NCBI GenBank assembly: GCA_013215385.1 | Contig: JABSOY010000021.1 | Coordinates: forward strand, 1-64,000 | Reading direction: 5' to 3' | Length of the DNA stretch: 64,000 nt | DNA from: Colwellia sp. | Lineage (GTDB): Bacteria > Pseudomonadota > Gammaproteobacteria > Enterobacterales > Alteromonadaceae | Shown here: positions 1-64,000 of the stretch, in pieces | How the letters are laid out: every line of letters starts with the position of its first letter | Numbering within the stretch: position 1 is the first letter of the stretch | Notes under the pieces: generated by a model | Told to the model about the DNA's origin: nothing | What the model saw: the letters and a program-made list of their open reading frames with translations, nothing else | Databases searched by the model: none | Position numbers and translations under genes: made by a program

Positions 1-2
1 AT

Positions 3-362
3 AACAGGTTTACGCTTAGAAGTAATCAGCCAGACCTTATAAAGCAGGAGTTATGGGGGATTTTGTTAGCTTATAATTTAATTCGTTACCAGATGGTTTT
101 AATGGCAAAGTCGCTTAAAAACATCCACCCAAATCAGCTTAGTTTTCATGGAGCTTCGCTGCATATTATTCATCATTTAACTCAGTTACCATTCATCTCA
201 CCAGGTAATATTCCCAAGTTTGTAATGGATATAACTAAAGCTGCAAAACAGTTTATTTTACCATCGAGAAGAGAAAGGAAATACCCCAGGGCATTAAAGT
301 GTTCTAAAAATAGATACCCGTTCAAGAAAGCAGTACAAAAAAATGCCGTTCACCTTAAGTGA
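3..362 (+). CDS. C-terminal end of an IS4-family transposase (cut by window edge)
   Basis: An open frame runs from base 3 to the TGA at 360-362, with no start codon at its left edge, so the gene begins outside the window. The peptide has the look of the IS4 transposase C-terminus: QELWGILLAYNLIRYQM early on, then a basic tail with SRRERKYPRALK. In the family this follows the last catalytic Glu of the DDE domain, so the catalytic triad itself lies outside. The frame is intact here; whether the whole element is active cannot be judged. Family assignment is from recalled resemblance. Confidence 0.75.
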   Translation, partial: NRFTLRSNQPDLIKQELWGILLAYNLIRYQMVLMAKSLKNIHPNQLSFHGASLHIIHHLTQLPFISPGNIPKFVMDITKAAKQFILPSRRERKYPRALKCSKNRYPFKKAVQKNAVHLK

Positions 363-370
363 TCGGCATT
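342..370. repeat. Inverted repeat at the end of the IS4-type transposase gene
   Basis: AATGCCG (342-348) pairs with CGGCATT (364-370) across the stop codon. It may be part of the right end of the insertion sequence or a short terminator. No T-tract follows. The matching left end is outside the window. Confidence 0.4.
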
Positions 371-437
371 AGCCTAATGGCCCGTTTCAATTTAGTAACT
401 ACCTTTTATCAATAGTTACTCATTTTAGCTATTTATG

Positions 438-3400
438 CTATTTCACATCAACTTGCACAGCTACGTCACTTCCTGCGCTCTCAACTGCAATATAAAACCA
501 ACCTGTTGGCGGGTTTTTAACAGTGATGCTTTGCTCAGTAGTACCTGCATTTGTAGACTTATGGCTATGACTAGCGGCAGTAGGCCAGCTAGTTCCTGTA
601 TAAAGTTCTACTGCACCGTTTCCGTGGGCAGTATTCACCTCAATACTGGTAACGCTTTCATCTAAATAGATGTAATAACTATTATGGCCATTACCCGAAC
701 AAACCACAGCACCTGTTTCTAAAGCACCATAAGTAAATGGTGCTAATGTAGTACAAGCATTAGTAATTGTACCCGTTACCGGTGGCACTACAGGTGGAGT
801 TACTTCGCCCGTTAAACTTACTTTGAAAGTTACATCAGCATAATTGCTAGTACTTTCTAAAGTAATGTAGCGCCAGCCTCGATTTGCAGTAACTTGCAAT
901 GATTGCGTAGTGCCTACAGCTGCAGAAGACCCTTGCGCATTTGCTGTGGTAGCCCAATTATCGGCATTAAAATAAATACCGACATCACCGTTACCACCCG
1001 CAGTGCTTAAGAATAACTGAGTATTATCCGCTTCAACCCATACGTAGAATGAACCACGACCACCAGCAACACATTCGTTATTTTCCAGTGTTAATTTGCC
1101 ACTAGTAATAGTTGCTGCGCCACAATCAGGTACGGTAACACCGCCGCCGTTAGTTGCATCATTTGGATACGGGTCAGAGTTATCACCCATACCATCACCA
1201 TCTGAGTCTAACCATTCAGTTGCATCGTTAGGGAAAACATCGCTGTTATTGCCATAACCATCACCATCAGTATCTAACCATTCAGTGGCATCGTTAGGGA
1301 AAACATCACTGTTGTTACCAAATCCATCACCGTCAGTATCTAACCATTCAGTTGCATCGTTAGGGAAAGCATCAACACTATCTAAATGACCGTCGCCGTC
1401 AGTATCAACATCACCATTTGGCGTAGTATCAGCATTGTCACCAATACCATCGCCATCAGTATCTTTAGTTTCTGATGCGTCAAATGGGAAGGCATCAGCG
1501 TTGTCACCTACACCATCACCATCACTATCTTTCGTTTCAGTCGGGTCAAATGGGAAAGCATCTAAGCTATCGATTACGCCATCTCCATCTGAATCTAATG
1601 GCTGAGTACCGCCACCACCTAGTTCATTGGTAATAATATAATCATTGCTGGTATTTTCCTCTGTCATTACCGCAACACCTAAACATTGGTTGCTTTCATT
1701 AGTAATGGCCGCACGACGATTACCAAACCACTTCCATGAAGCTACACTGTCATAGCTTTCGCCTGTGGCAAGGGTAGTGAAACCAAAATCAGCATTTAAT
1801 GCACCGGTTTCATTATCAACGCGATGAACTCGCACTGGTTTGTCACTGTTATTAATAAAGGAGAAGTCCGCTTCAAATGGACCGGTTAAATGTTGCTGCA
1901 TCAATGCACAACTACCTATGGTATTCGCTGCAGGAATCACTTCTGCAGCCGCGGCATTAGCGACCATAGCTTGATCTACGGTAAAGCTAGCAATTGCATT
2001 GTTTAACACACCAACACTTAAACAGTTTAAGCTATTGTCGGTAACCATTAAGCGGCGATCACCATACCAAACATCATTACTGTAACTTGCGCCCGGCGCT
2101 AATACGCCATAACCATGAGTAAAGCCAGTACCACCACTCGTGGTGATAATAGAGCCTTTAGTATTGTCAATTCTAAATAAACGTACAGCTGTGTCTGAAG
2201 TATTGGTAATAGTAAATTCATGTGACTGGTCCATAATCAAATGCGGCTGCGCTAAAGCACAACTACCCATTTGGTTTAAGGCTGGAATCACCTCAGCTAC
2301 CACATTTTTAACTAACTCAGCTTCAATGGTGAAAGTGTTTTCAACTTCAGCCATTACCGCCACACCCAAACAATTCATATTGTTATCAGATAACATCATG
2401 CGATCGTTAACTTTCCAAGAGCTAGAGATATAACTGTCACCTTGATTAAGTGTTTTGTAATTCTTGCCAAAATTAGCGGTACCTTTAGTGCTATCTACCC
2501 AGAATAATGACACGGGTGTATCAGTGGTATTGGTAAAGCTAAAGTTGGTGCTTGCTGCATCAAAATAACGGGTATATTGCTGAACTAAGTCACAGCTACC
2601 AATCATATCTTGTGCGGGTATTTGTGCAGAAATTGGCGCAACCGTTGCAGAGTTGGCCAGCATATAAGTCTCAAAACCAGCTCCGGTACGTGCTACTGCA
2701 CCTTTAAGCGCAGCTTTATAAGCGGTATTGTCGCCAGCTTTTAGCGTTGCAGCAATAAGTTCGACTTCATTTTTATGCTCCTCACCTAAGTAGCGCATTG
2801 CAAAGTAGCCCCAAGGATATAAGTTATCGTACTCATATCCCATAAAGACGATGTTATACAGTGGTGGAATAGTTTCGCCTTTAAGGGTTTTCAATGTACG
2901 GGTATGATCTTTACCCATGGCCATGTACTCAGCCATACCTTCAGCCCAGGCCGCATTTGGATCAAAGGTGCCATATGAACCCGCTTTATTATACCTGCCA
3001 TCAAGGTAATGAACGAATTCATGTCTTAAGTTATAGATTTGGTCGATATACTGACAAGAGCCACCAAGCCAATCATCTGGACATTGCATAGCAATAAAGC
3101 GAGCTTGATTGCCTTGCGCCGTTGGCGTGCCTTCTAAATACATACCGCCATTATCGGTAGCAATACCAAAAAATTCTGGTGCATATTTTTCATAATCTGC
3201 CGGGCTAGCAAAGGCAATAACTTCAATATGGTCATTTAAATCACCGGTAACGGGTGTCCCTGCGGTATTGAAAAAGGTATGAAACTCGGTTTCTTGTAAG
3301 GCCATATCAGCACAAGATTGGTCAAGTGTTGCTTGGCTAATGGAGGCTTGTGCACGTATAGTGATATTATTAGTACAGTCGTAACTAACCGTTAAAATAT

Positions 3401-4733
3401 CTGCTTCTTTAGGTGGCACAACACAACTACCAAATAACGGGTCACCTGCTGTACAGCTACGCCCTGCATTTTCTAAATATTTTTTAGTGATAATGGTTTC
3501 AGTGGTTTCCACCGAGATAGTTGCAATAACTTTTTCACGTGCTTCTAAAATAGTGCTATCAAAACGCGCTTTCGCTTCATCATTCGCAATTGATGCTAAC
3601 TTGCCCATAGTGATAAATGAATGCGGCATGATCCACTTTCTATCGGCTTCCGTTGCCCAACGCATATCAAGAGAGGTTTCACCTAAAAAGATAAATGAGC
3701 GCATTACCGATAACACATCAAGCATCTTGGTATTAATAGCAGACTTTATTGAAGCATCACCATAATAAGCGGCATCACCTAGCGCGCCCATCAATGCCAT
3801 AGTCGTATCGCCACCATTACTGATGCCAAATGGATTGGTTTGCTCAGAATAATATTGAATTAACGCTAATAAGTGCGGTAGCTGATCTTTAAAATAAGCT
3901 GAACTAGCATCATTTCTGAAATTTGATAAGGCTGCGGCATAACCTTCTTGGATGACACTGCCTGCTGGAGCAATGAAGTTGCTCATTTGACTAACCGCTA
4001 AAAGCGCTGTGCTTAGCGCTGACGCTTCGGCATCAGTTAATGCCGCGGCATTATATTTATAAGAGGCTAAGAAATATAATAATTGGTTTAGATCCGGATC
4101 GGTTAAATCATCGGCTTTGGCTAGGTAATGAATCGCCTGCGATACATCATCAATAGGGTCATTAGCCGCGCCGGCAATACCGGCAAAGTCACTATAACTT
4201 GCCACTAAAATTGCTGCTATAACTGGGCCGTATTGTGCTTTAGACGAAATTGAGGCTGGCGGTACATCGACAAAAACCTTGGTATTGTAAATGACATAAT
4301 CGCCCATTGGTGGTGGAATATCACCGCCAGTGATCGTAATAGTTAAACTGGTTTGCTCAATATTACCGTCAATCTTAAAGTAACGTTCGCCTGCACGTGA
4401 CACGAATGACAGACTTTCTTCATTTGTACCAGCAGTAACACTACTTACTTCGACATTGCCACTCCAGTCATTGCCATCATAAAGTTTAATATCTGCATCA
4501 TTGCCGATAAATGTGCCACCCGTAGTGGTGATAGTTACGCTACTGTTTTCATAGGGCACAGTCACATATAAATAATGGCCATAATCAGTGATACAGTGAG
4601 TTTGGTTGGCAGGAACTTCGCCTTGACGGTCTAAAGTTTTAGCGCCGCACATTGTTGCTGCTTGAACGCTGGTCATGTTTAGCGATAAAAGTATCGCGCT
4701 GGCTAGTAATGTTTTCTTAGCTGTTAGTTTCAT
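438..4733 (-). CDS. Secreted microbial collagenase (peptidase family M9-like) with TSP3 and PPC domains
   Basis: A 1431-residue secreted zinc metalloprotease. The ATG at 4733 begins a clear signal peptide (MKLTAKKTLLASAILL, cleavage near VQA-ATM). A start at 4835 would add 34 residues ahead of it and is less likely. Order of parts: a PPC-like beta domain (about 28-145); a long helical activator-like region; the zinc site HEFVH (571-575) with the likely third ligand Glu598 in AWAEGMAEY; three related ~110-residue beta repeats (about 707-1036); a run of calcium-binding thrombospondin type 3 repeats with DxDGDG motifs (about 1045-1195); and two PPC-like domains at the C-terminus. M9 enzymes of Vibrio cleave collagen and related proteins outside the cell. 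It stands alone, with no visible secretion partner nearby. Confidence 0.88.
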   Translation of the reverse strand: MKLTAKKTLLASAILLSLNMTSVQAATMCGAKTLDRQGEVPANQTHCITDYGHYLYVTVPYENSSVTITTTGGTFIGNDADIKLYDGNDWSGNVEVSSVTAGTNEESLSFVSRAGERYFKIDGNIEQTSLTITITGGDIPPPMGDYVIYNTKVFVDVPPASISSKAQYGPVIAAILVASYSDFAGIAGAANDPIDDVSQAIHYLAKADDLTDPDLNQLLYFLASYKYNAAALTDAEASALSTALLAVSQMSNFIAPAGSVIQEGYAAALSNFRNDASSAYFKDQLPHLLALIQYYSEQTNPFGISNGGDTTMALMGALGDAAYYGDASIKSAINTKMLDVLSVMRSFIFLGETSLDMRWATEADRKWIMPHSFITMGKLASIANDEAKARFDSTILEAREKVIATISVETTETIITKKYLENAGRSCTAGDPLFGSCVVPPKEADILTVSYDCTNNITIRAQASISQATLDQSCADMALQETEFHTFFNTAGTPVTGDLNDHIEVIAFASPADYEKYAPEFFGIATDNGGMYLEGTPTAQGNQARFIAMQCPDDWLGGSCQYIDQIYNLRHEFVHYLDGRYNKAGSYGTFDPNAAWAEGMAEYMAMGKDHTRTLKTLKGETIPPLYNIVFMGYEYDNLYPWGYFAMRYLGEEHKNEVELIAATLKAGDNTAYKAALKGAVARTGAGFETYMLANSATVAPISAQIPAQDMIGSCDLVQQYTRYFDAASTNFSFTNTTDTPVSLFWVDSTKGTANFGKNYKTLNQGDSYISSSWKVNDRMMLSDNNMNCLGVAVMAEVENTFTIEAELVKNVVAEVIPALNQMGSCALAQPHLIMDQSHEFTITNTSDTAVRLFRIDNTKGSIITTSGGTGFTHGYGVLAPGASYSNDVWYGDRRLMVTDNSLNCLSVGVLNNAIASFTVDQAMVANAAAAEVIPAANTIGSCALMQQHLTGPFEADFSFINNSDKPVRVHRVDNETGALNADFGFTTLATGESYDSVASWKWFGNRRAAITNESNQCLGVAVMTEENTSNDYIITNELGGGGTQPLDSDGDGVIDSLDAFPFDPTETKDSDGDGVGDNADAFPFDASETKDTDGDGIGDNADTTPNGDVDTDGDGHLDSVDAFPNDATEWLDTDGDGFGNNSDVFPNDATEWLDTDGDGYGNNSDVFPNDATEWLDSDGDGMGDNSDPYPNDATNGGGVTVPDCGAATITSGKLTLENNECVAGGRGSFYVWVEADNTQLFLSTAGGNGDVGIYFNADNWATTANAQGSSAAVGTTQSLQVTANRGWRYITLESTSNYADVTFKVSLTGEVTPPVVPPVTGTITNACTTLAPFTYGALETGAVVCSGNGHNSYYIYLDESVTSIEVNTAHGNGAVELYTGTSWPTAASHSHKSTNAGTTEQSITVKNPPTGWFYIAVESAGSDVAVQVDVK

Positions 4734-5085
4734 ATTTCTTAAGCCTATTCTTAATATAGCGATAGGTATTTCTTCCGTGTAGCAAAGTAAGCATGTTGTA
4801 TTTTTTATTGCTCTAATTGCATCTAACGCGTACATCCCTCTCTGGTCGAAACAAATGTTTCAATATGTTTCAAGGTTATTTATACAATATTTTGTATACA
4901 ATATTCAAGCATTGAATTGATAAGAATTTTTTCGTACTTTATTAGCGAAACTTTTATTCTTTGTTATTATGATGTTAAGAGATATGAATAATTGAACGTA
5001 AATCAGTAAAATCACTCAAAGTTGCACGTTAAGCAGAAATTAGTGACTTGATTTCAAGGGGGAGGATAAATCATTATCGATAACA

Positions 5086-5103
5086 ACCGATATCCCTATC
5101 GGT
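5086..5103 (-). terminator. Hairpin downstream of the poly-Asn protein gene
   Basis: ACCGATA and TATCGGT pair around TCCC, 14 bases beyond the stop of the minus-strand gene at 5117. On that strand the stem is followed by TGTTAT, a poor T-tract, so it is a weak terminator candidate. It also lies upstream of the collagenase promoter region. Confidence 0.4.
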
Positions 5104-5116
5104 TTATTGAACTCAA

Positions 5117-5581
5117 TTAGCCTTTAGTCCCTTGCTCTGGCAGTGTTTTTTTCGGCTCACCTGGCGGTATTAATGAATTGTTTTCAGGGTGTCTGCGCTG
5201 ATTTTCATGGCCATGGTGTTTGGGTTGTTGAGCACTGCGGTGATCTGCAGGCAATTGATGTTTGTTTGTCAAAACTCTAGCATTATTTTGACTGCTAGTA
5301 GAGGAATCAACCGAGCTAATAGCGTCACTATTCTGCACACTGTTAGGCACAATATTCGATGGAGTAGCGGTTATCTTAACACTGTCGGCAAGCATTTTAT
5401 TGTTATTGTTATTGTTATTGTTATTGTTATTGTTACTGGTACTGGTACTGGTACTTATTAAGGTTGTTTTGTCCTGTTGACCTTGCTGGGCTGGTTGCAT
5501 TTGGTTATAAATAAGCCCAGCAATTATTCCAACAAAAAGGATACCAAACGACACTTTAGTTTTATTCATGATTTTCTTCAT
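5117..5581 (-). CDS. Hypothetical membrane-anchored protein with a poly-asparagine tract
   Basis: A 154-residue protein that I do not recognise. Residues 1-30 are a positively charged start and one hydrophobic segment (VSFGILFVGIIAGLIY), so it is probably an N-terminally anchored envelope protein. The rest is low complexity: a Ser-Thr stretch, 12 consecutive Asn, then a polar tail rich in Gln, His, Asn and Pro (HHGHENQRRHPENN). The start at 5581 has a good ribosome site, GGAG, seven bases upstream. The Asn and Ser-Thr runs come from a 6-bp microsatellite, so length variants would stay in frame. Confidence 0.55.
   Translation of the reverse strand: MKKIMNKTKVSFGILFVGIIAGLIYNQMQPAQQGQQDKTTLISTSTSTSNNNNNNNNNNNNKMLADSVKITATPSNIVPNSVQNSDAISSVDSSTSSQNNARVLTNKHQLPADHRSAQQPKHHGHENQRRHPENNSLIPPGEPKKTLPEQGTKG
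5401..5454. repeat. Hexanucleotide microsatellite, nine units, inside a coding region
   Basis: Five TGTTAT units, one TGTTAC and three TGGTAC units follow without interruption. On the minus strand they encode Asn-Asn pairs and Ser-Thr pairs. The 6-bp period means slippage changes protein length but not frame. Confidence 0.9.
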
Positions 5582-5631
5582 ATTGACTCTCCAATTAAAT
5601 CAAATAACTGTATATTGAATACAATAATCTA

Positions 5632-5787
5632 TCATGGAATTTGATTTTGGTTCAAGAGCAATTTAATTAATCCATCTACACCTTGGGGGAAATGTCGTTC
5701 TCTATAGGTAAAGATTTGCTGACAATGCCACCAGTAAAGAGTTGATGTCAATGACAGCAGTAATATTGATAAAACCTTAAGGTACAT
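5632..5787 (-). CDS. Possible small membrane protein, about 51 residues
   Basis: A frame open from 5904 contains an ATG at 5787 preceded by a weak ribosome site (GTAGGT). From there it encodes one hydrophobic segment (MYLKVLSILLLSLTSTLYWW) and a basic, polar tail. It sits 50 bases upstream of the poly-Asn gene on the same strand and could be co-transcribed. I recognise no family. The start at 5904 lacks a ribosome site. It could equally be a chance frame next to a decayed insertion sequence. Confidence 0.3.
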   Translation of the reverse strand: MYLKVLSILLLSLTSTLYWWHCQQIFTYRERHFPQGVDGLIKLLLNQNQIP

Positions 5788-5912
5788 GATACCTACATCC
5801 GTCCTGCCAATATTTATTTCCCCGTCACCAGCGATGAAAGAGGGATTAATAAAGCGATTCAATAGATAAAAAACACAAACCAAAACGCCTTGTATTCGAA
5901 GCATAGGGACGA

Positions 5913-6238
5913 CTTGAGCAAGCCTTTATTATCGCCAAGCCTGTTAAGATTAAAAAGTTCGCTGGTGCCATCGGCCAATTAGCTAAAACGGATAAGTAGA
6001 TGCCAAGTTAATCGCATATTATAGTAAAACGCTCAAGCCTGAAGCTTGTTAAAATAGGTGGGGGAATACAAAAATTAATTGAACGTTATGATGAATAAAG
6101 CAAGATACGAGCGACTCGGAACCGCGGGGAAACCTGAGGAAATAGCCATCATTGTCTGTGTTAGCAAAGATGATTATGATCTTAAGTTCAATGGTAATAG
6201 ATGCTGTCTATTGGGCCCCTAAAAGAGTTAGAAATTAA
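5913..6238 (+). pseudogene. Fossil of an IS110-family transposase
   Basis: Three frames together give IS110-like peptides. From 5913, LEQAFIIAKPVKIKKFAGA leads into GQLAKTDK, which matches the family's LAKTD-x-IDA motif. A one-base loss then gives a stop, and DAKLIAYYSKTLKPEA continues in another frame. From 6170, MIMILSSMVIDAVYWAPKRV resembles the family C-terminus. The N-terminal catalytic region and most of the middle are missing. The gene is dead. Family assignment is by recalled motifs. Confidence 0.65.
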
Positions 6239-6383
6239 TAATTGACAGCATAGTCACTTGTTAATGCTTAAATATCTTTTTTTTAATCTGGAACTCTCGT
6301 ACACTGGTTAGGTCATTTAACTAGGGATAGTTTGACTTAAATTTTTAATCCTTTTTATCAAAACGGGTTGTGTACTAGCTAAA

Positions 6384-8177
6384 ATGAAACTATTTGCTTT
6401 CTATTTTGCCATTTTACTGGCAACACTATTCCTTCATTCGTATGCCATTGCCTCTGAAAATAAAATTGAAAATTGTCTCGTTCCAATCAACCTTAAGGGT
6501 TTAAATCAGAGAGTCCGAACTTGTGAAAAGGAACTTGTTGAAGTAGCAAATAGTGGAGAAAAACAAAAAGTCATTCAAATTTATTTGCGTTTAATAGAGC
6601 TGTTTTACCGACAGGAAGATGGCGCAAGCCAAGACTACTATTTAGCAAAACTAAAGTCTGACCAGTCCTTTTTAGAAAAAATAGAACATCAATACTTATG
6701 GAATCGATATGCTGGCAAGCGTTTTTTTAGAGCCAACGACTATTTACTTGCCAAACCTTATTTCCGCCAGGGCTTAAATATAGCGATCGCGGAAAAGAAC
6801 ATACCTTGGTTGAGCCACAGCTATAATGACGTCGGTCTAATTGAATTAAAACTTAACGATTTTAAAAATTCATTAGATCATTACAAAAAAAGCTTGATGT
6901 TAAAACTTCAACTGGGAGATGCATACTCTATAGCTAAAACGTTAATTAATATAGGTTCTGTCCATACCGTATTGGAAGAGTACGAGGAAGCAATTTCCTA
7001 TTATCAACGAGCGCATCAGTACTATCTAAAATATGCAACTGAGCATCAAAATAGCGACAAAATTGTTCACTCTATAACGCACTTATATGAATATCTCGCG
7101 GACGCTTATGTCAAAAGTGGTGATCTTAATAAGGCTAAAAAATACTTTGATAAGATTGTTGTTTCCATTGGAAATCAACTCAATACACGCCAACAGTCGC
7201 GCATATTAACAAATCTCGCAACAGTGCTTAATGGCCAATCTGAGTATATAAAAGCGAGAGGGTTTTTACTCAAAGCGCTGGATTTAAAAACTTCTGGGTC
7301 ATTTGACCATCGTGTAGACATTTACTATCAGTTATCGATAACTTATAACCAATTACAACAGTCAGAAAAAGCGATAGAACTTTTAAATAAAGGGTTAGTC
7401 ATTCTTGAAGCTCATCGAGATAATGTTAAAAAGGCTGATTATCACCAACGCCTTGCAATGATATATGAAGCTATTGATCCAGCTAATGCATTATTTCATT
7501 TTAAACGCTTTCAATATTTTAGAGAGAATTTTCTACAAACTAAATATCATTCTGATATAAAAACAATTCAACATGAACTAGTACAAAAGCGTATTACTGC
7601 GAATTTAGTGGCAGAAAAATTAAAAACTTTAAGTAGTGAAACTAAATTCCAAGTATTAGTTAATTGGAGTTTATTGGGTGTTATTCTTCTTATATTAACA
7701 ATGTCTTTCACTGTTTTTTATTTTTTCAGAAATACGAAAAAACAAGAAGCGCTCACTCAAAGTATCAACTTTCATAAACAACAACTATTATTGTTAGAGA
7801 ATGAAAAAGAAAGTCAGCAACATTGCAATGATCCCATAGCTGACAAGTTTGCATTTAAGCAACTTCTCGTCAATACAATGATTGAAACCATTAATATTTG
7901 GGAGATCCACACTCAGTCAAATAAGATCGAATTGGCTGAGAAGTCTCGATTGTGGACCGTATCTATTGACGGCGGTAGTTTGAGAACACGCTCATTAGAT
8001 AAATATTTATCAATTGACAAAATTCCAAATAATCCAAAATGGAAAAATGTCGTGGGAACCTGTCATTTTATTCTGTCAGATTCCCTATTAACAAGCGAAC
8101 ATCGAGCTGTTCTCACTCAAAATTTAGAATTAATTATGTCGTTTGTAAAATCTCTCTCATTACAGCCAAAACACTAA
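6384..8177 (+). CDS. TPR-repeat membrane protein with a conserved C-terminal cytoplasmic domain
   Basis: 597 residues. A signal peptide (about 1-23, ending YAIAS) is followed by tetratricopeptide repeats to about 390, seen as repeated motifs such as YNDVGLIELKLNDFKNSLDHYKKSL and later helical pairs. Then come a charged helix, one membrane segment (about 431-453, LLGVILLILTMSFTVFYFF), a coiled-coil-like stretch, and a C-terminal domain with NIWEIHTQSNKIELAEKS and RTRSLDKYL. The layout (periplasmic TPR, one membrane span, cytoplasmic domain) looks like a one-component sensor. I recall similar C-termini in Alteromonadales TPR proteins, but no function. It has no GGDEF, kinase or DNA-binding signature. 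It stands alone. Confidence 0.75.
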   Translation: MKLFAFYFAILLATLFLHSYAIASENKIENCLVPINLKGLNQRVRTCEKELVEVANSGEKQKVIQIYLRLIELFYRQEDGASQDYYLAKLKSDQSFLEKIEHQYLWNRYAGKRFFRANDYLLAKPYFRQGLNIAIAEKNIPWLSHSYNDVGLIELKLNDFKNSLDHYKKSLMLKLQLGDAYSIAKTLINIGSVHTVLEEYEEAISYYQRAHQYYLKYATEHQNSDKIVHSITHLYEYLADAYVKSGDLNKAKKYFDKIVVSIGNQLNTRQQSRILTNLATVLNGQSEYIKARGFLLKALDLKTSGSFDHRVDIYYQLSITYNQLQQSEKAIELLNKGLVILEAHRDNVKKADYHQRLAMIYEAIDPANALFHFKRFQYFRENFLQTKYHSDIKTIQHELVQKRITANLVAEKLKTLSSETKFQVLVNWSLLGVILLILTMSFTVFYFFRNTKKQEALTQSINFHKQQLLLLENEKESQQHCNDPIADKFAFKQLLVNTMIETINIWEIHTQSNKIELAEKSRLWTVSIDGGSLRTRSLDKYLSIDKIPNNPKWKNVVGTCHFILSDSLLTSEHRAVLTQNLELIMSFVKSLSLQPKH

Positions 8178-8720
8178 TCATCTTGTAATGTCACTAACAT
8201 AGGAAACACAGTTAAAAGTAACGCCTTCTGAAATATCATACGCATTTATACCTACATCAACTAAATTCCCATGATGACCTACTTTGGCACTTCCATTAGG
8301 TCCAATAAATGATGTTGGACCTACAAACTCCGGTGAAAGGGCTTGTGCTGGCAATTCTAATTCTCTTGCAAGTAGTGTGCAGGCATTATTGGCAGCAAAT
8401 AGACTTCTGATAAAATTATCGTGATCGTTCCAAAAAGGTGAATCAAGTTCACCACAAGTACGGTTTTTTGGCTCTCTTGTGTTGTCGCGTTGACAAGTTG
8501 TTGTTCGTTGGTTCCTAAAATTAGCTTCAGCTGTCTTGCGAGCATCATATAAAGATTGTATTTCACTTTGAGTTAAAGAATAACTGCCATGTACTATCTT
8601 CGTTGAATAGGTGCCACTTGCTTGTGCAATTTCTGTTGAAAATGTATGAGCAAGTACATTCAGCGAACAGACGGTTAAGAGTGCTCCAGTTATCAGCGTT
8701 TTTAATTGATTGTGTTTCAT
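8178..8720 (-). CDS. Secreted hypothetical protein
   Basis: 180 residues when started at 8720, where AGAGGA lies eight bases upstream. The longer frame from 8783 lacks a ribosome site. A signal peptide (MKHNQLKTLITGALLTVCS, cleavage near VLA-HTF) leads to a mature protein with five cysteines, probably periplasmic or secreted. I recognise no family. The tail contains HHGNLVDVG, which echoes NHGNHNDVG in the secreted protein at 9057, so the two may be distantly related or act together. It ends directly against the TPR gene, stop to stop. Confidence 0.6.
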   Translation of the reverse strand: MKHNQLKTLITGALLTVCSLNVLAHTFSTEIAQASGTYSTKIVHGSYSLTQSEIQSLYDARKTAEANFRNQRTTTCQRDNTREPKNRTCGELDSPFWNDHDNFIRSLFAANNACTLLARELELPAQALSPEFVGPTSFIGPNGSAKVGHHGNLVDVGINAYDISEGVTFNCVSYVSDITR

Positions 8721-8854
8721 TCGATAGTCCTCTTTAAATAAATTCAAATTGCTTACTCTCACATTATATTCATTCACCATCAACTAAAGAACTCTTACGC
8801 TCATTTTTTAACGGTAAAAACTGGTAAATTCATCACTTATTAGTTGTTCATCAA

Positions 8855-9004
8855 TTACTTACGTTTATCTGTGATGCTCTGGTAGATGAGTTTACGACAC
8901 GTATTTACCATTGTTTCCGCGTCTTTAACTATGGATAGTCCAATTAATTGAATAGTCTGAAATTGTGCTTTTTTAAGAGCACCAAATAAAACTAGTCGCT
9001 GCAT
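8855..9004 (-). other. Short open frame of about 49 codons, possible coding remnant
   Basis: In the 336-base gap between two secreted proteins the minus strand stays open and encodes MQRLVLFGALKKAQFQTIQL and a basic end (SITDKRK). There is no ribosome site before the ATG at 9004. The composition looks coding rather than random, so it could be the tail of a lost gene. I recognise no family. Nothing else stands out in this gap apart from the ribosome site of the next gene. Confidence 0.25.
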
Positions 9005-9056
9005 CAAGTATTGCTCGGCAAAATTAAAAAATGATATTCACTTATTGAGGTATAAA

Positions 9057-9464
9057 ATGAAAAACGTAAACAAGACACTCTTAGCACTATCGTTAACAAT
9101 CGCTAGTGGATTAACAATCGCTGATACAAGAGCCCAATACAATCATGGTAATCATAATGATGTTGGACATAATTTTGCTGCAGGTTCTACCATGACAGCT
9201 AGCTGTGGCGCAGGTGTTTCTTTATCTGCGTGTACAGCATTTGGAAATATTATTTTACAAGGAGCAGTAGACTCTCAGTGTCAGTCTATGATTTCTTGGG
9301 TTGGTCCTGGTCAAGCAGCGCCTTATAACTTAAGTTATTATCATGAAGTAAGAAGTGGCAGCTATTCAATCCAATCTGTGAGCAGTTCAGGTGGTGTTTG
9401 GCAGGTTGATGTAAACTACAATTGCAGAGCGTTAAGGCATCAAGGAGCACGATTAGAAAAATAG
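9057..9464 (+). CDS. Small secreted cysteine-containing protein
   Basis: 135 residues from the ATG at 9057, which has TTGAGG seven bases upstream and is preferred to the start at 9045. The signal peptide is MKNVNKTLLALSLTIASG with cleavage near IADTRA. The mature part (about 110 residues) has five cysteines, is Ser- and Gly-rich and looks like a small beta-sheet secreted protein. I know no family for it. A short shared motif (HGN-x2-DVG) links it to the divergent secreted protein at 8178-8720. Confidence 0.6.
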   Translation: MKNVNKTLLALSLTIASGLTIADTRAQYNHGNHNDVGHNFAAGSTMTASCGAGVSLSACTAFGNIILQGAVDSQCQSMISWVGPGQAAPYNLSYYHEVRSGSYSIQSVSSSGGVWQVDVNYNCRALRHQGARLEK

Positions 9465-9480
9465 TGAGTTTGATTGAAAA

Positions 9481-9508
9481 AGGTCAAATGGCTTATGCTG
9501 TTTGACCT
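9481..9508 (+). terminator. Hairpin after the small secreted protein gene
   Basis: AGGTCAAA (9481-9488) pairs with TTTGACCT (9501-9508), 17 bases beyond the stop codon. No T-run follows, so it may be a weak terminator or an mRNA-stabilising structure. Confidence 0.4.
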
Positions 9509-9600
9509 AACGATAAATTCTAGAAATTGATTGTACATTTTGTATATTTTTGCCTGAAGGCTCTTCTTGTGTTTTGTTGTCAACAAATTACCCTTATCTT

Positions 9601-9642
9601 ACTCAACACTCAACACTCAACACTCAATACTCAATACTCAAT
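9601..9642. repeat. Heptanucleotide tandem repeat, six units
   Basis: Three ACTCAAC units are followed by three ACTCAAT units, 42 bases in all, in the 374-base gap before the lipoprotein gene. The rest of this gap shows only AT-rich sequence. Confidence 0.9.
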
Positions 9643-9838
9643 TAATAAACCCTAGGATAGATAAATCAATAGTGGTTGCTATGTTCAATCGTCGTCTGAT
9701 TGTCTTTTTTGGAAAAAACAGTTTCACGATCTTAAGTATTTTGCTTTCATTAAATCGAGTATAATGACATATATAATAAATTCAGCGTGACACTTGACCG
9801 TTGATTGTCTTTCTCAGGGGTAAGGCGTTAGGGCTTCT

Positions 9839-10213
9839 ATGAAATTATTACTTTTAATTTTAATTATATTGATCACTGGCTGTGCATCAACCGCCGAAAT
9901 AAGTGTCGATGAACCTACTAAAGATTTTAGACAAAAAGCGTTGAATAATATAGATATTCAAACCTGCTTAGGTAAAGGTGGTGTTATAAAAAGTGTCTGT
10001 ATGTTTGCTATGCCTTACTGCGTTCAAACATTTATCGATGCAGGTAAAAAGTGTTCTGATAGTTCCGACTGTGCTGGAGATTGTCGACTCGAAGATGATT
10101 TTGTAAATTCTGGCACTAATACTTCTGGTTTTTGTAGCACAAATAGTGACCCTTGCGGCTGCTACCAACGAATCACTAATGGTAAAGCAGAGCCTGCTCT
10201 ATGCGTAGATTAG
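9839..10213 (+). CDS. Cysteine-rich lipoprotein of unknown function
   Basis: 124 residues. MKLLLLILIILITGC is a classic lipoprotein signal with lipobox ITGC (lipidated Cys15), so the protein is membrane-anchored. After a short linker the mature part contains many cysteines (for example CSDSSDCAGDCR and DPCGCYQR), suggesting a disulphide-rich fold. I do not recognise the family. AGGG lies five bases before the ATG. It stands alone between two long non-coding stretches. Confidence 0.6.
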   Translation: MKLLLLILIILITGCASTAEISVDEPTKDFRQKALNNIDIQTCLGKGGVIKSVCMFAMPYCVQTFIDAGKKCSDSSDCAGDCRLEDDFVNSGTNTSGFCSTNSDPCGCYQRITNGKAEPALCVD

Positions 10214-10760
10214 CTCGATAAGTAATCTTAAATGACAAGAATACAGCTGACTACTTTTCACAAGCATCTCCACCAATAATTTTTCATCTTAAACGTACAA
10301 TATGGGTTTTATCGCGCCGCTATATTTGATGTATTAAGTTATGTACACCGCCAGTTTCATCATTTCATACCAAGCTAGCTTCAGTTTGGTGAAGTCTGGA
10401 TATATTAATATAAACTTGCTCCTTCTATTCAATGCTGATCATATGTTTTCCTGCAAATAGAATAAACGCAATGATCAGTTGTTCACTTAATTAACTATTA
10501 TCATCAGCCTTCATTTAGGAAATGTTCTCGATGGTTATATCGCTCAGCACTGTGTCGATTAACCGCGGCGTATTTACTAGTCCTTATGATATTTATCGCG
10601 CCAATGTTAATGTAATGTAAATATTATGTTACATTTAATGGTTTATTTTGTCTTTTTTTATTCATACATCTGATGGATAAATAACCACCATCTTGAATTT
10701 ATACTGTATACATATTTATTGTAGTGCAAAAATTCGCCTGTAAATCGATTGAAATCGATT
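10214..10760. other. Long non-coding stretch upstream of the metalloprotease
   Basis: About 550 bases with no convincing frame. It contains short inverted repeats, for example CTGATCAT (near 10433) against ATGATCAG (near 10472), and AATGTAA against TTACATT near 10615-10636. The composition is AT-rich. It probably carries the promoter of the protease gene, but I cannot place -35 and -10 boxes with confidence. Confidence 0.4.
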
Positions 10761-10800
10761 TTTCATTCAGTAAGTAAAAATTTTTACTTACTGAATGAAA
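10761..10800. promoter_or_regulatory. Perfect 40-bp palindrome upstream of the metalloprotease
   Basis: The 20-base arm 10761-10780 (begins TTTCATTCAG, ends TAAGTAAAAA) is followed directly by its exact reverse complement at 10781-10800. It lies 65 bases before the chosen start of the protease gene. It could be an operator, a cruciform-forming site or a transcription attenuator. Confidence 0.75.
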
Positions 10801-10865
10801 GCTGAATTAAATGACTACTTCAATACTTTGTCGTACATCAATTAATGAGTAAAAGGGTAACTAAA

Positions 10866-13754
10866 ATGAATAAAAATCTAACTCGTTTGTTTTTTTTAAA
10901 TTTAATAAAAAACACAAGTCGGCTTTGTTTTTCTGTATTTATACTGACAAGCACAGCAATTTCAGCTACTGAAAATCAAGGGGCTAATATCGTATCTCCA
11001 ACGACGTTACAGCTCGGTACCCCTGCAAATTTTCTTAAACAAATTGGGCTAGACTCAGCTGCCAAAGCACAATTTATGCAGCAGAGTATAAATAGCTTCA
11101 CACAAACAACGTTAGCTCATGAAGCTATGACCCTCAGTGATAACTTAGGTAACGAGTTAAAGGTTGTTACTGATAATTTATCAGTCGAAGCTAACGGCAC
11201 AGTATCAATAAATGGCCATGCAGTTGGTTTTCCTAACTCTGAATTTATTTTACAAGGTAATGACGAGAGTATTTACGGTTGGGTTATTTTTAAAGACAAA
11301 AATGTCGCCTACGAGTATACGACAGAAAATGGTCAACTTGTTGTCGATCAAATTGCCGTAACTGATGTACTTCCCATATGCGACTTGCAAGAGCATGAAC
11401 ATGGAACTCGCACTATGGCTATACAAAATTCGCAGCAAGCCTTGCCATATCCTGGTACTCATGTCGGACAGCTAGAGAGTAAACCTGGTGCAAGTCATGT
11501 TATATTTTTAGATACGGGTAATATTATGAGTAATGGTACGCCTCATGATGTTTCTAAAGAGTTTGTCTGGACAACTTGGCAAATAGTCGCTGCAAGTTTT
11601 TCCATGTTCGATGTCAATGTTACAACAAATCAAAGTGTATATAATAACACCGCTCCTAGTAAACGTGGTGGCGGGACACTTTATCGTCAAACCGGTCGTT
11701 CATCTTGTGCCTTTGCTTTTGGTACTGCAACGTTTTGTACGTTATATAAAGAAACTGATGCCTACGGTCAAGGACGAACGGCGGCACATGAGTTCGGTCA
11801 TTTACTACATTTAAAACATGATGGGGGATCACCTGGCGGCGAATATCATCAAGGTATTGCTGACTTTCAATGGATGCCTATCATGGGTAACTATTGGTTC
11901 GCAAATTCTTGGGGCCAAGCACTGTATCAATGGAGTAAAGGAGAATATTCTGGTGCTTCAAACAGGGAAGATGATTTTGCTATCATGCAAGGCTATATTC
12001 CCTTCAGAGCAGATGATATTCCAGGTTCAAGGGCTTTAGTCGTTGAGGCAAATGGTGATGTAAGTGCTGAAAACAACGCCGGACAAATCGCACGTAATAC
12101 CGATACTGATAGCTTTACCTTCACTATTGGTGCATCGGGTGGTCATGCTAATTTCACTATCGATAGAAGCGAGCATATTGGTGGTGCCATGCTCGATGTT
12201 CAGGCATATATAAAAAGTAGTACAGGGGCAACTGTTGCACAGTCAAATAAAGGTGTTAATCGTTCAGCTTCTTTTAATCGCGACTTATCAGCAGGAAATT
12301 ATACCTTGGAAATTTCAGGTGGTGCAGAGGGAACACCTAATCATGGTTTTTCGAAGTATTCATCGTTAGGCTATTTCACAATTTCCGGGAGTATTACAGG
12401 GACCGATGGCGGTGATAACATTACGCCAATCGCCAGTTTTACTGCGTTGTGTGACCAAGGAAACTGTGAGTTTGATGGCAGCAACTCTTATGATCCTGAT
12501 GGCAGTATTGTTTCTTACCAGTGGGATTTTGGTGAAGGCAGTTCACAAAGTGGCCATAAAGTTAATCACAGTTATTTAACAAATGGCGATTTTCGTGTGC
12601 TATTAACTGTTGTTGATGATAAAAGTAAAAGCGCGACAACAGAACAAACTATTACCATTAATATACCGGTAGAGGATATTATTTTATCAAATAATGTCGC
12701 CATTACCGGATTAAGTGGTCAAGCTGAACAGCAGTTCTTTTTCCATTTTTCGGTTCCAGAACAAGCTAAAAATCTTTCATTTACTACAACAGGTGGTACG
12801 GGCGATGCTGATTTAGTGGTTAGTTATGGCAGTCACCCATCTAAAGCGATAAATGATTGTAAATCAGAAAACAGTAATAACGATGAGCAATGTCAGTTTT
12901 CAACAACGCAAGCGGGTGATTATTATGCGCTTCTCTATGGCTACTCTAACTTTGCAAATGTGAGCATGACGGCAAGTTATGAAACTGATAATGGTGGCGA
13001 AGACCCCGTGGATATTATTTTATCAAACAATGTCGCCATTACCGGATTAAGTGGTCAAGCTGAACAGCAGATTTTTTTCCATTTTTCGGTTCCAGAACAA
13101 GCTACAAATCTTTCATTTACTACAACAGGTGGTACGGGCGATGCTGATTTAGTGGTTAGTTATGGCAGTCACCCATCCAAAGCGATAAATGATTGTAAAT
13201 CAGAAAATAGTAATAACGATGAGCAATGTCAGTTTTCATCAACGCAAGCGGGTGATTATTATGCGCTTCTCTATGGCTACTCTAACTTTACAAATGTGAG
13301 CATGACGGCAAGTTATGAAACTGATAATGGTGGTATAGACCCCGTTTCCAATTTCTCATACGTAGCAAATGAACTGAACGTAACGTTTAGAGATTTAAGC
13401 ACTGATAGTGATGGCAGTATAAGCGGATGGCAATGGAACTTTGGCAACGGTAGCTCATCACAAGAACAGTTCCCAATTCACAGCTACAGCAATTCAGGGA
13501 GTTTCTCTGTAAGTTTAACGGTGACAGACAATGAAGGGAGAACTCATAGTAAATCTCAAAATTTGACCGTATTAACTAATGGTAATGGCTGTAGCGGAGC
13601 GAGTGTGTGGAACGCTAGTACCAGTTACCAAAGCGGTGAACAAGTGAGTTATAACGCTAATGTATATCAAGCAAACTGGTGGACTCGAGGGCAAGTACCA
13701 ACTGATAACTCAAGTCAGTGGCAAGTATGGAGTCATTTAGGAAGCTGTAATTAA
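10866..13754 (+). CDS. Secreted metzincin-like metalloprotease with PKD, PPC and chitin-binding-like domains
   Basis: 962 residues from the ATG at 10866, which has AAAGGG eight bases upstream; an ATG at 10845 lacks one. A signal peptide ends near TAISA. The zinc site is HEFGHLLHLKH (His308, His312, His318), the long metzincin form HExxHxxxxxH. Next come a PPC-like beta region, a PKD domain (about 520-598, with YQWDFGEGS), two almost identical PPC-like domains (604-715 and 716-827), a second PKD-like domain (WQWNFGNGS) and a C-terminal type 3 chitin-binding-like module (about 905-962, VWNASTSYQSGEQV). Such modules anchor enzymes to particulate polysaccharide. The substrate is unknown. Confidence 0.82.
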   Translation: MNKNLTRLFFLNLIKNTSRLCFSVFILTSTAISATENQGANIVSPTTLQLGTPANFLKQIGLDSAAKAQFMQQSINSFTQTTLAHEAMTLSDNLGNELKVVTDNLSVEANGTVSINGHAVGFPNSEFILQGNDESIYGWVIFKDKNVAYEYTTENGQLVVDQIAVTDVLPICDLQEHEHGTRTMAIQNSQQALPYPGTHVGQLESKPGASHVIFLDTGNIMSNGTPHDVSKEFVWTTWQIVAASFSMFDVNVTTNQSVYNNTAPSKRGGGTLYRQTGRSSCAFAFGTATFCTLYKETDAYGQGRTAAHEFGHLLHLKHDGGSPGGEYHQGIADFQWMPIMGNYWFANSWGQALYQWSKGEYSGASNREDDFAIMQGYIPFRADDIPGSRALVVEANGDVSAENNAGQIARNTDTDSFTFTIGASGGHANFTIDRSEHIGGAMLDVQAYIKSSTGATVAQSNKGVNRSASFNRDLSAGNYTLEISGGAEGTPNHGFSKYSSLGYFTISGSITGTDGGDNITPIASFTALCDQGNCEFDGSNSYDPDGSIVSYQWDFGEGSSQSGHKVNHSYLTNGDFRVLLTVVDDKSKSATTEQTITINIPVEDIILSNNVAITGLSGQAEQQFFFHFSVPEQAKNLSFTTTGGTGDADLVVSYGSHPSKAINDCKSENSNNDEQCQFSTTQAGDYYALLYGYSNFANVSMTASYETDNGGEDPVDIILSNNVAITGLSGQAEQQIFFHFSVPEQATNLSFTTTGGTGDADLVVSYGSHPSKAINDCKSENSNNDEQCQFSSTQAGDYYALLYGYSNFTNVSMTASYETDNGGIDPVSNFSYVANELNVTFRDLSTDSDGSISGWQWNFGNGSSSQEQFPIHSYSNSGSFSVSLTVTDNEGRTHSKSQNLTVLTNGNGCSGASVWNASTSYQSGEQVSYNANVYQANWWTRGQVPTDNSSQWQVWSHLGSCN
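12675..13346 (+). repeat. Tandem 336-bp duplication within the protease gene
   Basis: Positions 12675-13010 and 13011-13346 are near-identical at DNA level, offset by 336 bases (112 codons), and each encodes one PPC-like domain. The few differences I see are scattered single bases. This is a recent in-frame domain duplication. Confidence 0.92.
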
Positions 13755-13792
13755 AACTGAGGCTTATAAGTCTTAATACATTTACTTAAGCC

Positions 13793-13827
13793 AAGAGTTC
13801 ATTTTGAAATACAAAATGAACTCTTTT
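13793..13827 (+). terminator. Intrinsic terminator of the metalloprotease gene
   Basis: AAGAGTTCATTTTG pairs perfectly with CAAAATGAACTCTT around AAATA, followed by a few T residues, about 40 bases after the stop codon. Confidence 0.75.
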
Positions 13828-13944
13828 ATATTTAATAGCAATCAGCTTTATTTGATATTGGCTTTGAAAAGTATGAATGCTAATGCTATTAAAAAACACG
13901 AGTAATAATCACTTTTAAGTCATTAATTCAAAGCATACATAATC

Positions 13945-14190
13945 TTAACTCTGTATTCGCATAAACTTGGCTAACAACACTTCTTCATTCTCGATATGTT
14001 TAGCATCTTTTTTGATGCAATCTATCGGGCAAACGCTAATACCAGTAAACTTGTCATAATGACCAATGCCCTCGGTACATTTTACAACATCAATCTCATC
14101 AACTTATTCACCTAACGCGATTGCTTCATTAGGGATTTTGGTTTCACAACGATCAAAGTTGATGCATGAACTTTTAATAATACGTGCCAT
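13945..14190 (-). pseudogene. Decayed YfhL-type 4Fe-4S ferredoxin
   Basis: From an ATG at 14190 the minus strand reads MARIIKSSCINFDRCE, then PNEAIALGE, an in-frame TAA, VDEIDVVKCTEG, IGHYDKF, VCPIDCIKKDAKHIENEE and a normal-length end at 13945. This follows the YfhL ferredoxin family along its full length. Besides the stop at codon 29, several cluster cysteines are replaced (for example CINFDRC where the family has C-x2-C-x2-C). It cannot make a normal two-cluster ferredoxin and is a fossil. Confidence 0.75.
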
Positions 14191-14199
14191 AAAGCAGAA

Positions 14200-14485
14200 T
14201 TACTTAGCTTGATTTAGTGCGACCGGATGGCGTGTCGTACCACCTTCATTACATAGCGCATAATAATAGCAAATGTTAAGTCATTGTCTGTTCCTAACGA
14301 ATGGCAACTTTATGTCCGGCGCCTTTAGTATCGATAATTACTTCTCCGACAAATTACAGCGTTTCACTTTTATATTAATCGTAATCATAATTTTGATTAA
14401 AAGGTTTATCGTTTAAAGCGTCGTTAATAGCTTGTTCATAAATTTGAGCAGTACGAAAGGTGGGTCAACATGTCATTAAATTGTT
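14200..14485 (-). pseudogene. Further decayed coding sequence upstream of the ferredoxin fossil
   Basis: The minus strand shows broken coding-like pieces: FRTAQIYEQAINDALNDKPF near 14400-14460, IIDTKGAGHKVAIR near 14300-14340, and CNEGGTTRHPVALNQAK ending at 14200, separated by stops and frame shifts. They look like one lost gene ahead of the ferredoxin fossil. I cannot name the family. The rest of the 13.8-14.7 kb gap shows nothing else. Confidence 0.4.
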
Positions 14486-14706
14486 CCTTACCATCATAAG
14501 AACTTCGTTACCCCTAGGTAAACCGTTTAGAAATGATAATAAGTTGATTTAGGCTTAAATAACAAATAAGGGAGTATTTGGATGATAAATCTACAGTATT
14601 GAAAATTTTACTAATATTTGAGCTAAACTAATAATATAAGTAAAAAAGTGTGCTATTTTTTAATGTAATACAACTTATAAATCATGATCATAATTAAGGT
14701 GGAACT

Positions 14707-15549
14707 ATGGGAACTGAAAATGCCCTCTATACAATTTTAGTAGAAAAAATTAAGAAAGATGCGTTAGTACTACCAACCTTGCCGGAAATAGCACTTAAGG
14801 TGCGTCAAGCCGCGGATGATCCTGAAATAAATTTAAACCAAATGAGTGACATTATTAGCCATGATCCCGCGTTATCAATGGGTATGTTAAAGGTTGCTAA
14901 TAGCGCAATTTTAGGGCGGTCAGTGAAAGTTGAAACGGTAAGTCAAGCTGTTACACGTATTGGTCTACGACAAATAAAAAGTATTGCAACAGCCATGGCT
15001 TTAGAACAAGTATTTGTTTCTAAAAATGAAATAGTTTCAATGTATTTAAAGAAGTCTTGGGGAAAAACAGTTGATGTTGCTGCCGTAGCGATAAGTTTAA
15101 TGACATTTTATACGCAGGAACATAAACATAGTTCGTTAACACTTGATACGTTAACCCTAGCAGCGTTAATACATAACATCGGTGTATTACCTATTTTAAC
15201 CGAAGCAGAGAATCATCCTGATGTTTTTGCTAATCCAACTTTCTTGCAGCAAGCCATTGCGAAATTGGCTGGAGATATTGGTGGCGAAGTTACAAAGGCT
15301 TGGGGATTCTCAGAAGAATTTACCATGTTAGTGACAAGTTGGAGTGATTTAACCGTATTACCACCAGATGCTCATTATTTAGATTTTATTCGTGCGGGCG
15401 CCATTTACCATGGTATTTTCAAAAATGAATCTACACGTGAGGTATTACTAAAAAGTTATGTTAATAAAGGTCTTATACCAGATGTAGATTTTATGAATAC
15501 TAGCGAATTTAAAGAAATGGTTGCTGATGTGAAAGCGATGTTTAGTTAA
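14707..15549 (+). CDS. HDOD-domain signalling protein
   Basis: 280 residues, soluble, almost entirely one HDOD domain (about 18-220). Typical features are LPTLPEIALKVRQAADDP, ISHDPALSMGMLKVANSA, the VSQAVTRIGLRQIKSIA helix and LAALIHNIGVLPIL. HDOD proteins are HD-fold relatives that usually lack catalysis and act in regulation, often around cyclic-di-GMP, chemotaxis or stress. No GGDEF, EAL or receiver domain is attached, so its partner is unknown. AAGGTGG before the ATG is a strong ribosome site. An intrinsic terminator follows, so it is a single-gene unit. Confidence 0.85.
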   Translation: MGTENALYTILVEKIKKDALVLPTLPEIALKVRQAADDPEINLNQMSDIISHDPALSMGMLKVANSAILGRSVKVETVSQAVTRIGLRQIKSIATAMALEQVFVSKNEIVSMYLKKSWGKTVDVAAVAISLMTFYTQEHKHSSLTLDTLTLAALIHNIGVLPILTEAENHPDVFANPTFLQQAIAKLAGDIGGEVTKAWGFSEEFTMLVTSWSDLTVLPPDAHYLDFIRAGAIYHGIFKNESTREVLLKSYVNKGLIPDVDFMNTSEFKEMVADVKAMFS

Positions 15550-15601
15550 GCGCTCTTTCGTTACTAATTTATCAAATTGACTTAATAAAATAAAATAAAA
15601 T

Positions 15602-15627
15602 AAAGCCCTGATTTATCAGGGCTTTTA
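15602..15627 (+). terminator. Intrinsic terminator of the HDOD gene
   Basis: AAAGCCCTGA pairs with TCAGGGCTTT around TTTA, followed by T residues. The dispersed repeat begins in the tail (ATGTTCAGG from 15627). Confidence 0.88.
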
Positions 15628-15795
15628 TGTTCAGGATGAACGGTATCACGCGGTGGCATGGATGCCAATGAGCGAATATGTTCAGGATGAACGGTATCAC
15701 GCGGTGGCATGGATGCCAATGAGCGAATATGTTCAGGCCTTTCCCAGACATCCTGTCTTTCAAGGCATTAGTGCATCCATGCACGTCGATGAACG
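15627..15795. repeat. Dispersed modular repeat, copy 1 (two and a part 51-bp units plus module B)
   Basis: Two 51-bp units starting ATGTTCAGGATGAACGG (15627 and 15678) and the start of a third (15729) carry the palindrome TGGCATGGATGCCA. Module B follows, with CAGACATCCTGTCTTTCAAG and the palindrome GTGCATCCATGCAC (15771-15784), ending GTCGATGAAC. The frames it encodes are not genes. Confidence 0.85.
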
Positions 15796-15819
15796 ATAAG
15801 CTAAAATAACTAGGCTAGC

Positions 15820-17154
15820 TTATTTAGGTGCACTTAATCCTTTATTAATACTAATTAAGTCTTGTTCGCTAATGGTACCTGCCGCGCGCTTTAACGTTAA
15901 AATATTTTGCACATAAGCATATCGAGTAGAAGATAAGTTACGTTTTGCATTATATAAGTTACGCGTGCTATCTAAAACATCAACGATGGTACGTGTACCT
16001 ACTTCAAAGCCAGCTTCGGTTGCTTTTAATGCACTTTCGGCACTGACCACTGATTGTCCTAGTGCTTTTATAGCTGATACTGCAGCAATAACTGTGTTAT
16101 ATGCATTACGAGTATTACGAACCACATTGCGGTGTGTTTGCGCTAAATCTTGGCTTGCCGCAACATAATTACTTTGTGCCTGACGAACAGCACTAGATGT
16201 TGCACCACCAGAATAAATTGGAATCGTTAAAGTAATACCAATAGATTGGCTATCGCCTTCTATTGGTGACGTTGGAATTGGCAGAAGAGTTTCATTTTCA
16301 GATTTATTATAACGTCCGCTCAAATCGAGCGTAGGGTAGTGACCTGAAGTCGCTATATTGATATTTTCTTTTGCAATATCAACAGTTATTTTTTGCGCAA
16401 TTAAATCTAAGTTTTTCGCTTCAGCGGTTTGTTGCCATTCATTTGCACTGTCAGGAACTGGTCGAGAAGTACTAAAACGTTCAGTGTTTAACGTATGTAA
16501 ATTACGAGGGTAAACATTGGTAATTACTCGTAAAGCTTCTTCAGCAGTAAATACACTGTTTTCTGCACGAATCTCAGACGTTACCGCATTATCATACTGT
16601 GCTTGTGCTTCATGCACATCGGTAACCGCTGTTAAACCTACAGAATAACGTTGTTTGGTTTGTTCTAACTGACGTTCAATGGCTGCTTTTTCTGCTTTAG
16701 CGAAATCTAAGTCATCTTTTGCACTTAACACATCAAAATAAGCACCCGTTACTCGAACGATTAAATCTTGTTTTACGGATTGATAAGACACATCGCTACG
16801 GTGTGCTGACTTTTTTGCATTGTCTAAGCGTAACCAAGACGAATGATGGTAAAGCTGCATGCTAAAGCTAATCCCAACGGATGTACTTTCAGTTTTAGAA
16901 TCTTCTTGTGAGAAACCATCAACACCGCTTTCACTTTTAGTAAAACTTCCAGAAGCATTAAACTGTGGTAACAAAGTTGCTCTAGCTTGTATGATGTCTT
17001 CTTTCGATGCATTAAATAAAGCACGAGATTTTAATACTGCAGGATCGCTTGATTTTGCTTGATTGTAAACGCTTAATAAATCTTCAGCATTCGCTAAAGT
17101 GCTACTAGCTGCACAAACCAAACCGATGATCAGTGCCGAAATTGTTTTTTTCAT
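15820..17154 (-). CDS. tolC: TolC-family outer-membrane efflux channel
   Basis: 444 residues. A signal peptide (ending LANA-ED) precedes two repeated TolC/OEP halves, each with the long alpha-helical hairpins of the periplasmic tunnel (for example LTAVTDVHEAQAQYDNAVT and VGTRTIVDVLDSTRNLYNAK). TolC trimers connect inner-membrane pumps and type I secretion systems to the outside. Divergence from nudF-yqiB-cpdA-yqiA-parE is the same neighbourhood as in E. coli and Vibrio, which supports calling it tolC rather than a paralogue. It is somewhat shorter than E. coli TolC. No pump genes lie next to it. Confidence 0.92.
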   Translation of the reverse strand: MKKTISALIIGLVCAASSTLANAEDLLSVYNQAKSSDPAVLKSRALFNASKEDIIQARATLLPQFNASGSFTKSESGVDGFSQEDSKTESTSVGISFSMQLYHHSSWLRLDNAKKSAHRSDVSYQSVKQDLIVRVTGAYFDVLSAKDDLDFAKAEKAAIERQLEQTKQRYSVGLTAVTDVHEAQAQYDNAVTSEIRAENSVFTAEEALRVITNVYPRNLHTLNTERFSTSRPVPDSANEWQQTAEAKNLDLIAQKITVDIAKENINIATSGHYPTLDLSGRYNKSENETLLPIPTSPIEGDSQSIGITLTIPIYSGGATSSAVRQAQSNYVAASQDLAQTHRNVVRNTRNAYNTVIAAVSAIKALGQSVVSAESALKATEAGFEVGTRTIVDVLDSTRNLYNAKRNLSSTRYAYVQNILTLKRAAGTISEQDLISINKGLSAPK

Positions 17155-17331
17155 GAGTGAGTTATTCCTTTGAGTGTGCCAGGTACTATTCTATTATTAT
17201 GTTACTATCGTATCTTGATTTTCGAATTAGCTAAATATAAAAAGTGTTTGACAATGCATTCTAGTGTAACAAAATGTTTAATACTAGTACCTCATTTATT
17301 ATAGTCTCTTCATTTATTTAAAAAAATTATT

Positions 17332-17973
17332 ATGAATTCAGTAAATAAATCTACAAAATTATTACGCTTTTCTTTTGAAGACGTAATCATTCATCAAAAG
17401 AAAAACGCTTATCAAGGTTTTTTCAAAATGGATGAGTATCAACTTAGCCACCGTTTATTTAAAGGTGGAGAAAGCCAGATATTATCGCGAGAAGTTTTTG
17501 AACGCGGTCATGCTGTGGAACTTATTCCTTACGATGCAAAAAATGACCGAGTGGTTCTACTAGAGCAATTCCGCGTAGGTGCTATGGGGTACGGTGATTC
17601 ACCTTGGTTACTTGAGTTTGTTGCTGGTATGTTTGGGAAAAATGAATCTCCTATCGATGTTGCTATCCGCGAAGCAGAAGAAGAAGCGGGTTTAACGTTA
17701 AACGAAAAACAGATCGATAAAATAATGGAGTATTTCTCAAGTCCTGGCGGTATGAGTGAAGTTATGCATTTATACGTTGCTAATATTGACAGTGAAAATG
17801 TAAACGGTGTGCATGGCTTAGAATACGAAGGTGAAGATATTCTGTTACATGTTATGCAAAGAGAAGCTGCGTTATCACTATTAGAAAGTGGAAAAATCAC
17901 TAATGCCGCAACAATAATTGGTTTACAATGGTTGCAAAACAACTTTCAAAAACTACAACGAAAATGGCAATAG
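17332..17973 (+). CDS. nudF: ADP-ribose pyrophosphatase (Nudix hydrolase)
   Basis: 213 residues, soluble. The Nudix box is complete and fits G-x5-E-x7-REUxEExGU, beginning GMFGKNE and ending REAEEEAGL. NudF hydrolyses ADP-ribose to AMP and ribose-5-phosphate, removing a reactive sugar. It opens a tight co-directional run nudF-yqiB-cpdA-yqiA-parE, with only three bases to the next gene. The ATG at 17332 lacks a strong ribosome site, but the N-terminus aligns with the family (SFEDVIIHQKKNAYQGFFKMDEY region). Confidence 0.92.
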   Translation: MNSVNKSTKLLRFSFEDVIIHQKKNAYQGFFKMDEYQLSHRLFKGGESQILSREVFERGHAVELIPYDAKNDRVVLLEQFRVGAMGYGDSPWLLEFVAGMFGKNESPIDVAIREAEEEAGLTLNEKQIDKIMEYFSSPGGMSEVMHLYVANIDSENVNGVHGLEYEGEDILLHVMQREAALSLLESGKITNAATIIGLQWLQNNFQKLQRKWQ

Positions 17974-17976
17974 CAC

Positions 17977-18495
17977 ATGGTAATGCAAAGTAAGAAATAT
18001 CATCCTAGGATATCAACCTTGATGAACCTTTGTGAAGTCAACTATATGTTGCTAATTCGCTTACTTGCCAGTAATAACGATGCAGAAATAGTGGGAGACA
18101 AGCGCTGTTATTTTATTTCCGATTTTTTGTCTTATCAAACTGAAATATTAGAAGTTACCCGCTATACCAGCTTAGTGAGTATCTGCCAAACTTTGCCTTA
18201 TAGTAAAATAACATCAGAAAAAAGCATTCAGCAAACTGATAGTCCTATAGTCAATTTTTCTAGCGGTAAGTTTTCGACACTATTACGGCCTAAAATGGTT
18301 ATTCGCTTGTATCATGATGCGCGTATGGCAGAAGTGATTAGTAACCAAGATATCAGACAAGTTAAACCTCGTTACGATTATCCTAATTCTAAAATGCACT
18401 TACCTGATGAAAAACAACAAATTAATCAGTTTTTAAAAGAATGGTTACAACTTAGCCTTAAATTAGGGCAAGTACATATTTCACTTTTTGAGTAA
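17977..18495 (+). CDS. yqiB: DUF1249 / YqiB family protein
   Basis: 172 residues, soluble, in the position of yqiB between nudF and cpdA. Family-like features are the N-terminal LMNLCEVNYMLLIRLLA and later RLYHDARMAEVISNQ with the end KMHLPDEKQQINQFLKEWL. Its function is not established. The ATG at 17977 and one two codons later are both possible; ribosome sites are weak, which suits translational coupling with nudF. Confidence 0.85.
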   Translation: MVMQSKKYHPRISTLMNLCEVNYMLLIRLLASNNDAEIVGDKRCYFISDFLSYQTEILEVTRYTSLVSICQTLPYSKITSEKSIQQTDSPIVNFSSGKFSTLLRPKMVIRLYHDARMAEVISNQDIRQVKPRYDYPNSKMHLPDEKQQINQFLKEWLQLSLKLGQVHISLFE

Positions 18496-18501
18496 ACACT
18501 T

Positions 18502-19299
18502 TTGCCTTTAACTACCCATCCAGCTTTACCCGCTGAATTTACCATTGCACAAATAAGTGACTGTCATTTGTTTTCTAAAAAGGACGGTCTGCACTATGGT
18601 GCTAATGTTTATCAAAATTTAGTCAGTGTTTTACAAACTATTAAAACGCAATTTCAAGTTCAAGTAATCGTTTTTACCGGAGACATTACTCAAGATCATA
18701 GCGAAGTCTCGTATCAACGTTTCGTTCAAGCGGTTAGTGAATGTAAAATAACGACACCCTTTTATTATTTAGCGGGAAATCATGATGAACATGAATTACT
18801 TGATAAACACTTATCTGTAGCGCCATTCAACAAAAACAAAATTATTTCTGATGATTATTGGCAAATAACTTTACTTAATAGCAAGAGCGAAACCCCAAAA
18901 GGTTTTGTCGCAGCAAGTGAGTTGTTAGCCCTCGAAAATAACATTGATAACAGCAAGTATCAGCTCATTATGATGCATCATCATCCACTCGACGTCGGAT
19001 ATTTTATTGATAGACACGGGCTAGAGAACCAAAGACAGTTTTGGCAAACCATTGATAAGCAGCACACGGTTAAAGCTATTGCTTGTGGGCACGTACATCA
19101 AGCTATGACGATATACTCAAAATCGGGCACTAAAGGTATTCCTTTATATACTTGTCCGGCAACTTCTATTCAGTTCGACAAAAATAAAGACAGTGGAAGT
19201 TCAAACGGGCAAGGCGGAGGATTTAGAATTTTTTCTTTATATGCGAATGGTCAAATAGCTACAAACAGTCACTTTTTAGCAGAAAATATAAATGAGTAA
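18502..19299 (+). CDS. cpdA: 3',5'-cyclic-AMP phosphodiesterase
   Basis: 265 residues. The metallophosphoesterase motifs are all present: ISDCHLF, FTGDITQDHSE, AGNHDEHE, MMHHHPLDVG and ACGHVHQA, which bind two metals. CpdA breaks down cAMP and so tunes CRP-controlled genes. The start is TTG at 18502: yqiB ends in the same frame at 18493-18495, and no ATG precedes the conserved AQISDCHLF. A TTG start implies modest expression or coupling. It overlaps yqiA by eight bases. Confidence 0.9.
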   Translation: MPLTTHPALPAEFTIAQISDCHLFSKKDGLHYGANVYQNLVSVLQTIKTQFQVQVIVFTGDITQDHSEVSYQRFVQAVSECKITTPFYYLAGNHDEHELLDKHLSVAPFNKNKIISDDYWQITLLNSKSETPKGFVAASELLALENNIDNSKYQLIMMHHHPLDVGYFIDRHGLENQRQFWQTIDKQHTVKAIACGHVHQAMTIYSKSGTKGIPLYTCPATSIQFDKNKDSGSSNGQGGGFRIFSLYANGQIATNSHFLAENINE

Positions 19300-19885
19300 G
19301 CAAACTAAGCGTATTAATATTTTGTATTTACATGGCTTTAACTCATCACCTCAGTCAATAAAAACGCAGCAAACTAAAGCATATTTATCCAAAAACTTCC
19401 CCAATGTAAACTTTTATAGCCCACAATTGGCTTCATCTCCAGATGCGGTTATTAATCAACTTGAAAGTTTAATTGAAAACTCAAATCATGAAAACGAACA
19501 ATGGTTGTTTATGGGCTCATCATTAGGTGGTTATTTTTCGACGTATTTATCAGAAAAGTATCAAGGCAAAGCGGTATTAATTAACCCAGCGGTTAAACCT
19601 TATAACCTGATGTCAAATTACTTAGGCGAACAAACTAACCCTTATACCGGGGAGGTTTACCAAGTGGAACGACATTTTATTTCATCATTAAAAAGCATTG
19701 AGCAAGTAATTATTTCGAAAAATAATTACTTGGTCATGGTACAAACAGGTGACGAAGTGTTAGATTATCGGCAGGCTACAGAAAAATATAACAATTGCCA
19801 GTTAATTGTACAATGTGGCGGTGATCATAGCTTTATCGATTACTCAAAAATGTTACCTAAAATTGCGATGTTTTTTAATTTATAA
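19292..19885 (+). CDS. yqiA: YqiA-type esterase (alpha/beta hydrolase)
   Basis: 197 residues. Alpha/beta hydrolase signs are the N-terminal LYLHGFNSSPQS, the nucleophile elbow GSSLGGYFS (serine nucleophile), an Asp in QTGDEVLDY and a late His in CGGDHSFIDY, giving a full catalytic triad. YqiA of E. coli is an esterase with a preference for short acyl-CoA or ester substrates. It starts inside the end of cpdA (eight-base overlap) and is followed 36 bases later by parE, as in related genomes. Confidence 0.9.
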   Translation: MSKQTKRINILYLHGFNSSPQSIKTQQTKAYLSKNFPNVNFYSPQLASSPDAVINQLESLIENSNHENEQWLFMGSSLGGYFSTYLSEKYQGKAVLINPAVKPYNLMSNYLGEQTNPYTGEVYQVERHFISSLKSIEQVIISKNNYLVMVQTGDEVLDYRQATEKYNNCQLIVQCGGDHSFIDYSKMLPKIAMFFNL

Positions 19886-19921
19886 AACATTTTTCATCAT
19901 AATAATTATTAGAATAGTCAA

Positions 19922-21808
19922 ATGAGCGAACAATATAATTCAGACTCCATTGAAGTACTCAGTGGTTTAGACCCAGTACGTCATCGCCCAGGTATGTATA
20001 CCGATACATCTCGTCCAAATCATATCGGCCAAGAAGTTATCGATAACTCGGTAGATGAAGCCTTAGCCGGTCATGCTCAAAATATCACAGTAATTCTCGA
20101 TAAAGATCAATCGTTAGAAATTATTGATGACGGTCGAGGCATGCCAACAGATATACACGCTGAAGAAGGCGTTTCTGGTGTTGAACTTATTTTTTGTAAA
20201 TTACACGCAGGTGGTAAATTTTCCAATAAAAACTATCAGTTTTCTGGTGGTTTACATGGTGTTGGTATTTCAGTGGTTAATGCACTGTCTACACGTGTTG
20301 ACGTTGCTGTACGACGCGACGGTAAAGTCTATGAAATGGCTTTTGAAAATGGCTATAAAGTTGAAGAACTTGTTGAAACAGGTACGGTTGGACGACGCAA
20401 TACGGGTACTAGAGTAAAATTTTGGCCTGATCCTAAATATTTTGATTCCGCAAATTTTTCAGTACGACGTTTAATTCATTTATTAAAAGCCAAAGCAGTA
20501 TTATGTCCTGGTTTAACCATAAAATTTCATGATAAAAACGAAGATAAAAAATACCAATGGTACTTTGAAGACGGCTTGGTTGATTATCTAAAAGACTCGC
20601 TTAAAACTTGTATCTGTTTACCAGAAGAGCCTTTTGTCGGTACTTTTACTTCATCACATGAAACGGCTGACTGGGCGGTAACATGGTTACCTGAAGGCGG
20701 AGAAGGCATTGGTGAAAGTTACGTTAATTTAATTCCTACTATTCAAGGTGGTACGCACGTTAATGGTATGCGCCAGGGGTTATTAGAATCGATGCGTGAA
20801 TTTTGTGAGTTTAGGAACTTAATTCCACGTGGTGTTAAATTAACGCCCGATGATATTTGGGATAAATGTTCTTATATTTTGTCAATAAAAATGCAAGAAC
20901 CACAATTTGCAGGACAAACCAAAGAACGTTTATCGTCGCGTCAATGTGCAGCTTTTGTTACTGGCGTTGTTAAAGACTCATTTAGCTTATGGTTAAATGA
21001 ACACACTGAAATTGCCGAAAATCTGGCAGAATTTTGTATTTCAAATGCACAGCGTCGTTTACGTGCCAGCAAAAAAATAATACGTAAAAAAATCACTCAA
21101 GGCCCAGCATTACCGGGGAAATTAACCGATTGTGGTAGCCAAGATCTTAGTCGCACCGAATTGTTTTTAGTGGAAGGTGACTCGGCGGGCGGTAGTGCTA
21201 AACAAGCACGAGATCGTGAATTTCAGGCTATTATGCCTTTGCGTGGTAAAATTCTAAATACTTGGGAAGTCGATTCAGGACAAATACTTGCTTCACAAGA
21301 AGTACATGATATTTCTGTTGCCTTGGGTATTGACCCCGACTCTGATGATTTATCAGAATTACGTTACGGAAAAATATGTATTCTAGCGGATGCTGACTCT
21401 GATGGACTACATATCGCCACTTTATTGTGCGCTTTGTTTATGCAACATTTTTTACCGCTGGTACAGCAAGGGCATATTTATGTTGCTATGCCGCCTTTGT
21501 ATCGAATAGATATTGGTAAAGAAGTCTTTTACGCCTTGGATGAAGAAGAAAAAGACGGTGTGCTTGACCGTATTGAAGCCGAGAAAAAACGCGGTAAAGT
21601 CAATGTACAGCGCTTTAAAGGACTAGGTGAAATGAACCCGTTACAGTTACGTGAAACAACAATGGACCCTAATACTCGCCGTTTGGTGCAATTAACGGTA
21701 GATGAGCATTCTGAGACGATGGAGCTTATGGATATGTTACTTTCAAAAAAACGCAGCCCAGACAGAAAAACCTGGCTACAAAGTAAAGGCGATATGATCG
21801 GAATTTAA
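19922..21808 (+). CDS. parE: DNA topoisomerase IV subunit B
   Basis: 628 residues, the expected length. The GHKL ATPase domain is visible (EVIDNSVDEALAGHA, DDGRGMPTDIH, GGLHGVGISVVNALS), followed by the transducer and the TOPRIM region (LFLVEGDSAGGSAKQARDR and ILADADSDGLHIATLL). ParE and ParC decatenate daughter chromosomes. It differs from GyrB by lacking the extra insert. It closes the nudF-to-parE run and is followed by a UUCG-loop terminator. Confidence 0.97.
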   Translation: MSEQYNSDSIEVLSGLDPVRHRPGMYTDTSRPNHIGQEVIDNSVDEALAGHAQNITVILDKDQSLEIIDDGRGMPTDIHAEEGVSGVELIFCKLHAGGKFSNKNYQFSGGLHGVGISVVNALSTRVDVAVRRDGKVYEMAFENGYKVEELVETGTVGRRNTGTRVKFWPDPKYFDSANFSVRRLIHLLKAKAVLCPGLTIKFHDKNEDKKYQWYFEDGLVDYLKDSLKTCICLPEEPFVGTFTSSHETADWAVTWLPEGGEGIGESYVNLIPTIQGGTHVNGMRQGLLESMREFCEFRNLIPRGVKLTPDDIWDKCSYILSIKMQEPQFAGQTKERLSSRQCAAFVTGVVKDSFSLWLNEHTEIAENLAEFCISNAQRRLRASKKIIRKKITQGPALPGKLTDCGSQDLSRTELFLVEGDSAGGSAKQARDREFQAIMPLRGKILNTWEVDSGQILASQEVHDISVALGIDPDSDDLSELRYGKICILADADSDGLHIATLLCALFMQHFLPLVQQGHIYVAMPPLYRIDIGKEVFYALDEEEKDGVLDRIEAEKKRGKVNVQRFKGLGEMNPLQLRETTMDPNTRRLVQLTVDEHSETMELMDMLLSKKRSPDRKTWLQSKGDMIGI

Positions 21809-21848
21809 TTATATTTAAGTTGTTTTCATCAAAAATTAATATTTAAAG

Positions 21849-21873
21849 AGTATGGTTTCGACCATACTTTTTT
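21849..21873 (+). terminator. Intrinsic terminator of parE
   Basis: AGTATGGT pairs with ACCATACT around a TTCG tetraloop, followed by a T-run. The dispersed repeat starts directly after it (ATGTTCAGG from 21874). Confidence 0.9.
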
Positions 21874-22073
21874 ATGTTCAGGACGAACGGTATAACGCGC
21901 TGGCATGGATGCCAATGAGCGTATATGTTTAGGACGAACGGGAATGATTTTAGTTCCCACAAATCATAAGTACCTCCATCCATGGAGGCAATAACGCGGT
22001 GGCGGCCGATCTAAGGCATCCATGCCTTCACGGCATTTACACTTCCTTGTGTGTCATGCCAATGAACGTATAT
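21874..22073. repeat. Dispersed modular repeat, copy 2 (modules A, C and a variant end)
   Basis: It starts ATGTTCAGGACGAACGG right at the parE terminator T-run and contains a second diverged A unit. Module C follows (ACAAATCATAAGTACC and palindrome CCTCCATCCATGGAGG at 21973-21988), then palindrome AAGGCATCCATGCCTT (22013-22028) and an end resembling CCAATGAACGTATAT. The GAPDH frame extends back into it, but the true start is at 22101. Confidence 0.82.
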
Positions 22074-22100
22074 TTCCAGTATAAAAATTTAGGAACAGTA

Positions 22101-23126
22101 ATGACAATTAAAGTAGGCATTAACGGCTTTGGTCGTATGGGGCGTTTGGTTTTACGTGCAGCTTGGCAATGGCCAGAAATCGAATTTATCCAAATAAACG
22201 ATCCGGCGGGTAATGCTGAAACCTTGGCTCATTTACTTAATTTTGATTCCATTCATGGTCGCTGGACATTTAATGCACAGTTCGATAATGAAGAAATGGT
22301 AATACGTGATGAAAAGGGCGTTCACAAAATCGCGATGAGCCAAAACGCGTCTATCAGTGAAACAGACTGGTCAAAGTGTGACGTTGTAGTTGAAGCTTCC
22401 GGTGTTATGAAAACGACTAAACTATTAAACGCTTACCTTAAACAAGGGGTCAAACGTGTCATGGTCACTGCGCCCGTTAAAGAAGACGGTATTTTAAATA
22501 TCGTAATGGGCGTTAATCATCATTTGTATGAGAAAGATAAACATGCCATCGTTACTGCTGCGTCTTGTACCACTAACTGTTTAGCACCTGTGGTTAAAGT
22601 ATTGCAGGACAGTATTGGTATAAAACACGGTAGCATGACCACCATTCATGATATCACCAATACCCAAACAATCCTTGATGCACCTCATAAAGATTTACGT
22701 CGTGCTCGCGCTTGCGGGCAAAGTTTGATCCCGACAACAACAGGGTCTGCAACGGCTATCACCCATATATTTCCTGAACTAAAGGGTAAATTAAATGGTC
22801 ATGCAGTACGTGTTCCACTAGCGAATGCTTCTCTTACCGATTGTGTATTTGAGTTAAATCGCGGCGTAACCGTTGAAGAGATTAACCAGTTAATGGCAAC
22901 AGCGGCAGAAGGTGAGTTAAAAAATATTCTTGGTTACGAAGAAAGGCCTTTAGTGTCTGTCGATTATAAAACAGACCCTCGTTCATGCATTGTTGACGCG
23001 CTTTCAACCATGGTGGTGAATGATACGCAATTGAAGATGTATTTGTGGTATGACAACGAGTGGGGTTATGCAAATCGTGCTGCTGAATTAATGCTGTTAG
23101 TTGGGCGCTCTGATATTGCTAACTAA
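22101..23126 (+). CDS. ArsJ-associated glyceraldehyde-3-phosphate dehydrogenase
   Basis: 341 residues from the ATG at 22101, with AGGAA just upstream; the longer frame from 21999 lies in repeat DNA. The Rossmann start is [19 protein letters not shown]. The catalytic motif is [10 protein letters not shown], and the C-terminal [11 protein letters not shown] is also canonical. GAPDHs next to arsJ are known to use arsenate in place of phosphate, forming 1-arseno-3-phosphoglycerate for export. Here arsJ follows 101 bases later on the same strand. A role in central glycolysis cannot be excluded from sequence alone, but the context favours arsenic detoxification. Confidence 0.88.
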
Positions 23127-23227
23127 GTTTTTTACGGTTAATTAGCCATTTAGAACTCTATAGTGATGGCTAGTTATTCTTATGGGTTCGAATAAAACAA
23201 GCAAAAAATAAGTCTCGGTATATTCTC

Positions 23228-24466
23228 ATGATTGAAAAAATAGCTGCGCTGCCTAGTGCCGTGAAACAATATTTATTGATCACCACTAATTATTGGTTTT
23301 TCACTTTAACTGATGGCGCGTTACGCATGTTAGTGCTGCTCTATTTTTATCAGTTAGGTTATGCACCGTTTGCCATTGCCATGCTATTTTTGTTTTATGA
23401 AGTTTTTGGCGTGATCACAAATTTAGTGGGGGGCTGGCTTGGCGCTCGTATCGGTTTAAATAAAACCATGAATATGGGATTGCTGATGCAAGTGGTTGCA
23501 TTAGTCATGCTGAGTATTCCTGAACAATATTTAACGGTAGCTTGGGTGATGCTAGCGCAAGCATTGTCTGGTATTGCTAAAGATCTCAATAAAATGAGTG
23601 CAAAAAGCAGTATTAAAGCCTTAGTCCCTTCTAGCGAGAACGGGCAAATGCAAGCCGGTCTTTTTCGTTGGGTAGCTTATTTAACGGGCTCTAAAAATGC
23701 CCTGAAGGGTTGTGGTTTTTTTCTCGGGGCTTTTTTATTAAACGCAACAGGTTTTTCGTTAGCGATGTTAATGATGGCAGCTGTTCTCGCTATAATTCTT
23801 ATGTTGAGTTTATCTACTTTACAAGGCGATTTAGGTAAAGCTAAGCATAAAGTAAAGTTCAAGCAAATGTTCTCGAACGATACATCATTAAATTATCTAG
23901 CCGCGGCTCGGCTATTTTTATTCGCCGCGCGTGATGTTTGGTTTGTCGTGGCATTACCACTCTTTTTAGTCAGTCATTTAGGCTGGGAACATACGGATGT
24001 AGGCATGTTCATGGCGCTATGGATTATTGGCTATGGCATTATTCAAACGTCGACGCCGAAATTTTTTATTAGAAAAAATCAACGTAATATAGACGGAGAT
24101 TTACTCTCATTTTGGGGAGGAAGTTTAGCTGTTGTAACATTATTACTTTCGCTTGGTTTATTTTATGTTGAAGACATTAATATTAAGGTGGAAAATTTAC
24201 TTGTTGCTGGCTTATTTGTCTTTGGCGCTGTATTTGCCATAAATTCAGCACTGCACAGTTATGTCATTATTGCTATGGCCAAGGAAGATGGCGCTTCTAT
24301 GGATGTTGGCTTTTATTATATGGCCAATGCTTTAGGACGCTTATTAGGGACTGTACTATCGGGCGTGTTGTATCAGTTTACTAATTTAGTTACCTGTTTA
24401 GTGTTATCAGCAATCTTTGCGGGTTTATCAGCATTATTAATCCGTAAAATCAGCGTAAAGGCTTAA
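23228..24466 (+). CDS. arsJ: Organoarsenical efflux MFS transporter ArsJ
   Basis: 412 residues, about 12 membrane segments, major facilitator superfamily. The N-terminus (KQYLLITTNYWFFTLTDGALRMLVLLYFY), the ALSGIAKDLNKMSAKSSIK loop and the placement behind a GAPDH match the ArsJ family. ArsJ exports 1-arseno-3-phosphoglycerate, which then breaks down outside the cell to arsenate, giving arsenate resistance without reduction. No arsR regulator or arsC reductase is nearby, so control is unclear. It converges on flgT with a 34-base gap. Confidence 0.9.
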   Translation: MIEKIAALPSAVKQYLLITTNYWFFTLTDGALRMLVLLYFYQLGYAPFAIAMLFLFYEVFGVITNLVGGWLGARIGLNKTMNMGLLMQVVALVMLSIPEQYLTVAWVMLAQALSGIAKDLNKMSAKSSIKALVPSSENGQMQAGLFRWVAYLTGSKNALKGCGFFLGAFLLNATGFSLAMLMMAAVLAIILMLSLSTLQGDLGKAKHKVKFKQMFSNDTSLNYLAAARLFLFAARDVWFVVALPLFLVSHLGWEHTDVGMFMALWIIGYGIIQTSTPKFFIRKNQRNIDGDLLSFWGGSLAVVTLLLSLGLFYVEDINIKVENLLVAGLFVFGAVFAINSALHSYVIIAMAKEDGASMDVGFYYMANALGRLLGTVLSGVLYQFTNLVTCLVLSAIFAGLSALLIRKISVKA

Positions 24467-24500
24467 AGTATCCATAACTTAAAGCCTTAAAGTTATTTAA

Positions 24501-25664
24501 TTAATAACGGACCGCTAAATCGGCTAACTGAATATTACCGAGTAGGCTTTCATCAGTGGCAATAGCTTTGGCACTTTCCTGTGAAACTTGGGTCACTTTT
24601 ACGGTATAAGGGCTGACATTAAAGCCCGCATACGTTTTACCTGAGTCAGTAATGGTATTCCTCAAATGTAGTAATGAAAACTCATCGCCTAATTTTACCC
24701 CGTGACGCTTACCTAAATTAATCGTTAAGGTATTACCCGCAATTTGTACTATTTTACCGCGCGTCGGTTGACACATCATATTTTCATCAATATCAATGAT
24801 CATATCATTAAGTACTTTTTCAATGGCGGTACCGTATAGGCTTTGCCAGAAAACTTGGCTATGTAAATCAATACGCTCTCGCCTGCCAAATTCCCACGGC
24901 GCTGAATCTCGATAAGTCTTGTTGAATACTAGCTCGCCGTTAGTGCCGTTGTAAATATATAAGCTGACATTGAATTGGCGGGTAAAGACATCTTCTTGCC
25001 AGAACTGCCAGCCATTGGTTGTGTCTTGTGCAAAGCTAAGATCATTAATTTCAGAGTACATCACATATTGTGTATCACTCATGTTAGCGAGTGACATCGT
25101 TAAGCTCTTTATTGCTTCTGCTTGCATGCTATTATTTAAACGTGAAAACTGTGCTTTATTTTTAAGTAATAATTTAGTATCTAAATAAATACCTTTATTG
25201 TTTATTTGATAGGCAAGTTTTTCCATTACTTTGGTATCTAAAGCATATACTTCGCCAATGTTGGCCTGCTCTCGATGTTGTAAATGGCTACGTGTTATTA
25301 ATAACGATTTACGGTAATCCGATGAAAAACACTGCTTATCTTGCGGAAAAATATCAGCACGAATTCTTACGGTAACCATATTACCTTGATAAATTTCATC
25401 GATAAGTTCGAATGAGTTCACCGTACCGCTAGCGCGAATATTAATTTCGTTTTGTGTCAATAATCCGTTGACGGTTTTTTGAACACTAGATACAGAGGCA
25501 CCGGCAACTAATAATGCTTTTTTTAGGGCATTTTCCATAGCTAATACTTTTGCTTGCTCGTTATTACCATGCATTATTACTGAGTGCCCTTGAGCTTCAT
25601 ACCATTGAGCGTTTGCACAATGGTTAATGCATAATATAAGTAAAGCCGATATAAATAAGCGCAT
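24501..25664 (-). CDS. flgT: Flagellar assembly protein FlgT
   Basis: 387 residues from the ATG at 25664, which starts a signal peptide (MRLFISALLILC, cleavage near ANA-QWYEA); the frame open from 25736 would bury it. The N-terminal part (AQGHSVIMHGNNEQAKVLAMENALKKALLVAGA) and the C-terminal beta domain (KIVQIAGNTLTINLGKRHGVKLGDEF) fit Vibrio FlgT. FlgT builds the H-ring around the basal body and helps the T-ring bind sodium-driven stators. It is divergent from flgO-flgP, as in Vibrio. Confidence 0.9.
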   Translation of the reverse strand: MRLFISALLILCINHCANAQWYEAQGHSVIMHGNNEQAKVLAMENALKKALLVAGASVSSVQKTVNGLLTQNEINIRASGTVNSFELIDEIYQGNMVTVRIRADIFPQDKQCFSSDYRKSLLITRSHLQHREQANIGEVYALDTKVMEKLAYQINNKGIYLDTKLLLKNKAQFSRLNNSMQAEAIKSLTMSLANMSDTQYVMYSEINDLSFAQDTTNGWQFWQEDVFTRQFNVSLYIYNGTNGELVFNKTYRDSAPWEFGRRERIDLHSQVFWQSLYGTAIEKVLNDMIIDIDENMMCQPTRGKIVQIAGNTLTINLGKRHGVKLGDEFSLLHLRNTITDSGKTYAGFNVSPYTVKVTQVSQESAKAIATDESLLGNIQLADLAVRY

Positions 25665-25708
25665 GAGCTGTCCGTCAGTGAAATTGGTTTGATATCTGCA
25701 ATTAAATA

Positions 25709-25724
25709 TGCATTTTTTATGCCT
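25709..25724 (-). promoter_or_regulatory. Candidate sigma-54 promoter for flgT
   Basis: Read on the minus strand it is AGGCATAAAAAATGCA, matching TGGCAC-N5-TTGCA at the essential GG and GC with correct spacing. It ends about 45 bases before the flgT start. In Vibrio such flagellar genes depend on the RpoN/FlrC cascade. Confidence 0.5.
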
Positions 25725-25755
25725 ATTTAATTTCATCTACAATGTAGCGTTGTTA

Positions 25756-25771
25756 TGGCGCGATTTATGCT
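25756..25771 (+). promoter_or_regulatory. Candidate sigma-54 promoter for flgO-flgP
   Basis: TGGCGCGATTTATGCT matches TGGCAC-N5-TTGCA at the GG and GC dinucleotides, which are ten bases apart as required. It lies about 85 bases before the flgO start. Confidence 0.5.
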
Positions 25772-25791
25772 TTGTTTCTGATAGATTATTG

Positions 25792-25810
25792 AATATCGGT
25801 TACCGATATT
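25792..25810. promoter_or_regulatory. Inverted repeat between flgT and flgO
   Basis: AATATCGGT and ACCGATATT form a perfect inverted repeat around one T, between the candidate promoters and flgO. It could be an activator or repressor site. The regulator is unknown. Confidence 0.45.
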
Positions 25811-25856
25811 ATCACCAGACTAATATTCGCTGTAAAAGGCGGTTGAGGGGAACTCA

Positions 25857-26513
25857 ATGAAAAAGTGGCTTATTCCATTACTTATTCCGACAGTTATGTC
25901 GTGTTCATCAATGAATATAATGGGCGAAGAAGAAGATTTTTATAAATCAAAGCAAGTAGCTCGTGGCGAGATAGACAGCTTTAACCTGCCAAGACATGCT
26001 ATTGCTGATGTCGTGAAAGGTCTTACTTATCAGATGCTTGAAAGTAGCTCTTTTGTTAACCCCAAAACACCTATTGCGGTAGCGTCTTTTGTTGAGCTAG
26101 GAGATCTAGAGTCAACTAATTGGCTAGGTAATCAAATTGCTGAAAATTTTATTCATGAGCTACAACGCCATGGGTTAGTGGTTATTGATTATAAAACTAC
26201 CGGGCATATCCGTGTGACCGCTGAAGGTGATTACGTTTTTAGTCGTGACTGGAAAGAGTTACCTGAACGCCAGATTATTGACTACGTTGTTACAGGAACC
26301 ATGATGGAACAGGGTAATGGTGTAATGATTAATGCCCGTATGATTGGCATGCAATCGCGTGTAGTCGTTGCTACGGCACAGTCATTCATTCCAAATTGGG
26401 TGATTGGCGAACAAATCAATCAAGATGAAAATATTCGCATGAAAGATGGCTTGATTATTCGAAACAGTGCCATGCTTGCGAAAGATGCTCGCTCAATTGA
26501 AATTGTTAACTAA
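25857..26513 (+). CDS. flgO: Flagellar outer-membrane lipoprotein FlgO
   Basis: 218 residues. The signal ends in a lipobox (TVMSC, lipidated Cys16), so it is an outer-membrane lipoprotein. The FlgO domain is clear: VVKGLTYQML, PIAVASFVELGDLE, NWLGNQIAENFIHELQRHGL, and VTGTMMEQGNGVMINARMI. FlgO and FlgP form part of the outer-membrane ring (H-ring) of sheathed, sodium-driven Vibrio-type flagella and are needed for full motility. It is divergent from flgT and followed by flgP in the same direction. Confidence 0.9.
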   Translation: MKKWLIPLLIPTVMSCSSMNIMGEEEDFYKSKQVARGEIDSFNLPRHAIADVVKGLTYQMLESSSFVNPKTPIAVASFVELGDLESTNWLGNQIAENFIHELQRHGLVVIDYKTTGHIRVTAEGDYVFSRDWKELPERQIIDYVVTGTMMEQGNGVMINARMIGMQSRVVVATAQSFIPNWVIGEQINQDENIRMKDGLIIRNSAMLAKDARSIEIVN

Positions 26514-26520
26514 TATCGAA

Positions 26521-26538
26521 TTAAGTGTTAACACTTAA
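26521..26538. repeat. 18-bp perfect palindrome between flgO and flgP
   Basis: TTAAGTGTTAACACTTAA is its own reverse complement and lies between the flgO stop and the AGAGGA ribosome site of flgP. In RNA it would form a hairpin next to that site, so it could tune flgP translation or processing. Confidence 0.55.
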
Positions 26539-26549
26539 GAGGAAAAATT

Positions 26550-27029
26550 GTGGTGAACAAGATGAAAAAATCAATCTTTAAAATGTTATCAATCAGCAGC
26601 TTATTATTTTTTATAGTAAGTTGCTCAAGTGTTTACGATAAACACGTGCAATGGCAAAGCGTTAAACCAGAATCGTTTCCTGTTTTGCATGCTATCGGAC
26701 AAGCTCCGATAAGTTTACAACGTTCTACTCATAAAACACAAAGGATGTTAATGGCAATTAATGCGTCAAAACTTGCCGCTTATGCGGAACTTGCTGAGCA
26801 GGTTTACGGACTAAAAATTAATGGTCAAACGACTATGTCGCAATTATTAATAGGTAAACAAGAAGTGTCCGCTTCAGTTAACGGTATTATTCGCGCGGCC
26901 AAAGTGGTGAAAAGTTATCCTGTCGGCGATAGCTACACCACGGAATTAAGTTTAGATTTTAAAGATGTCTATGAAATATATTTAGCATCGTCACCACAAC
27001 GTGAAATTAAAGATGTTACTTATTACTAG
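26550..27029 (+). CDS. flgP: Flagellar outer-membrane lipoprotein FlgP
   Basis: 159 residues. The start is GTG at 26550 with AGAGGA upstream; the next ATG (26562) is farther from it. The lipobox is FFIVSC followed by SS. The mature part has the LPP20/FlgP pattern: FPVLHAIGQAPI, LMAINASKLAAYAELAEQVYGLKI, and VKSYPVGDSYTTELSLDFKDVYEIY. FlgP forms a large outer-membrane basal disk or ring in Vibrio and Campylobacter. It pairs with flgO. No other flagellar genes are in the window, so this is a detached part of the regulon. Confidence 0.9.
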   Translation: MVNKMKKSIFKMLSISSLLFFIVSCSSVYDKHVQWQSVKPESFPVLHAIGQAPISLQRSTHKTQRMLMAINASKLAAYAELAEQVYGLKINGQTTMSQLLIGKQEVSASVNGIIRAAKVVKSYPVGDSYTTELSLDFKDVYEIYLASSPQREIKDVTYY

Positions 27030-27092
27030 GTGAAAATTTACTAGCCAATCGTTATAAGTAATCATCTTAACAAGGCTAGCTAAATATTTAGA

Positions 27093-29918
27093 CTAAAATG
27101 AATATTGTAAACGGCCATAATAATAAGCGCCGTTAAAGCCAAAAGGGGCCGAGCGGCGTGAATAGGTAAAAACACCTGTGCTATCAACAATAACATTACC
27201 TTGTTCGTCTTCAATAGTACCGCCACGTGAATTGCCTATGGTATTTTTATCAGGCATAACATCAAATAAATTATTGCTACCTAGTGTTAACGAGAGGTTT
27301 TCAGACACTTGGTAAGTGACATTTATATCTGTTAATAATTCGGCACCATAAGTTTGTTGTCCGCCATCGGTAATCGTGTATTCACCATAATGATTAAAAA
27401 GTAAATTAACGCTAAAATGCTGATTTTTATAGTGTGATGATAAGCTGATTTTTTGCTCAGGTTGCCATTCTTCTACAATTGAAATGTCTTGTGCTGAAAA
27501 TATTTTTTCAACAGGGATGGTGTGCAAAGTACTATGTTTTGGCGTGAATAAATTAACCACTTCAGTATCAGTAAAATTAGCTGCTAACGTTAAGTTAAGC
27601 TTGCCTGAAAATGCTTGTGTGTGCCAGGTTGTAACAAGATCAATACCCTGGGTTTTAGTGTCGGCACCATTTAAAAAAAACTGCCCTTTGGTCGCCATTT
27701 CAGCGTTAAGGGCTTGATCAAGTAACGTAGAGATCCCTTTACCCAACTTACTACTGATAACAATGCGATCCTCGATATTAATCAAATAGTAATCGACACT
27801 CATTTCAATATTATTGTTAGGGGTGTAAGCAAGACCTAAGCTGAGATTGTCAGATTCTTCTTCTTTTAAGTTTGGTACGCCAAGGTTGGTTGTTAATGTA
27901 CTGTCGTTTCTGAATGTTTCTACTTCTTCACTTAATAGTGAGCCTGATTCATCGACAATAAACTGTGTGCTGATATTGTTAAAATACATTTGCTGCATCG
28001 AAGGGGCACGAAACCCGGTACTATATGAACCACGAATTATCAAGTCGTCGCTTGTTTGCCAATGCACGGCAACCTTAATATTGCTGCTATTGCCGAATAT
28101 TTCATAATCGTCAAACCTAATCGCAGCTGTTAGTGCTAACTGCTCATCTATTTGTGTTACTGCCTCGGCAAAAAATGACACCACTTTACGGCTTTCACTT
28201 ACGGCCAGTTCCGGTGAAACACCAGGGAATCCTTGAATGCCTCCTGCGGCATCATAGTTAAATAAAGACAGATTATTTTGTGTGTCATAGTCTTGATAGC
28301 TATATTTTTCTCCTGGAATGATTTTGTATGTATCGGTACGAAACTCAGCGCCAAGCGCCAATGAATACCGTTGATATTCTTTGTTGAACACTAGATTTAA
28401 CGTTTCTAATGAAAGCGATAAGCCATAAGCGAAAGCAGAGCGAGGGGTTTTTTGGCGAATTCCAGCCGCAGGTAAGTTCTGACCTAAATGTAAAAAGTTT
28501 GCATAGGATGCATTAATCGAATCACTCGTGGTGTAATCTATCTCATTTTTTCCATAGGTATATGAGATATCAATAGCCGTCTCATTATCAAAACTAGCTC
28601 TATAGCCAAGATTATAAGAGATATCTTTAATATCTGAATTTATTTTAGGTAAGTAGCCTTGGGAAATTATTGCGTCATTATCAGATAAGTGAGGATTTTC
28701 ATTGGTATTTGAGTTGTGCCTAAAAAAAGCAGCCGATTGATTTTCCCTGTGTGAATAACTTGCAAAACCATACAGCTCACCGTGTTTTATTTCGAGCTCA
28801 CTATTTGCGATAAAAGAAAGTTGCTGATAAGAAGCATCGCCAATTCGAAATGTATCTCTGCTTGCAGATAACTCCCTAGGGTCGTTTGTTTTAAAATGAC
28901 CATTGGATAATTTTACGCACTGGTCAAATTGGCAAGCTCCATGTAATCCTGAGCGGTTAGTATTTTTGTGATCGGCTAAACTTAATGTGGCATTTAAGAA
29001 ACCATAGTCAGTTAACTTCATCCCATGGGTATAAGAGAACTGACTATGTTCTCCATCACCTTGCTGATATACGCCAAATGAAGTTGTTAGGCTAGCTTGT
29101 TCTTTAGAGTCGTTCAGTACGATATTTATTACGCCTGCGATGGCATCTGAACCATATTGTGCAGCAGCACCGTCACGTAATATTTCGATACGCTTAATCG
29201 CATTAACCGGGATAGCATTCATATCTGTGCCCGCTGTTCCTCGACCCACAGAGCTATTAATATGAATTAAACTTGCTTGGTGGCGACGTTTACCATTAAC
29301 CAATATTAAGGTTTGATCCGGTCCTAAACCACGCAATGTTGCAGGTTGTAAAACATCACTGCCATCACTTATCGCAGAGCGAGAAAAATTAAATGATGGT
29401 GCTAATGCTTGTAACATATTACCAAGATTAGTTTGTCCACTGTTGCGTAAAGCCTCGCCGGTAATTATGTCTACAGGCACAGGAAGTTCATTCACCGTTC
29501 TGCCAATAATATGGCTACCAACAATCGCGATTTTTTCTATCTGCGGTTGCACCGTGCGGAACTTCTTTTTGACCGTATTATGATTACTTTTAGACAATAT
29601 TATTTTGGGATGAATCGACCATTGCCCTTTAGTGTTTATTTCAGCGACAAGATTGGTGTTTTTAAGCAACTTTTTTAATGCTAAAGAAACAGAAAAGTAG
29701 CCGTTAATTTCTTGGCTAGTAAATTTACGTGTTAAATCAAAAGAGAATAGAATCGTCTGACCTGCCTGTTGGGCAAGCTGTATTAATGCTTTGTCAGTCG
29801 CTTGAGTCGCTATCTTAAAGTGAGTAATTCCAGGGGCAATATCTTCTGCGAAAGCGGATTTGTTTAAAGATAATGCTAGGGGCGAAAGCATGATAAGCAA
29901 ACACGAAAAATTTGCCAC
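27093..29918 (-). CDS. TonB-dependent outer-membrane receptor with N-terminal STN signalling domain
   Basis: 941 residues. A signal peptide ends near SAFA-EDI. A secretin/TonB N-terminal (STN) domain follows (about 30-105, with ALIQLAQQAGQTILFSFDL), as in transducers that talk to FecR. The plug (about 130-260) has the TonB-family signs TLRGLGPDQTLILVNGKRRH and EILRDGAAAQYGSDAIAGVINI. The rest is a 22-strand-type barrel ending in aromatic YSF. The substrate is unknown; plug wording resembles carbohydrate or small-organic receptors rather than siderophore ones. The start is uncertain: GTG at 29918 is the only usual codon just before the signal and lacks a ribosome site, and the frame stays open further upstream. 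Confidence 0.85.
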   Translation of the reverse strand: MANFSCLLIMLSPLALSLNKSAFAEDIAPGITHFKIATQATDKALIQLAQQAGQTILFSFDLTRKFTSQEINGYFSVSLALKKLLKNTNLVAEINTKGQWSIHPKIILSKSNHNTVKKKFRTVQPQIEKIAIVGSHIIGRTVNELPVPVDIITGEALRNSGQTNLGNMLQALAPSFNFSRSAISDGSDVLQPATLRGLGPDQTLILVNGKRRHQASLIHINSSVGRGTAGTDMNAIPVNAIKRIEILRDGAAAQYGSDAIAGVINIVLNDSKEQASLTTSFGVYQQGDGEHSQFSYTHGMKLTDYGFLNATLSLADHKNTNRSGLHGACQFDQCVKLSNGHFKTNDPRELSASRDTFRIGDASYQQLSFIANSELEIKHGELYGFASYSHRENQSAAFFRHNSNTNENPHLSDNDAIISQGYLPKINSDIKDISYNLGYRASFDNETAIDISYTYGKNEIDYTTSDSINASYANFLHLGQNLPAAGIRQKTPRSAFAYGLSLSLETLNLVFNKEYQRYSLALGAEFRTDTYKIIPGEKYSYQDYDTQNNLSLFNYDAAGGIQGFPGVSPELAVSESRKVVSFFAEAVTQIDEQLALTAAIRFDDYEIFGNSSNIKVAVHWQTSDDLIIRGSYSTGFRAPSMQQMYFNNISTQFIVDESGSLLSEEVETFRNDSTLTTNLGVPNLKEEESDNLSLGLAYTPNNNIEMSVDYYLINIEDRIVISSKLGKGISTLLDQALNAEMATKGQFFLNGADTKTQGIDLVTTWHTQAFSGKLNLTLAANFTDTEVVNLFTPKHSTLHTIPVEKIFSAQDISIVEEWQPEQKISLSSHYKNQHFSVNLLFNHYGEYTITDGGQQTYGAELLTDINVTYQVSENLSLTLGSNNLFDVMPDKNTIGNSRGGTIEDEQGNVIVDSTGVFTYSRRSAPFGFNGAYYYGRLQYSF

Positions 29919-30056
29919 TTTAGCGGTTAAAGAGACATTTTTTTTTCTTGTTTTCCTCTTAGATAATTGTAGTCGTGAGGCTTTCCATAGTTTTATAACG
30001 GCTAAGATTGAATACAGAAATGTAACCTTTTTATATATTATTATTCATTAACCTAT

Positions 30057-31133
30057 TTAAAGTGCACTGGCAGCGCTCAATCCTTCAATAGTCGCTTTGT
30101 TGATAACAATGGTATTGTTACCTATTTCTTTATAGTTAAGATCAAAATTATAGGTTAATGAGTCTAATAAACTTTTTACATCACCAGCTTTAAAGTATCC
30201 GGCAACTTTTATATTCGCTAGTTGTTGATCTTCAATAGTGAATCTTAAATCAGTATAGCGACTAATTTCGTCAAGTGCTTCCCTAAGTGACTCACCATCA
30301 AAAATAAGCATACCTTTTTGCCATGCTAGTTCGTGAGATAAAGCTTCAGGTGATATTTCACTTCTAGGTAATTGAATTTTATTGAAGATAACTGCTTTCT
30401 CGCCAGCCACAATGATGTTGTTATTATCTTGTAGAGTGGAATAGGCTATTTTTCGAGTTAAAGTAGGTAATGATTCATTTGAGTCAGCAATTAATACTCT
30501 ACCTTCGGTAACGATTAACTCAAGGCTGTTGTTTTCATTTTTTTGCACATTAAATATGGTGCCTAATGCTGTGAAAGATTGTTGACCCGAAGAAACACTA
30601 AAGGGACGTGATTTATCTTTCGCAACATCAAATAACGCTTCGCCTTTTATAAGGTTTAACTGACGATGACTATCGCTAAAACTAATCGTTAATAAGCTAT
30701 TGGTATTAAGCTGCACCATTGAACCATCGGGTAAGCTAAAACTTGCTTGTTCACCTAGTTTTGTCGAAAACTGTTGATAAACAACAGGCATAGACGTTTT
30801 TTGAAATAACTGGCTAAAGCTATTGTTAAAAAAAACTTCACTGGTAATTATGCCAAAAAAAACGACACTGGCTGCTAATGACATTTGAGAAATAAATGTC
30901 TTTGCCTTACTTGATGTTTTTCTTTCTATGGGGAATAAGCCATTAAACTCTGCTAGTAGCTTTGCCGTGGTTAATGAACGTGAATACTTACGCAAGGATG
31001 CGTGATGTTTATTATCTTGATTTACCCAAGCAACAAAGGCTTGTCGTTCTTGTTGCGACAAACCTTGCTCTATACGCCATAACCAATATTTGGCTTGAGT
31101 TTCTATTTCACTTTGGCATGCTATATTAGTCAT
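30057..31133 (-). CDS. FecR-family anti-sigma / sigma regulator
   Basis: 358 residues. The N-terminal cytoplasmic domain (AKYWLWRIEQGLSQQERQAF, FVAWVNQDNKHHASLRKY) is typical of FecR. A membrane segment lies at about 84-103, then a periplasmic FecR domain (LPDGSMVQLNTNSLLTISF, LIKGEALFDVAKD, FNVQ) and a C-terminal secretin-like domain (SLREALDEISRYTDLRF) that would contact the receptor's STN domain. It is upstream of the TonB receptor on the same strand, as expected. The usual ECF sigma factor gene (fecI) is absent; the next gene upstream is srmB. Either the sigma factor lies elsewhere or the system acts alone. Confidence 0.9.
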   Translation of the reverse strand: MTNIACQSEIETQAKYWLWRIEQGLSQQERQAFVAWVNQDNKHHASLRKYSRSLTTAKLLAEFNGLFPIERKTSSKAKTFISQMSLAASVVFFGIITSEVFFNNSFSQLFQKTSMPVVYQQFSTKLGEQASFSLPDGSMVQLNTNSLLTISFSDSHRQLNLIKGEALFDVAKDKSRPFSVSSGQQSFTALGTIFNVQKNENNSLELIVTEGRVLIADSNESLPTLTRKIAYSTLQDNNNIIVAGEKAVIFNKIQLPRSEISPEALSHELAWQKGMLIFDGESLREALDEISRYTDLRFTIEDQQLANIKVAGYFKAGDVKSLLDSLTYNFDLNYKEIGNNTIVINKATIEGLSAASAL

Positions 31134-31287
31134 GATAAATATCTTGTTTTAGTTAAACTTACGACAATATCGATATATTTATTCGACTACACGGTGCATA
31201 TTTTACTTGGTACCTAATAATGACAATTAATTAACTTTTTTTTAACATAAAGGGTTGAAAATGGTTGTTTTCTACCTACCTTTCACT

Positions 31288-32535
31288 CTAGCTTTTTTTC
31301 TTTTTAATTGCACGCTTTGCTTGTTTTTTCGCCTTAGCTTTTTTCTGTGAGGTAGTCAGTTTTATTTTTGGTTTTTTCAACGCCACTTTAGATTCTTTAT
31401 ATTGTGGTTTTAAACCCGGTATATTTCGGCGCGCTAAGCGTTCATCCATATAACGTTCAATTTTGGAAATAACAGCCATGTCGTGTGCTTCAACTAAGGA
31501 TATAGCAGTCCCTTTGTTACCAGCTCTGCCTGTTCTACCAATACGGTGCAAATAAATATCGGCTTTACGTGGCATATCAAAATTAATAACATGAGTAATG
31601 TCGTCAATATCTAACCCTCGCGCGGCTACATCGGTAGCAACCAATACTTTTACATGACCAGTACGTAAGCGGTCGATGGCACTATTACGTTTGTCTTGAT
31701 GCATTTTTCCTTCAAGCCATGCACAGGGTATTTCTGCTGCGTATAGTTTTCCTGATAAATGTTGTACGGTTTCACGTTTATTGGCAAAAACAACGATGCG
31801 ATCAAAGCCTTCTTGTTTTAACAGGTTTTCTAATAACTGAAATTTATGATCTTTGTTGTCGGCTAAATGCAGCCATTGATGGATTTTGGCTTTTTCTTTG
31901 CGTGAGGGGTGAGACTCTAAGAATACTGGCTCGTTGAGAACCTCTTTTGAAAAACGCAAAACACCCGCACCTTCAAGAGTTGCAGAAAACAGCATGGTTT
32001 GTTTACGCCAGCGCGCTTCACCAACAATACGATTAATAGCATCAGAGAAACCCATGTCGAGCATGCGGTCTGCTTCATCAAGCACTAGGATTTCAATATC
32101 ACGTGCTTCAAATTTTTCTGATTCAAGATACTCTAGTAAACGACCGGGTGTCGCGACTAATATATCAGTATTCTTGGTTAAAACTTCTATATGACTATCG
32201 TAACTAACACCACCGGTAATTAATCCTGTTTTAATATCGGTTAACTCGGTTAATTGAATACATTGTTCGCTGGTTTGTAAGGCAAGTTCACGAGTGGGTG
32301 ACAAGATAAGTACGCGTGGAAAACCAGGGCTTTTACGAGGATAATCTAATAAGTGTTGAGCTATGGGTAAAATAAAAGCAGCTGTTTTACCCGTACCTGT
32401 TGGCGCTGAAGCTAAAACATCTTTACCTGTCATCGCGACAGGTAACACCAACTCTTGAATAGAGGTTGGTTTTTTATAGCCGGCATTTTGAATGCCGCCT
32501 AGTAGTGCTGAATCTAGGTCAAATTGCTCAAACAT
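31288..32535 (-). CDS. srmB: DEAD-box RNA helicase SrmB
   Basis: 415 residues. The motifs are in order: Q motif (KKPTSIQE), Walker A APTGTGKT, PTRELALQ, DEAD, SAT, and HRIGRTGRAG. The sequence follows E. coli SrmB closely (DYPRKSPGFPRVLIL, ARWRKQTMLFSATLEG, RKEKAKIHQW). The tail is highly basic (Lys-rich, 380-415), as in SrmB. SrmB helps early large-subunit ribosome assembly, most important in the cold. It is a single gene. Confidence 0.92.
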   Translation of the reverse strand: MFEQFDLDSALLGGIQNAGYKKPTSIQELVLPVAMTGKDVLASAPTGTGKTAAFILPIAQHLLDYPRKSPGFPRVLILSPTRELALQTSEQCIQLTELTDIKTGLITGGVSYDSHIEVLTKNTDILVATPGRLLEYLESEKFEARDIEILVLDEADRMLDMGFSDAINRIVGEARWRKQTMLFSATLEGAGVLRFSKEVLNEPVFLESHPSRKEKAKIHQWLHLADNKDHKFQLLENLLKQEGFDRIVVFANKRETVQHLSGKLYAAEIPCAWLEGKMHQDKRNSAIDRLRTGHVKVLVATDVAARGLDIDDITHVINFDMPRKADIYLHRIGRTGRAGNKGTAISLVEAHDMAVISKIERYMDERLARRNIPGLKPQYKESKVALKKPKIKLTTSQKKAKAKKQAKRAIKKKKS

Positions 32536-32635
32536 AAAGGTTAATTTCGCTCAGGATAATATTGCGGTGAATTATAAAGCGAAAAGGGCGATTTAGCTAA
32601 AGCTATTTAATATTGAAGACGTTTATTTTACTTTT

Positions 32636-33184
32636 TTATTCACCGGCAATAATTTCAGCTATTTCTCGTTGAATTTGTTGACACCATTGTGAGATACGCT
32701 CATCACTTAGTTGATACTGATTATCTTCATCAAGGGCTAAACCAACGAATTGACTGTTATTGTCGGTAAGCGCTTTTGACGCGGCAAACTCATAACCTTT
32801 ATTTTCCCAAAACCCTATGACGAAACCGTCTTGAGCGATAACTTGTTCGTGCAACATGCCTAAAGCATCTTGAAACCAATCGGTATAACCAACTTGGTCG
32901 CCCATGCCATACAGGGCAATAATTTTCCCTGATAAGTTTAAACCAGCGATATCATCCCAGCTACTTTCCCAATCCTCTTGTATTTCGCCATAATCCCATG
33001 TTGATATACCAAGAATAACTATATCAAAATCGGCTATCTTACTTAAAGGAATCTCTTTTATATTGAATAGTTCAACACTTAATTCTAAAGGGTTAAGCTG
33101 AGTATCAGTAAAATGTTGCTGAATTTTCTCTGCCGCCATTTCTGTGTAACAAGTTGTCGAGCCGTAAAATAAACCAATTTTCAT
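32636..33184 (-). CDS. fldB: Flavodoxin 2
   Basis: 182 residues. The FMN phosphate loop is FYGSTTCYTE; TWDYGEIQEDWES and YGMGDQVGYTDWFQDALGML are the two flavin-stacking loops of long-chain flavodoxins. The length and the position next to dsbC-recJ-prfB-lysS fit FldB of E. coli. It is a low-potential electron carrier. In E. coli xerD sits between fldB and dsbC; here fldB is divergent from dsbC and xerD is absent. Confidence 0.9.
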   Translation of the reverse strand: MKIGLFYGSTTCYTEMAAEKIQQHFTDTQLNPLELSVELFNIKEIPLSKIADFDIVILGISTWDYGEIQEDWESSWDDIAGLNLSGKIIALYGMGDQVGYTDWFQDALGMLHEQVIAQDGFVIGFWENKGYEFAASKALTDNNSQFVGLALDEDNQYQLSDERISQWCQQIQREIAEIIAGE

Positions 33185-33437
33185 CAGTGAGCCTATGTGT
33201 AACTATTTTGGACTTAGCTTTTATATAAACAGCTAAAAAATTGTGCGAGAGTTTATCAGATAGTTATTTTCAAACCAGTATATTTTTAGTTTAGCTGCCA
33301 CTTTACAGCTATTAATGGCTTAAAACGGCAACATAGATTGCATTTAATTATTATTCATTGTAATTTTAGCGGCTATAAAACGGTCTGTTGTGTTTAGACT
33401 TCTATTTGTTATTAAGCTCTATTGCTAGGATATACTC

Positions 33438-34241
33438 ATGTTTAAGAAAATTTCTCTTACCATTATGGTATTTTGTTTTGGTTTTTCAAACTTGGCGTTT
33501 GCTGTTGAAAAGCCAACTTCCGCCGATAGTATAGCTTTAGTAAATAGTGCAGGAGCAAATGCTGATTTCAATGTAGAAGAATTGAAAGCGAATTTGATCG
33601 CAACTTTAGGTATGGAAATCAAAGAAGTGCGTATGTCCCCTATGCCAAATTTAGTCGAGTTAATTACCAATCAAGGTTTGTTTTATGCGAGCACTGATGG
33701 CAAGTTTTTCATTCAAGGTAAACTCTATGGCTTAGGTAGTACTGTCACTAATTACTCCGAAGAAAGTTTAACGAAAATTCGTCTTGACGGAATGAACCAG
33801 TTTTCTGACGCTATGATTGTTTATCCAGCAAAAAATGAAAAATACGTAATTACTGTATTTACTGATATTACCTGTGGATACTGCCGGAAAATGCACGAGC
33901 AAATGGATAGCTATAACGATAAAGGTATTACCGTTCGTTATTTAGCCTATCCACGTTCAGGCGTAAAAGACTCCTCTGGCAAGTATTCTCAGGGCTTTAA
34001 AGATTTACGTTCTATTTGGTGCCATGAAAACCCACAAGAAGCTTTAACAAAAGCAAAAATGGGCTCTAATGTTGCTCTACGTATTTGTGATAAACCTATC
34101 GAAGACGAGTTCAACTTTGGTCGCCAAGTAGGGGTTAATGGTACTCCAGCGGTTATTTTAGAAAATGGTATGTTATTACCAGGATATCGAGAACCTGATG
34201 CACTGCTTACAATTCTTGAGCAAATGAAAGTACAAGGATAA
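33438..34241 (+). CDS. dsbC: Periplasmic thiol:disulphide isomerase DsbC
   Basis: 267 residues. A signal peptide (ending LAFA-VEK) precedes an N-terminal dimerisation domain and a thioredoxin domain with the active site CGYC (Cys146, Cys149). The cis-Pro loop is GVNGTPAVIL, and another cysteine pair lies at WCHENP...RICDKP. DsbC isomerises wrong disulphides in the periplasm and is kept reduced by DsbD. It heads the dsbC-recJ-prfB-lysS order. A terminator stands between dsbC and recJ. Confidence 0.95.
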   Translation: MFKKISLTIMVFCFGFSNLAFAVEKPTSADSIALVNSAGANADFNVEELKANLIATLGMEIKEVRMSPMPNLVELITNQGLFYASTDGKFFIQGKLYGLGSTVTNYSEESLTKIRLDGMNQFSDAMIVYPAKNEKYVITVFTDITCGYCRKMHEQMDSYNDKGITVRYLAYPRSGVKDSSGKYSQGFKDLRSIWCHENPQEALTKAKMGSNVALRICDKPIEDEFNFGRQVGVNGTPAVILENGMLLPGYREPDALLTILEQMKVQG

Positions 34242-34272
34242 AACAGTCCCGCTTTATCAGTAATATTTACGT

Positions 34273-34301
34273 AAATGGCAGGCCTTGGTCTGCCATTTTT
34301 C
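34273..34301 (+). terminator. Intrinsic terminator of dsbC
   Basis: AAATGGCAG pairs with CTGCCATTT around GCCTTGGT, followed by T residues, 31 bases after the stop. Confidence 0.85.
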
Positions 34302-34342
34302 TATTTAACTTTTATTAAAATAACTCACCCGAAAATATCATT

Positions 34343-36088
34343 ATGCAAAAACAAATTGTTCGCCGCGTTAACGTTGATGACAGCCACCTGCCTCAACAGC
34401 TTCATCCTATTATTAAACAAATTTATGCGAGTCGTGGTATTGAAAGTGCAACAGAACTAGAACTTAACGTAAGTCAACTTTGTCCTATCGATGCATTAAA
34501 AGGTATTGACGAAGGTTGTCAGGTTTTATATCAGGCACTTGTTGAAAATAAAAATATTGCCATAATTGGCGACTTTGATGCTGATGGCGCGACGAGCACA
34601 GCATTAATGATGGAAGCTTTACGTTTATTCGGTAGCGATAATTATCAATTCTTAGTCCCGAACCGTTTTTTATATGGTTATGGTTTAACGCCTGAAATTG
34701 TTGAAATAGCGTTTGAGCAAGGTGCCCAGTTATTAATCACTGTTGATAATGGCATTAGTTGTGTTGCCGGTGTCGCTAAAGCAAAATCGTTAGGTTTAGC
34801 GGTCATTGTTACCGACCATCATTTACCTGGCATGACATTACCAAATGCCGATGCCATTATTAATCCAAACCAAGTTGGCTGTAATTTTCCAAGTAAGGCG
34901 CTTGCTGGTGTTGGGGTTGCTTTCTACTTTATGTTAGCCATGCGTAAATATTTACGTGATAAAAATTGGTTTGTCGAAAAGAAAATGCAAGAACCTAATA
35001 TTGCCCAGTTACTCGATTTAGTCGCTTTGGGCACAGTGGCGGATGTCGTTTCACTTGATAATAATAACCGTATTTTAGTTGAGCAAGGTTTGAAACGCAT
35101 TAGGGCGGGTGTTACTCGACCCGGCATTCAAGCATTGTTAGAGATTGCTGGGAAAGATCAAACGAAAATAGTGGCCAGTGACTTTGGTTTTGCCGTAGGG
35201 CCCAGAATTAATGCAGCAGGGCGATTAGATGATATGTCGTACGGCATCAATTGTTTATTAGCCAAAGATCTTGCTTCAGCGCGAGTGATGGCCGCTGAAC
35301 TTGATGACTTGAATAAATCGCGCCGTGAGATTGAACAAGGCATGCAGCAAGAAGCTGAACAAGTATTAAAAAGCCTAAATTTTTCTGATGAACACTTACC
35401 TTATGCTATTTCATTATTTCAAAAAGATTGGCATCAAGGGGTCATTGGTATTGTTGCTGGTCGTTTAAAAGAAAAATATCATCGGCCTAGCATCGTCTTC
35501 GCGGGAACTGGTGATGATATATCTCTTGAAAATACGGTGAAAATAAATGAAATTAAAGGCTCTGCTCGCTCTATTCCTGGTTTGCATATTCGCGACTTAC
35601 TTGAGCATATCGACAGCCAACACCCTGGCATAATTATAAAGTTTGGTGGCCATGCTATGGCTGCGGGTTTATCTATTGCCGAAGAGAACTTCGAACAATT
35701 CCAGCAGTTGTTTAACCAATATGCGCAGCAATGGCTGACCCCCGATGACCTTAAAGGAACACTTGCTTCTGACGGTGAACTGCCAACGCATGAAATGACA
35801 TTAGCTTTTGCACAATTATTACGTGATGCAGGACCCTGGGGACAAAACTTTATTGAACCCTTGTTTGACGATAATTTTAAGCTTATTCAACAGCGTATTG
35901 TTGGTGAGAAACATTTAAAACTAGTGGTCGAAAAAGCTGGGCAGGTATTTGATGCTATTGCTTTTAATATCGACTTAAGCCGATGGCCTGATCATAAAGC
36001 TCAACAAGTACACTTAGCTTATCGTCTCGATATTAATGAATTTCGTGGTAAGAAAACGGTGCAGTTTATGGTTGAATATTTAGAATGA
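34343..36088 (+). CDS. recJ: Single-strand DNA 5'-3' exonuclease RecJ
   Basis: 581 residues, normal length. DHH-family motifs are visible: GDFDADGATSTALM, TVDNGISC, VTDHHLPG, PNADAIINPNQ, LGTVADVV and the later DHHA1 part GGHAMAAGLSI. RecJ acts with RecQ, RecFOR and mismatch repair, degrading single strands from the 5' end. The ribosome site before the ATG is weak. A MITE-like element lies between it and prfB. Confidence 0.96.
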   Translation: MQKQIVRRVNVDDSHLPQQLHPIIKQIYASRGIESATELELNVSQLCPIDALKGIDEGCQVLYQALVENKNIAIIGDFDADGATSTALMMEALRLFGSDNYQFLVPNRFLYGYGLTPEIVEIAFEQGAQLLITVDNGISCVAGVAKAKSLGLAVIVTDHHLPGMTLPNADAIINPNQVGCNFPSKALAGVGVAFYFMLAMRKYLRDKNWFVEKKMQEPNIAQLLDLVALGTVADVVSLDNNNRILVEQGLKRIRAGVTRPGIQALLEIAGKDQTKIVASDFGFAVGPRINAAGRLDDMSYGINCLLAKDLASARVMAAELDDLNKSRREIEQGMQQEAEQVLKSLNFSDEHLPYAISLFQKDWHQGVIGIVAGRLKEKYHRPSIVFAGTGDDISLENTVKINEIKGSARSIPGLHIRDLLEHIDSQHPGIIIKFGGHAMAAGLSIAEENFEQFQQLFNQYAQQWLTPDDLKGTLASDGELPTHEMTLAFAQLLRDAGPWGQNFIEPLFDDNFKLIQQRIVGEKHLKLVVEKAGQVFDAIAFNIDLSRWPDHKAQQVHLAYRLDINEFRGKKTVQFMVEYLE

Positions 36089-36094
36089 TAGGTC

Positions 36095-36360
36095 TATACC
36101 CATTCCACCTCAAGATGCAGTTTCAGAGCTAAGTTAGGAAATTAGATCAAGGCGCACTATGAAGATAATGGTTATTCCCTTATCAAGTAGTGCAACGCAG
36201 GACTATTTTTCTAGCTTAGCTCCCTACGGGCAAGCCGAGAACGGGTCATCTCCGGCGTTATTGATTTCGACAATAGAATAACTATTCTCTTCAACCAATG
36301 CCTTGTAGCTAACCCTTTCTCGACTTGCTGAAATCTGCATCTTGAAGTGGAACGGGTATA
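36095..36360. mobile_element. MITE-like element with 26-bp terminal inverted repeats
   Basis: The left end (36095-36120) begins TATACCCATTCCAC and reads on through TCAAGATGCAG. The right end (36335-36360) is its inverse with two mismatches. The 266-bp interior has no gene. The outer bases could reflect a TA target. This looks like a non-autonomous insertion between recJ and prfB. No transposase to mobilise it is in the window. Confidence 0.75.
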
Positions 36361-36492
36361 TAAATTTCACCCTGTTTAGTCTTGCTCAAGCGTATATTTA
36401 CGTTAGAAATTACGCTACAATGCGCGACTATTTTATTTTATTCTTTCGGGCGTGCATCTTGACGCCAAATTTGCGACGTAAAATTATAAACT

Positions 36493-37591
36493 ATGATTGA
36501 AGCTAATCCGGTAATAAACAAAATTAAAGACATCCGCGAGCGTACAGATATGCTTCGGGGGTACCTTTGACTACGATCAAAGATCAGAACGTTTAGTTGA
36601 GGTTATTCGAGAACTTGAGTCACCTGAAGTTTGGAATGAACCCGAACGTGCACAAGCACTAGGTAAAGAACGATCTTCTCTTGAAATTATAGTTGAAACT
36701 ATTGACGAAATGGACCGGGGTTGTGACGACATCGAAGAGTTAGTTGAACTTGCCGTCGAAGAAGAAGACGAAGAAACGTTTAATGAAGTGACAGAAGAAA
36801 TAAAGACCTTAGAAAAAAGCTTAGAAAAATTAGAATTTCGCCGAATGTTTTCTGGCGAACATGACGAAAATAGCTGTTACTTAGATATTCAGTCAGGCTC
36901 TGGTGGCACCGAAGCACAAGATTGGGCCGAAATGTTAATGCGCATGTATTTGCGTTGGGGTGAAGCGCACGGTTATAAAACTGAAGCGATTGAAGTCACT
37001 GATGGTGATGTTGCCGGTATTAAAGGTTGTACGATTAAATATACCGGTGAATATGCTTATGGTTGGTTGCGCACCGAAACTGGGGTTCACCGTCTAGTTA
37101 GAAAATCACCGTTTGACTCAAGCGGACGTCGTCATACCTCATTTGCTTCGGCATTTATTTATCCTGAAATTGACGATAATATTGTAATAGATATTAACCC
37201 GGCAGATTTACGTATCGATACCTTTCGTGCTTCTGGTGCCGGTGGTCAACATGTTAACAAAACGGATTCAGCTATTCGAATTACCCATGAACCAACCGGC
37301 GCGGTAGTTGCTTGTCAGGCTGACCGTTCTCAGCACAAAAACCGTGCTACGGCGATGAAATTGCTTAAAGCCAAGCTTTTTGAAATGGAAATGCAAAAGA
37401 AAAATGAAGGTAAACAAGAACTAGAAGACGGAAAATCAGATATAGGTTGGGGAAGTCAAATACGTTCATACGTTTTAGACGACAGTCGGATTAAAGATTT
37501 ACGCACCGGTGTCGAGAACCGAAATACGCAAGCGGTTTTAGACGGCGATTTAGACAAGTTTTTAGAAGCTAGCTTGAAATCTGGCTTGTAG
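36493..37591 (+). CDS. prfB: Peptide chain release factor 2 (with programmed +1 frameshift)
   Basis: 365 residues once the frameshift is made. Translation starts at ATG 36493, reads 25 codons to an in-frame TGA (36568-36570), then shifts +1 and continues in the frame to 37591. RF2 features are the tripeptide SPF (stop-codon reading of UGA and UAA) and GGQ at 250-252 in [10 protein letters not shown] (peptidyl-tRNA hydrolysis). The shift lets RF2 level control its own synthesis. It is followed by lysS, as in most gammaproteobacteria. An annotation starting at 36710 would miss the first 72 residues. Confidence 0.96.
36556..36571 (+). promoter_or_regulatory. prfB programmed frameshift site
   Basis: A GGGGG run acts as the internal Shine-Dalgarno-like element, a few bases before the slippery CTT-TGA-C at 36565-36571. 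Release at the UGA competes with slippage of the CUU tRNA to UUU. Confidence 0.93.
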
Positions 37592-37657
37592 TGTTAAGCT
37601 CAAATAAAAACTAACAATTATACCATCGAAAAATTAAAGATAACGTTGAGAAACAAA

Positions 37658-39250
37658 ATGACAGATAAAGCCACTAAAGCCAACCAAGAAAATAATACAC
37701 CCGTAGCACAAGATGAAAATAAACTGATTGCTGAGCGTCGTGTAAAGCTTGAAAAAATTCGCTCTAATTGTTCCGCTAATGGTTTTCCTAACGATTTTAA
37801 TCGTGAACATTTAGCCGCTGACATTCAAGCTGAACATGGTGAAAAGACCAAAGAAGAACTTGAAGAGTTACAGGTTACTTATGCTATTGCTGGTCGTGTT
37901 ATGGCCAAACGTGGACCATTTTTAGTGATACAGGACTCGTCAGGTCGTATTCAAGGTTATGCTGAAAAAACGGTGCAAAAAGAAATAAGAGCTAAATGGG
38001 GATCATTAGATATTGGTGATATTGTTGGTATTAAAGGTATTTTGCATAAATCAGGTAAAGGTGATCTTTACGTGAACATGAATGAATACTCTCTGTTAAC
38101 TAAGTCATTACGTCCGTTACCAGAAAAATTCCATGGTTTGTCAGACCAAGAAACTAAGTATCGTCAGCGTTATGTTGATTTAATTATCAATGAAGATACC
38201 CGTAATACCTTTAAAATGCGTTCAAAAATTGTTGCCGGTATCCGTAACTTTTTAGTTGAACGTGATTTTATGGAAGTTGAAACGCCGATGTTACAAATCA
38301 TACCGGGTGGCGCAACCGCTAAACCTTTTATGACGCATCATAATACTTTTGATCTTGATATGTACTTACGTATTGCCCCTGAGCTTAACTTAAAACGTTT
38401 GGTGGTCGGTGGTTTTGATCGTGTCTTTGAGATTAACCGTAGTTTCCGTAATGAAGGTATTTCAACACGCCATAACCCTGAATTTACGATGATTGAATTT
38501 TATCAAGCTTATGCTGATTTCAATGACTTGATGAATTTAACGGAAGAAATGTTACGCACTATTGCCCAAGATGTCCTGGGTACAACGATGATCCGTAATA
38601 CAGTAAAAAATGAAGATGGTGAAGTGGTTGAAGAAAAATTCTATGATCTTGGTAAGCCGTTTGCACGTTTATCTATGGTTGACGCTATCTTAACTTACGG
38701 TAAAGACCATCGCGCAGCAGCAAGCCTTGATGAAGCAGTGTTACGTGATCCTGAAAATAACTTCGATGCAATTAAAGCCATGGCGAAAGCTGTTGGTGTT
38801 AAAGAAAGCAGCGCTTCTAAAGTTTGGGGCCCAGGTAAGTACATTTGTGAAATCTTTGAAGAAGTTGCCGAGCACTTATTAGATCAACCTACTTTCATCA
38901 CTGAATACCCGTGGGAAGTTTCACCACTGGCACGTCGTAATGATAACAATCCATTCATTACCGACCGATTTGAATTTTTCGTTGGCGGTCGTGAATTAGC
39001 CAATGGCTTCTCCGAGCTTAACGATGCTGAAGATCAAGCTGAACGCTTTAAAAAACAAGTAGCAGAAAAAGATGCTGGTGATGATGAAGCTATGCATTTT
39101 GACGCTGATTATATCTGTGCTTTAGAATATGGTTTACCACCAACAGCGGGTGAAGGTATTGGCATTGACCGTTTAGTGATGTTGTTTACTGATTCACCAA
39201 CGATTAAAGATGTTATCTTATTCCCACACATGCGTCCATTAGCTGAGTAG
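37658..39250 (+). CDS. lysS: Lysyl-tRNA synthetase (class II)
   Basis: 530 residues from the ATG at 37658, with GAG upstream; a TTG at 37646 is less likely. There is an N-terminal OB anticodon-binding domain (about 60-170) and a class II catalytic domain with motif 1 ([15 protein letters not shown]), motif 2 ([20 protein letters not shown]) and motif 3 ([12 protein letters not shown]). It charges tRNA-Lys. It lies 66 bases after prfB, in the usual prfB-lysS pair. Confidence 0.97.
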
Positions 39251-39253
39251 TTA

Positions 39254-39306
39254 TATTCAGGATGAATGGTATAACGCGGTGGCATGGATGCCATTGAGCG
39301 TATATG
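39254..39306. repeat. Dispersed modular repeat, copy 3a (single A module)
   Basis: TATTCAGGATGAATGG begins four bases after the lysS stop, followed by the TGGCATGGATGCCA palindrome with one change and GAGCGTATATG. It sits before the terminator hairpin rather than after it, unlike most copies. Confidence 0.8.
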
Positions 39307-39320
39307 TAAAGTTAAAATTT

Positions 39321-39356
39321 AAAAGCCGGATAAGTTAATCACTTATCCGGCTTTTA
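39321..39356 (+). terminator. Intrinsic terminator of lysS
   Basis: AAAAGCCGGATAAGT pairs perfectly with ACTTATCCGGCTTTT around TAATC. This is the strongest terminator in the window. The next repeat copy starts in its tail. Confidence 0.93.
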
Positions 39357-39515
39357 TGTTCAGGCTGAACGGCCATGATTTATGTTCTAGACAAATCATA
39401 AGTACCTACATCCATGTAGGCAATAACGTGATGCCATGGCAGTTCCTAGGTATCCATGCCTTTCTCAGACATCCTGTCTTTCAAGGCATTAGTGCATCCA
39501 TGCACGTCGATGAAC
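39355..39515. repeat. Dispersed modular repeat, copy 3b (modules A start, C and B)
   Basis: ATGTTCAGGCTGAACGG begins in the terminator tail. Module C follows (CAAATCATAAGTACC, palindrome CCTACATCCATGTAGG at 39405-39420), then module B (CAGACATCCTGTCTTTCAAG, palindrome GTGCATCCATGCAC) ending GTCGATGAAC at the next gene. The 288-base gap holds nothing else. Confidence 0.85.
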
Positions 39516-39538
39516 TCAGTGATGTATTCTGTATTGGT

Positions 39539-40843
39539 TTAAGCATCGGTTAAGCCCCAAATAAAAGCAATAACGCCTGTTAATCCAATTAACATCATAT
39601 AAGCACTACCGATGAAAGAATATTTAAGGAAGGTGAAGAAATAGCCTTGTTTATAAACACGTTTTTGCATGATGAATAAATAAATAGGGATCCAAATCAT
39701 TAATGCATTACCGATGAACTCAATAGTGCCACTAAGTGCCGGTAAAGCAGTGACACTATACTCATAAAAGACATCAAGTAATTCCACTAGTAATATCGTG
39801 AAGAAGATAAAACTATGGCTATGAAGGGCGACGGTTAAATGTTCCATATAAAGTCGCTTAGAAAACAGAAACATTATTTTCAATAAAGCAGCAAATAAAG
39901 GTAGTAGAATAAACATCAATTGAGGGAGTTTCTCTATTGCCTCCTGAACGATAGGAGTAGTATCAGAGTTTAAGGCCTTTTGCGCTTTTTTGACTAAGGA
40001 TTTAGCAAACGCATCGAGTCTTTTATTACTATCGTCACTTAAAAAATCAAAAGACAAAGTGCCGTCTTCATTATTCTGAATAGTCCATTCTTTCTCATTT
40101 TTATTGAGTTCATTGTATTCGCCATTTTTGATTTTTTTGATATTTGAAGCAAATAAATTATAGCGTTCATTTTTCCTCGGTGAAAAGGCCTCGTCTTCAT
40201 GAAACCGATCCAACTCTAGATCAACTAACCTTTTGGTCATGTCGATTAAGTGCTTGTTTTCTTTAATTGTATAATCTTTATTAATATCAGTGAGGTAAGT
40301 TGAAAACCTTATAATATTACTTGAAAGGTCTCCTAATTCAGCGCTGTTATCCGTATTTGTTTCTTTTGCTGTCAGTTGCTTTTCTTTAAGTAACTTAATA
40401 TGGTCTTTTATTTCAGTGATTACCGTTTGGTTATCATTAATATTCAAAATATTATTATCGGCCGTTATAAATAAGTTCAGCGTAATAAAAAAAACAATGC
40501 TAATAAATAGATATAAACGTAATGGCGGAACATAGTGGACACGTCGGCCAGAGAAGTATTCATTGGTTAAAAACCCAGGACGGGTGACTAATGGCAATAA
40601 AGTACGAGCGGCACGAGAGTCGAAACTAAAAATATCATCGAGCAAGTGCATTATTACCACCCAGAAATATTTGAGTGTCGATTCTGCTTGTTGACCACAT
40701 TGGGCACAAAATGGGCCGTTGATTGGTTGATGACAGTTTTCACAAACGCTGCCCTCAGCACTTTTAAAGTCATCAGCGGCTTTAGGCAACATTGATGCAA
40801 CATCCACATCGATGTCTTTTTCAACTAAATCAGTATTTGGCAT
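39539..40843 (-). CDS. DUF3667 family membrane protein with zinc ribbon
   Basis: 434 residues. The N-terminal region has the paired motif CENCHQPINGPFCAQCGQ (four Cys, zinc-ribbon-like), followed by the DUF3667 hallmark RAARTLLPLVTRPGFLTNEY and SGRRVHYVPPLRLYLFIS. Next are a membrane segment, a long charged region (about 120-280, coiled-coil-like) and several more membrane segments at the C-terminus. Function is unknown in this family. The charged insertion is longer than I would expect for a simple member. It is a single gene with repeats at its 3' side. Confidence 0.85.
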   Translation of the reverse strand: MPNTDLVEKDIDVDVASMLPKAADDFKSAEGSVCENCHQPINGPFCAQCGQQAESTLKYFWVVIMHLLDDIFSFDSRAARTLLPLVTRPGFLTNEYFSGRRVHYVPPLRLYLFISIVFFITLNLFITADNNILNINDNQTVITEIKDHIKLLKEKQLTAKETNTDNSAELGDLSSNIIRFSTYLTDINKDYTIKENKHLIDMTKRLVDLELDRFHEDEAFSPRKNERYNLFASNIKKIKNGEYNELNKNEKEWTIQNNEDGTLSFDFLSDDSNKRLDAFAKSLVKKAQKALNSDTTPIVQEAIEKLPQLMFILLPLFAALLKIMFLFSKRLYMEHLTVALHSHSFIFFTILLVELLDVFYEYSVTALPALSGTIEFIGNALMIWIPIYLFIMQKRVYKQGYFFTFLKYSFIGSAYMMLIGLTGVIAFIWGLTDA

Positions 40844-41090
40844 AAGGGGATATGGAGGTAATTACAAACAATAGAATAAAATCATAGCATTATGTTTGTA
40901 ATAAGTGTGAATGAAAAGTTGGTGTTTTTTTAAAAAAACTTGAGTTAACTGCGTGCTGTCTGCGTAACTATCTGTTAAATTTAACTCAACAAGATAAAGT
41001 TGAATTAAATGTACTATGTTTATAATTATGTTAAATAATGAAGCATAAACAAGTTGCAGAATAAGCCAAGCCAAATACAGGAGAATTATA

Positions 41091-41639
41091 ATGGCGTTTG
41101 AAGTTAAATTTGAACTAACAGAATCAGACTTAGACCACTTCCGTGATGTGATGCGTAAAGCGCAATCAGGAGCTACAGAACTTAGCGAAGCAGTAATTTT
41201 AAGTAATGCTAAAAGTCTTAGTCAAGATATTAAAGGTAATGTACCTGAGTTTGTCAGTGAACGAATTCAAAAGCTAGAAACACTAGTTGCTATGATTGAA
41301 GATTCTGAGTGGAAAATTCCTGCTGAAGAACGTAGTGATGTATTAAGTGCTTTAGCTTACTTTAGTGACCCTGAAGATTTAGTACCAGACCATATTCCTG
41401 TATTAGGTTTTTTAGATGACGCAATTATGATTGAATTAGTTGCCGAAGAGCTAAAAGATGATATCGAAGCGTTTGAAGAGTTTTGTGCTTACCGTAGTCG
41501 CGAAGAAGAACGTACTGGTGATACAACCATTACCCGTGAAGAATGGTTAGACTCTAAACGTCGTGAACTTCATAGTCGTATGAGAAACCGTCGCTCCTCT
41601 CGTCGAAGCGGTCGTTCATCATTTCGCTCTGTTTTTTAA
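41091..41639 (+). CDS. YkvA / DUF1232 domain protein
   Basis: 182 residues. A helical N-terminal half is followed by the DUF1232 core (YFSDPEDLVPDHIPVLGFLDDA, about 100-125), normally described as a short membrane-associated helical domain. The C-terminus is very basic (SRMRNRRSSRRSGRSS), which suggests nucleic-acid or membrane contact. Function is unknown. AGGAG lies before the ATG. An intrinsic terminator follows. Confidence 0.82.
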   Translation: MAFEVKFELTESDLDHFRDVMRKAQSGATELSEAVILSNAKSLSQDIKGNVPEFVSERIQKLETLVAMIEDSEWKIPAEERSDVLSALAYFSDPEDLVPDHIPVLGFLDDAIMIELVAEELKDDIEAFEEFCAYRSREEERTGDTTITREEWLDSKRRELHSRMRNRRSSRRSGRSSFRSVF

Positions 41640-41665
41640 AAATCATTTAAAAAATTTCATGCAAT

Positions 41666-41701
41666 AAAAAAGCTTACTCATATTATGGGGAAGCTTTTTT
41701 T
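41666..41701 (+). terminator. Intrinsic terminator of the DUF1232 gene
   Basis: AAAAAGCTT pairs with AAGCTTTTT around a 15-base loop, followed by T residues. The dispersed repeat starts at its end. Confidence 0.8.
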
Positions 41702-42186
41702 ATGTTCAGGATGAACGGTATGTCATGATCACATGGATGTGAATGAATGACGATGTTCAGGATGAACGGTATGTCATGATCACATGGATGTGAATGACGA
41801 TGTTCAGGATGGCCTCTCTCAGACATCCTGTCTTTCAAGGCATTAGTGCATCCATGCACGTCAACGGTATGACATGATGCTGTGACTGCATGGATGCAGG
41901 AAGTAGAGTAACGCAGGAGCAGTTACCGAGATGGCAAGGAACGGCACATGTTCAGGACTGCAAGGAGTAGAGTACGCAGGAGCAGTTACCAAGATGGCAA
42001 CAAACGGCGCATGTTCACGACTGCAAGGAGTAGAGTACGCAGGAGCAGTTACCAAGATGGCAAGGAACGGTGCATGTTCACGACTGCATGGATGCAGAAG
42101 GTAGAGCGAAGCATGGATGCCCGAGCCGAGGATGGCCTTTCTCAGACATCCTGTCTTTCAAGGCATTAGTGCATCCATGCACGTCG
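41702..42186. repeat. Dispersed modular repeat, copy 4 (largest; A modules, B, 63-bp array, B)
   Basis: A modules start at 41702, about 41753 and 41799 (ATGTTCAGGATGAACGG or its opening), with palindrome TCACATGGATGTGA at 41729-41742. Module B follows (about 41819-41862), then a 63-bp tandem array, then a second module B (about 42143-42186). This 485-base block fills the gap; the frames across it are artefacts of repeat periodicity. Confidence 0.85.
41884..42088. repeat. 63-bp tandem array, three units
   Basis: GACTGCA recurs at 41884, 41956, 42019 and 42082: the last two spacings are exactly 63 bases and the first is 72 because of a short insert. Each unit carries GAGTACGCAGGAGCAGTTAC and an ATGTTCA segment, so it is built from the same repeat vocabulary. 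Units touch each other with no spacer. Confidence 0.88.
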
Positions 42187-42357
42187 TCAGTGAGTAACAA
42201 ATAACATAGTGACAAAGAAGCCAATCAAAATAGTATTAAAGGCAATAATATAAGCAAACCCCTTTACCCCATCTTTGACGCTACAGCCTTTTGCCTTTAG
42301 GTATCTCCACCAAAATATGCACATCAGTATTGGGAGTAAGTAAAATAATTTGATCAT
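42187..42357 (-). CDS. Small two-span membrane protein downstream of ampG
   Basis: 56 residues. The ATG at 42357 has GCAGG a few bases upstream. It encodes a hydrophobic start (MIKLFYLLPILMCIFWW), a short basic loop (RYLKAKGCSVKDG) and a second hydrophobic segment (FAYIIAFNTILIGFFVTML), so it is probably an inner-membrane hairpin. It lies 50 bases downstream of ampG on the same strand and could be co-transcribed. I recognise no family. Confidence 0.55.
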   Translation of the reverse strand: MIKLFYLLPILMCIFWWRYLKAKGCSVKDGVKGFAYIIAFNTILIGFFVTMLFVTH

Positions 42358-42407
42358 AAAGCCTGCTTTATTTAATTGTTATATCAATATATTAGAATAA
42401 AAAAGCG

Positions 42408-44003
42408 TTAATTGCTGTTTTGTTTTTCTATTAATGCCGTTAGGGGTTTTCTAATCGAATATAAAAACAATAAACTTGGGATCACCATCAATGAGGTGAA
42501 TATAAAAAACAGTGACCAATTTCCATCTAACCAGTCAACTATAATGCCTGAATATGAACCTAACATTACTCGGCCAAAAGTGCCCAGAGACGCCATTAAC
42601 GCGTATTGACTTGCTGTAAAACTTTTATTACAAAGTACCGATAACAGTGCAACAAACGCTACTGATCCCCAAGCCGATGTAAAGCCATCGACGAAAACAG
42701 TAAAAGCGAATAATAACTTGCTTGGTCCTACTAATGCCATTGCCGAAAAAAGTAGGTTACTGGCAGACATCGCTATGCCACCGATGAATAAGCCTTTTAA
42801 AATGCCGTAACGAATGGTGAAAACACTGCCAATAAGAGAGAATACTATGGTGGTAGCCCAGTTTATCATTTTTGAATAATAGGCAATATCTTCATTTGAA
42901 AAACCTATTTCTCGATAAAAAACAATCGACATACGGCCTAAATAGGCTTCTCCTAATTTAAAGAGAAAGATAAATAATAAGATAGATATGGCGAGTCTGG
43001 TGCCATTACGATCAAAGAATTCCTGAATAGGGGCAACAAGCGTTGTTAATAACCAGGCGGTTATACGATGAAAAACATTCGCTTTTATGGGCGTGGCAAT
43101 TAACGTCTGTTGGTTAATACTCTTATTAAGTCGCGAGAGTTGTTGTGTGAATAAAAATAACAAGCCGGTCACTAAAAAAGTGAGAAAGGTAAACCGGTAC
43201 TCGTTCGATATCAAATTTTCTGGCCAAGCAGGGTAGCCAATATTGGCATAAATGATACTGATAAAAATTAGCGGTAAGATAAACAAAATGGAAAATGATT
43301 TAGTGCCAAGTTGAGGTAGGACTTTTAAATAATTAGCTTCAATTTTTTTTAATACGGCTTCTCTATCACTTTTTGGTTCGCTAACCACTAATGCTGTGAT
43401 CATCAGCACAGCCATTATTGCTGAAAGTACAAGGAAAACTTCAGGCCATTCCCAGTTTGGCTTGCTAACTAGAATAAATGGAATACTACCTAGCCCAGCA
43501 TAACCTGTCCACCAACCAGCTGTAGCCATTGCAGAGCCTGCGGCCATTATGTTGTTGTCTTTACCGTTAAGTGAGTCAATACGATAGGCGTCAATGGCAA
43601 TGTCTTGAGTGGCGCCAGTTACTGCTATAATTAAACCAAACATTGCCATTAAGTTCAGTTGGCTGCTGGCATCAAAGTGACTGAGCTGATACGCAGCGAA
43701 AACAATAATTGCTTGAGTGACAATTATCCAGCTCCTTCTCATGCCCATTTTAGCGGTGACAAAAGGAAGTTTTACTCTATCGGCTAATGGCGACCATAAA
43801 AAATTAATACTATAAGCAACAAAAATTAAGCCAAACAGACCTATGCTAGAACGGCTTAGACCTTCGTCTTTTAACCAGCCGGTCATTGCTGAACCTATCA
43901 TTACCCATGGGAAGCCACTAGCGATACCAAAACAAAAAATGGTAAGTAAGCGTTTGTCTTTAAAATAATTGAGCGTTTCTTTTATTGTATGGGGTGATGA
44001 CAT
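42408..44003 (-). CDS. ampG: AmpG-type muropeptide permease (MFS)
   Basis: 531 residues, with about 12-14 membrane segments. The opening (RLLTIFCFGIASGFPWVMIGSAMTGWLKDEGL) and SINFLWSPLADRV, TGATQDIAIDAYRID are AmpG signatures. AmpG imports anhydro-muropeptides released from peptidoglycan so they can be recycled, which also feeds ampC induction where present. A central loop (about 260-320) is longer than in E. coli. The nearby yajG gene also accompanies ampG in E. coli. Confidence 0.92.
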   Translation of the reverse strand: MSSPHTIKETLNYFKDKRLLTIFCFGIASGFPWVMIGSAMTGWLKDEGLSRSSIGLFGLIFVAYSINFLWSPLADRVKLPFVTAKMGMRRSWIIVTQAIIVFAAYQLSHFDASSQLNLMAMFGLIIAVTGATQDIAIDAYRIDSLNGKDNNIMAAGSAMATAGWWTGYAGLGSIPFILVSKPNWEWPEVFLVLSAIMAVLMITALVVSEPKSDREAVLKKIEANYLKVLPQLGTKSFSILFILPLIFISIIYANIGYPAWPENLISNEYRFTFLTFLVTGLLFLFTQQLSRLNKSINQQTLIATPIKANVFHRITAWLLTTLVAPIQEFFDRNGTRLAISILLFIFLFKLGEAYLGRMSIVFYREIGFSNEDIAYYSKMINWATTIVFSLIGSVFTIRYGILKGLFIGGIAMSASNLLFSAMALVGPSKLLFAFTVFVDGFTSAWGSVAFVALLSVLCNKSFTASQYALMASLGTFGRVMLGSYSGIIVDWLDGNWSLFFIFTSLMVIPSLLFLYSIRKPLTALIEKQNSN

Positions 44004-44100
44004 GCATATAATTCATTATTATCTTCTAGTTAGCAGGTTATCAGAGCGGGCTAATCTTAAGAAGTTAATTTTCACAGATAGTTGAGAAAAATGAGTTTTT

Positions 44101-44129
44101 CTTACCTTAATTTTTTAAATTAAGGTAAG
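44101..44129. repeat. 13-bp perfect stem-loop overlapping a stop codon
   Basis: CTTACCTTAATTT pairs with AAATTAAGGTAAG around TTT and covers the stop of the minus-strand gene at 44120. On neither strand is there a good T-tract. It may protect the 3' end of that mRNA or act upstream of ampG. Confidence 0.6.
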
Positions 44130-44449
44130 GGACGCCAGCCAATACAATCAATAGGATAACTGCCTGTGCCATCAAAAAAATCTAGGCAGGTGGTTATTTC
44201 ACTTTTGAAATATAAGTCGTGACTGAGAGATTGGGCGCCATGCAAACTCACCTCATGTATCAGATGCCAAAAAACACGTTCTTTTGCACTACCAGGAGTA
44301 TCATCTTCTATAGCTAATGAAGTCCATTCTTCCATAGTATCAATAATGAAGCTGTCGAGTTCGGTATAATGTAAACTTTGATTGATCACCGCTTGGATGT
44401 AGTGGGCAATTTGTAATATTTTTTCGTTGATAAACGGCTCAATTATCAT
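44120..44449 (-). CDS. Conserved hypothetical protein
   Basis: 109 residues, acidic, soluble, no signal or membrane span. Features that look conserved among Alteromonadales proteins I recall are EPFINEKILQIAHYIQAVINQ, DTMEEWTSLAIEDDTP, VFWHLIHEV and the end YPIDCIGWRPLP. No known function. AGAGGT stands before the ATG at 44449. It lies between ampG and the cyclophilin gene on the same strand. Confidence 0.7.
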   Translation of the reverse strand: MIIEPFINEKILQIAHYIQAVINQSLHYTELDSFIIDTMEEWTSLAIEDDTPGSAKERVFWHLIHEVSLHGAQSLSHDLYFKSEITTCLDFFDGTGSYPIDCIGWRPLP

Positions 44450-44706
44450 AATAACCTCTGTTGTACTAATGCCTTAGCCTTCTGAACAAGGAAAAGTAAC
44501 GGCTGTTTTGTCATTATTGTTACGAAAAGTTATGGCAGCACAATTACTACCTTATTTATCGTAGATAAAAGAATGTTTGTCAAAGGCGACAAGCAACTTA
44601 ATTGTTATAAAATTGTAAGAACGTACAATATAACAATTAGAGTATGAGGTAAACTTGTAGAAGCTATTTTTCTCTACAAGTTACTTGTTGTCATTATTTG
44701 TTGAGG

Positions 44707-45288
44707 TTATTCTGCAGGAAGTAGGGTAATTTTAATTAAAATAACCGGCTCAATGGGAACATCATCCCAGCCCATCGCATCATTATATGATGTTTTTACT
44801 AAGTTTATTGCATCTAGCACTTCTTGTCCTTCAACGATAGCGCCAAATACTGTGTAGCCCCAATGTCGTCCGGGGTCTAAATTTTTGTTATCTCCCATAT
44901 TAAAAAAGAATTGACGATTGGCCGTATGAGGTCGACTTTCTTTTGCCATAGCAATAGTGCCAATTTTATTTTTTAAACCATTACCTGATTCATTAACAAT
45001 ATCTTTGAGTAATTTCTTTGGGGTAAAGTCTTCATCATACCCGCCTCCTTGCACGATAAAGTCACTTACCACACGATGAAATATCGTATTGCTATATTCC
45101 CCCATTACTACATAAGTTAAAAAATTATCAACGGTTAATGGTGCTTTAACACGATCTAGTTCGACAATAATTATACCTTTTGAGGTTTCTAACTTAACTA
45201 GTGGAAACAGGTTATTAGGATCAATGGCAATATTCTGTGCTGACAATGAACTCGTCAACAAAACTAATAAACAAAGTAAATATTTCAT
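44707..45288 (-). CDS. Periplasmic peptidyl-prolyl cis-trans isomerase (cyclophilin)
   Basis: 193 residues. A signal peptide (ending LSAQ or SLSA) precedes a cyclophilin domain: FHRVVSDFIVQGGGY with catalytic Arg, NRQFFFNMGDN with the conserved Gln-Phe-Phe, and FGAIVEGQEVLDAI. This fits the PpiA group, which helps folding of envelope proteins. It is followed on the same strand by ampG-side genes and preceded by yajG (18 bases apart), so an operon rlmG-yajG-ppi is possible. Confidence 0.9.
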   Translation of the reverse strand: MKYLLCLLVLLTSSLSAQNIAIDPNNLFPLVKLETSKGIIIVELDRVKAPLTVDNFLTYVVMGEYSNTIFHRVVSDFIVQGGGYDEDFTPKKLLKDIVNESGNGLKNKIGTIAMAKESRPHTANRQFFFNMGDNKNLDPGRHWGYTVFGAIVEGQEVLDAINLVKTSYNDAMGWDDVPIEPVILIKITLLPAE

Positions 45289-45306
45289 GGCTATTTCTAC
45301 TTAAAA

Positions 45307-45900
45307 CTATTTAATAAAATGCTGTATTTCAGCATTATTAAGAACCTGCGCTAATAATTGAGTAAGTTGCTGATTAAAATCACGTTCTAAAACTGCAATA
45401 TCTGCACTTAATGGACCTTCACTCGTCCCGCGTACCTTAAAAGTATTGCTGAGGGTTTGAGTACCATTATTGACTCTTACGCGAATAACAAGCTCGTTGT
45501 TCACTTGGTATTGCATCATTTCTTGTTGAACGCTGATCAATGCACTATCTATGATAACTTCAATAGCATTATTCGCTTGAGCATTAATGTCTAAACCCTG
45601 CTTTTTAAATTCACTTATTAAGGTTTTTTCAATAATTTGTTTTAGCGGGGCTTGGCTTGAGTAGAGCTCTGCTGCTTCGTCTGCTCTGATTATTTGTACG
45701 ACATGTTGTGCGCCACGCAAATCAGTAATTGTCATACTAGCTTGTTGATTTTGATATTTGGCCTGAGTTACCGTGCCATTAGTAATCGTTAAATCAGGTG
45801 AAATAACTACGTGGCTTGGTTTATTTGCACAAGCACTGACTAAAGTGAGTAGACTGATTACCGCTAATGTTTTTATTTTATAATTTATTATTTTGTTCAT
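45307..45900 (-). CDS. yajG: YajG family lipoprotein
   Basis: 197 residues. The lipobox is VSAC (Cys24). The mature part follows the YajG family with ITDLRGAQHVVQIIR, LISEFKKQGLDI, IDSALISVQQEMMQYQVN and a long helical C-terminus. Function is not established; in E. coli yajG precedes ampG, and here both are again in one neighbourhood on one strand. It lies between rlmG and the cyclophilin gene. Confidence 0.85.
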   Translation of the reverse strand: MNKIINYKIKTLAVISLLTLVSACANKPSHVVISPDLTITNGTVTQAKYQNQQASMTITDLRGAQHVVQIIRADEAAELYSSQAPLKQIIEKTLISEFKKQGLDINAQANNAIEVIIDSALISVQQEMMQYQVNNELVIRVRVNNGTQTLSNTFKVRGTSEGPLSADIAVLERDFNQQLTQLLAQVLNNAEIQHFIK

Positions 45901-45917
45901 GAGTTAACATCGTTCCA

Positions 45918-47069
45918 TTATTTTATTGCTGAAAGGGTAACAAATTTGTCGTTGCTAGCAATGAGTTTTTCATTACCAAAAAGTCTTTTAAGCTTTATAT
46001 GATAACCTAATTGTCGATTGCCGATAATGCGTAGCTCTCCGCCTTTTTTTAATACCCTATGACTATCACGAAACATTTGCCATGCGATATGGTCTGTTGT
46101 CGCATTTTGCTGATGAAAAGGAGGGTTACACAAAATTAAGTCGACGCTATTAGGTTCAACATCCGCTAAACAATCATTAATGGAAAATTCACACTGGGCA
46201 AGTTGTTCGGGTAAATTTTCAGTAATATTTTGTTTAGCTGAAGCGACAGCCATATATGATTCATCAATAAAACTGACTAAAGCTGCTGGTTGTTTCGCTA
46301 GCACAGTTAAACCAATGACGCCGTTACCACAGCCAAGATCTATAACACGGCTGTTGGCTGTTACCTCAGGTAAATTTTTCATAAAATACCGTGCGCCAAT
46401 ATCGAGTTTTTCACGCGCATAGACCGCTGAATGATTAGCGATAGTAAACGAGGTGTTTTCTAATGGCCAAATAGTTGGGAAGGGCGATGCGAAGACTTCT
46501 TTATTATCAAGTTGAGAAAATACCAATCGTGCTTTTTTTACCGCTAAGGATGTTTTGGTAGACCCTAAATATTTTTCAAATAATTTTAATGTTGAACTGT
46601 GAATCTCTTTAGCTTTATCAGCGGCTATAAAAATAAGTTCTTGGTTATACTTGGCTTTAATCGATATTAGTTGATCAATCATTAATGACTTACTTTTGGG
46701 GATTTTATAAAGTACAACGCAAACATTGTCGGGTAAGTTATCTAAGCTATTAAGCTGTGTAAGATTATCAGTGGATAAACCATTTTGCTGAAAATTGTGC
46801 TGTACGCCTTTCTTACTAACCCATGAGTCAGAAACAGTGGCCACTTTGACCTGCGAAAAATTGGTCGCAAGGGCACCAAAATTATCATTGAACAGTAAAA
46901 GGGTGTGACCATTTTTTGTTAATTCATGTTCATTGACATAATTAACCAAGTACTCGTCGGCAGAGTCCCAAGCAACTAATGCTCGGTTAACTTGGCCTAT
47001 AGGGTAACGGTCTAAGAAAAGGTTTTTGTCGTATATACCGTCAATGTTAACAATAAAGGGGCTGATCAT
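45918..47069 (-). CDS. rlmG: 23S rRNA (guanine-N2) methyltransferase RlmG
   Basis: 383 residues, the RlmG length. The N-terminal degenerate methyltransferase-like half (VNRALVAWDSADEYL, LLFNDNFGAL) is joined to a catalytic half with the SAM motif VIDLGCGNGVIGLT and the N2-guanine motif NPPFHQQ. RlmG methylates G1835 (E. coli numbering) of 23S rRNA. RsmC is related but its N-terminal half differs. It is divergent from bolA across 250 bases that show only AT-rich sequence. Confidence 0.92.
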   Translation of the reverse strand: MISPFIVNIDGIYDKNLFLDRYPIGQVNRALVAWDSADEYLVNYVNEHELTKNGHTLLLFNDNFGALATNFSQVKVATVSDSWVSKKGVQHNFQQNGLSTDNLTQLNSLDNLPDNVCVVLYKIPKSKSLMIDQLISIKAKYNQELIFIAADKAKEIHSSTLKLFEKYLGSTKTSLAVKKARLVFSQLDNKEVFASPFPTIWPLENTSFTIANHSAVYAREKLDIGARYFMKNLPEVTANSRVIDLGCGNGVIGLTVLAKQPAALVSFIDESYMAVASAKQNITENLPEQLAQCEFSINDCLADVEPNSVDLILCNPPFHQQNATTDHIAWQMFRDSHRVLKKGGELRIIGNRQLGYHIKLKRLFGNEKLIASNDKFVTLSAIK

Positions 47070-47319
47070 AATGAAGAAGTCGATTTTCTACCTAGAAGAA
47101 TGGTCGCTATTGTGACAAAATATCTTAAAATGAGCTAGTGATACTTGTTAGCTGCATTAAAAACAGTTTAACGAATAAGTTAAAATTCTTTGCTAATAAT
47201 GCCATAAGCTTACTTATAATCTTCATCTATTTATATGAATAGCCGTCCAGACTGATGGCAGATTTAGCGCAACAAACTAGAATTAAATTAATATAAAAGA
47301 TCAACCCTAGGGATAAAAT

Positions 47320-47643
47320 ATGACCATCGAAGCTGTAATCGAACAAAAACTTCTCTCCGCTTTTTCTCCAATACATCTCGATGTTATTAATGAAAGCCAT
47401 CAGCATAATGTTGCACCGGGCAGTGAATCTCATTTTAAAGTGATTATTGTTTCTGATGAGTTTGTTGGTGAGCGTTTAATTAAACGCCATCGTGCAATAA
47501 ACTCTTTACTTTCTCATGAGTTAGCCGAGAAAATCCATGCTTTAGCCCTTCATACTTATACTGAAGACGAATGGAATAAATATTATGCAGACAATACACC
47601 GCTGTCACCAAAATGCTTAGGAGGCGGTAAAAATTCAGGGTAA
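47320..47643 (+). CDS. bolA: BolA family protein
   Basis: 107 residues. The BolA core is [31 protein letters not shown], followed by [16 protein letters not shown] and [14 protein letters not shown], including the conserved His residues that can bind Fe-S clusters with monothiol glutaredoxins. BolA links iron-sulphur status, stress and cell shape or motility versus biofilm. A terminator follows, so it is a single-gene unit. Confidence 0.92.
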
Positions 47644-47669
47644 AGGTGTCGGCTACAAATTATTCAACG

Positions 47670-47700
47670 AAAACGCTAATTATTTTTTATTAGCGTTTTA
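47670..47700 (+). terminator. Intrinsic terminator of bolA
   Basis: AAACGCTAAT (47671-47680) pairs with ATTAGCGTTT (47689-47698) around an AT loop, followed by a T. Confidence 0.8.
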
Positions 47701-47798
47701 AGAAAGTTATTCTAACTAACAGCTCATTATTATATTCACTTCTTCTTAAATACCTGCTATTTATTCTCTCACAAAAAATAAATCACTGGAAAACAGGT

Positions 47799-48347
47799 AT
47801 GTTGCTCAATTGGTTGGCAAAAATTGTCAACGTTATCGATGGGTTCACTGAACTCACCGGAAAGGTTATTTCATGGTTCACTTTAATCATGGTACTACTG
47901 ACTTTTACTATTGTGGTCTTGCGTTATGGTTTTAATCTAGGCTGGGTCGGAATGCAGGAGTCGGTGCTTTATTTTCATGGTTTAACCTTCATGCTAGGTG
48001 CGGCATATACCTTAAAAGATGGCGGCCATGTTCGTGTCGACATTTTCTATCAGAATTTTTCAAATAAAGGCAAAGCATTAGTGAATTTATTGGGAGCTAT
48101 TTTCTTATTACTCCCTGTATGTATATTTATTTTCTACATCAGCTTTGACTATGTTGCCATGGGGTGGAAAATAATGGAAAAATCGCCTGAAGCTGGCGGT
48201 TTGCCTTTAGTTTATCTCAGCAAAAGTTTCATATTATTACTCTCAGTAAGTTTGTCGCTGCAAGGCATTGCGGAAATTTGCCGTAATTTAAGTATTCTAC
48301 TGCTAGATTCATCGCAAGTACCTCCTTTAAATACCGAGGCTAAATAA
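47799..48347 (+). CDS. TRAP transporter small permease (DctQ-type)
   Basis: 182 residues with four membrane segments. GWVGMQESVLYFHGLTFMLGAAYTLKDGGHVRVDIFY is the conserved DctQ region. It pairs with the large permease, which starts at its last base (stop/start overlap at 48347), and with the binding protein further down. Tripartite TRAP systems use the sodium gradient, here supplied in part by Na+-NQR encoded downstream. Confidence 0.92.
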   Translation: MLLNWLAKIVNVIDGFTELTGKVISWFTLIMVLLTFTIVVLRYGFNLGWVGMQESVLYFHGLTFMLGAAYTLKDGGHVRVDIFYQNFSNKGKALVNLLGAIFLLLPVCIFIFYISFDYVAMGWKIMEKSPEAGGLPLVYLSKSFILLLSVSLSLQGIAEICRNLSILLLDSSQVPPLNTEAK

Positions 48348-49732
48348 TGGAATATTTAGCGTTATTAATGTTTGTGGTGGTTTGTTTCGTTTTACTTTTA
48401 GGCTATCCCGTTGCTTTATCGTTAGCAGGAACTGCTTTGTTATTTGCAGCTATTGGGAGTAGTTTAGGTAGTTTCGATTTTTCTTTTTTAGGGGCCTTAC
48501 CCAACCGATTATTTGGCATTATTAATAATCAAACTTTATTGGCTGTGCCTTTGTTTGTCTTTATGGGCGCAATGCTTGAACGGTCAAAAATAGCAGAGAA
48601 CTTATTAAATGCCATGTCGATGTTATTTGGCAAGTACCACGGTGGTTTAGGTATTTCAGTTATCTTGGTGGGTATGTTGTTAGCTGCTAGCACAGGTATA
48701 GTCGGGGCTACTGTCGTAACCATGGGCTTGTTAGCACTTCCTACTATGTTGAAACGTGGTTACGATGTGAAGTTTTCTACAGGAATTATTTGTGCAACTG
48801 GCACGCTTGGACAAATAATACCGCCTTCAATAGCACTGGTATTACTAGGAGATGTGTTATCAAGTGCTTATCAGAAAGCTCAACTTGATATGGGCATTTT
48901 CAGCCCCGAAACTGTATCAGTGGGAGACTTATTTGCTGGAGCTGTTATTCCCGGATTTATTTTAGTGTTGCTTTATATGGCGTATTGCATTGGTCTTGCT
49001 ATTTTTAAGCCTGAGTTAGTGCCATGTATGAAGCCGGAAGACATTGCCGATATCTCTGCAGGAAAGTCGAAAGCTCAGGTTGTCCTTAGTGCACTGATCC
49101 CTCCTTTATTGCTCATGTTTGCGGTCTTAGGTTCAATTCTTTTTGGTTTTGCCACGCCAACAGAAGCCGCAGGTGTGGGGGCTATGGGAGCAACACTTTT
49201 GGCCTTAGTCCAAAAGCAACTTTCTTTAACCAAGCTGAAAGCTGTCATGCAGAGCACCTTGAAAATTACTTCTATGGTGTTTTTGATCCTTATCGGCGCA
49301 TCTTTATTTTCATTAGTCTTTCGTGGTTTTGGTGGCGAAGAGCTTATTCAAGGGGTATTTGAACAAATGCCAGGCGGCGTTGTTGGCGCGACATTAATTG
49401 TTATGCTGGTTATTTTTCTGCTTGGTTTTATTCTCGACTTTATCGAAATTACTTTTGTCGTAGTACCTATTGTCGCACCCATACTATTATCTATGGGGCT
49501 AGATCCTATATGGTTAGGTATTATGATTGCGATTAATTTACAAACCTCATTCTTAACACCTCCTTTTGGTTTTGCGCTATTTTATTTACGTGGCGTCGCC
49601 GACAAAGTGGTCAAAACAGCCGATATTTATCGAGGTGTCATTCCCTTTATTGCAATGCAAGTTCTATTAATGTTGATGTTGGCGCTTTGGCCGTCATTAA
49701 TAACCTGGTTACCTAATTTTATTTACGGATAG
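48347..49732 (+). CDS. TRAP transporter large permease (DctM-type)
   Basis: 461 residues, with 12 or more membrane segments. Typical features are LLGYPVALSLAGTALLFA, NQTLLAVPLFVFMGAMLERSKIAENLL, GATVVTMGLLALPTMLKRGY, GTLGQIIPPSIALVLLGD and LQTSFLTPPFGFALFYLRG. It forms the sodium-coupled transport channel. The start overlaps the end of the small permease, which implies coupled translation. The binding-protein gene follows 17 bases after its stop. Confidence 0.94.
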   Translation: MEYLALLMFVVVCFVLLLGYPVALSLAGTALLFAAIGSSLGSFDFSFLGALPNRLFGIINNQTLLAVPLFVFMGAMLERSKIAENLLNAMSMLFGKYHGGLGISVILVGMLLAASTGIVGATVVTMGLLALPTMLKRGYDVKFSTGIICATGTLGQIIPPSIALVLLGDVLSSAYQKAQLDMGIFSPETVSVGDLFAGAVIPGFILVLLYMAYCIGLAIFKPELVPCMKPEDIADISAGKSKAQVVLSALIPPLLLMFAVLGSILFGFATPTEAAGVGAMGATLLALVQKQLSLTKLKAVMQSTLKITSMVFLILIGASLFSLVFRGFGGEELIQGVFEQMPGGVVGATLIVMLVIFLLGFILDFIEITFVVVPIVAPILLSMGLDPIWLGIMIAINLQTSFLTPPFGFALFYLRGVADKVVKTADIYRGVIPFIAMQVLLMLMLALWPSLITWLPNFIYG

Positions 49733-49749
49733 AAAGGAAGTTTTAAAAA

Positions 49750-50856
49750 ATGAACATAAATAACAATTTTAAGAAAGTGCTCATCACTGTCATCTCTAGC
49801 ATCTTTTTGCTAAATGCTTGTGGGGAGGAAGAACAGTTGTCTTCAGTAAAGGCTGAGGTGGTAGCCGCTAAAACTTATCAATGGAAAATGGTCACCTCTT
49901 GGCCTAAAAACTTTCCAGGCTTAGGTATGGGACCAGAACGTTTCTCGCAATATGTTAATGAAATGAGTGATGGGCGTTTAACCGTTAAAGTTTATGGTTC
50001 AGGTGAATTAGTCCCAGGTTTTCAAGTCTTCGATGCCGTATCGCAAGGTACAGTACAAATGGGACATAGCGGTGCCTATTACTGGAAAGGTAAAATTCCA
50101 GCTTCACCTATTTTTGGTGCAATACCTTTTGGTATGACAGCAACCGAATTTAATGCTTGGTTACATTACGGCGGCGGTTTAGCATTATGGCAAGAGCTAT
50201 ACGAACCCTTTGGCATTGTTCCGATGGCCGGAGGAAACTCCGGAGCTCAGTTTGCGGGTTGGTTCAAAAAAGAAATTAATTCCATGGCTGACCTTAAAGG
50301 TTTGAAAATGAGAATTCCAGGGCTAGGCGGGGAAGTTTTTAAGCGTGCGGGTGGTGTACCTGTGACGTTAACCGGAGGAGAAATATTCTCCTCTTTGCAA
50401 AGTGGTGCCATTGATGCATCTGAATGGGTTGGCCCTTATAATGATTTAGCGTTTGGATTTCATCAGGCCGCGGAGTTTTACTACAGTTCAGTCTGGCATG
50501 AAACAGGTACTAATTTAGAGTTTTTATTTAATGCCGAGGCGTTAGCTGAATTACCGAAAGACTTACAAAAAATAGTTGAAGTTGCTGCACGTGCCGTTAA
50601 CCAAGATATGTTTGATGAATATAATGCGCGTAATAACATTGCCTTGAAAACCTTAGTTGAAAAGCACAAAGTTAAATTACGTGAATTTCCGCCAGAAATT
50701 ATGAAAGCATTAAAGGGTTACACACAAGAAGTAATTGCTGAGCAAGTTGCTAACGATGCTGATTTTGCCAAGATATGGACCTCGTATAGCGCTTTTTTAT
50801 CTTCGATACGTGAGTATAATGACTTAACGTTAAAAGCTTATTACCAGAATCGATAA
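49750..50856 (+). CDS. TRAP transporter substrate-binding lipoprotein (TakP-like)
   Basis: 368 residues. The lipobox LLNAC (Cys23) means it is tethered to a membrane, whereas many TRAP binding proteins are soluble. The DctP fold is clear: MVTSWPKNFPGLGMGPERF, DLKGLKMRIPGLGGEVFKRAGGVPVTL, and AIDASEWVGPYND. The start and the SEWVGPYND region resemble the 2-oxo-acid-binding TakP group, so a keto acid or similar carboxylate is a plausible substrate. It is third in the operon behind both permeases. Confidence 0.88.
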   Translation: MNINNNFKKVLITVISSIFLLNACGEEEQLSSVKAEVVAAKTYQWKMVTSWPKNFPGLGMGPERFSQYVNEMSDGRLTVKVYGSGELVPGFQVFDAVSQGTVQMGHSGAYYWKGKIPASPIFGAIPFGMTATEFNAWLHYGGGLALWQELYEPFGIVPMAGGNSGAQFAGWFKKEINSMADLKGLKMRIPGLGGEVFKRAGGVPVTLTGGEIFSSLQSGAIDASEWVGPYNDLAFGFHQAAEFYYSSVWHETGTNLEFLFNAEALAELPKDLQKIVEVAARAVNQDMFDEYNARNNIALKTLVEKHKVKLREFPPEIMKALKGYTQEVIAEQVANDADFAKIWTSYSAFLSSIREYNDLTLKAYYQNR

Positions 50857-51012
50857 GTTAAAACAGATCAAAAATGAGCAAAAGCCAACTGGTCGTACCT
50901 CATTTTTTGTAAAGCAGAGTAAACTATGCGGCAATTTTTGAATTTAAATCGAAGTAATTGCTGTTGCCAAGCCGTTTGGCGATTAAAGTAGTGTTAATTA
51001 AAAGGTCTTCTT

Positions 51013-52203
51013 ATGGTTATCAAACCAAAAATTCGTGGTTTTATTTGTACCAACGCGCATCCTGCAGGTTGTGAAACTCATATCAATGAGCAAATTGCTT
51101 ATGTTAAGGCTACTAAGCAAGCCGATAACAAACCAAAAAATGTTTTAGTTATCGGTGCCTCAACAGGGTACGGTCTATCTACTCGTATAACTGCTGCATT
51201 TGGCAATAATGCTAAAACATTAGGTATTTTCTTTGAAAAACCACCAACAGAAAGGAAAACGGGTTCAGCTGGCTGGTACAATACTTGTGCTTTTCAAAAA
51301 GCTGCTGATAAAGCGGGTATTTGGTCCAAAAACATTAATGGCGATGCTTTTTCTCATGAGATAAAAGCGAAAGCGATTGAAACTATTAAAGCTGAGTTAG
51401 GCGAAATTGACCTCATCGTATATTCGTTAGCCTCACCTCGTCGTACGGATCCGGATACAGGTGAAGTATATTCTTCAACCTTGAAGCCTATCGGACAAAG
51501 CGTTACCACTAAAAATTTAAATACATCAAAACGCACCATTGACGAAATTTCTGTTGAAGCTGCCAACGAAGAAGAAATACAAGGCACTATTGATGTAATG
51601 GGCGGCGCTGACTGGGAACTATGGATTAACGCATTGAATAATGCCGGTGTTTTATCTAAAGGCTTTAAGTCGGTTGCTTACACTTACATTGGTAAAGAAT
51701 TAACTTGGCCGATATACGGTAAAGCGACCATAGGTAAAGCGAAAGAAGATCTAGACCGCGCTGCAAGTGCCATAAACACTAGCACGGCTAGCATTAACGG
51801 AGAGGCACATGTAACTTCATTAAATGCGGTTGTTACCCAAGCCAGTTCTGCAATTCCCATTATGCCGCTGTATATTTCAGCCATGTTCAAAGTAATGAAA
51901 GCAGATGGAACTTACGAAGGTTGTATCGAGCAAATTCAGAACTTATTCATTGACAATATTTACAGTGAAACACCACGTTTAGACGATCAAAATCGTTATC
52001 GTCAAAACCATAAAGAGCTCGAAGACAGTGTTCAGCAACGTGTAACAGATATTTGGAACACAGTAGACTCTGATACTATTGACGAATTAACTGACTATGT
52101 GAGTTATCATCAAGAGTTCTTAAAGTTATTTGGTTTTGGTATTGAAGGTGTTGATTATGAAGCAGACGTAAACCCGTTAACAGAGCTTAATAATTTACTT
52201 TAA
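51013..52203 (+). CDS. fabV: Trans-2-enoyl-ACP/CoA reductase FabV
   Basis: 396 residues, the FabV length. The NADH-binding loop is VLVIGASTGYGLSTRI, and the family's catalytic Tyr-x8-Lys lies in YIGKELTWPIYGKATIGKAK. IYSLASPRRTDP-type sequence (here IVYSLASPRRTDP) and the end FGIEGVDYEADV are also typical. FabV is a triclosan-tolerant enoyl reductase that finishes each fatty-acid elongation round. It is a single gene between the TRAP operon and nqr, with its own terminator. Confidence 0.95.
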   Translation: MVIKPKIRGFICTNAHPAGCETHINEQIAYVKATKQADNKPKNVLVIGASTGYGLSTRITAAFGNNAKTLGIFFEKPPTERKTGSAGWYNTCAFQKAADKAGIWSKNINGDAFSHEIKAKAIETIKAELGEIDLIVYSLASPRRTDPDTGEVYSSTLKPIGQSVTTKNLNTSKRTIDEISVEAANEEEIQGTIDVMGGADWELWINALNNAGVLSKGFKSVAYTYIGKELTWPIYGKATIGKAKEDLDRAASAINTSTASINGEAHVTSLNAVVTQASSAIPIMPLYISAMFKVMKADGTYEGCIEQIQNLFIDNIYSETPRLDDQNRYRQNHKELEDSVQQRVTDIWNTVDSDTIDELTDYVSYHQEFLKLFGFGIEGVDYEADVNPLTELNNLL

Positions 52204-52240
52204 CTTTTCAATATCACTCGAATTTAACGAGTGCTGAATT

Positions 52241-52270
52241 AAAAAAACCGACATTTACTGTCGGTTTTTT
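52241..52270 (+). terminator. Intrinsic terminator of fabV
   Basis: AAAAAACCGACA pairs with TGTCGGTTTTTT around TTTAC, 40 bases after the stop. A smaller inverted repeat (CACTCG...CGAGTG) precedes it. Confidence 0.9.
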
Positions 52271-52299
52271 GCATTTAAGACTAAAATAAACGCCATGTT

Positions 52300-52318
52300 G
52301 CGAATGATAATCAATTGC
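52300..52318. promoter_or_regulatory. Fur-box-like sequence upstream of nqrA
   Basis: GCGAATGATAATCAATTGC matches 14 of 19 positions of the classical Fur box GATAATGATAATCATTATC. It lies in the 500-base gap between fabV and nqrA, 386 bases before nqrA. The rest of the gap is AT-rich and shows no gene. The Fur role is an inference. Confidence 0.35.
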
Positions 52319-52703
52319 ATTTAAGTCTTTGTGCTAAAACAATATTTTGGTTAAAACTAAGTTATATATTTTAAATATCTTGCTTAATAAAATGTTTTTG
52401 TCGGATAAATGAGCTAAATCAAAAATTTTCAACTAAATTGTAATTTAAAGTAACAGAGAGCGTAGATAGCTTTAGAGCTTTTGTGCTAAAATCGCGCCAG
52501 AAATTTTAACTTAGTCCAGTGGGTCTTTTTCTTTCAATTAACATTTAATGTTAGTGATAAAGGTAAAGCAACTTACTGAAATACACTGAAATCGATAATT
52601 TGCTTTACCTAACGAGCCTTTCTAATAAGAAATTATTTTTTAGCTTGGTTAGGTAAGTAAATAATTGGTTTTGATACTCCCATCAAAAGTAGTGCATGTG
52701 TTT

Positions 52704-54041
52704 ATGATTACAATAAAAAAAGGTCTGGATGTTCCTGTCGTTGGTTCTCCCCAGCAAGTAATCCATGATGGCAACGCCATCAAAACCGTTGCAACATTAG
52801 GTGAAGAGTTTGTGGGTATGCGACCAACCATGTTTGTTAAAGTGGATGATCGTGTTAAAAAAGGTCAGGTTCTTTTTGAAGATAAAAAGAACCCAGGCGT
52901 TAAATTCACAGCTCATGCTGCCGGTGTTGTTAAAGAAATCAATCGTGGTGAAAAACGTGTTTTACAATCAGTCGTCATTTCAATTGACGGCGATGAGCAA
53001 GAAACGTTTACTTCATACACGGCTAATGAACTTAGCTCAATAAAACGTGAAGACGTTGTTAGTAACCTTGTTAATTCAGGCTTATGGACAGCATTACGTA
53101 CACGTCCATTTAGTAAAGTTCCAGCAATAGATGCTACACCAATCGCGATTTTTGTTAGTGCAATGGATACTAATCCTTTAGCGGCTAACCCTGAAGTGAT
53201 TATTAACGAACAAAGTGAAGCCTTTAAAAATGGTTTAACTGTTATCTCTCGTTTAACGAGTGGTGAAGTATTTGTTAGTAAAGCGCCTGGTGCAAACATT
53301 CCTGTTACAGCTAACGTGCAAGTTAACGAATTTGCCGGGAAACACCCTGCAGGTTTAGTTGGTACTCATATGCATTTCTTAAAGCCAGTTAGTGCTGATA
53401 AGTCTGCATGGAGCTTAGGTTATCAAGACGTTATTGCTTTTGGCCAATTATTTACTACTGGTGAGTTAAATAATACTCGTATTATTTCACTTGCAGGTCC
53501 TGCGGCTAAGAATCCACGTTTAGTGCGTACCCTGATAGGTGCCAATACAGACCAATTAACGGCTGGCGAAGCTGCTGACGGTGAATTACGTGTTGTATCT
53601 GGTTCTTTACTTTCAGGAGCCGGTTCTAAAGGTGTTCACGCCTATTTAGGTCGTTATCATGTACAAGTTTCGTTGATTCTAGAAGGTCGCGAAAAAGAAT
53701 TTATGGGTTATATGTACCCAGGTCCTAATAAATTCTCGGTAACACGTGCATATATGTCTCATTTCTTCCCGAAGAAATTATTCAATATGACCACAACAAC
53801 TAACGGTAGTCCTCGTGACATGGTGCCAATTGGTAACTTTGAACGCGTTATGCCATTAGATATTCTCCCAACAATGTTATTGCGTGATTTATGTGCCGGT
53901 GATACCGATGGCGCGCAGCAACTTGGTGCTTTAGAGCTTGACGAAGAAGACTTAGCCTTATGTACATTTGTTTGCCCAGGCAAAACAGATTACGGCGTTA
54001 TTCTTCGTAAATGCCTAACCACAATAGAGAAGGAAGGTTAG
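52704..54041 (+). CDS. nqrA: Na+-translocating NADH:quinone reductase subunit A
   Basis: 445 residues from the ATG at 52704 ([12 protein letters not shown], the family start); a TTG at 52665 is rejected. NqrA is the cytoplasmic subunit that may bind quinone. It shows [33 protein letters not shown] and the [12 protein letters not shown] end. The complex oxidises NADH, reduces ubiquinone and pumps sodium, a main route of energy supply in marine bacteria. It is first in the operon nqrABCDEF, with spacing or overlap of only a few bases for most junctions. Confidence 0.97.
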
Positions 54042-54043
54042 TC

Positions 54044-55261
54044 ATGGGCTTGAAAAAGTTTTTTGAAGATATAGAACCGCAATTTGAAAAAGGCGGCAAA
54101 CTAGAAACGTGGTACGCTTTATACGAAGCCGTAGCCACCGGGTTATTTACTCCAGGTCAAGTGAACAAAGGTCAAACTCACGTTCGCGATAGTATTGACT
54201 TAAAACGTATCATGATCACGGTATGGTTAGCTGTTTTCCCTGCCATGTTTTTTGGTATGTACAACATTGGTTTTCAAGCAACTGAAGCATTAGCTGCAGG
54301 TTATGCTTTACCCGATAGCTGGCAAGTAGGCTTGTTCGAATTCGTTGGTGGCAGTTTATCGGCTGAGTCCGGTTGGTTTAGCATGATGCTTTACGGTGCC
54401 ATGTTCTTCCTACCTATATACGCCGTTACCTTCGTGGTTGGTGGTTTTTGGGAAGTTTTATTTGCGACTGTGCGCAAACATGAAGTTAACGAAGGTTTCT
54501 TTGTTAGCTCAATTCTATTCGCTTTAATTCTGCCTGCGTCTATTCCTTTATGGCAAGTCGCTATCGGTATTACTTTTGGTATTGTTATTGCCAAAGAAGT
54601 ATTTGGTGGTACGGGTAAAAACTTCTTGAACCCTGCATTAGCAGGTCGTGCGTTTTTATTCTTCGCTTATCCTGGTGAAATTTCAGGTGATGCAGTATGG
54701 GTTGCCGTTGACGGTTTCTCAGGTGCAACAGCGTTAAGTGCTGCCGCTTCAGGTAACTTAGATTTTGCTGTAAATGGTTTAGCGATGAGTGAATCATGGT
54801 GGAATGCATTTTGGGGCTTTATTCCGGGTTCAGTAGGTGAAGTGTCAACCGCCGCTATTTTCCTTGGTGGGGCATACATTCTCTATAAAGGTATTGCTTC
54901 ATGGCGTATCGTTTTAGGTGTATTTGCCGGCATGGTTTTTACTGCATTGATGTTTAATAGTATTGGAAGTGATACTAACGCAATGTTTGCTATGCCTTGG
55001 TATTGGCATTTAGTTACCGGTGGTTTTGCTTTCGGTATGATGTTTATGGCAACAGACCCCGTTTCAGCTTCATTCACTAACACTGGTAAATACTGGTTTG
55101 GTGCATTGGTTGGTGTCATGGTTGTACTTGTACGTGTTGTTAACCCCGCATTCCCAGAAGGTATGATGTTAGCTATTTTATTCGCTAACTTATTTGCCCC
55201 TCTTTTCGACTATTTTGTCGTGCAAGGGAATATTAAACGGAGGCTTGCTCGCAATGTCTAG
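54044..55261 (+). CDS. nqrB: Na+-translocating NADH:quinone reductase subunit B
   Basis: 405 residues from the ATG at 54044, two bases after nqrA, with AGGAAGG overlapping the nqrA end. It is a membrane subunit with about ten helices. The covalent FMN site is Thr229 in SGATALSA; riboflavin and sodium binding also lie in this subunit. The start at 54011 inside nqrA is not supported. Confidence 0.97.
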
Positions 55262-56048
55262 TAATAAAGAAACTCCAATGAAAACAATTGGCTTTGTCTT
55301 TCTTGTTTGTTTAGTTTGTGCCGCCTTAGTATCTATTGCTGCTAGTGGTCTAAAACCTTTACAACAAGCTAATAAGCTACTTGATAAGCAAACTAAAATT
55401 CTTGAAGCCTCAGGCTTATTAGAGATTGCAGGTACTGACATTGTTAGTACTTATAATCAGTTTGTTGTTGCTAAAATGATCGACTTGGATACAGGAGAGA
55501 TTGTTACCGACGCTTCTGTTGAAGAGATTAATAGGTTTGACGAGCGTGCAGACTCTCGTAATCTTGCTAAAAGTTCAAAACCTAAGAATGACATTGCGGG
55601 TATTAACCGTCGTGCTAATCATGCGGTTGTTTACTTAGTTAACAATGAGCAAGGTCAATTAAATACCCTGGTTTTACCTATTGTTGGTTTAGGCTTATGG
55701 GATTTAATGTACGGGTTTGTTGGTTTAGAACCAGACCTAAATACTGTTCGTAGCGTTATTTATTCTGACTTAAAGGAAACTCCTGGTTTAGGCGCTGAAG
55801 TGCTTAATCCTAGGTGGAAATCTTTATGGCCAGGTAAGAAAATGTTCAATGATAAAGGCGAAACTGCTATTAAGGTGGTTAAAGGTGGTGCTAAAACTGG
55901 TGATGTTCACGGTGTTGATGCATTGTCTGGCGCTACATTAACCAGTAATGGCGTGCAACGTACTTTACATTTTTGGTTAGGTGATGAGGGCTATGGTCCA
56001 TTCATTACTAAATTCCGCAGTGTTGCTAGTGAAGGAGGATCGAACTAA
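55254..56048 (+). CDS. nqrC: Na+-translocating NADH:quinone reductase subunit C
   Basis: 264 residues from the ATG at 55254, overlapping nqrB by eight bases and preceded by GGAGG. One N-terminal membrane span is followed by a periplasmic FMN domain; the flavin is attached to Thr228 in [10 protein letters not shown]. Attachment needs ApbE, encoded downstream. A longer frame from 55194 is out of register with the family start. Confidence 0.97.
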
Positions 56049-56671
56049 TGTCTTCAGATACTAAAAAGGTACTATTTGGACCTGTTGTTGATAATAACCC
56101 TATCGCGCTGCAAGTACTGGGTGTTTGTTCTGCTTTAGCAGTAACAAGTTCAATGGCAAATGCTTTGGTTATGACCATCGCAGTTATGCTGGTAACAGGT
56201 TTTTCTAACTTGTTTATCTCACTTGTTCGTAATCATATACCATCAAGTGTGCGTATTATCGTACAAATGGCTATTATTGCCTCATTGGTAATTGTGGTTG
56301 ACCAAGTGTTAAAAGCATTCTCTTACCAGTTGTCGAAAGAACTTTCGGTTTTTATTGGTTTGATCATTACTAACTGTATTGTAATGGGCCGTGCAGAAGC
56401 TTTTGCAATGAAAGAAAAGCCAGGAGTCAGCTTTTTAGACGGTATTGGTAACGGATTAGGTTATGGTGCAGTCTTGATGGTTGTTGCTTTTTTCCGTGAA
56501 TTATTTGGTTTTGGTGAAATCTTCGGTATTGAAGTATTTAAATTAGTTCAAAACGGTGGTTGGTACCAAGGTAATGGCTTATTAGTCTTACCATTTAGTT
56601 CATTCTTCATTATTGGTTTAATCATCTGGGCTATTCGCCAGTGGAAACCAGAACAAGTAGAGAAGGATTAG
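56048..56671 (+). CDS. nqrD: Na+-translocating NADH:quinone reductase subunit D
   Basis: 207 residues, about six membrane segments. The family region [22 protein letters not shown] carries the conserved cysteine that, with one in NqrE, holds an intramembrane iron centre. It shares one base with nqrC (TAATG-type overlap). It resembles the RnfE subunit, but the operon content identifies NQR. Confidence 0.96.
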
Positions 56672-56675
56672 CCTC

Positions 56676-57299
56676 ATGGAACATTATTTAAGTATTTTTA
56701 TTAAAACCATATTTATAGAAAATATGGCCTTAAGCTTTTTCCTTGGTATGTGTACTTTCTTAGCCGTGTCTAAGAAAGTGAGCACAGCGATTGGTTTGGG
56801 TGTAGCGGTTGTTGTGGTATTAGGTTTAGCCGTACCTGCTAACCAAATTATCTATCAAGCAATTTTAGCGCCTGGTGCGTTAGATAGCATGATGGGTATT
56901 ACCGAGCAGAAAGACTCAATTGATTTGAGCTTTTTATCTTTTATTACCTTTATTGGTGTTATTGCCGCTTTAGTACAGATTTTGGAAATGATTTTAGATA
57001 AATATTTTCCTGTTTTGTATCAAGCCTTGGGTATATTCTTACCTTTAATCACCGTTAACTGTGCAATATTTGGTGCGGTATCTTTCATGGTAGCTAAAAA
57101 TTTAACCTTAGGTGAAAGTGTTGTTTACGGCATTGGCTCTGGTGTTGGTTGGATGCTTGCTATTGTACTGATGGCCGCTATACGTGAGAAAATGAAATAT
57201 TCTGACGTACCAGACGGTTTGAAAGGTTTAGGTATTACGTTTATCTCCGCTGGATTGATGGCTTTTGGCTTTCTTTCTTTTGGTGGTATTTCACTGTAG
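56676..57299 (+). CDS. nqrE: Na+-translocating NADH:quinone reductase subunit E
   Basis: 207 residues, about six membrane segments, inverted topology relative to Nqr[20 protein letters not shown] and [17 protein letters not shown] carry the conserved cysteines that share the iron centre with NqrD. It starts four bases after nqrD. Confidence 0.96.
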
Positions 57300-57373
57300 G
57301 CAAATGTCGGTCGAAGCTACTTATTACTATAAGTAATTTGAGTGTAGGCCCTAGATAATTTAAGGAAAAGTCG

Positions 57374-58597
57374 ATGGAAATAATTCTCGGCATATCGATG
57401 TTTACCGCGATAGTACTAGCGTTGGTTTTAGTGATTTTATTTGCTAAATCAAAATTAGTTTCTTCAGGTGACGTAACGATTAGTATAAATGGCGATCCGA
57501 AAAAATCAGTAGTAACTCCTGCTGGCGGCAAGCTTCTTGGTGCACTTGCGGATCAAGGGATTTTCATTCCTTCTGCTTGTGGTGGTGGTGGTACTTGTGG
57601 TCAATGTCGTGTTGATGTGCATTCAGGTGGTGGTGATATTCTTCCAACTGAAACCGGCCATATCACTAAGCGTGAAGCCAAAACAGGTTGTCGTTTAGCC
57701 TGTCAGGTTGCTGTTAAACAAGATATGGTAATTGAAGTAGAAGATGAAATCTTCGGTGTTCAACAATGGGAATGTGAAGTTATCTCTAACGATAACCAAG
57801 CAACATTCATTAAAGAACTTAAACTTCAAATTCCAAATGGCGAATCTGTACCGTTTAAAGCGGGTGGTTATATTCAAATTGAAGCGCCTGCGCATCATGT
57901 TAAATATAGCGACTTTGATATTGACGATCAGTATAAAGGCGATTGGAATCATTTTGGTTTCTTTGATGTTGAATCAAAAGTTGATGAGCCAACCTTACGT
58001 GCCTATTCAATGGCAAACTATCCAGAGGAAGCTGGCATTATTATGCTTAACGTGCGTATTGCTACGCCGCCTCCAGGACGTTTACATTTACCAGCAGGCA
58101 AAATGTCATCGTATATTTTCAGCCTTAAAGCAGGCGATAAAGTGACGATTTCTGGGCCGTTTGGTGAATTCTTCGCTAAAGAAACCGATGCAGAAATGGT
58201 CTTTATTGGTGGTGGAGCTGGCATGGCGCCAATGCGTTCACACTTATTTGATCAACTTAAACGTCTTAAGTCGAAACGCAAGATTAGCTTTTGGTATGGT
58301 GCCCGTTCTAAACGTGAAATGTTCTATGAAGATGATTATAACGGCTTAGCGGCTGAAAATGATAACTTCCAATGGCATGTTGCGCTTTCTGATCCACAGA
58401 AAGAAGATAACTGGGAAGGCATGACAGGTTTTATTCATAACGTACTTCACGAAAACTACTTGAAAGATCATGAAGCACCAGAAGATTGTGAGTACTATAT
58501 GTGTGGTCCTCCAATGATGAATGCAGCTGTGATTCATATGCTTAAAGATTTAGGCGTAGAAGACGAGAACATCATGCTTGACGACTTCGGCGGCTAG
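57374..58597 (+). CDS. nqrF: Na+-translocating NADH:quinone reductase subunit F
   Basis: 407 residues. An N-terminal membrane helix is followed by a 2Fe-2S ferredoxin domain with Cys69, Cys75, Cys78 and Cys110 ([12 protein letters not shown] and GCRLAC). Next come an FAD domain ([12 protein letters not shown]) and an NADH domain ([14 protein letters not shown]), ending LDDFGG. This subunit takes electrons from NADH. A 74-base gap from nqrE is the longest inside the operon. Confidence 0.97.
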
Positions 58598-58637
58598 CTT
58601 TTATTTTTAAGCTCAATTTACCCTTAATTTCATCGTT

Positions 58638-58674
58638 GGCTGTGCTCACTTACTATCGTAAGCTCCGCGCAGCC
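58638..58674. repeat. Long stem-loop after nqrF
   Basis: GGCTGTGC pairs with GCGCAGCC (one G-T pair), and inside it CTTAC pairs with GTAAG around TATC, with a small internal bulge. It lies 40 bases beyond the nqrF stop and may limit read-through or protect the operon mRNA. Confidence 0.55.
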
Positions 58675-58735
58675 GCCTTGAACTAAAGGAAAAATATGAA
58701 GCTTAAAAATTAAAAGCACATGAAATTGAATATGT

Positions 58736-58763
58736 AAAAGACGGCTTTGGTCGTCTTTTATTA
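58736..58763 (+). terminator. Intrinsic terminator between nqrF and apbE
   Basis: AAAAGACG pairs with CGTCTTTT around GCTTTGGT, followed by an AT-rich stretch. apbE therefore probably has its own promoter. Confidence 0.75.
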
Positions 58764-58781
58764 TTTATATAAGCAGTGTTT

Positions 58782-58835
58782 ATGTTCAGGATGAACGGTA
58801 TGTCAAGGCTCCATGGATGGGGATGAGTGACGATA
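58782..58835. repeat. Dispersed modular repeat, copy 5 (single A module)
   Basis: ATGTTCAGGATGAACGG begins about 20 bases after the terminator. The palindrome here is degraded (CTCCATGGATGGGG). An 11-bp direct repeat, TATTTATATAA, flanks it at 58762-58772 and 58839-58849 and might be a target duplication, although the sequence is AT-rich. Confidence 0.78.
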
Positions 58836-58870
58836 GCCTATTTATATAAATAATAAACTTGAGAGCTCTT

Positions 58871-59911
58871 ATGAATAAAATTAAAGCAATGTTACAGTGT
58901 GCTGTATTTATTGTGTTATCAGCTTGCTCTGATAGCAATGAAACTAATAAACCCCATGAAGTGTTATTTCAGGGCATGACCATGGGAACTGTTGCTTATA
59001 ATGTAAAAGTGATTGTTAAACCTGATACCTTGCAAGGCTCTAAATTTGATCAACCAAAAACCCATGCAGACATCGATGCTATTTTAAAGCAGCTACTACA
59101 GGGGATGTCTAACTGGCTACCAGATTCTGAGCTATCACGTTTTAATAAGTCTACTTCACTCGCTACTATTGAAGTGTCAGAGGGATTACGTCGAGTTATC
59201 GCTGAGTCGATTCGATTGGGTAAGTTAAGCGAAGGTAAGTTAGATGTTACTATTGGACCCTTAATTAACTTATGGGGTTTTGGGCCAGAATATCGCCCGG
59301 AGAAAGTGCCAAGTGATGCCGAGCTAAAAATAGCGCAAGCACGTACTGGTTTAAAATACTTATCTCTTAATGGCAATAAATTGTCGAAAGCAATACCAGA
59401 CCTATATATTGACCTTTCAACGATTGCCAAAGGTTATGCTGTCGACTTAATCGCGGAGTACCTTGAAAGCAAGGGCTTGGATAACTACCTTGTTGAAATA
59501 GGTGGTGAAATGCGAGTAAAAGGCTTTAAACATACCGGCGAGCTGTGGCACGTTGCTATAGAAAAGCCCTTATCTGAAGAGCGAGTAGTTCACCAAATTA
59601 TTATCCCTAAAGATAATGCTTTAGCGACCTCTGGAGATTATAGGAAATATTTTGAGGCTAATGGCCAACGTTTTTCACATATTATCGATCCTCAGTCAGG
59701 AAGACCAATTAATCATAAGTTAGTCTCTGTTACCGTCATTCATCCGTCGTCAATGACCGCCGATGGTTTGTCTACAGCAATGATGTTAATGGGCGAAGAA
59801 AAAGCGTTAGCTTTTGCAGAACAAAATGAACTAGCCGCGTATCTGATCATTAAAACGGAACATGGCTTTATCGAGCAAAGCACGGTAAAATTCATGCAGT
59901 ATTTAAAGTAA
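58871..59911 (+). CDS. apbE: FAD:protein FMN transferase (lipoprotein)
   Basis: 346 residues from the ATG at 58871; the frame opens with a TTG at 58859. The lipobox is LSAC, so the enzyme is anchored facing the periplasm. ApbE motifs are FQGMTMGTVAYNV, MSNWLPDSELSRFNKS, DLSTIAKGYAVDLIAEYLES, YLVEIGGEMRVKG and HIIDPQSGRPI. It attaches FMN from FAD to threonines of NqrB and NqrC. Its place just after nqrF agrees with this role. Confidence 0.95.
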   Translation: MNKIKAMLQCAVFIVLSACSDSNETNKPHEVLFQGMTMGTVAYNVKVIVKPDTLQGSKFDQPKTHADIDAILKQLLQGMSNWLPDSELSRFNKSTSLATIEVSEGLRRVIAESIRLGKLSEGKLDVTIGPLINLWGFGPEYRPEKVPSDAELKIAQARTGLKYLSLNGNKLSKAIPDLYIDLSTIAKGYAVDLIAEYLESKGLDNYLVEIGGEMRVKGFKHTGELWHVAIEKPLSEERVVHQIIIPKDNALATSGDYRKYFEANGQRFSHIIDPQSGRPINHKLVSVTVIHPSSMTADGLSTAMMLMGEEKALAFAEQNELAAYLIIKTEHGFIEQSTVKFMQYLK

Positions 59912-59975
59912 TTGGCACTAGCGGGTTACTGTTGGTTTGTTGTAAGTTTATAAAGAATAGTAGTAGGTTATTTTT

Positions 59976-60197
59976 ATGATGATTTTTATGATCACCCTAG
60001 GTTTTTTTCTCACAGTCTTCGCGGCAATGGCAGTGGGCTATATTTTCCAACAAAAAAGCTTAGCAGGTAGCTGTGGCGGTTTAGCCACTGTCGGCATTGA
60101 TAAGTCATGTAATTGTGACAATCCCTGTGAAAAGCGACAAGAACGTGAACGTATTGCCGCCGCCCAAGAAAATATGATTGATGTTAAAAATATTTAG
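59976..60197 (+). CDS. nqrM: Na+-NQR maturation protein NqrM
   Basis: 73 residues. One N-terminal membrane helix (FMITLGFFLTVFAAMAVGYIF) is followed by GSCGGLATVGIDKSCNCDNPCEK with four conserved cysteines. NqrM is needed to assemble NQR, probably delivering iron to the NqrD/NqrE centre. The ATG at 59976 is directly followed by a second ATG. It closes the nqr-apbE-nqrM cluster and has a strong terminator. Confidence 0.94.
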   Translation: MMIFMITLGFFLTVFAAMAVGYIFQQKSLAGSCGGLATVGIDKSCNCDNPCEKRQERERIAAAQENMIDVKNI

Positions 60198-60200
60198 ATA

Positions 60201-60232
60201 AAAAAAGCGATAAGAAATTATCGCTTTTTTAT
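60201..60232 (+). terminator. Intrinsic terminator of nqrM
   Basis: AAAAAAGCGATAA pairs with TTATCGCTTTTTT around GAAA, a few bases after the stop. Confidence 0.93.
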
Positions 60233-60441
60233 TATCCGGAATTCGATAAAGTATCTAAGCTTGTTTACTGTAGTTATTATCACTAACGACTAAGTTAATA
60301 GGCTGGCATAAAAGCCGAGTAAGCTTTTATCACAAAGACTAGTTAGTCAGAAAACTATAGTAATCATCCTCGCAAAAGTACATCAAATTAGCTTTAACGT
60401 TTTATAGCTATGCTTTTTATTTTAAGTAACTAAGTGAGCTG

Positions 60442-61587
60442 TTATAAAATACGTTCAATAAACCAGTAAAGCGCAATTGTTGAAATACCTAAGCTTAAGG
60501 GGATAACTATATGCTTTCGATACCATGGTTTATTCTTACACCATAATGTTGCCACTAACGCTAAAATAATTACGGTAATTTGACCAAACTCAACGCCAAT
60601 ATTAAATGAAAGTAAACTGGTGACATAGCTACTTTCAGGTAGGCCTAATTCTACCAACACGGAAGCAAAGCCTAAACCATGTAATAAACCAAAAATAAAA
60701 ATAATCGGTAAACGCCATTTACTAAGCTTCTGTTGATATATATTTTCAATGGCTACATAAGCAATCGATAATGCGATTAAAGGCTCTACCACGCTACTAG
60801 GTAAGTTTATAACGCCAAATATACCTAAAGCTAAGGTAAAAGTATGTGCAAGGGTGAAAACACTGACTTGCCATAGTAGGGTTGAAGTTTTCGTTGCTAA
60901 GAGAAATAAGGCTAAGACAAAAAGAATATGATCAAGCCCTTGCGGTATAATATGAATAAAACCTTGATAAATATATTCAGCAATATTTAATAGCTTTTGT
61001 TGATAGGCTGATAAATCACGGCTAATCGCATTGGTTTCATTTAGTGAAAAATAATCACTGTTATTATCCACCAATACCATAGTTTGCATTGGACTAGAGA
61101 CCGTTAAATAAACATCGCCTAACAAGTCTGAGAACTTTATAGCGACCTTTTTTACGCTCTTTGGTAAAACACCACTTACCGTTATGTCGATTGTTTTATC
61201 GGTAACACTTGGATGTAGCTTCTTTCTTAATGCGGCAACGGTTAAACCAGAAAATGCTTTAATCGCTAATCTTTTCGTATTCAGATCGTTATCTTTAAAT
61301 AAAATAACACTATTATTACTGAGCGACTGTGCGATTTTAGCCAGTAAGTTTTTAGTCTCAATCAGTGATAACTGCTGTAAATTACTGATCAATGCCAGAT
61401 CATCAGCCGAAAACTTTTGATGTTTTTTAATAAGGTGAAGTACGTCAACCGAGATAACTAATTGGTAATTGCCTTGCTCGAGAAAATATAATTGCGCTTG
61501 ATTAACATCCTTATTATGAGCGTTAGCGTAAAAGCTCAGCGTAAGACAAAATAACACACTAAAACTTGAAATAAATCGAAAAATCAT
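60442..61587 (-). CDS. HupE/UreJ-2 family membrane protein
   Basis: 381 residues from the ATG at 61587, which starts a signal peptide (MIFRFISSFSVLFCLTLSFY, cleavage near ANA-HNK); the frame opens with a TTG at 61620. A periplasmic domain of about 190 residues is followed by six or so membrane segments with family-like motifs GLDHILFVLALFLLA, LAHTFTLALGIF and FGLLHGLGFASVLVELG. The His residues in these segments suggest metal handling, and relatives are linked to nickel or cobalt uptake, but no function is established here. No hydrogenase or urease genes are nearby. Confidence 0.82.
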   Translation of the reverse strand: MIFRFISSFSVLFCLTLSFYANAHNKDVNQAQLYFLEQGNYQLVISVDVLHLIKKHQKFSADDLALISNLQQLSLIETKNLLAKIAQSLSNNSVILFKDNDLNTKRLAIKAFSGLTVAALRKKLHPSVTDKTIDITVSGVLPKSVKKVAIKFSDLLGDVYLTVSSPMQTMVLVDNNSDYFSLNETNAISRDLSAYQQKLLNIAEYIYQGFIHIIPQGLDHILFVLALFLLATKTSTLLWQVSVFTLAHTFTLALGIFGVINLPSSVVEPLIALSIAYVAIENIYQQKLSKWRLPIIFIFGLLHGLGFASVLVELGLPESSYVTSLLSFNIGVEFGQITVIILALVATLWCKNKPWYRKHIVIPLSLGISTIALYWFIERIL

Positions 61588-61690
61588 CGGGGCAGCTTCG
61601 CAAGTATTAAAAAACGACAAATTATCTTATTTACTTCGAAATTTAAAGTGTCTAGGCATTTATTATGTAATTATATTTAATTTCATGTTA

Positions 61691-61706
61691 CTGTGTATTT
61701 ATACAG
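61691..61706. promoter_or_regulatory. LexA (SOS) box upstream of dinB
   Basis: CTGTGTATTTATACAG fits the LexA consensus CTGT-N8-ACAG exactly and ends 22 bases before the dinB start, overlapping the expected promoter. It predicts SOS induction of dinB. Confidence 0.88.
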
Positions 61707-61728
61707 TTGATTTATTTTTGGCCTGAAC

Positions 61729-62784
61729 ATGCAACGAAAAATAATACATGTCGACATGGATTGCTTTTATGCCGCTGTCGAAATGCGTGACAATGCTGAG
61801 CTACGTAATGTACCACTTGCTGTTGGTGGGGCGGGCCCGAGAAGTGTATTGTGCACTTGCAATTATCAAGCAAGAAAATTTGGCGTTAAGGCTGCTATGC
61901 CGGCGAGTAAGGCAATGAAACTATGTCCTGAGTTGGTTATCGTACCGGGAAGAATGCAGGTCTATCAGCAAGTATCAATAAAAATACGGGAAATATTTCA
62001 ACGTTACACCGCTTTAATTGAACCGCTCTCGTTAGATGAAGCTTTTCTTGATGTTACCCACAGCACGCAATTCAATGGTAGTGCAACTTTAATTGCTAAG
62101 CAGATCCGTGATGATATCTGTGCTGAACTAGATCTAACTGCTTCAGCGGGTGTTGCGCCTAATAAATTCTTAGCTAAAATTGCCAGTGATGAAAACAAAC
62201 CCAATGGACAGTGTGTCGTTACTCCTGATAATGTATCAAAATTTGTTGAAAGCTTACCGTTAAAAAAAATACCTGGAATTGGCCCAAAAACTGCTGAAAA
62301 GCTATCAAAACAGGGGTTTATTTCTTGCGCCGATATCCGTGCAAGTTCGGTCGGCTCTTTATTGCCAATCGTGGGCAAGTTTGCTGCGTCGTTATATCAA
62401 CGAAGTTTTGGTATTGACCACCGCGCTTTAGAAACCGACAGAATACGTAAATCACTTGCCATAGAAACTACGTTTGCCTTCGATCTCTCTTGTATTGATG
62501 AATGTGAAGAGGCGGTTGATGATTTATATAAAAAATTATTACGCCGTTTAGATAATCATCAACACCGGGTGATTAACAAACAAGGTATAAAACTTAAGTT
62601 TAATGATTTTACTCAAACTACGGTGGAACAACAAAGCGCATATTGTAATGAAAAGTTATTTAAAACACAGTTACTAAAAGCTATGTTACGCAGCAATACT
62701 CGAGATATTCGATTAATTGGCTTAACACTGGGGTTTTCTGATGATAAAGCAAAAGATAACACACAGTTATCCTTTGCTTTGTAG
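61729..62784 (+). CDS. dinB: DNA polymerase IV (Y family)
   Basis: 351 residues. The N-terminus KIIHVDMDCFYAAVEMRD holds the first metal-binding Asp, and SLDEAFLDVT holds the other acidic pair. VLCTCNYQARKFGVKAAMP, the helix-hairpin-helix IPGIGPKTAEKL and a little-finger domain follow. Pol IV copies past bulky lesions with low fidelity. The upstream LexA box supports SOS control. The stop meets the thioredoxin-like gene's stop on the other strand. Confidence 0.95.
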   Translation: MQRKIIHVDMDCFYAAVEMRDNAELRNVPLAVGGAGPRSVLCTCNYQARKFGVKAAMPASKAMKLCPELVIVPGRMQVYQQVSIKIREIFQRYTALIEPLSLDEAFLDVTHSTQFNGSATLIAKQIRDDICAELDLTASAGVAPNKFLAKIASDENKPNGQCVVTPDNVSKFVESLPLKKIPGIGPKTAEKLSKQGFISCADIRASSVGSLLPIVGKFAASLYQRSFGIDHRALETDRIRKSLAIETTFAFDLSCIDECEEAVDDLYKKLLRRLDNHQHRVINKQGIKLKFNDFTQTTVEQQSAYCNEKLFKTQLLKAMLRSNTRDIRLIGLTLGFSDDKAKDNTQLSFAL

Positions 62785-63282
62785 TCAATTATTGAGTTTT
62801 ATTATTTCTTGTACAGCTAAATCTAAACGAGGATCTTCTATATTTGAGCTGGTTGACTTGAAAATAACAACACCCTGTCTATTAATAAAAAAAGTTGTCG
62901 GAGTACCTTTTACGCCATATTGCTCGGCCACTGCATCACCGTTTACCGCGGTAATAAAGTTATAACCACGTTGTTTTATTGAATCTTGCGGCATCGCCCC
63001 TGCATCTTCATTAAAGCTAATCGACACTATTTTAATACCTGTATTTTTATATTTTTCTTCAAGTTCAACTAATTTTGGCTGTAATTTTTTACAATAGGGA
63101 CACCAAGTAGCCCAAAAATGTAGAATAACGGGTTGGCCCAGATAATCGGCTAAGGAAATATTTTTACCTGCTTGGGTTTGTAGTTGCCAGTTAGGTGCTT
63201 TATTTTCTGCATGGCCTTGAGCTTCGCCATTTAAGGAAAACAAACTGACTAAAAGTAAAATAATAGATAAAACGATTTTCAT
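62785..63282 (-). CDS. TlpA/ResA-like periplasmic thioredoxin
   Basis: 165 residues. A signal peptide (ending near GEAQG) precedes a thioredoxin fold with active site WCPYC in FWATWCPYCKKLQP and a cis-Pro loop GVKGTPTTFFI. This is the TlpA/ResA/DsbE type, a membrane-side or periplasmic thiol-disulphide oxidoreductase, probably reducing. The partner is unknown. It converges with dinB, with no gap between the stops. Confidence 0.88.
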   Translation of the reverse strand: MKIVLSIILLLVSLFSLNGEAQGHAENKAPNWQLQTQAGKNISLADYLGQPVILHFWATWCPYCKKLQPKLVELEEKYKNTGIKIVSISFNEDAGAMPQDSIKQRGYNFITAVNGDAVAEQYGVKGTPTTFFINRQGVVIFKSTSSNIEDPRLDLAVQEIIKLNN

Positions 63283-63373
63283 GAAGTCTCTCTCTGATGA
63301 TTATAAACGTAATACGTTTGATTAATTCAGTAGACCTAGAGTATGAGAAAATACTTTCCCGTTAATAGCAAAT

Positions 63374-63403
63374 AAAAAAGCCTATCCGAGATGGATAGGC
63401 TTT
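63374..63403 (-). terminator. Intrinsic terminator of the M49-like gene
   Basis: AAAGCCTATCC pairs with GGATAGGCTTT around GAGAT. Read on the minus strand the stem is followed by TTTTTATT, right for the gene that stops at 63434. Confidence 0.88.
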
Positions 63404-63433
63404 CAAGTACTTTCAAAGACGTCTTAAAACAAA

Positions 63434-64000
63434 CTACAGACCTAAAACTTGTTTACCTTGAATAAAGGTAATGTCAACAGGGATGTTAGCCGCTTCAATA
63501 CGAGCTAAACTTTCTTTTAAATCAGCTTTAATAATACCACTTTCAGCCACAAGTTTATCTACGCCTTCATAATCGCCATTGCCTTGCAAAGTTAAAATTA
63601 GCTCTGATAGTGAATCAATAGCAGCAGTCATTTTATCAATGTTAACTGAATATAAACCTGCTGAGTCGCGCGTGAAAGCACCTTGTTCAGCAAAGTAATT
63701 AAAACGTACCATGTTGGCTTTACCGTGCGCCGAACTGGCTCCAAAGCGTACTGAACGGAATATTCCTGCTAAGAAAGTCGTGTAATAATCTTGCAAACTA
63801 CCTTCTTCAATCGCACCTTTAATCAATAGTTGACGGATCATGTAAAGGCCAAGAATATCGGCTTTACCTTCTTCAAGTGCAGAAGCATGTTCTTTTAAAG
63901 ACTCACGTACCGTACCTTTATTATTAAGGGTGTTTTTTATACCTAAGCCGTGAGCTACTTCATGGAACATAGTATTAGCAAAAAAAGCAGTGAAGGTAAC
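63434..64000 (-). CDS. M49-like (dipeptidyl peptidase III-like) metallopeptidase, C-terminal part
   Basis: 188 codons are in view and the frame runs past the right edge. FFANTMFHEVAHGLG supplies a zinc motif, and LEEGKADILGLYMI a second acidic ligand in the style of family M49. The usual M49 motif is HExxGH, while here it reads HEVAH, the shorter HExxH. Similar bacterial zinc-peptidase-like proteins exist with this form. The N-terminal portion and any signal peptide are outside the window, so localisation cannot be told. Confidence 0.75.
   Translation of the reverse strand, partial: VTFTAFFANTMFHEVAHGLGIKNTLNNKGTVRESLKEHASALEEGKADILGLYMIRQLLIKGAIEEGSLQDYYTTFLAGIFRSVRFGASSAHGKANMVRFNYFAEQGAFTRDSAGLYSVNIDKMTAAIDSLSELILTLQGNGDYEGVDKLVAESGIIKADLKESLARIEAANIPVDITFIQGKQVLGL

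Follow-up and report, generated by a model that had tools for sequence, protein, structure and literature searches.

A dispersed repeat occupies five intergenic sites of the window, by which we mean the whole 64,000-nucleotide stretch of Colwellia sp. DNA analyzed here; all features described lie on the forward strand. Its main component, module A, spans about 52 nt and comprises two hairpins: HP1 (NNNCA-GGA-TGNNN) is the shorter, and HP2 has the core CAT-GG-ATG. The first array follows its target, the intrinsic terminator (stem plus T-tract, 15602 to 15626) behind the gene at 14707 to 15549. It consists of two tandem A units (15627 to 15728; HP1 GTTCA-GGA-TGAAC, then HP2) and a partial third A, reduced to hairpin 1 (15729 to 15795) and split at CAG^GATG by a 51-nt module B (15737 to 15787). 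The second follows the intrinsic terminator (21845 to 21873) behind the gene at 19922 to 21808, where one A unit (21874 to 21924) precedes a second A (21925 to 22071, boundaries by eye) that contains a module C after GAACGG (21942 to 21990) and a D-type module in the loop of hairpin 2 (22004 to 22055).

Just behind the lysS stop codon, an A unit (39253 to 39306) is flanked on its 5' side by TT, with no terminator in front. The lysS intrinsic terminator (39321 to 39355) is followed within 39356 to 39515 (boundaries by eye) by A hairpin 1, a module C (39373 to 39422), the start of A hairpin 2 and a truncated D (39439 to 39457) fused to a B (39458 to 39508). The fourth cluster starts at the intrinsic terminator (41667 to 41701) behind the gene at 41091 to 41639, with two A units that share the TCACATGGATGTGA stem (41702 to 41799), a partial A (41800 to 41868) with a B (41812 to 41862) inserted at GGATG^AACGG, a further GGA-rich module (41869 to 42134) containing three copies of a 63-nt unit (41911 to 42099), and a second B (42135 to 42185). 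The last copy is a single A (58782 to 58835) inside an AT-rich palindrome (TTTATTATTTATATAA / TTATATAAATAATAAA), and it is common to the genome G118. By eye, a terminator-like stem with a T-tract (58736 to 58759) lies 22 bases before it.

The earlier note, made from the letters of this stretch, had placed these sites correctly to within 1 base, and the repeat is real: ATGTTCAGGATGAACGG, with up to 3 mismatches, has 9 matches in the window versus a mean of 0.07 in 100 shuffles. Its observation that the repeat starts in the T-tracts of terminators with differing stems holds at 15.6, 21.9, 39.36 and 41.7 kb, as does the distance of about 20 bases at 58.8 kb. Module B has four matches (shuffle mean, 0.01), including those listed before and one at 42143 that had been missed.

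Structure and distribution of the modules

In the repeat's own genome (G000), the pattern TTCAGGNNGAAYGG has 35 matches versus 0 for a reversed-pattern control; three of them (L001, L007, and L028) lack the ATG and look coding-like by eye. When HP2 and HP1 are aligned, 94.6% of the cells are paired, versus at most 47% in slid versions, and 98 cells are changed on both sides versus 31 in shuffles. By one measure, pairs in which both sides have changed, the alignment does not exceed shuffles (8 versus 7.1; 149/500). The HP1 arms show compensated variation (GTACA, ATTCA, GATCA, and GTGCA) around an invariant GGA loop. G-U pairs account for 10 of the 355 standard HP2 cells of the covariation alignment, a rarity that fits DNA hairpins. 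Units within an array are more alike (0.87 and 0.94) than units of different arrays (0.67 and 0.71).

Like REPs and REPINs, A is intergenic, repeated and conserved in structure, and like BOX elements its arrays hold modules in variable number and combination. Judged by eye from the alignment, its two ends are unlike and have no terminal inverted repeats, which in this respect sets A apart from MITEs. Its two hairpins are unlike each other and run in direct order, not as one REP in an inverted doublet. The bases before HP1 are AT, with TT ahead of them in 166 of 180 arrays, and no GTAG-type tetranucleotide lies 5' of the hairpin.

B and C are further two-hairpin modules. Those of the B/D type are mostly 51 nt long and sit at fixed insertion points, mostly inside A; C also sits at fixed points in A and, in three places, within the hairpin loop of an unrelated REP. 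Nested B/D and C modules show TCC on the strand where A shows GGA. Thus, the variable make-up described earlier stands, but rather than simply combining modules, the arrays are best seen as A units in tandem that house nested B/D and C.

The earlier note knew no named family with these sequences, and we likewise found no match to the element in plasmid and phage records and no named repeat in a literature search with its sequence strings. In the window, no Rfam model reached its gathering score, intron ribozyme cores and CsrB/CsrC included; the CsrC model gave a weak match at 41883 to 42016 (14.7 bits versus a gathering score of 61). Viral contigs yielded nine stretches; four arrays passed the grouping, none with a terminator, and one of these arrays (L370) looks like a real unit. 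The exact pattern TTTATGTTCAGGATGAACGG was found in 4 of 369 genomes class-wide, which makes exact copies uncommon among those sampled.

Placement at terminators and orthologous sites

Under a strict stem-plus-T-tract test, the 5' end of A abuts an intrinsic terminator in 17 of the 22 arrays of its own genome, versus 33 of 502 control T-run ends (6.6%; P = 1.5e-16) and 73 of 759 runs located at most 150 nt behind a stop (P = 8e-14). Five arrays fail this test: L006 and L030 are terminator-like by eye (larger loop, weak stem), L013 has its second copy at the terminator of lysS, and no terminator lies directly in front of L017 or L002. Poly-T alone as the target is ruled out, because in a wider set restricted to T5 to T8 runs, terminators were found at 107 of 115 arrays but at 128 of 811 intergenic control runs; among 3'-region runs, the figure is 50 of 188. 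Terminators also precede 54 of 69 further arrays in fetched family loci and 62 of 92 further arrays in GTDB records, the latter including 21 of 35 from records whose titles name neither Colwellia nor Cognaticolwellia (counted by eye). Placement is polar: a terminator adjoins the 5' end of 33 of the 49 single full units and the 3' end of none. A more general "hairpin plus T" rule is not supported, since upstream hairpins are not enriched at the 38 non-terminator arrays with TT (6/38 versus 8.7%; P = 0.11). Some copies of A lie behind REP-like hairpins (L300 and L342).

Of the 17 own-genome arrays outside the window, 12 were followed for orthologues, five being left out (L002, L003, L029, L030, and L129) because their context was special, their frame was short or poorly conserved, or a same-strand frame was lacking. 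Automatic scoring gave 35 of 55 orthologous cells as empty with a terminator and 15 as occupied; by eye, 3 of the 15 (L149, L150, and L170) hold another repeat (AAGTTCAGGATGACGG), and 3 of the 35 (L165, L188, and L192) hold an opposite-strand or decayed copy. Within the window, the 15.6-kb site is empty in G101 and G025, and the 21.87-kb site is empty in G118, where the orthologous terminator stands without the element. Array make-up at one site also differs between species, as at the lysS terminator, which carries different arrays in G118, G119, and G025. Together, these empty or differently filled terminators indicate insertion, with gain read over loss by parsimony, without a tree. The empty G118 site at 21.87 kb keeps an ATG after the T-tract, a trace that precise loss could also leave. 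In the best empty pair (L027/L182, comparing the L027 site with G118), no target duplication is visible, although the right flanks diverge over about 20 nt, which leaves its absence unproved; TTTT occurs within 12 nt behind 1 of 49 single units. A long element behind sucD (L002, L035, L046, and L345) appears to mark an orthologous site rather than an autonomous element.

The earlier note had offered either insertion aimed at terminators or a structure working with them. The first of these is now well supported by the genome-wide enrichment, the occurrence in other genera, the polarity and the empty orthologous terminators, and neither outcome that the note had listed as refuting it, a lack of enrichment or a match to a named repeat, was observed. 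The second gained no support in this analysis.

Search for a mover

No Pfam match to Y1_Tnp was found in the repeat's own genome, and RVT_1 had none in G000, G025, and G069. Clustering of ORFs from 187 loci of limited length revealed no recurrent transposase gene beside the copies. The 25 largest clusters, inspected by eye, comprise housekeeping families, deliberately included Y1 loci and the repeat itself; in a 14-locus cluster, the longest member matches glycosyl hydrolase family 20.

Three candidate enzymes were rejected as required movers after comparing, across 118 family genomes, copy-rich genomes (at least 10 model matches) with the others; about 49 candidates were scored per genome, so copy counts are lower bounds. 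Y1/RAYT matches occur in 65 genomes (18/28 copy-rich versus 47/90; P = 0.29), reverse transcriptase in 58 (16/28 versus 42/90; P = 0.39) and IS110 in 72 (17/28 versus 55/90; P = 1.0). The genome G005 lacks all three despite its 12 model matches. Y1/RAYT, group II intron reverse transcriptase and IS110 enzymes are not required residents.

Discussion

The reading that we favor, at a probability of roughly 0.65, is that A is a non-autonomous mobile hairpin element that a putative nuclease attaches, probably in single-stranded form, on the 3' side of terminator T-tracts. At the junction, the 5' end of A would directly follow a TT dinucleotide, with a strong preference for the T-tract of an intrinsic terminator. 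Folded single-stranded A may be recognized by a trans-supplied nuclease that would read GGA-loop hairpins, cut after T and join A to T-tracts that remain unpaired at the site of RNA polymerase release. Tandem copies would form later, in place, and an insert behind the point of RNA release should be near neutral.

More tentatively, and as a possibility that we hold less probable than not, A, B/D, and C may form a superfamily of gene-less hairpin modules of about 50 nt and thereby a new kind of bacterial mobile DNA. Its members would share GGA loops, a junction that follows T on the strand bearing GGA, and movement as folded single strands by one putative enzyme or host process, landing at the RNA polymerase release sites of intrinsic terminators (A) or in each other's hairpins (B/D and C).

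Among the closest known systems are the REP/BIME/REPIN elements with their RAYT (TnpAREP) proteins, which have in common with A short intergenic hairpins with compensated stems and conserved loops and tandem clusters, and which are likewise presumed to move as single strands (PMC3116915, PMC8266576). If A were a classical REP/REPIN family whose RAYT has since been lost from this genome, this would account for the intergenic, clustered hairpins with compensated stems seen in REPINs (PMC3116915), and in one case, a RAYT-like gene of G069, a copy of A lies about 340 bp upstream of the start codon. That gene, however, is flanked by its own GTAG-type REPs, and 17 of the 18 Y1 loci searched (3.5 to 6 kb each) lack the A motif at up to 4 mismatches. 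Moreover, Y1 matches show the distribution between copy-rich and other genomes given above, and HP1 has no GTAG guide. We therefore regard such an origin as unlikely. A further differs from these families in its two unlike direct-order hairpins, the lack of Y1_Tnp in its own genome and its targeting of terminators, a word that does not occur in the main text of either paper (PMC3116915, PMC8266576).

Could units spread with no dedicated enzyme, through template switching between hairpins during replication? The copies in G005, where all three enzyme families are missing, and the greater likeness of tandem units within arrays would suit host-borne copying of this kind, but repeated module ends, fixed nesting points and a polar TT junction exceed what slippage is expected to produce, and we consider it quite unlikely.

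The GGA loops may instead be kept for CsrA binding, the arrays acting through terminator read-through as scattered, mobile sponges. HP1 reads CAGGAUG, a match to CAGGA(U/A/C)G, the element repeated in the hairpin loops of CsrB, and one variant (GUACAGGAUGUAC, L075) is near the SELEX consensus (PMC7652899). The GGA loops lie on the upstream gene's sense strand in 20 of the 22 own-genome arrays, those with a readable same-strand upstream frame, and the weak CsrC match falls within the 41.7-kb cluster. Against this, the nested B/D and C modules show TCC on that strand, the HP2 stem is long whereas most SELEX hairpins have at most 4 contiguous pairs (PMC7652899), G-U pairs are few and A, being behind a terminator, should seldom be transcribed. 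A decoy function is thus improbable. Most improbable is that A is a functional partner of the terminator, back-stopping termination or trimming and protecting 3' ends under selection: its exact placement at the expected RNA release point and conserved structure would fit, but A begins where transcription should already be over, its presence is patchy among orthologous terminators, and the composition of arrays at a given site varies from species to species.

Returning to A as a mobile hairpin element, its choice of target recalls the group IIC introns, which insert at intrinsic terminators and, in a smaller fraction, at attC sites (PMC4424553). These introns are ribozyme retroelements with a reverse transcriptase, whereas A has about 52 nt, no Rfam match at gathering score in the window and no RVT_1 match in its own genome. 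Pneumococcal BOX, RUP, and SPRITE are small repeats like A, and BOX is modular with variable copy number, a likeness by description only; SPRITE itself resembles a terminator, whereas the host terminators to which A is attached vary in sequence. The REP-targeting insertion sequences IS1397, ISKpn1, IS621, ISPpu9, and ISPpu10 take hairpin repeats as their insertion sites (PMC1525189), which parallels the nesting of B/D and C. These insertion sequences carry transposase genes, for which B/D and C, at about 50 nt, have no room.

In the literature compared here, terminator targeting by bacterial mobile DNA is described for group IIC introns only (PMC4424553). The present element, gene-less and about 52 nt long, shows a similar preference in several genera of gammaproteobacteria, and no reverse transcriptase was found in the genome studied; this suggests that the T-tract at the point of RNA release is a landing site open to other elements as well. 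It poses the question of which enzyme moves A, and it makes many natural junctions available for working out how targets are chosen. For these genomes, hairpins that flank terminators may be insertions rather than regulatory RNAs, unless they prove to be CsrA decoys.

Results

In the window, ATGTTCAGGATGAACGG matched nine times with up to three mismatches (0.07 by shuffling) and module B four times (0.01 by shuffling), and re-reading each site confirmed the five repeat-bearing sites of the earlier note as stated. The window belongs to contig 15 of genome G000 (5.10 Mb, 40 contigs), in which TTCAGGNNGAAYGG has 35 matches and a reversed-pattern control none. Grouping copies with at most two mismatches gave 22 arrays, each of one or more units at one site. 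Twenty of these follow a same-strand frame of at least 210 nt ending no more than 420 nt upstream, at a distance of 47 to 92 nt in 16 arrays, 2 nt at array L013 and 163 to 291 nt at L006, L017 and L002; L030 and L129 lack such a frame. Opposite-strand frames overlap the same region at 9/22 arrays; at L129 this is the only frame, and at the others it is shorter than the one on the same strand. Other repeats in the window comprise direct repeats spaced by 66 and 123 nt (1152-1595, inside a 1465-aa frame at 438-4835) and two 300-nt copies, 97% identical (12674-13309, inside a 969-aa frame at 10845-13754).

The earlier note had proposed checking genome-wide whether the 5' ends of module A are enriched at terminators, and they are: 17 of the 22 arrays start no more than 9 nt from a terminator by a strict test (stem, then T-tract), versus 33/502 T-run ends in the window (P = 1.5e-16), where 2.3% of all intergenic positions pass this test. 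A control set of T-runs up to 150 nt behind a same-strand stop, taken from the window together with 19 stretches of relatives, passes in 73/759 cases (P = 8e-14). Inspection by eye places L006 and L030 at terminators too, but not L017 or the first copy at L013; L002 sits within a long structure behind sucD. The strict test is passed in 54/69 family-locus arrays. The preference is not merely for long T-runs, since arrays with T5-T8 directly before ATG lie at terminators in 107/115 cases, versus 128/811 control runs and 50/188 runs behind genes, which rules out long T-runs alone as the target. The placement is polar: a terminator lies at the 5' end in 33 of 49 single full units, whereas an opposite-strand terminator abutting the 3' end is seen in none. 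TT immediately precedes ATG in 166/180 arrays, all sets together. Outside terminators, no clear preference for hairpins was seen (6/38 versus 8.7%, P = 0.11).

Module A consists of a first hairpin (HP1, GTTCA-GGA-TGAAC), a GGTAT linker and a second hairpin (HP2), whose outer stem (about 5 pairs) is separated by a small internal loop from an inner stem closing in CAT-GG-ATG. Covariation was scored on 35 of 81 units, dissimilar and picked on loop letters with stems ignored. In these, 94.6% of all cells pair (at most 47% in slid structures), 98 cells are changed on both sides versus 31 in shuffles, and the covariation score is 0.444 versus 0.130; the number of pairs with both-sided change is not higher than in shuffles (8 versus 7.1). 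Because G-U makes up only 10/355 standard HP2 cells, we infer that selection acts on DNA hairpins. Since the search pattern had predetermined HP1, an open search was made for any 5-bp hairpin behind TTAT; the loop was GGA in 179, and alternative arms (GTACA, ATTCA, GATCA, GTGCA) came with matching partners. Examples of variant arms lie, by eye, behind clear terminators at L075, L398 and L400 and lack a clear one in front at L013 and L394. At locus L259 (6851-6887), HP1 is doubled behind a terminator (ATGTTCAGGATGAACGGT twice, one T between), possibly through insertion of a second unit behind HP1 of the first.

B and D form a single family, mostly of 51 nt, in which a long hairpin GC...GC is followed by ATTA, another hairpin and GTC. 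Among 39 distinct copies with a readable stem, 19 lie exactly at one of three points: CAG^GATG in 4, GGATG^AACGG in 5 and CATG^GATG in 10. By eye, the hosts of these 19 are A in 15, the loop of a C-type hairpin in 3 (L277) and other sequence in 1 (L019); the 20 copies left over went into a class of other sites, several of which are near variants of these three points. C, of about 49 nt, likewise has two hairpins with compensated stems. Out of 40 copies, 23 lie behind AACGG(T) of A, 7 are joined to B/D and 10 are elsewhere, 3 of the latter in the loop of an unrelated GTAGGTCGAGG REP near a RAYT-like gene in genome G069; the 5 REPs at that locus thus comprise 3 with C in the loop and 2 without. 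Read on the GGA-loop strand, the junctions inspected by eye begin behind T in A, B/D and C, with an uncertainty of one base in the placement of B/D.

The GGA loops of A might, on sequence grounds, bind CsrA, making the repeat conceivably a decoy: the CAGGAUG of HP1 fits CAGGA(U/A/C)G, the motif repeated in CsrB, and SELEX on CsrA gave the consensus RUACARGGAUGU, whose GGA lies in the loop of a hairpin (excerpts of PMC7652899). However, HP2 is long, the units are located behind terminators, and the nested B/D and C modules have complementary loops on the strand that shows the GGA of A.

Insertion is further supported by orthologous sites in a genus set of six genomes. The terminator at 21.87 kb of the window is also present in G118, where it lacks the element, though its T-tract is followed by ATG. 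The site orthologous to 15.6 kb is empty in G101 and G025. The lysS terminator carries differing arrays in G118, G119 and G025. Behind lysS, G101 and G025 (L110/L111, L118) have long clusters of another repeat, CGAGATCCTGAAACAAGTTCAGGATGACG and its kin, where G000 has an A array. For 12 of 17 arrays outside the window compared with five relatives (60 cells, 5 without the locus), 35 cells were scored as empty with a terminator and 15 as occupied, and in 5 no terminator was found. Inspection by eye showed another repeat in 3 of the occupied cells and, in 3 of those scored empty, a copy that is decayed or on the opposite strand. That A assists termination is disfavored, as many orthologous terminators are empty of it.

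At L027, which holds a single A unit, the flanking sequences on either side can be aligned with G118; no target duplication is visible, although the right flank differs over about 20 nt. The T-tract seems not to be duplicated, since TTTT follows within 12 nt in only 1/49 single units. Tandem copies seem to be made in place, since units are more alike within arrays than between them (0.87 for 7 pairs versus 0.67 for 164 in 13 G000 arrays; 0.94 for 51 versus 0.71 for 510 in 11 arrays of G101 and G025). The region behind sucD is long and structured-looking, with an A unit, in four genomes (L002, L035, L046, L345), and seems to be an old shared site.

An independent GTDB scan with an exact 18-mer found at least 114 stretches, versus about 7 expected by chance from our own arithmetic; 80 were listed with titles. 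The matches listed include Colwellia, Cognaticolwellia, Thalassomonas, Psychrobium, Marinobacterium, Amphritea, Bermanella, Endozoicomonas, Arenicella and Lysobacterales or Xanthomonadales MAGs, while three (cyanobacterium, Saprospiraceae, Bacteroidales) look by title like chance. Among these matches, 62/92 distinct arrays pass the strict terminator test, as do 21/35 arrays, counted by eye, in records titled neither Colwellia nor Cognaticolwellia. A covariance model found A-like units in 55/118 family genomes, its counts being lower bounds with about 49 candidates scored per genome.

Discussion

The earlier note held that a match to a named repeat would speak against its reading; there was none at gathering score when the window was compared with Rfam, nor in the literature searched. 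That literature, mostly without subscription journals, lacks the five repeat sequence strings, and an earlier description is possible. A permissive Rfam scan of 41650-42250 gave CsrC as sole match (14.7 bits); this weak likeness, below gathering score, belongs to a GGA-rich module at 41869-42134 with a 63-nt unit repeated three times. By title, the closest literature deals with the repeats of pneumococci, REP sequences and group II introns (sources consulted, as excerpts: PMC3049150, PMC4424553, PMC3116915, PMC8266576, PMC1525189, PMC1590033 and PMC7652899).

Searches for the mover gave no Y1_Tnp or RVT_1 match and four IS110 matches in G000, and across 118 genomes none of the Y1, RT or IS110 families tracks A copy number; G005 has at least 12 units, yet none of the three. 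ORF clustering revealed no recurrent partner gene near copies. Only 1 of 18 Y1 loci searched has a nearby A copy, next to that gene's own, different REPs: in G069 (contig 128; L232, 2300-3500), a 151-aa RAYT-like gene lies behind a sigma-factor-like frame amid its GTAGGTCGAGG REPs, with a terminator-inserted A copy upstream.

The proposed mechanism is therefore read from the junctions. A single orientation, a join on the 3' side of TT, the lack of a visible duplication and conserved hairpin loops are the trace that single-strand HUH transposition would leave, as described for IS200/IS605 and RAYT enzymes (PMC8266576, in part), and the target is like that of group IIC introns (PMC4424553, in part). 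We rate the A family as a small hairpin repeat of the REP/BOX type with an unusual target.
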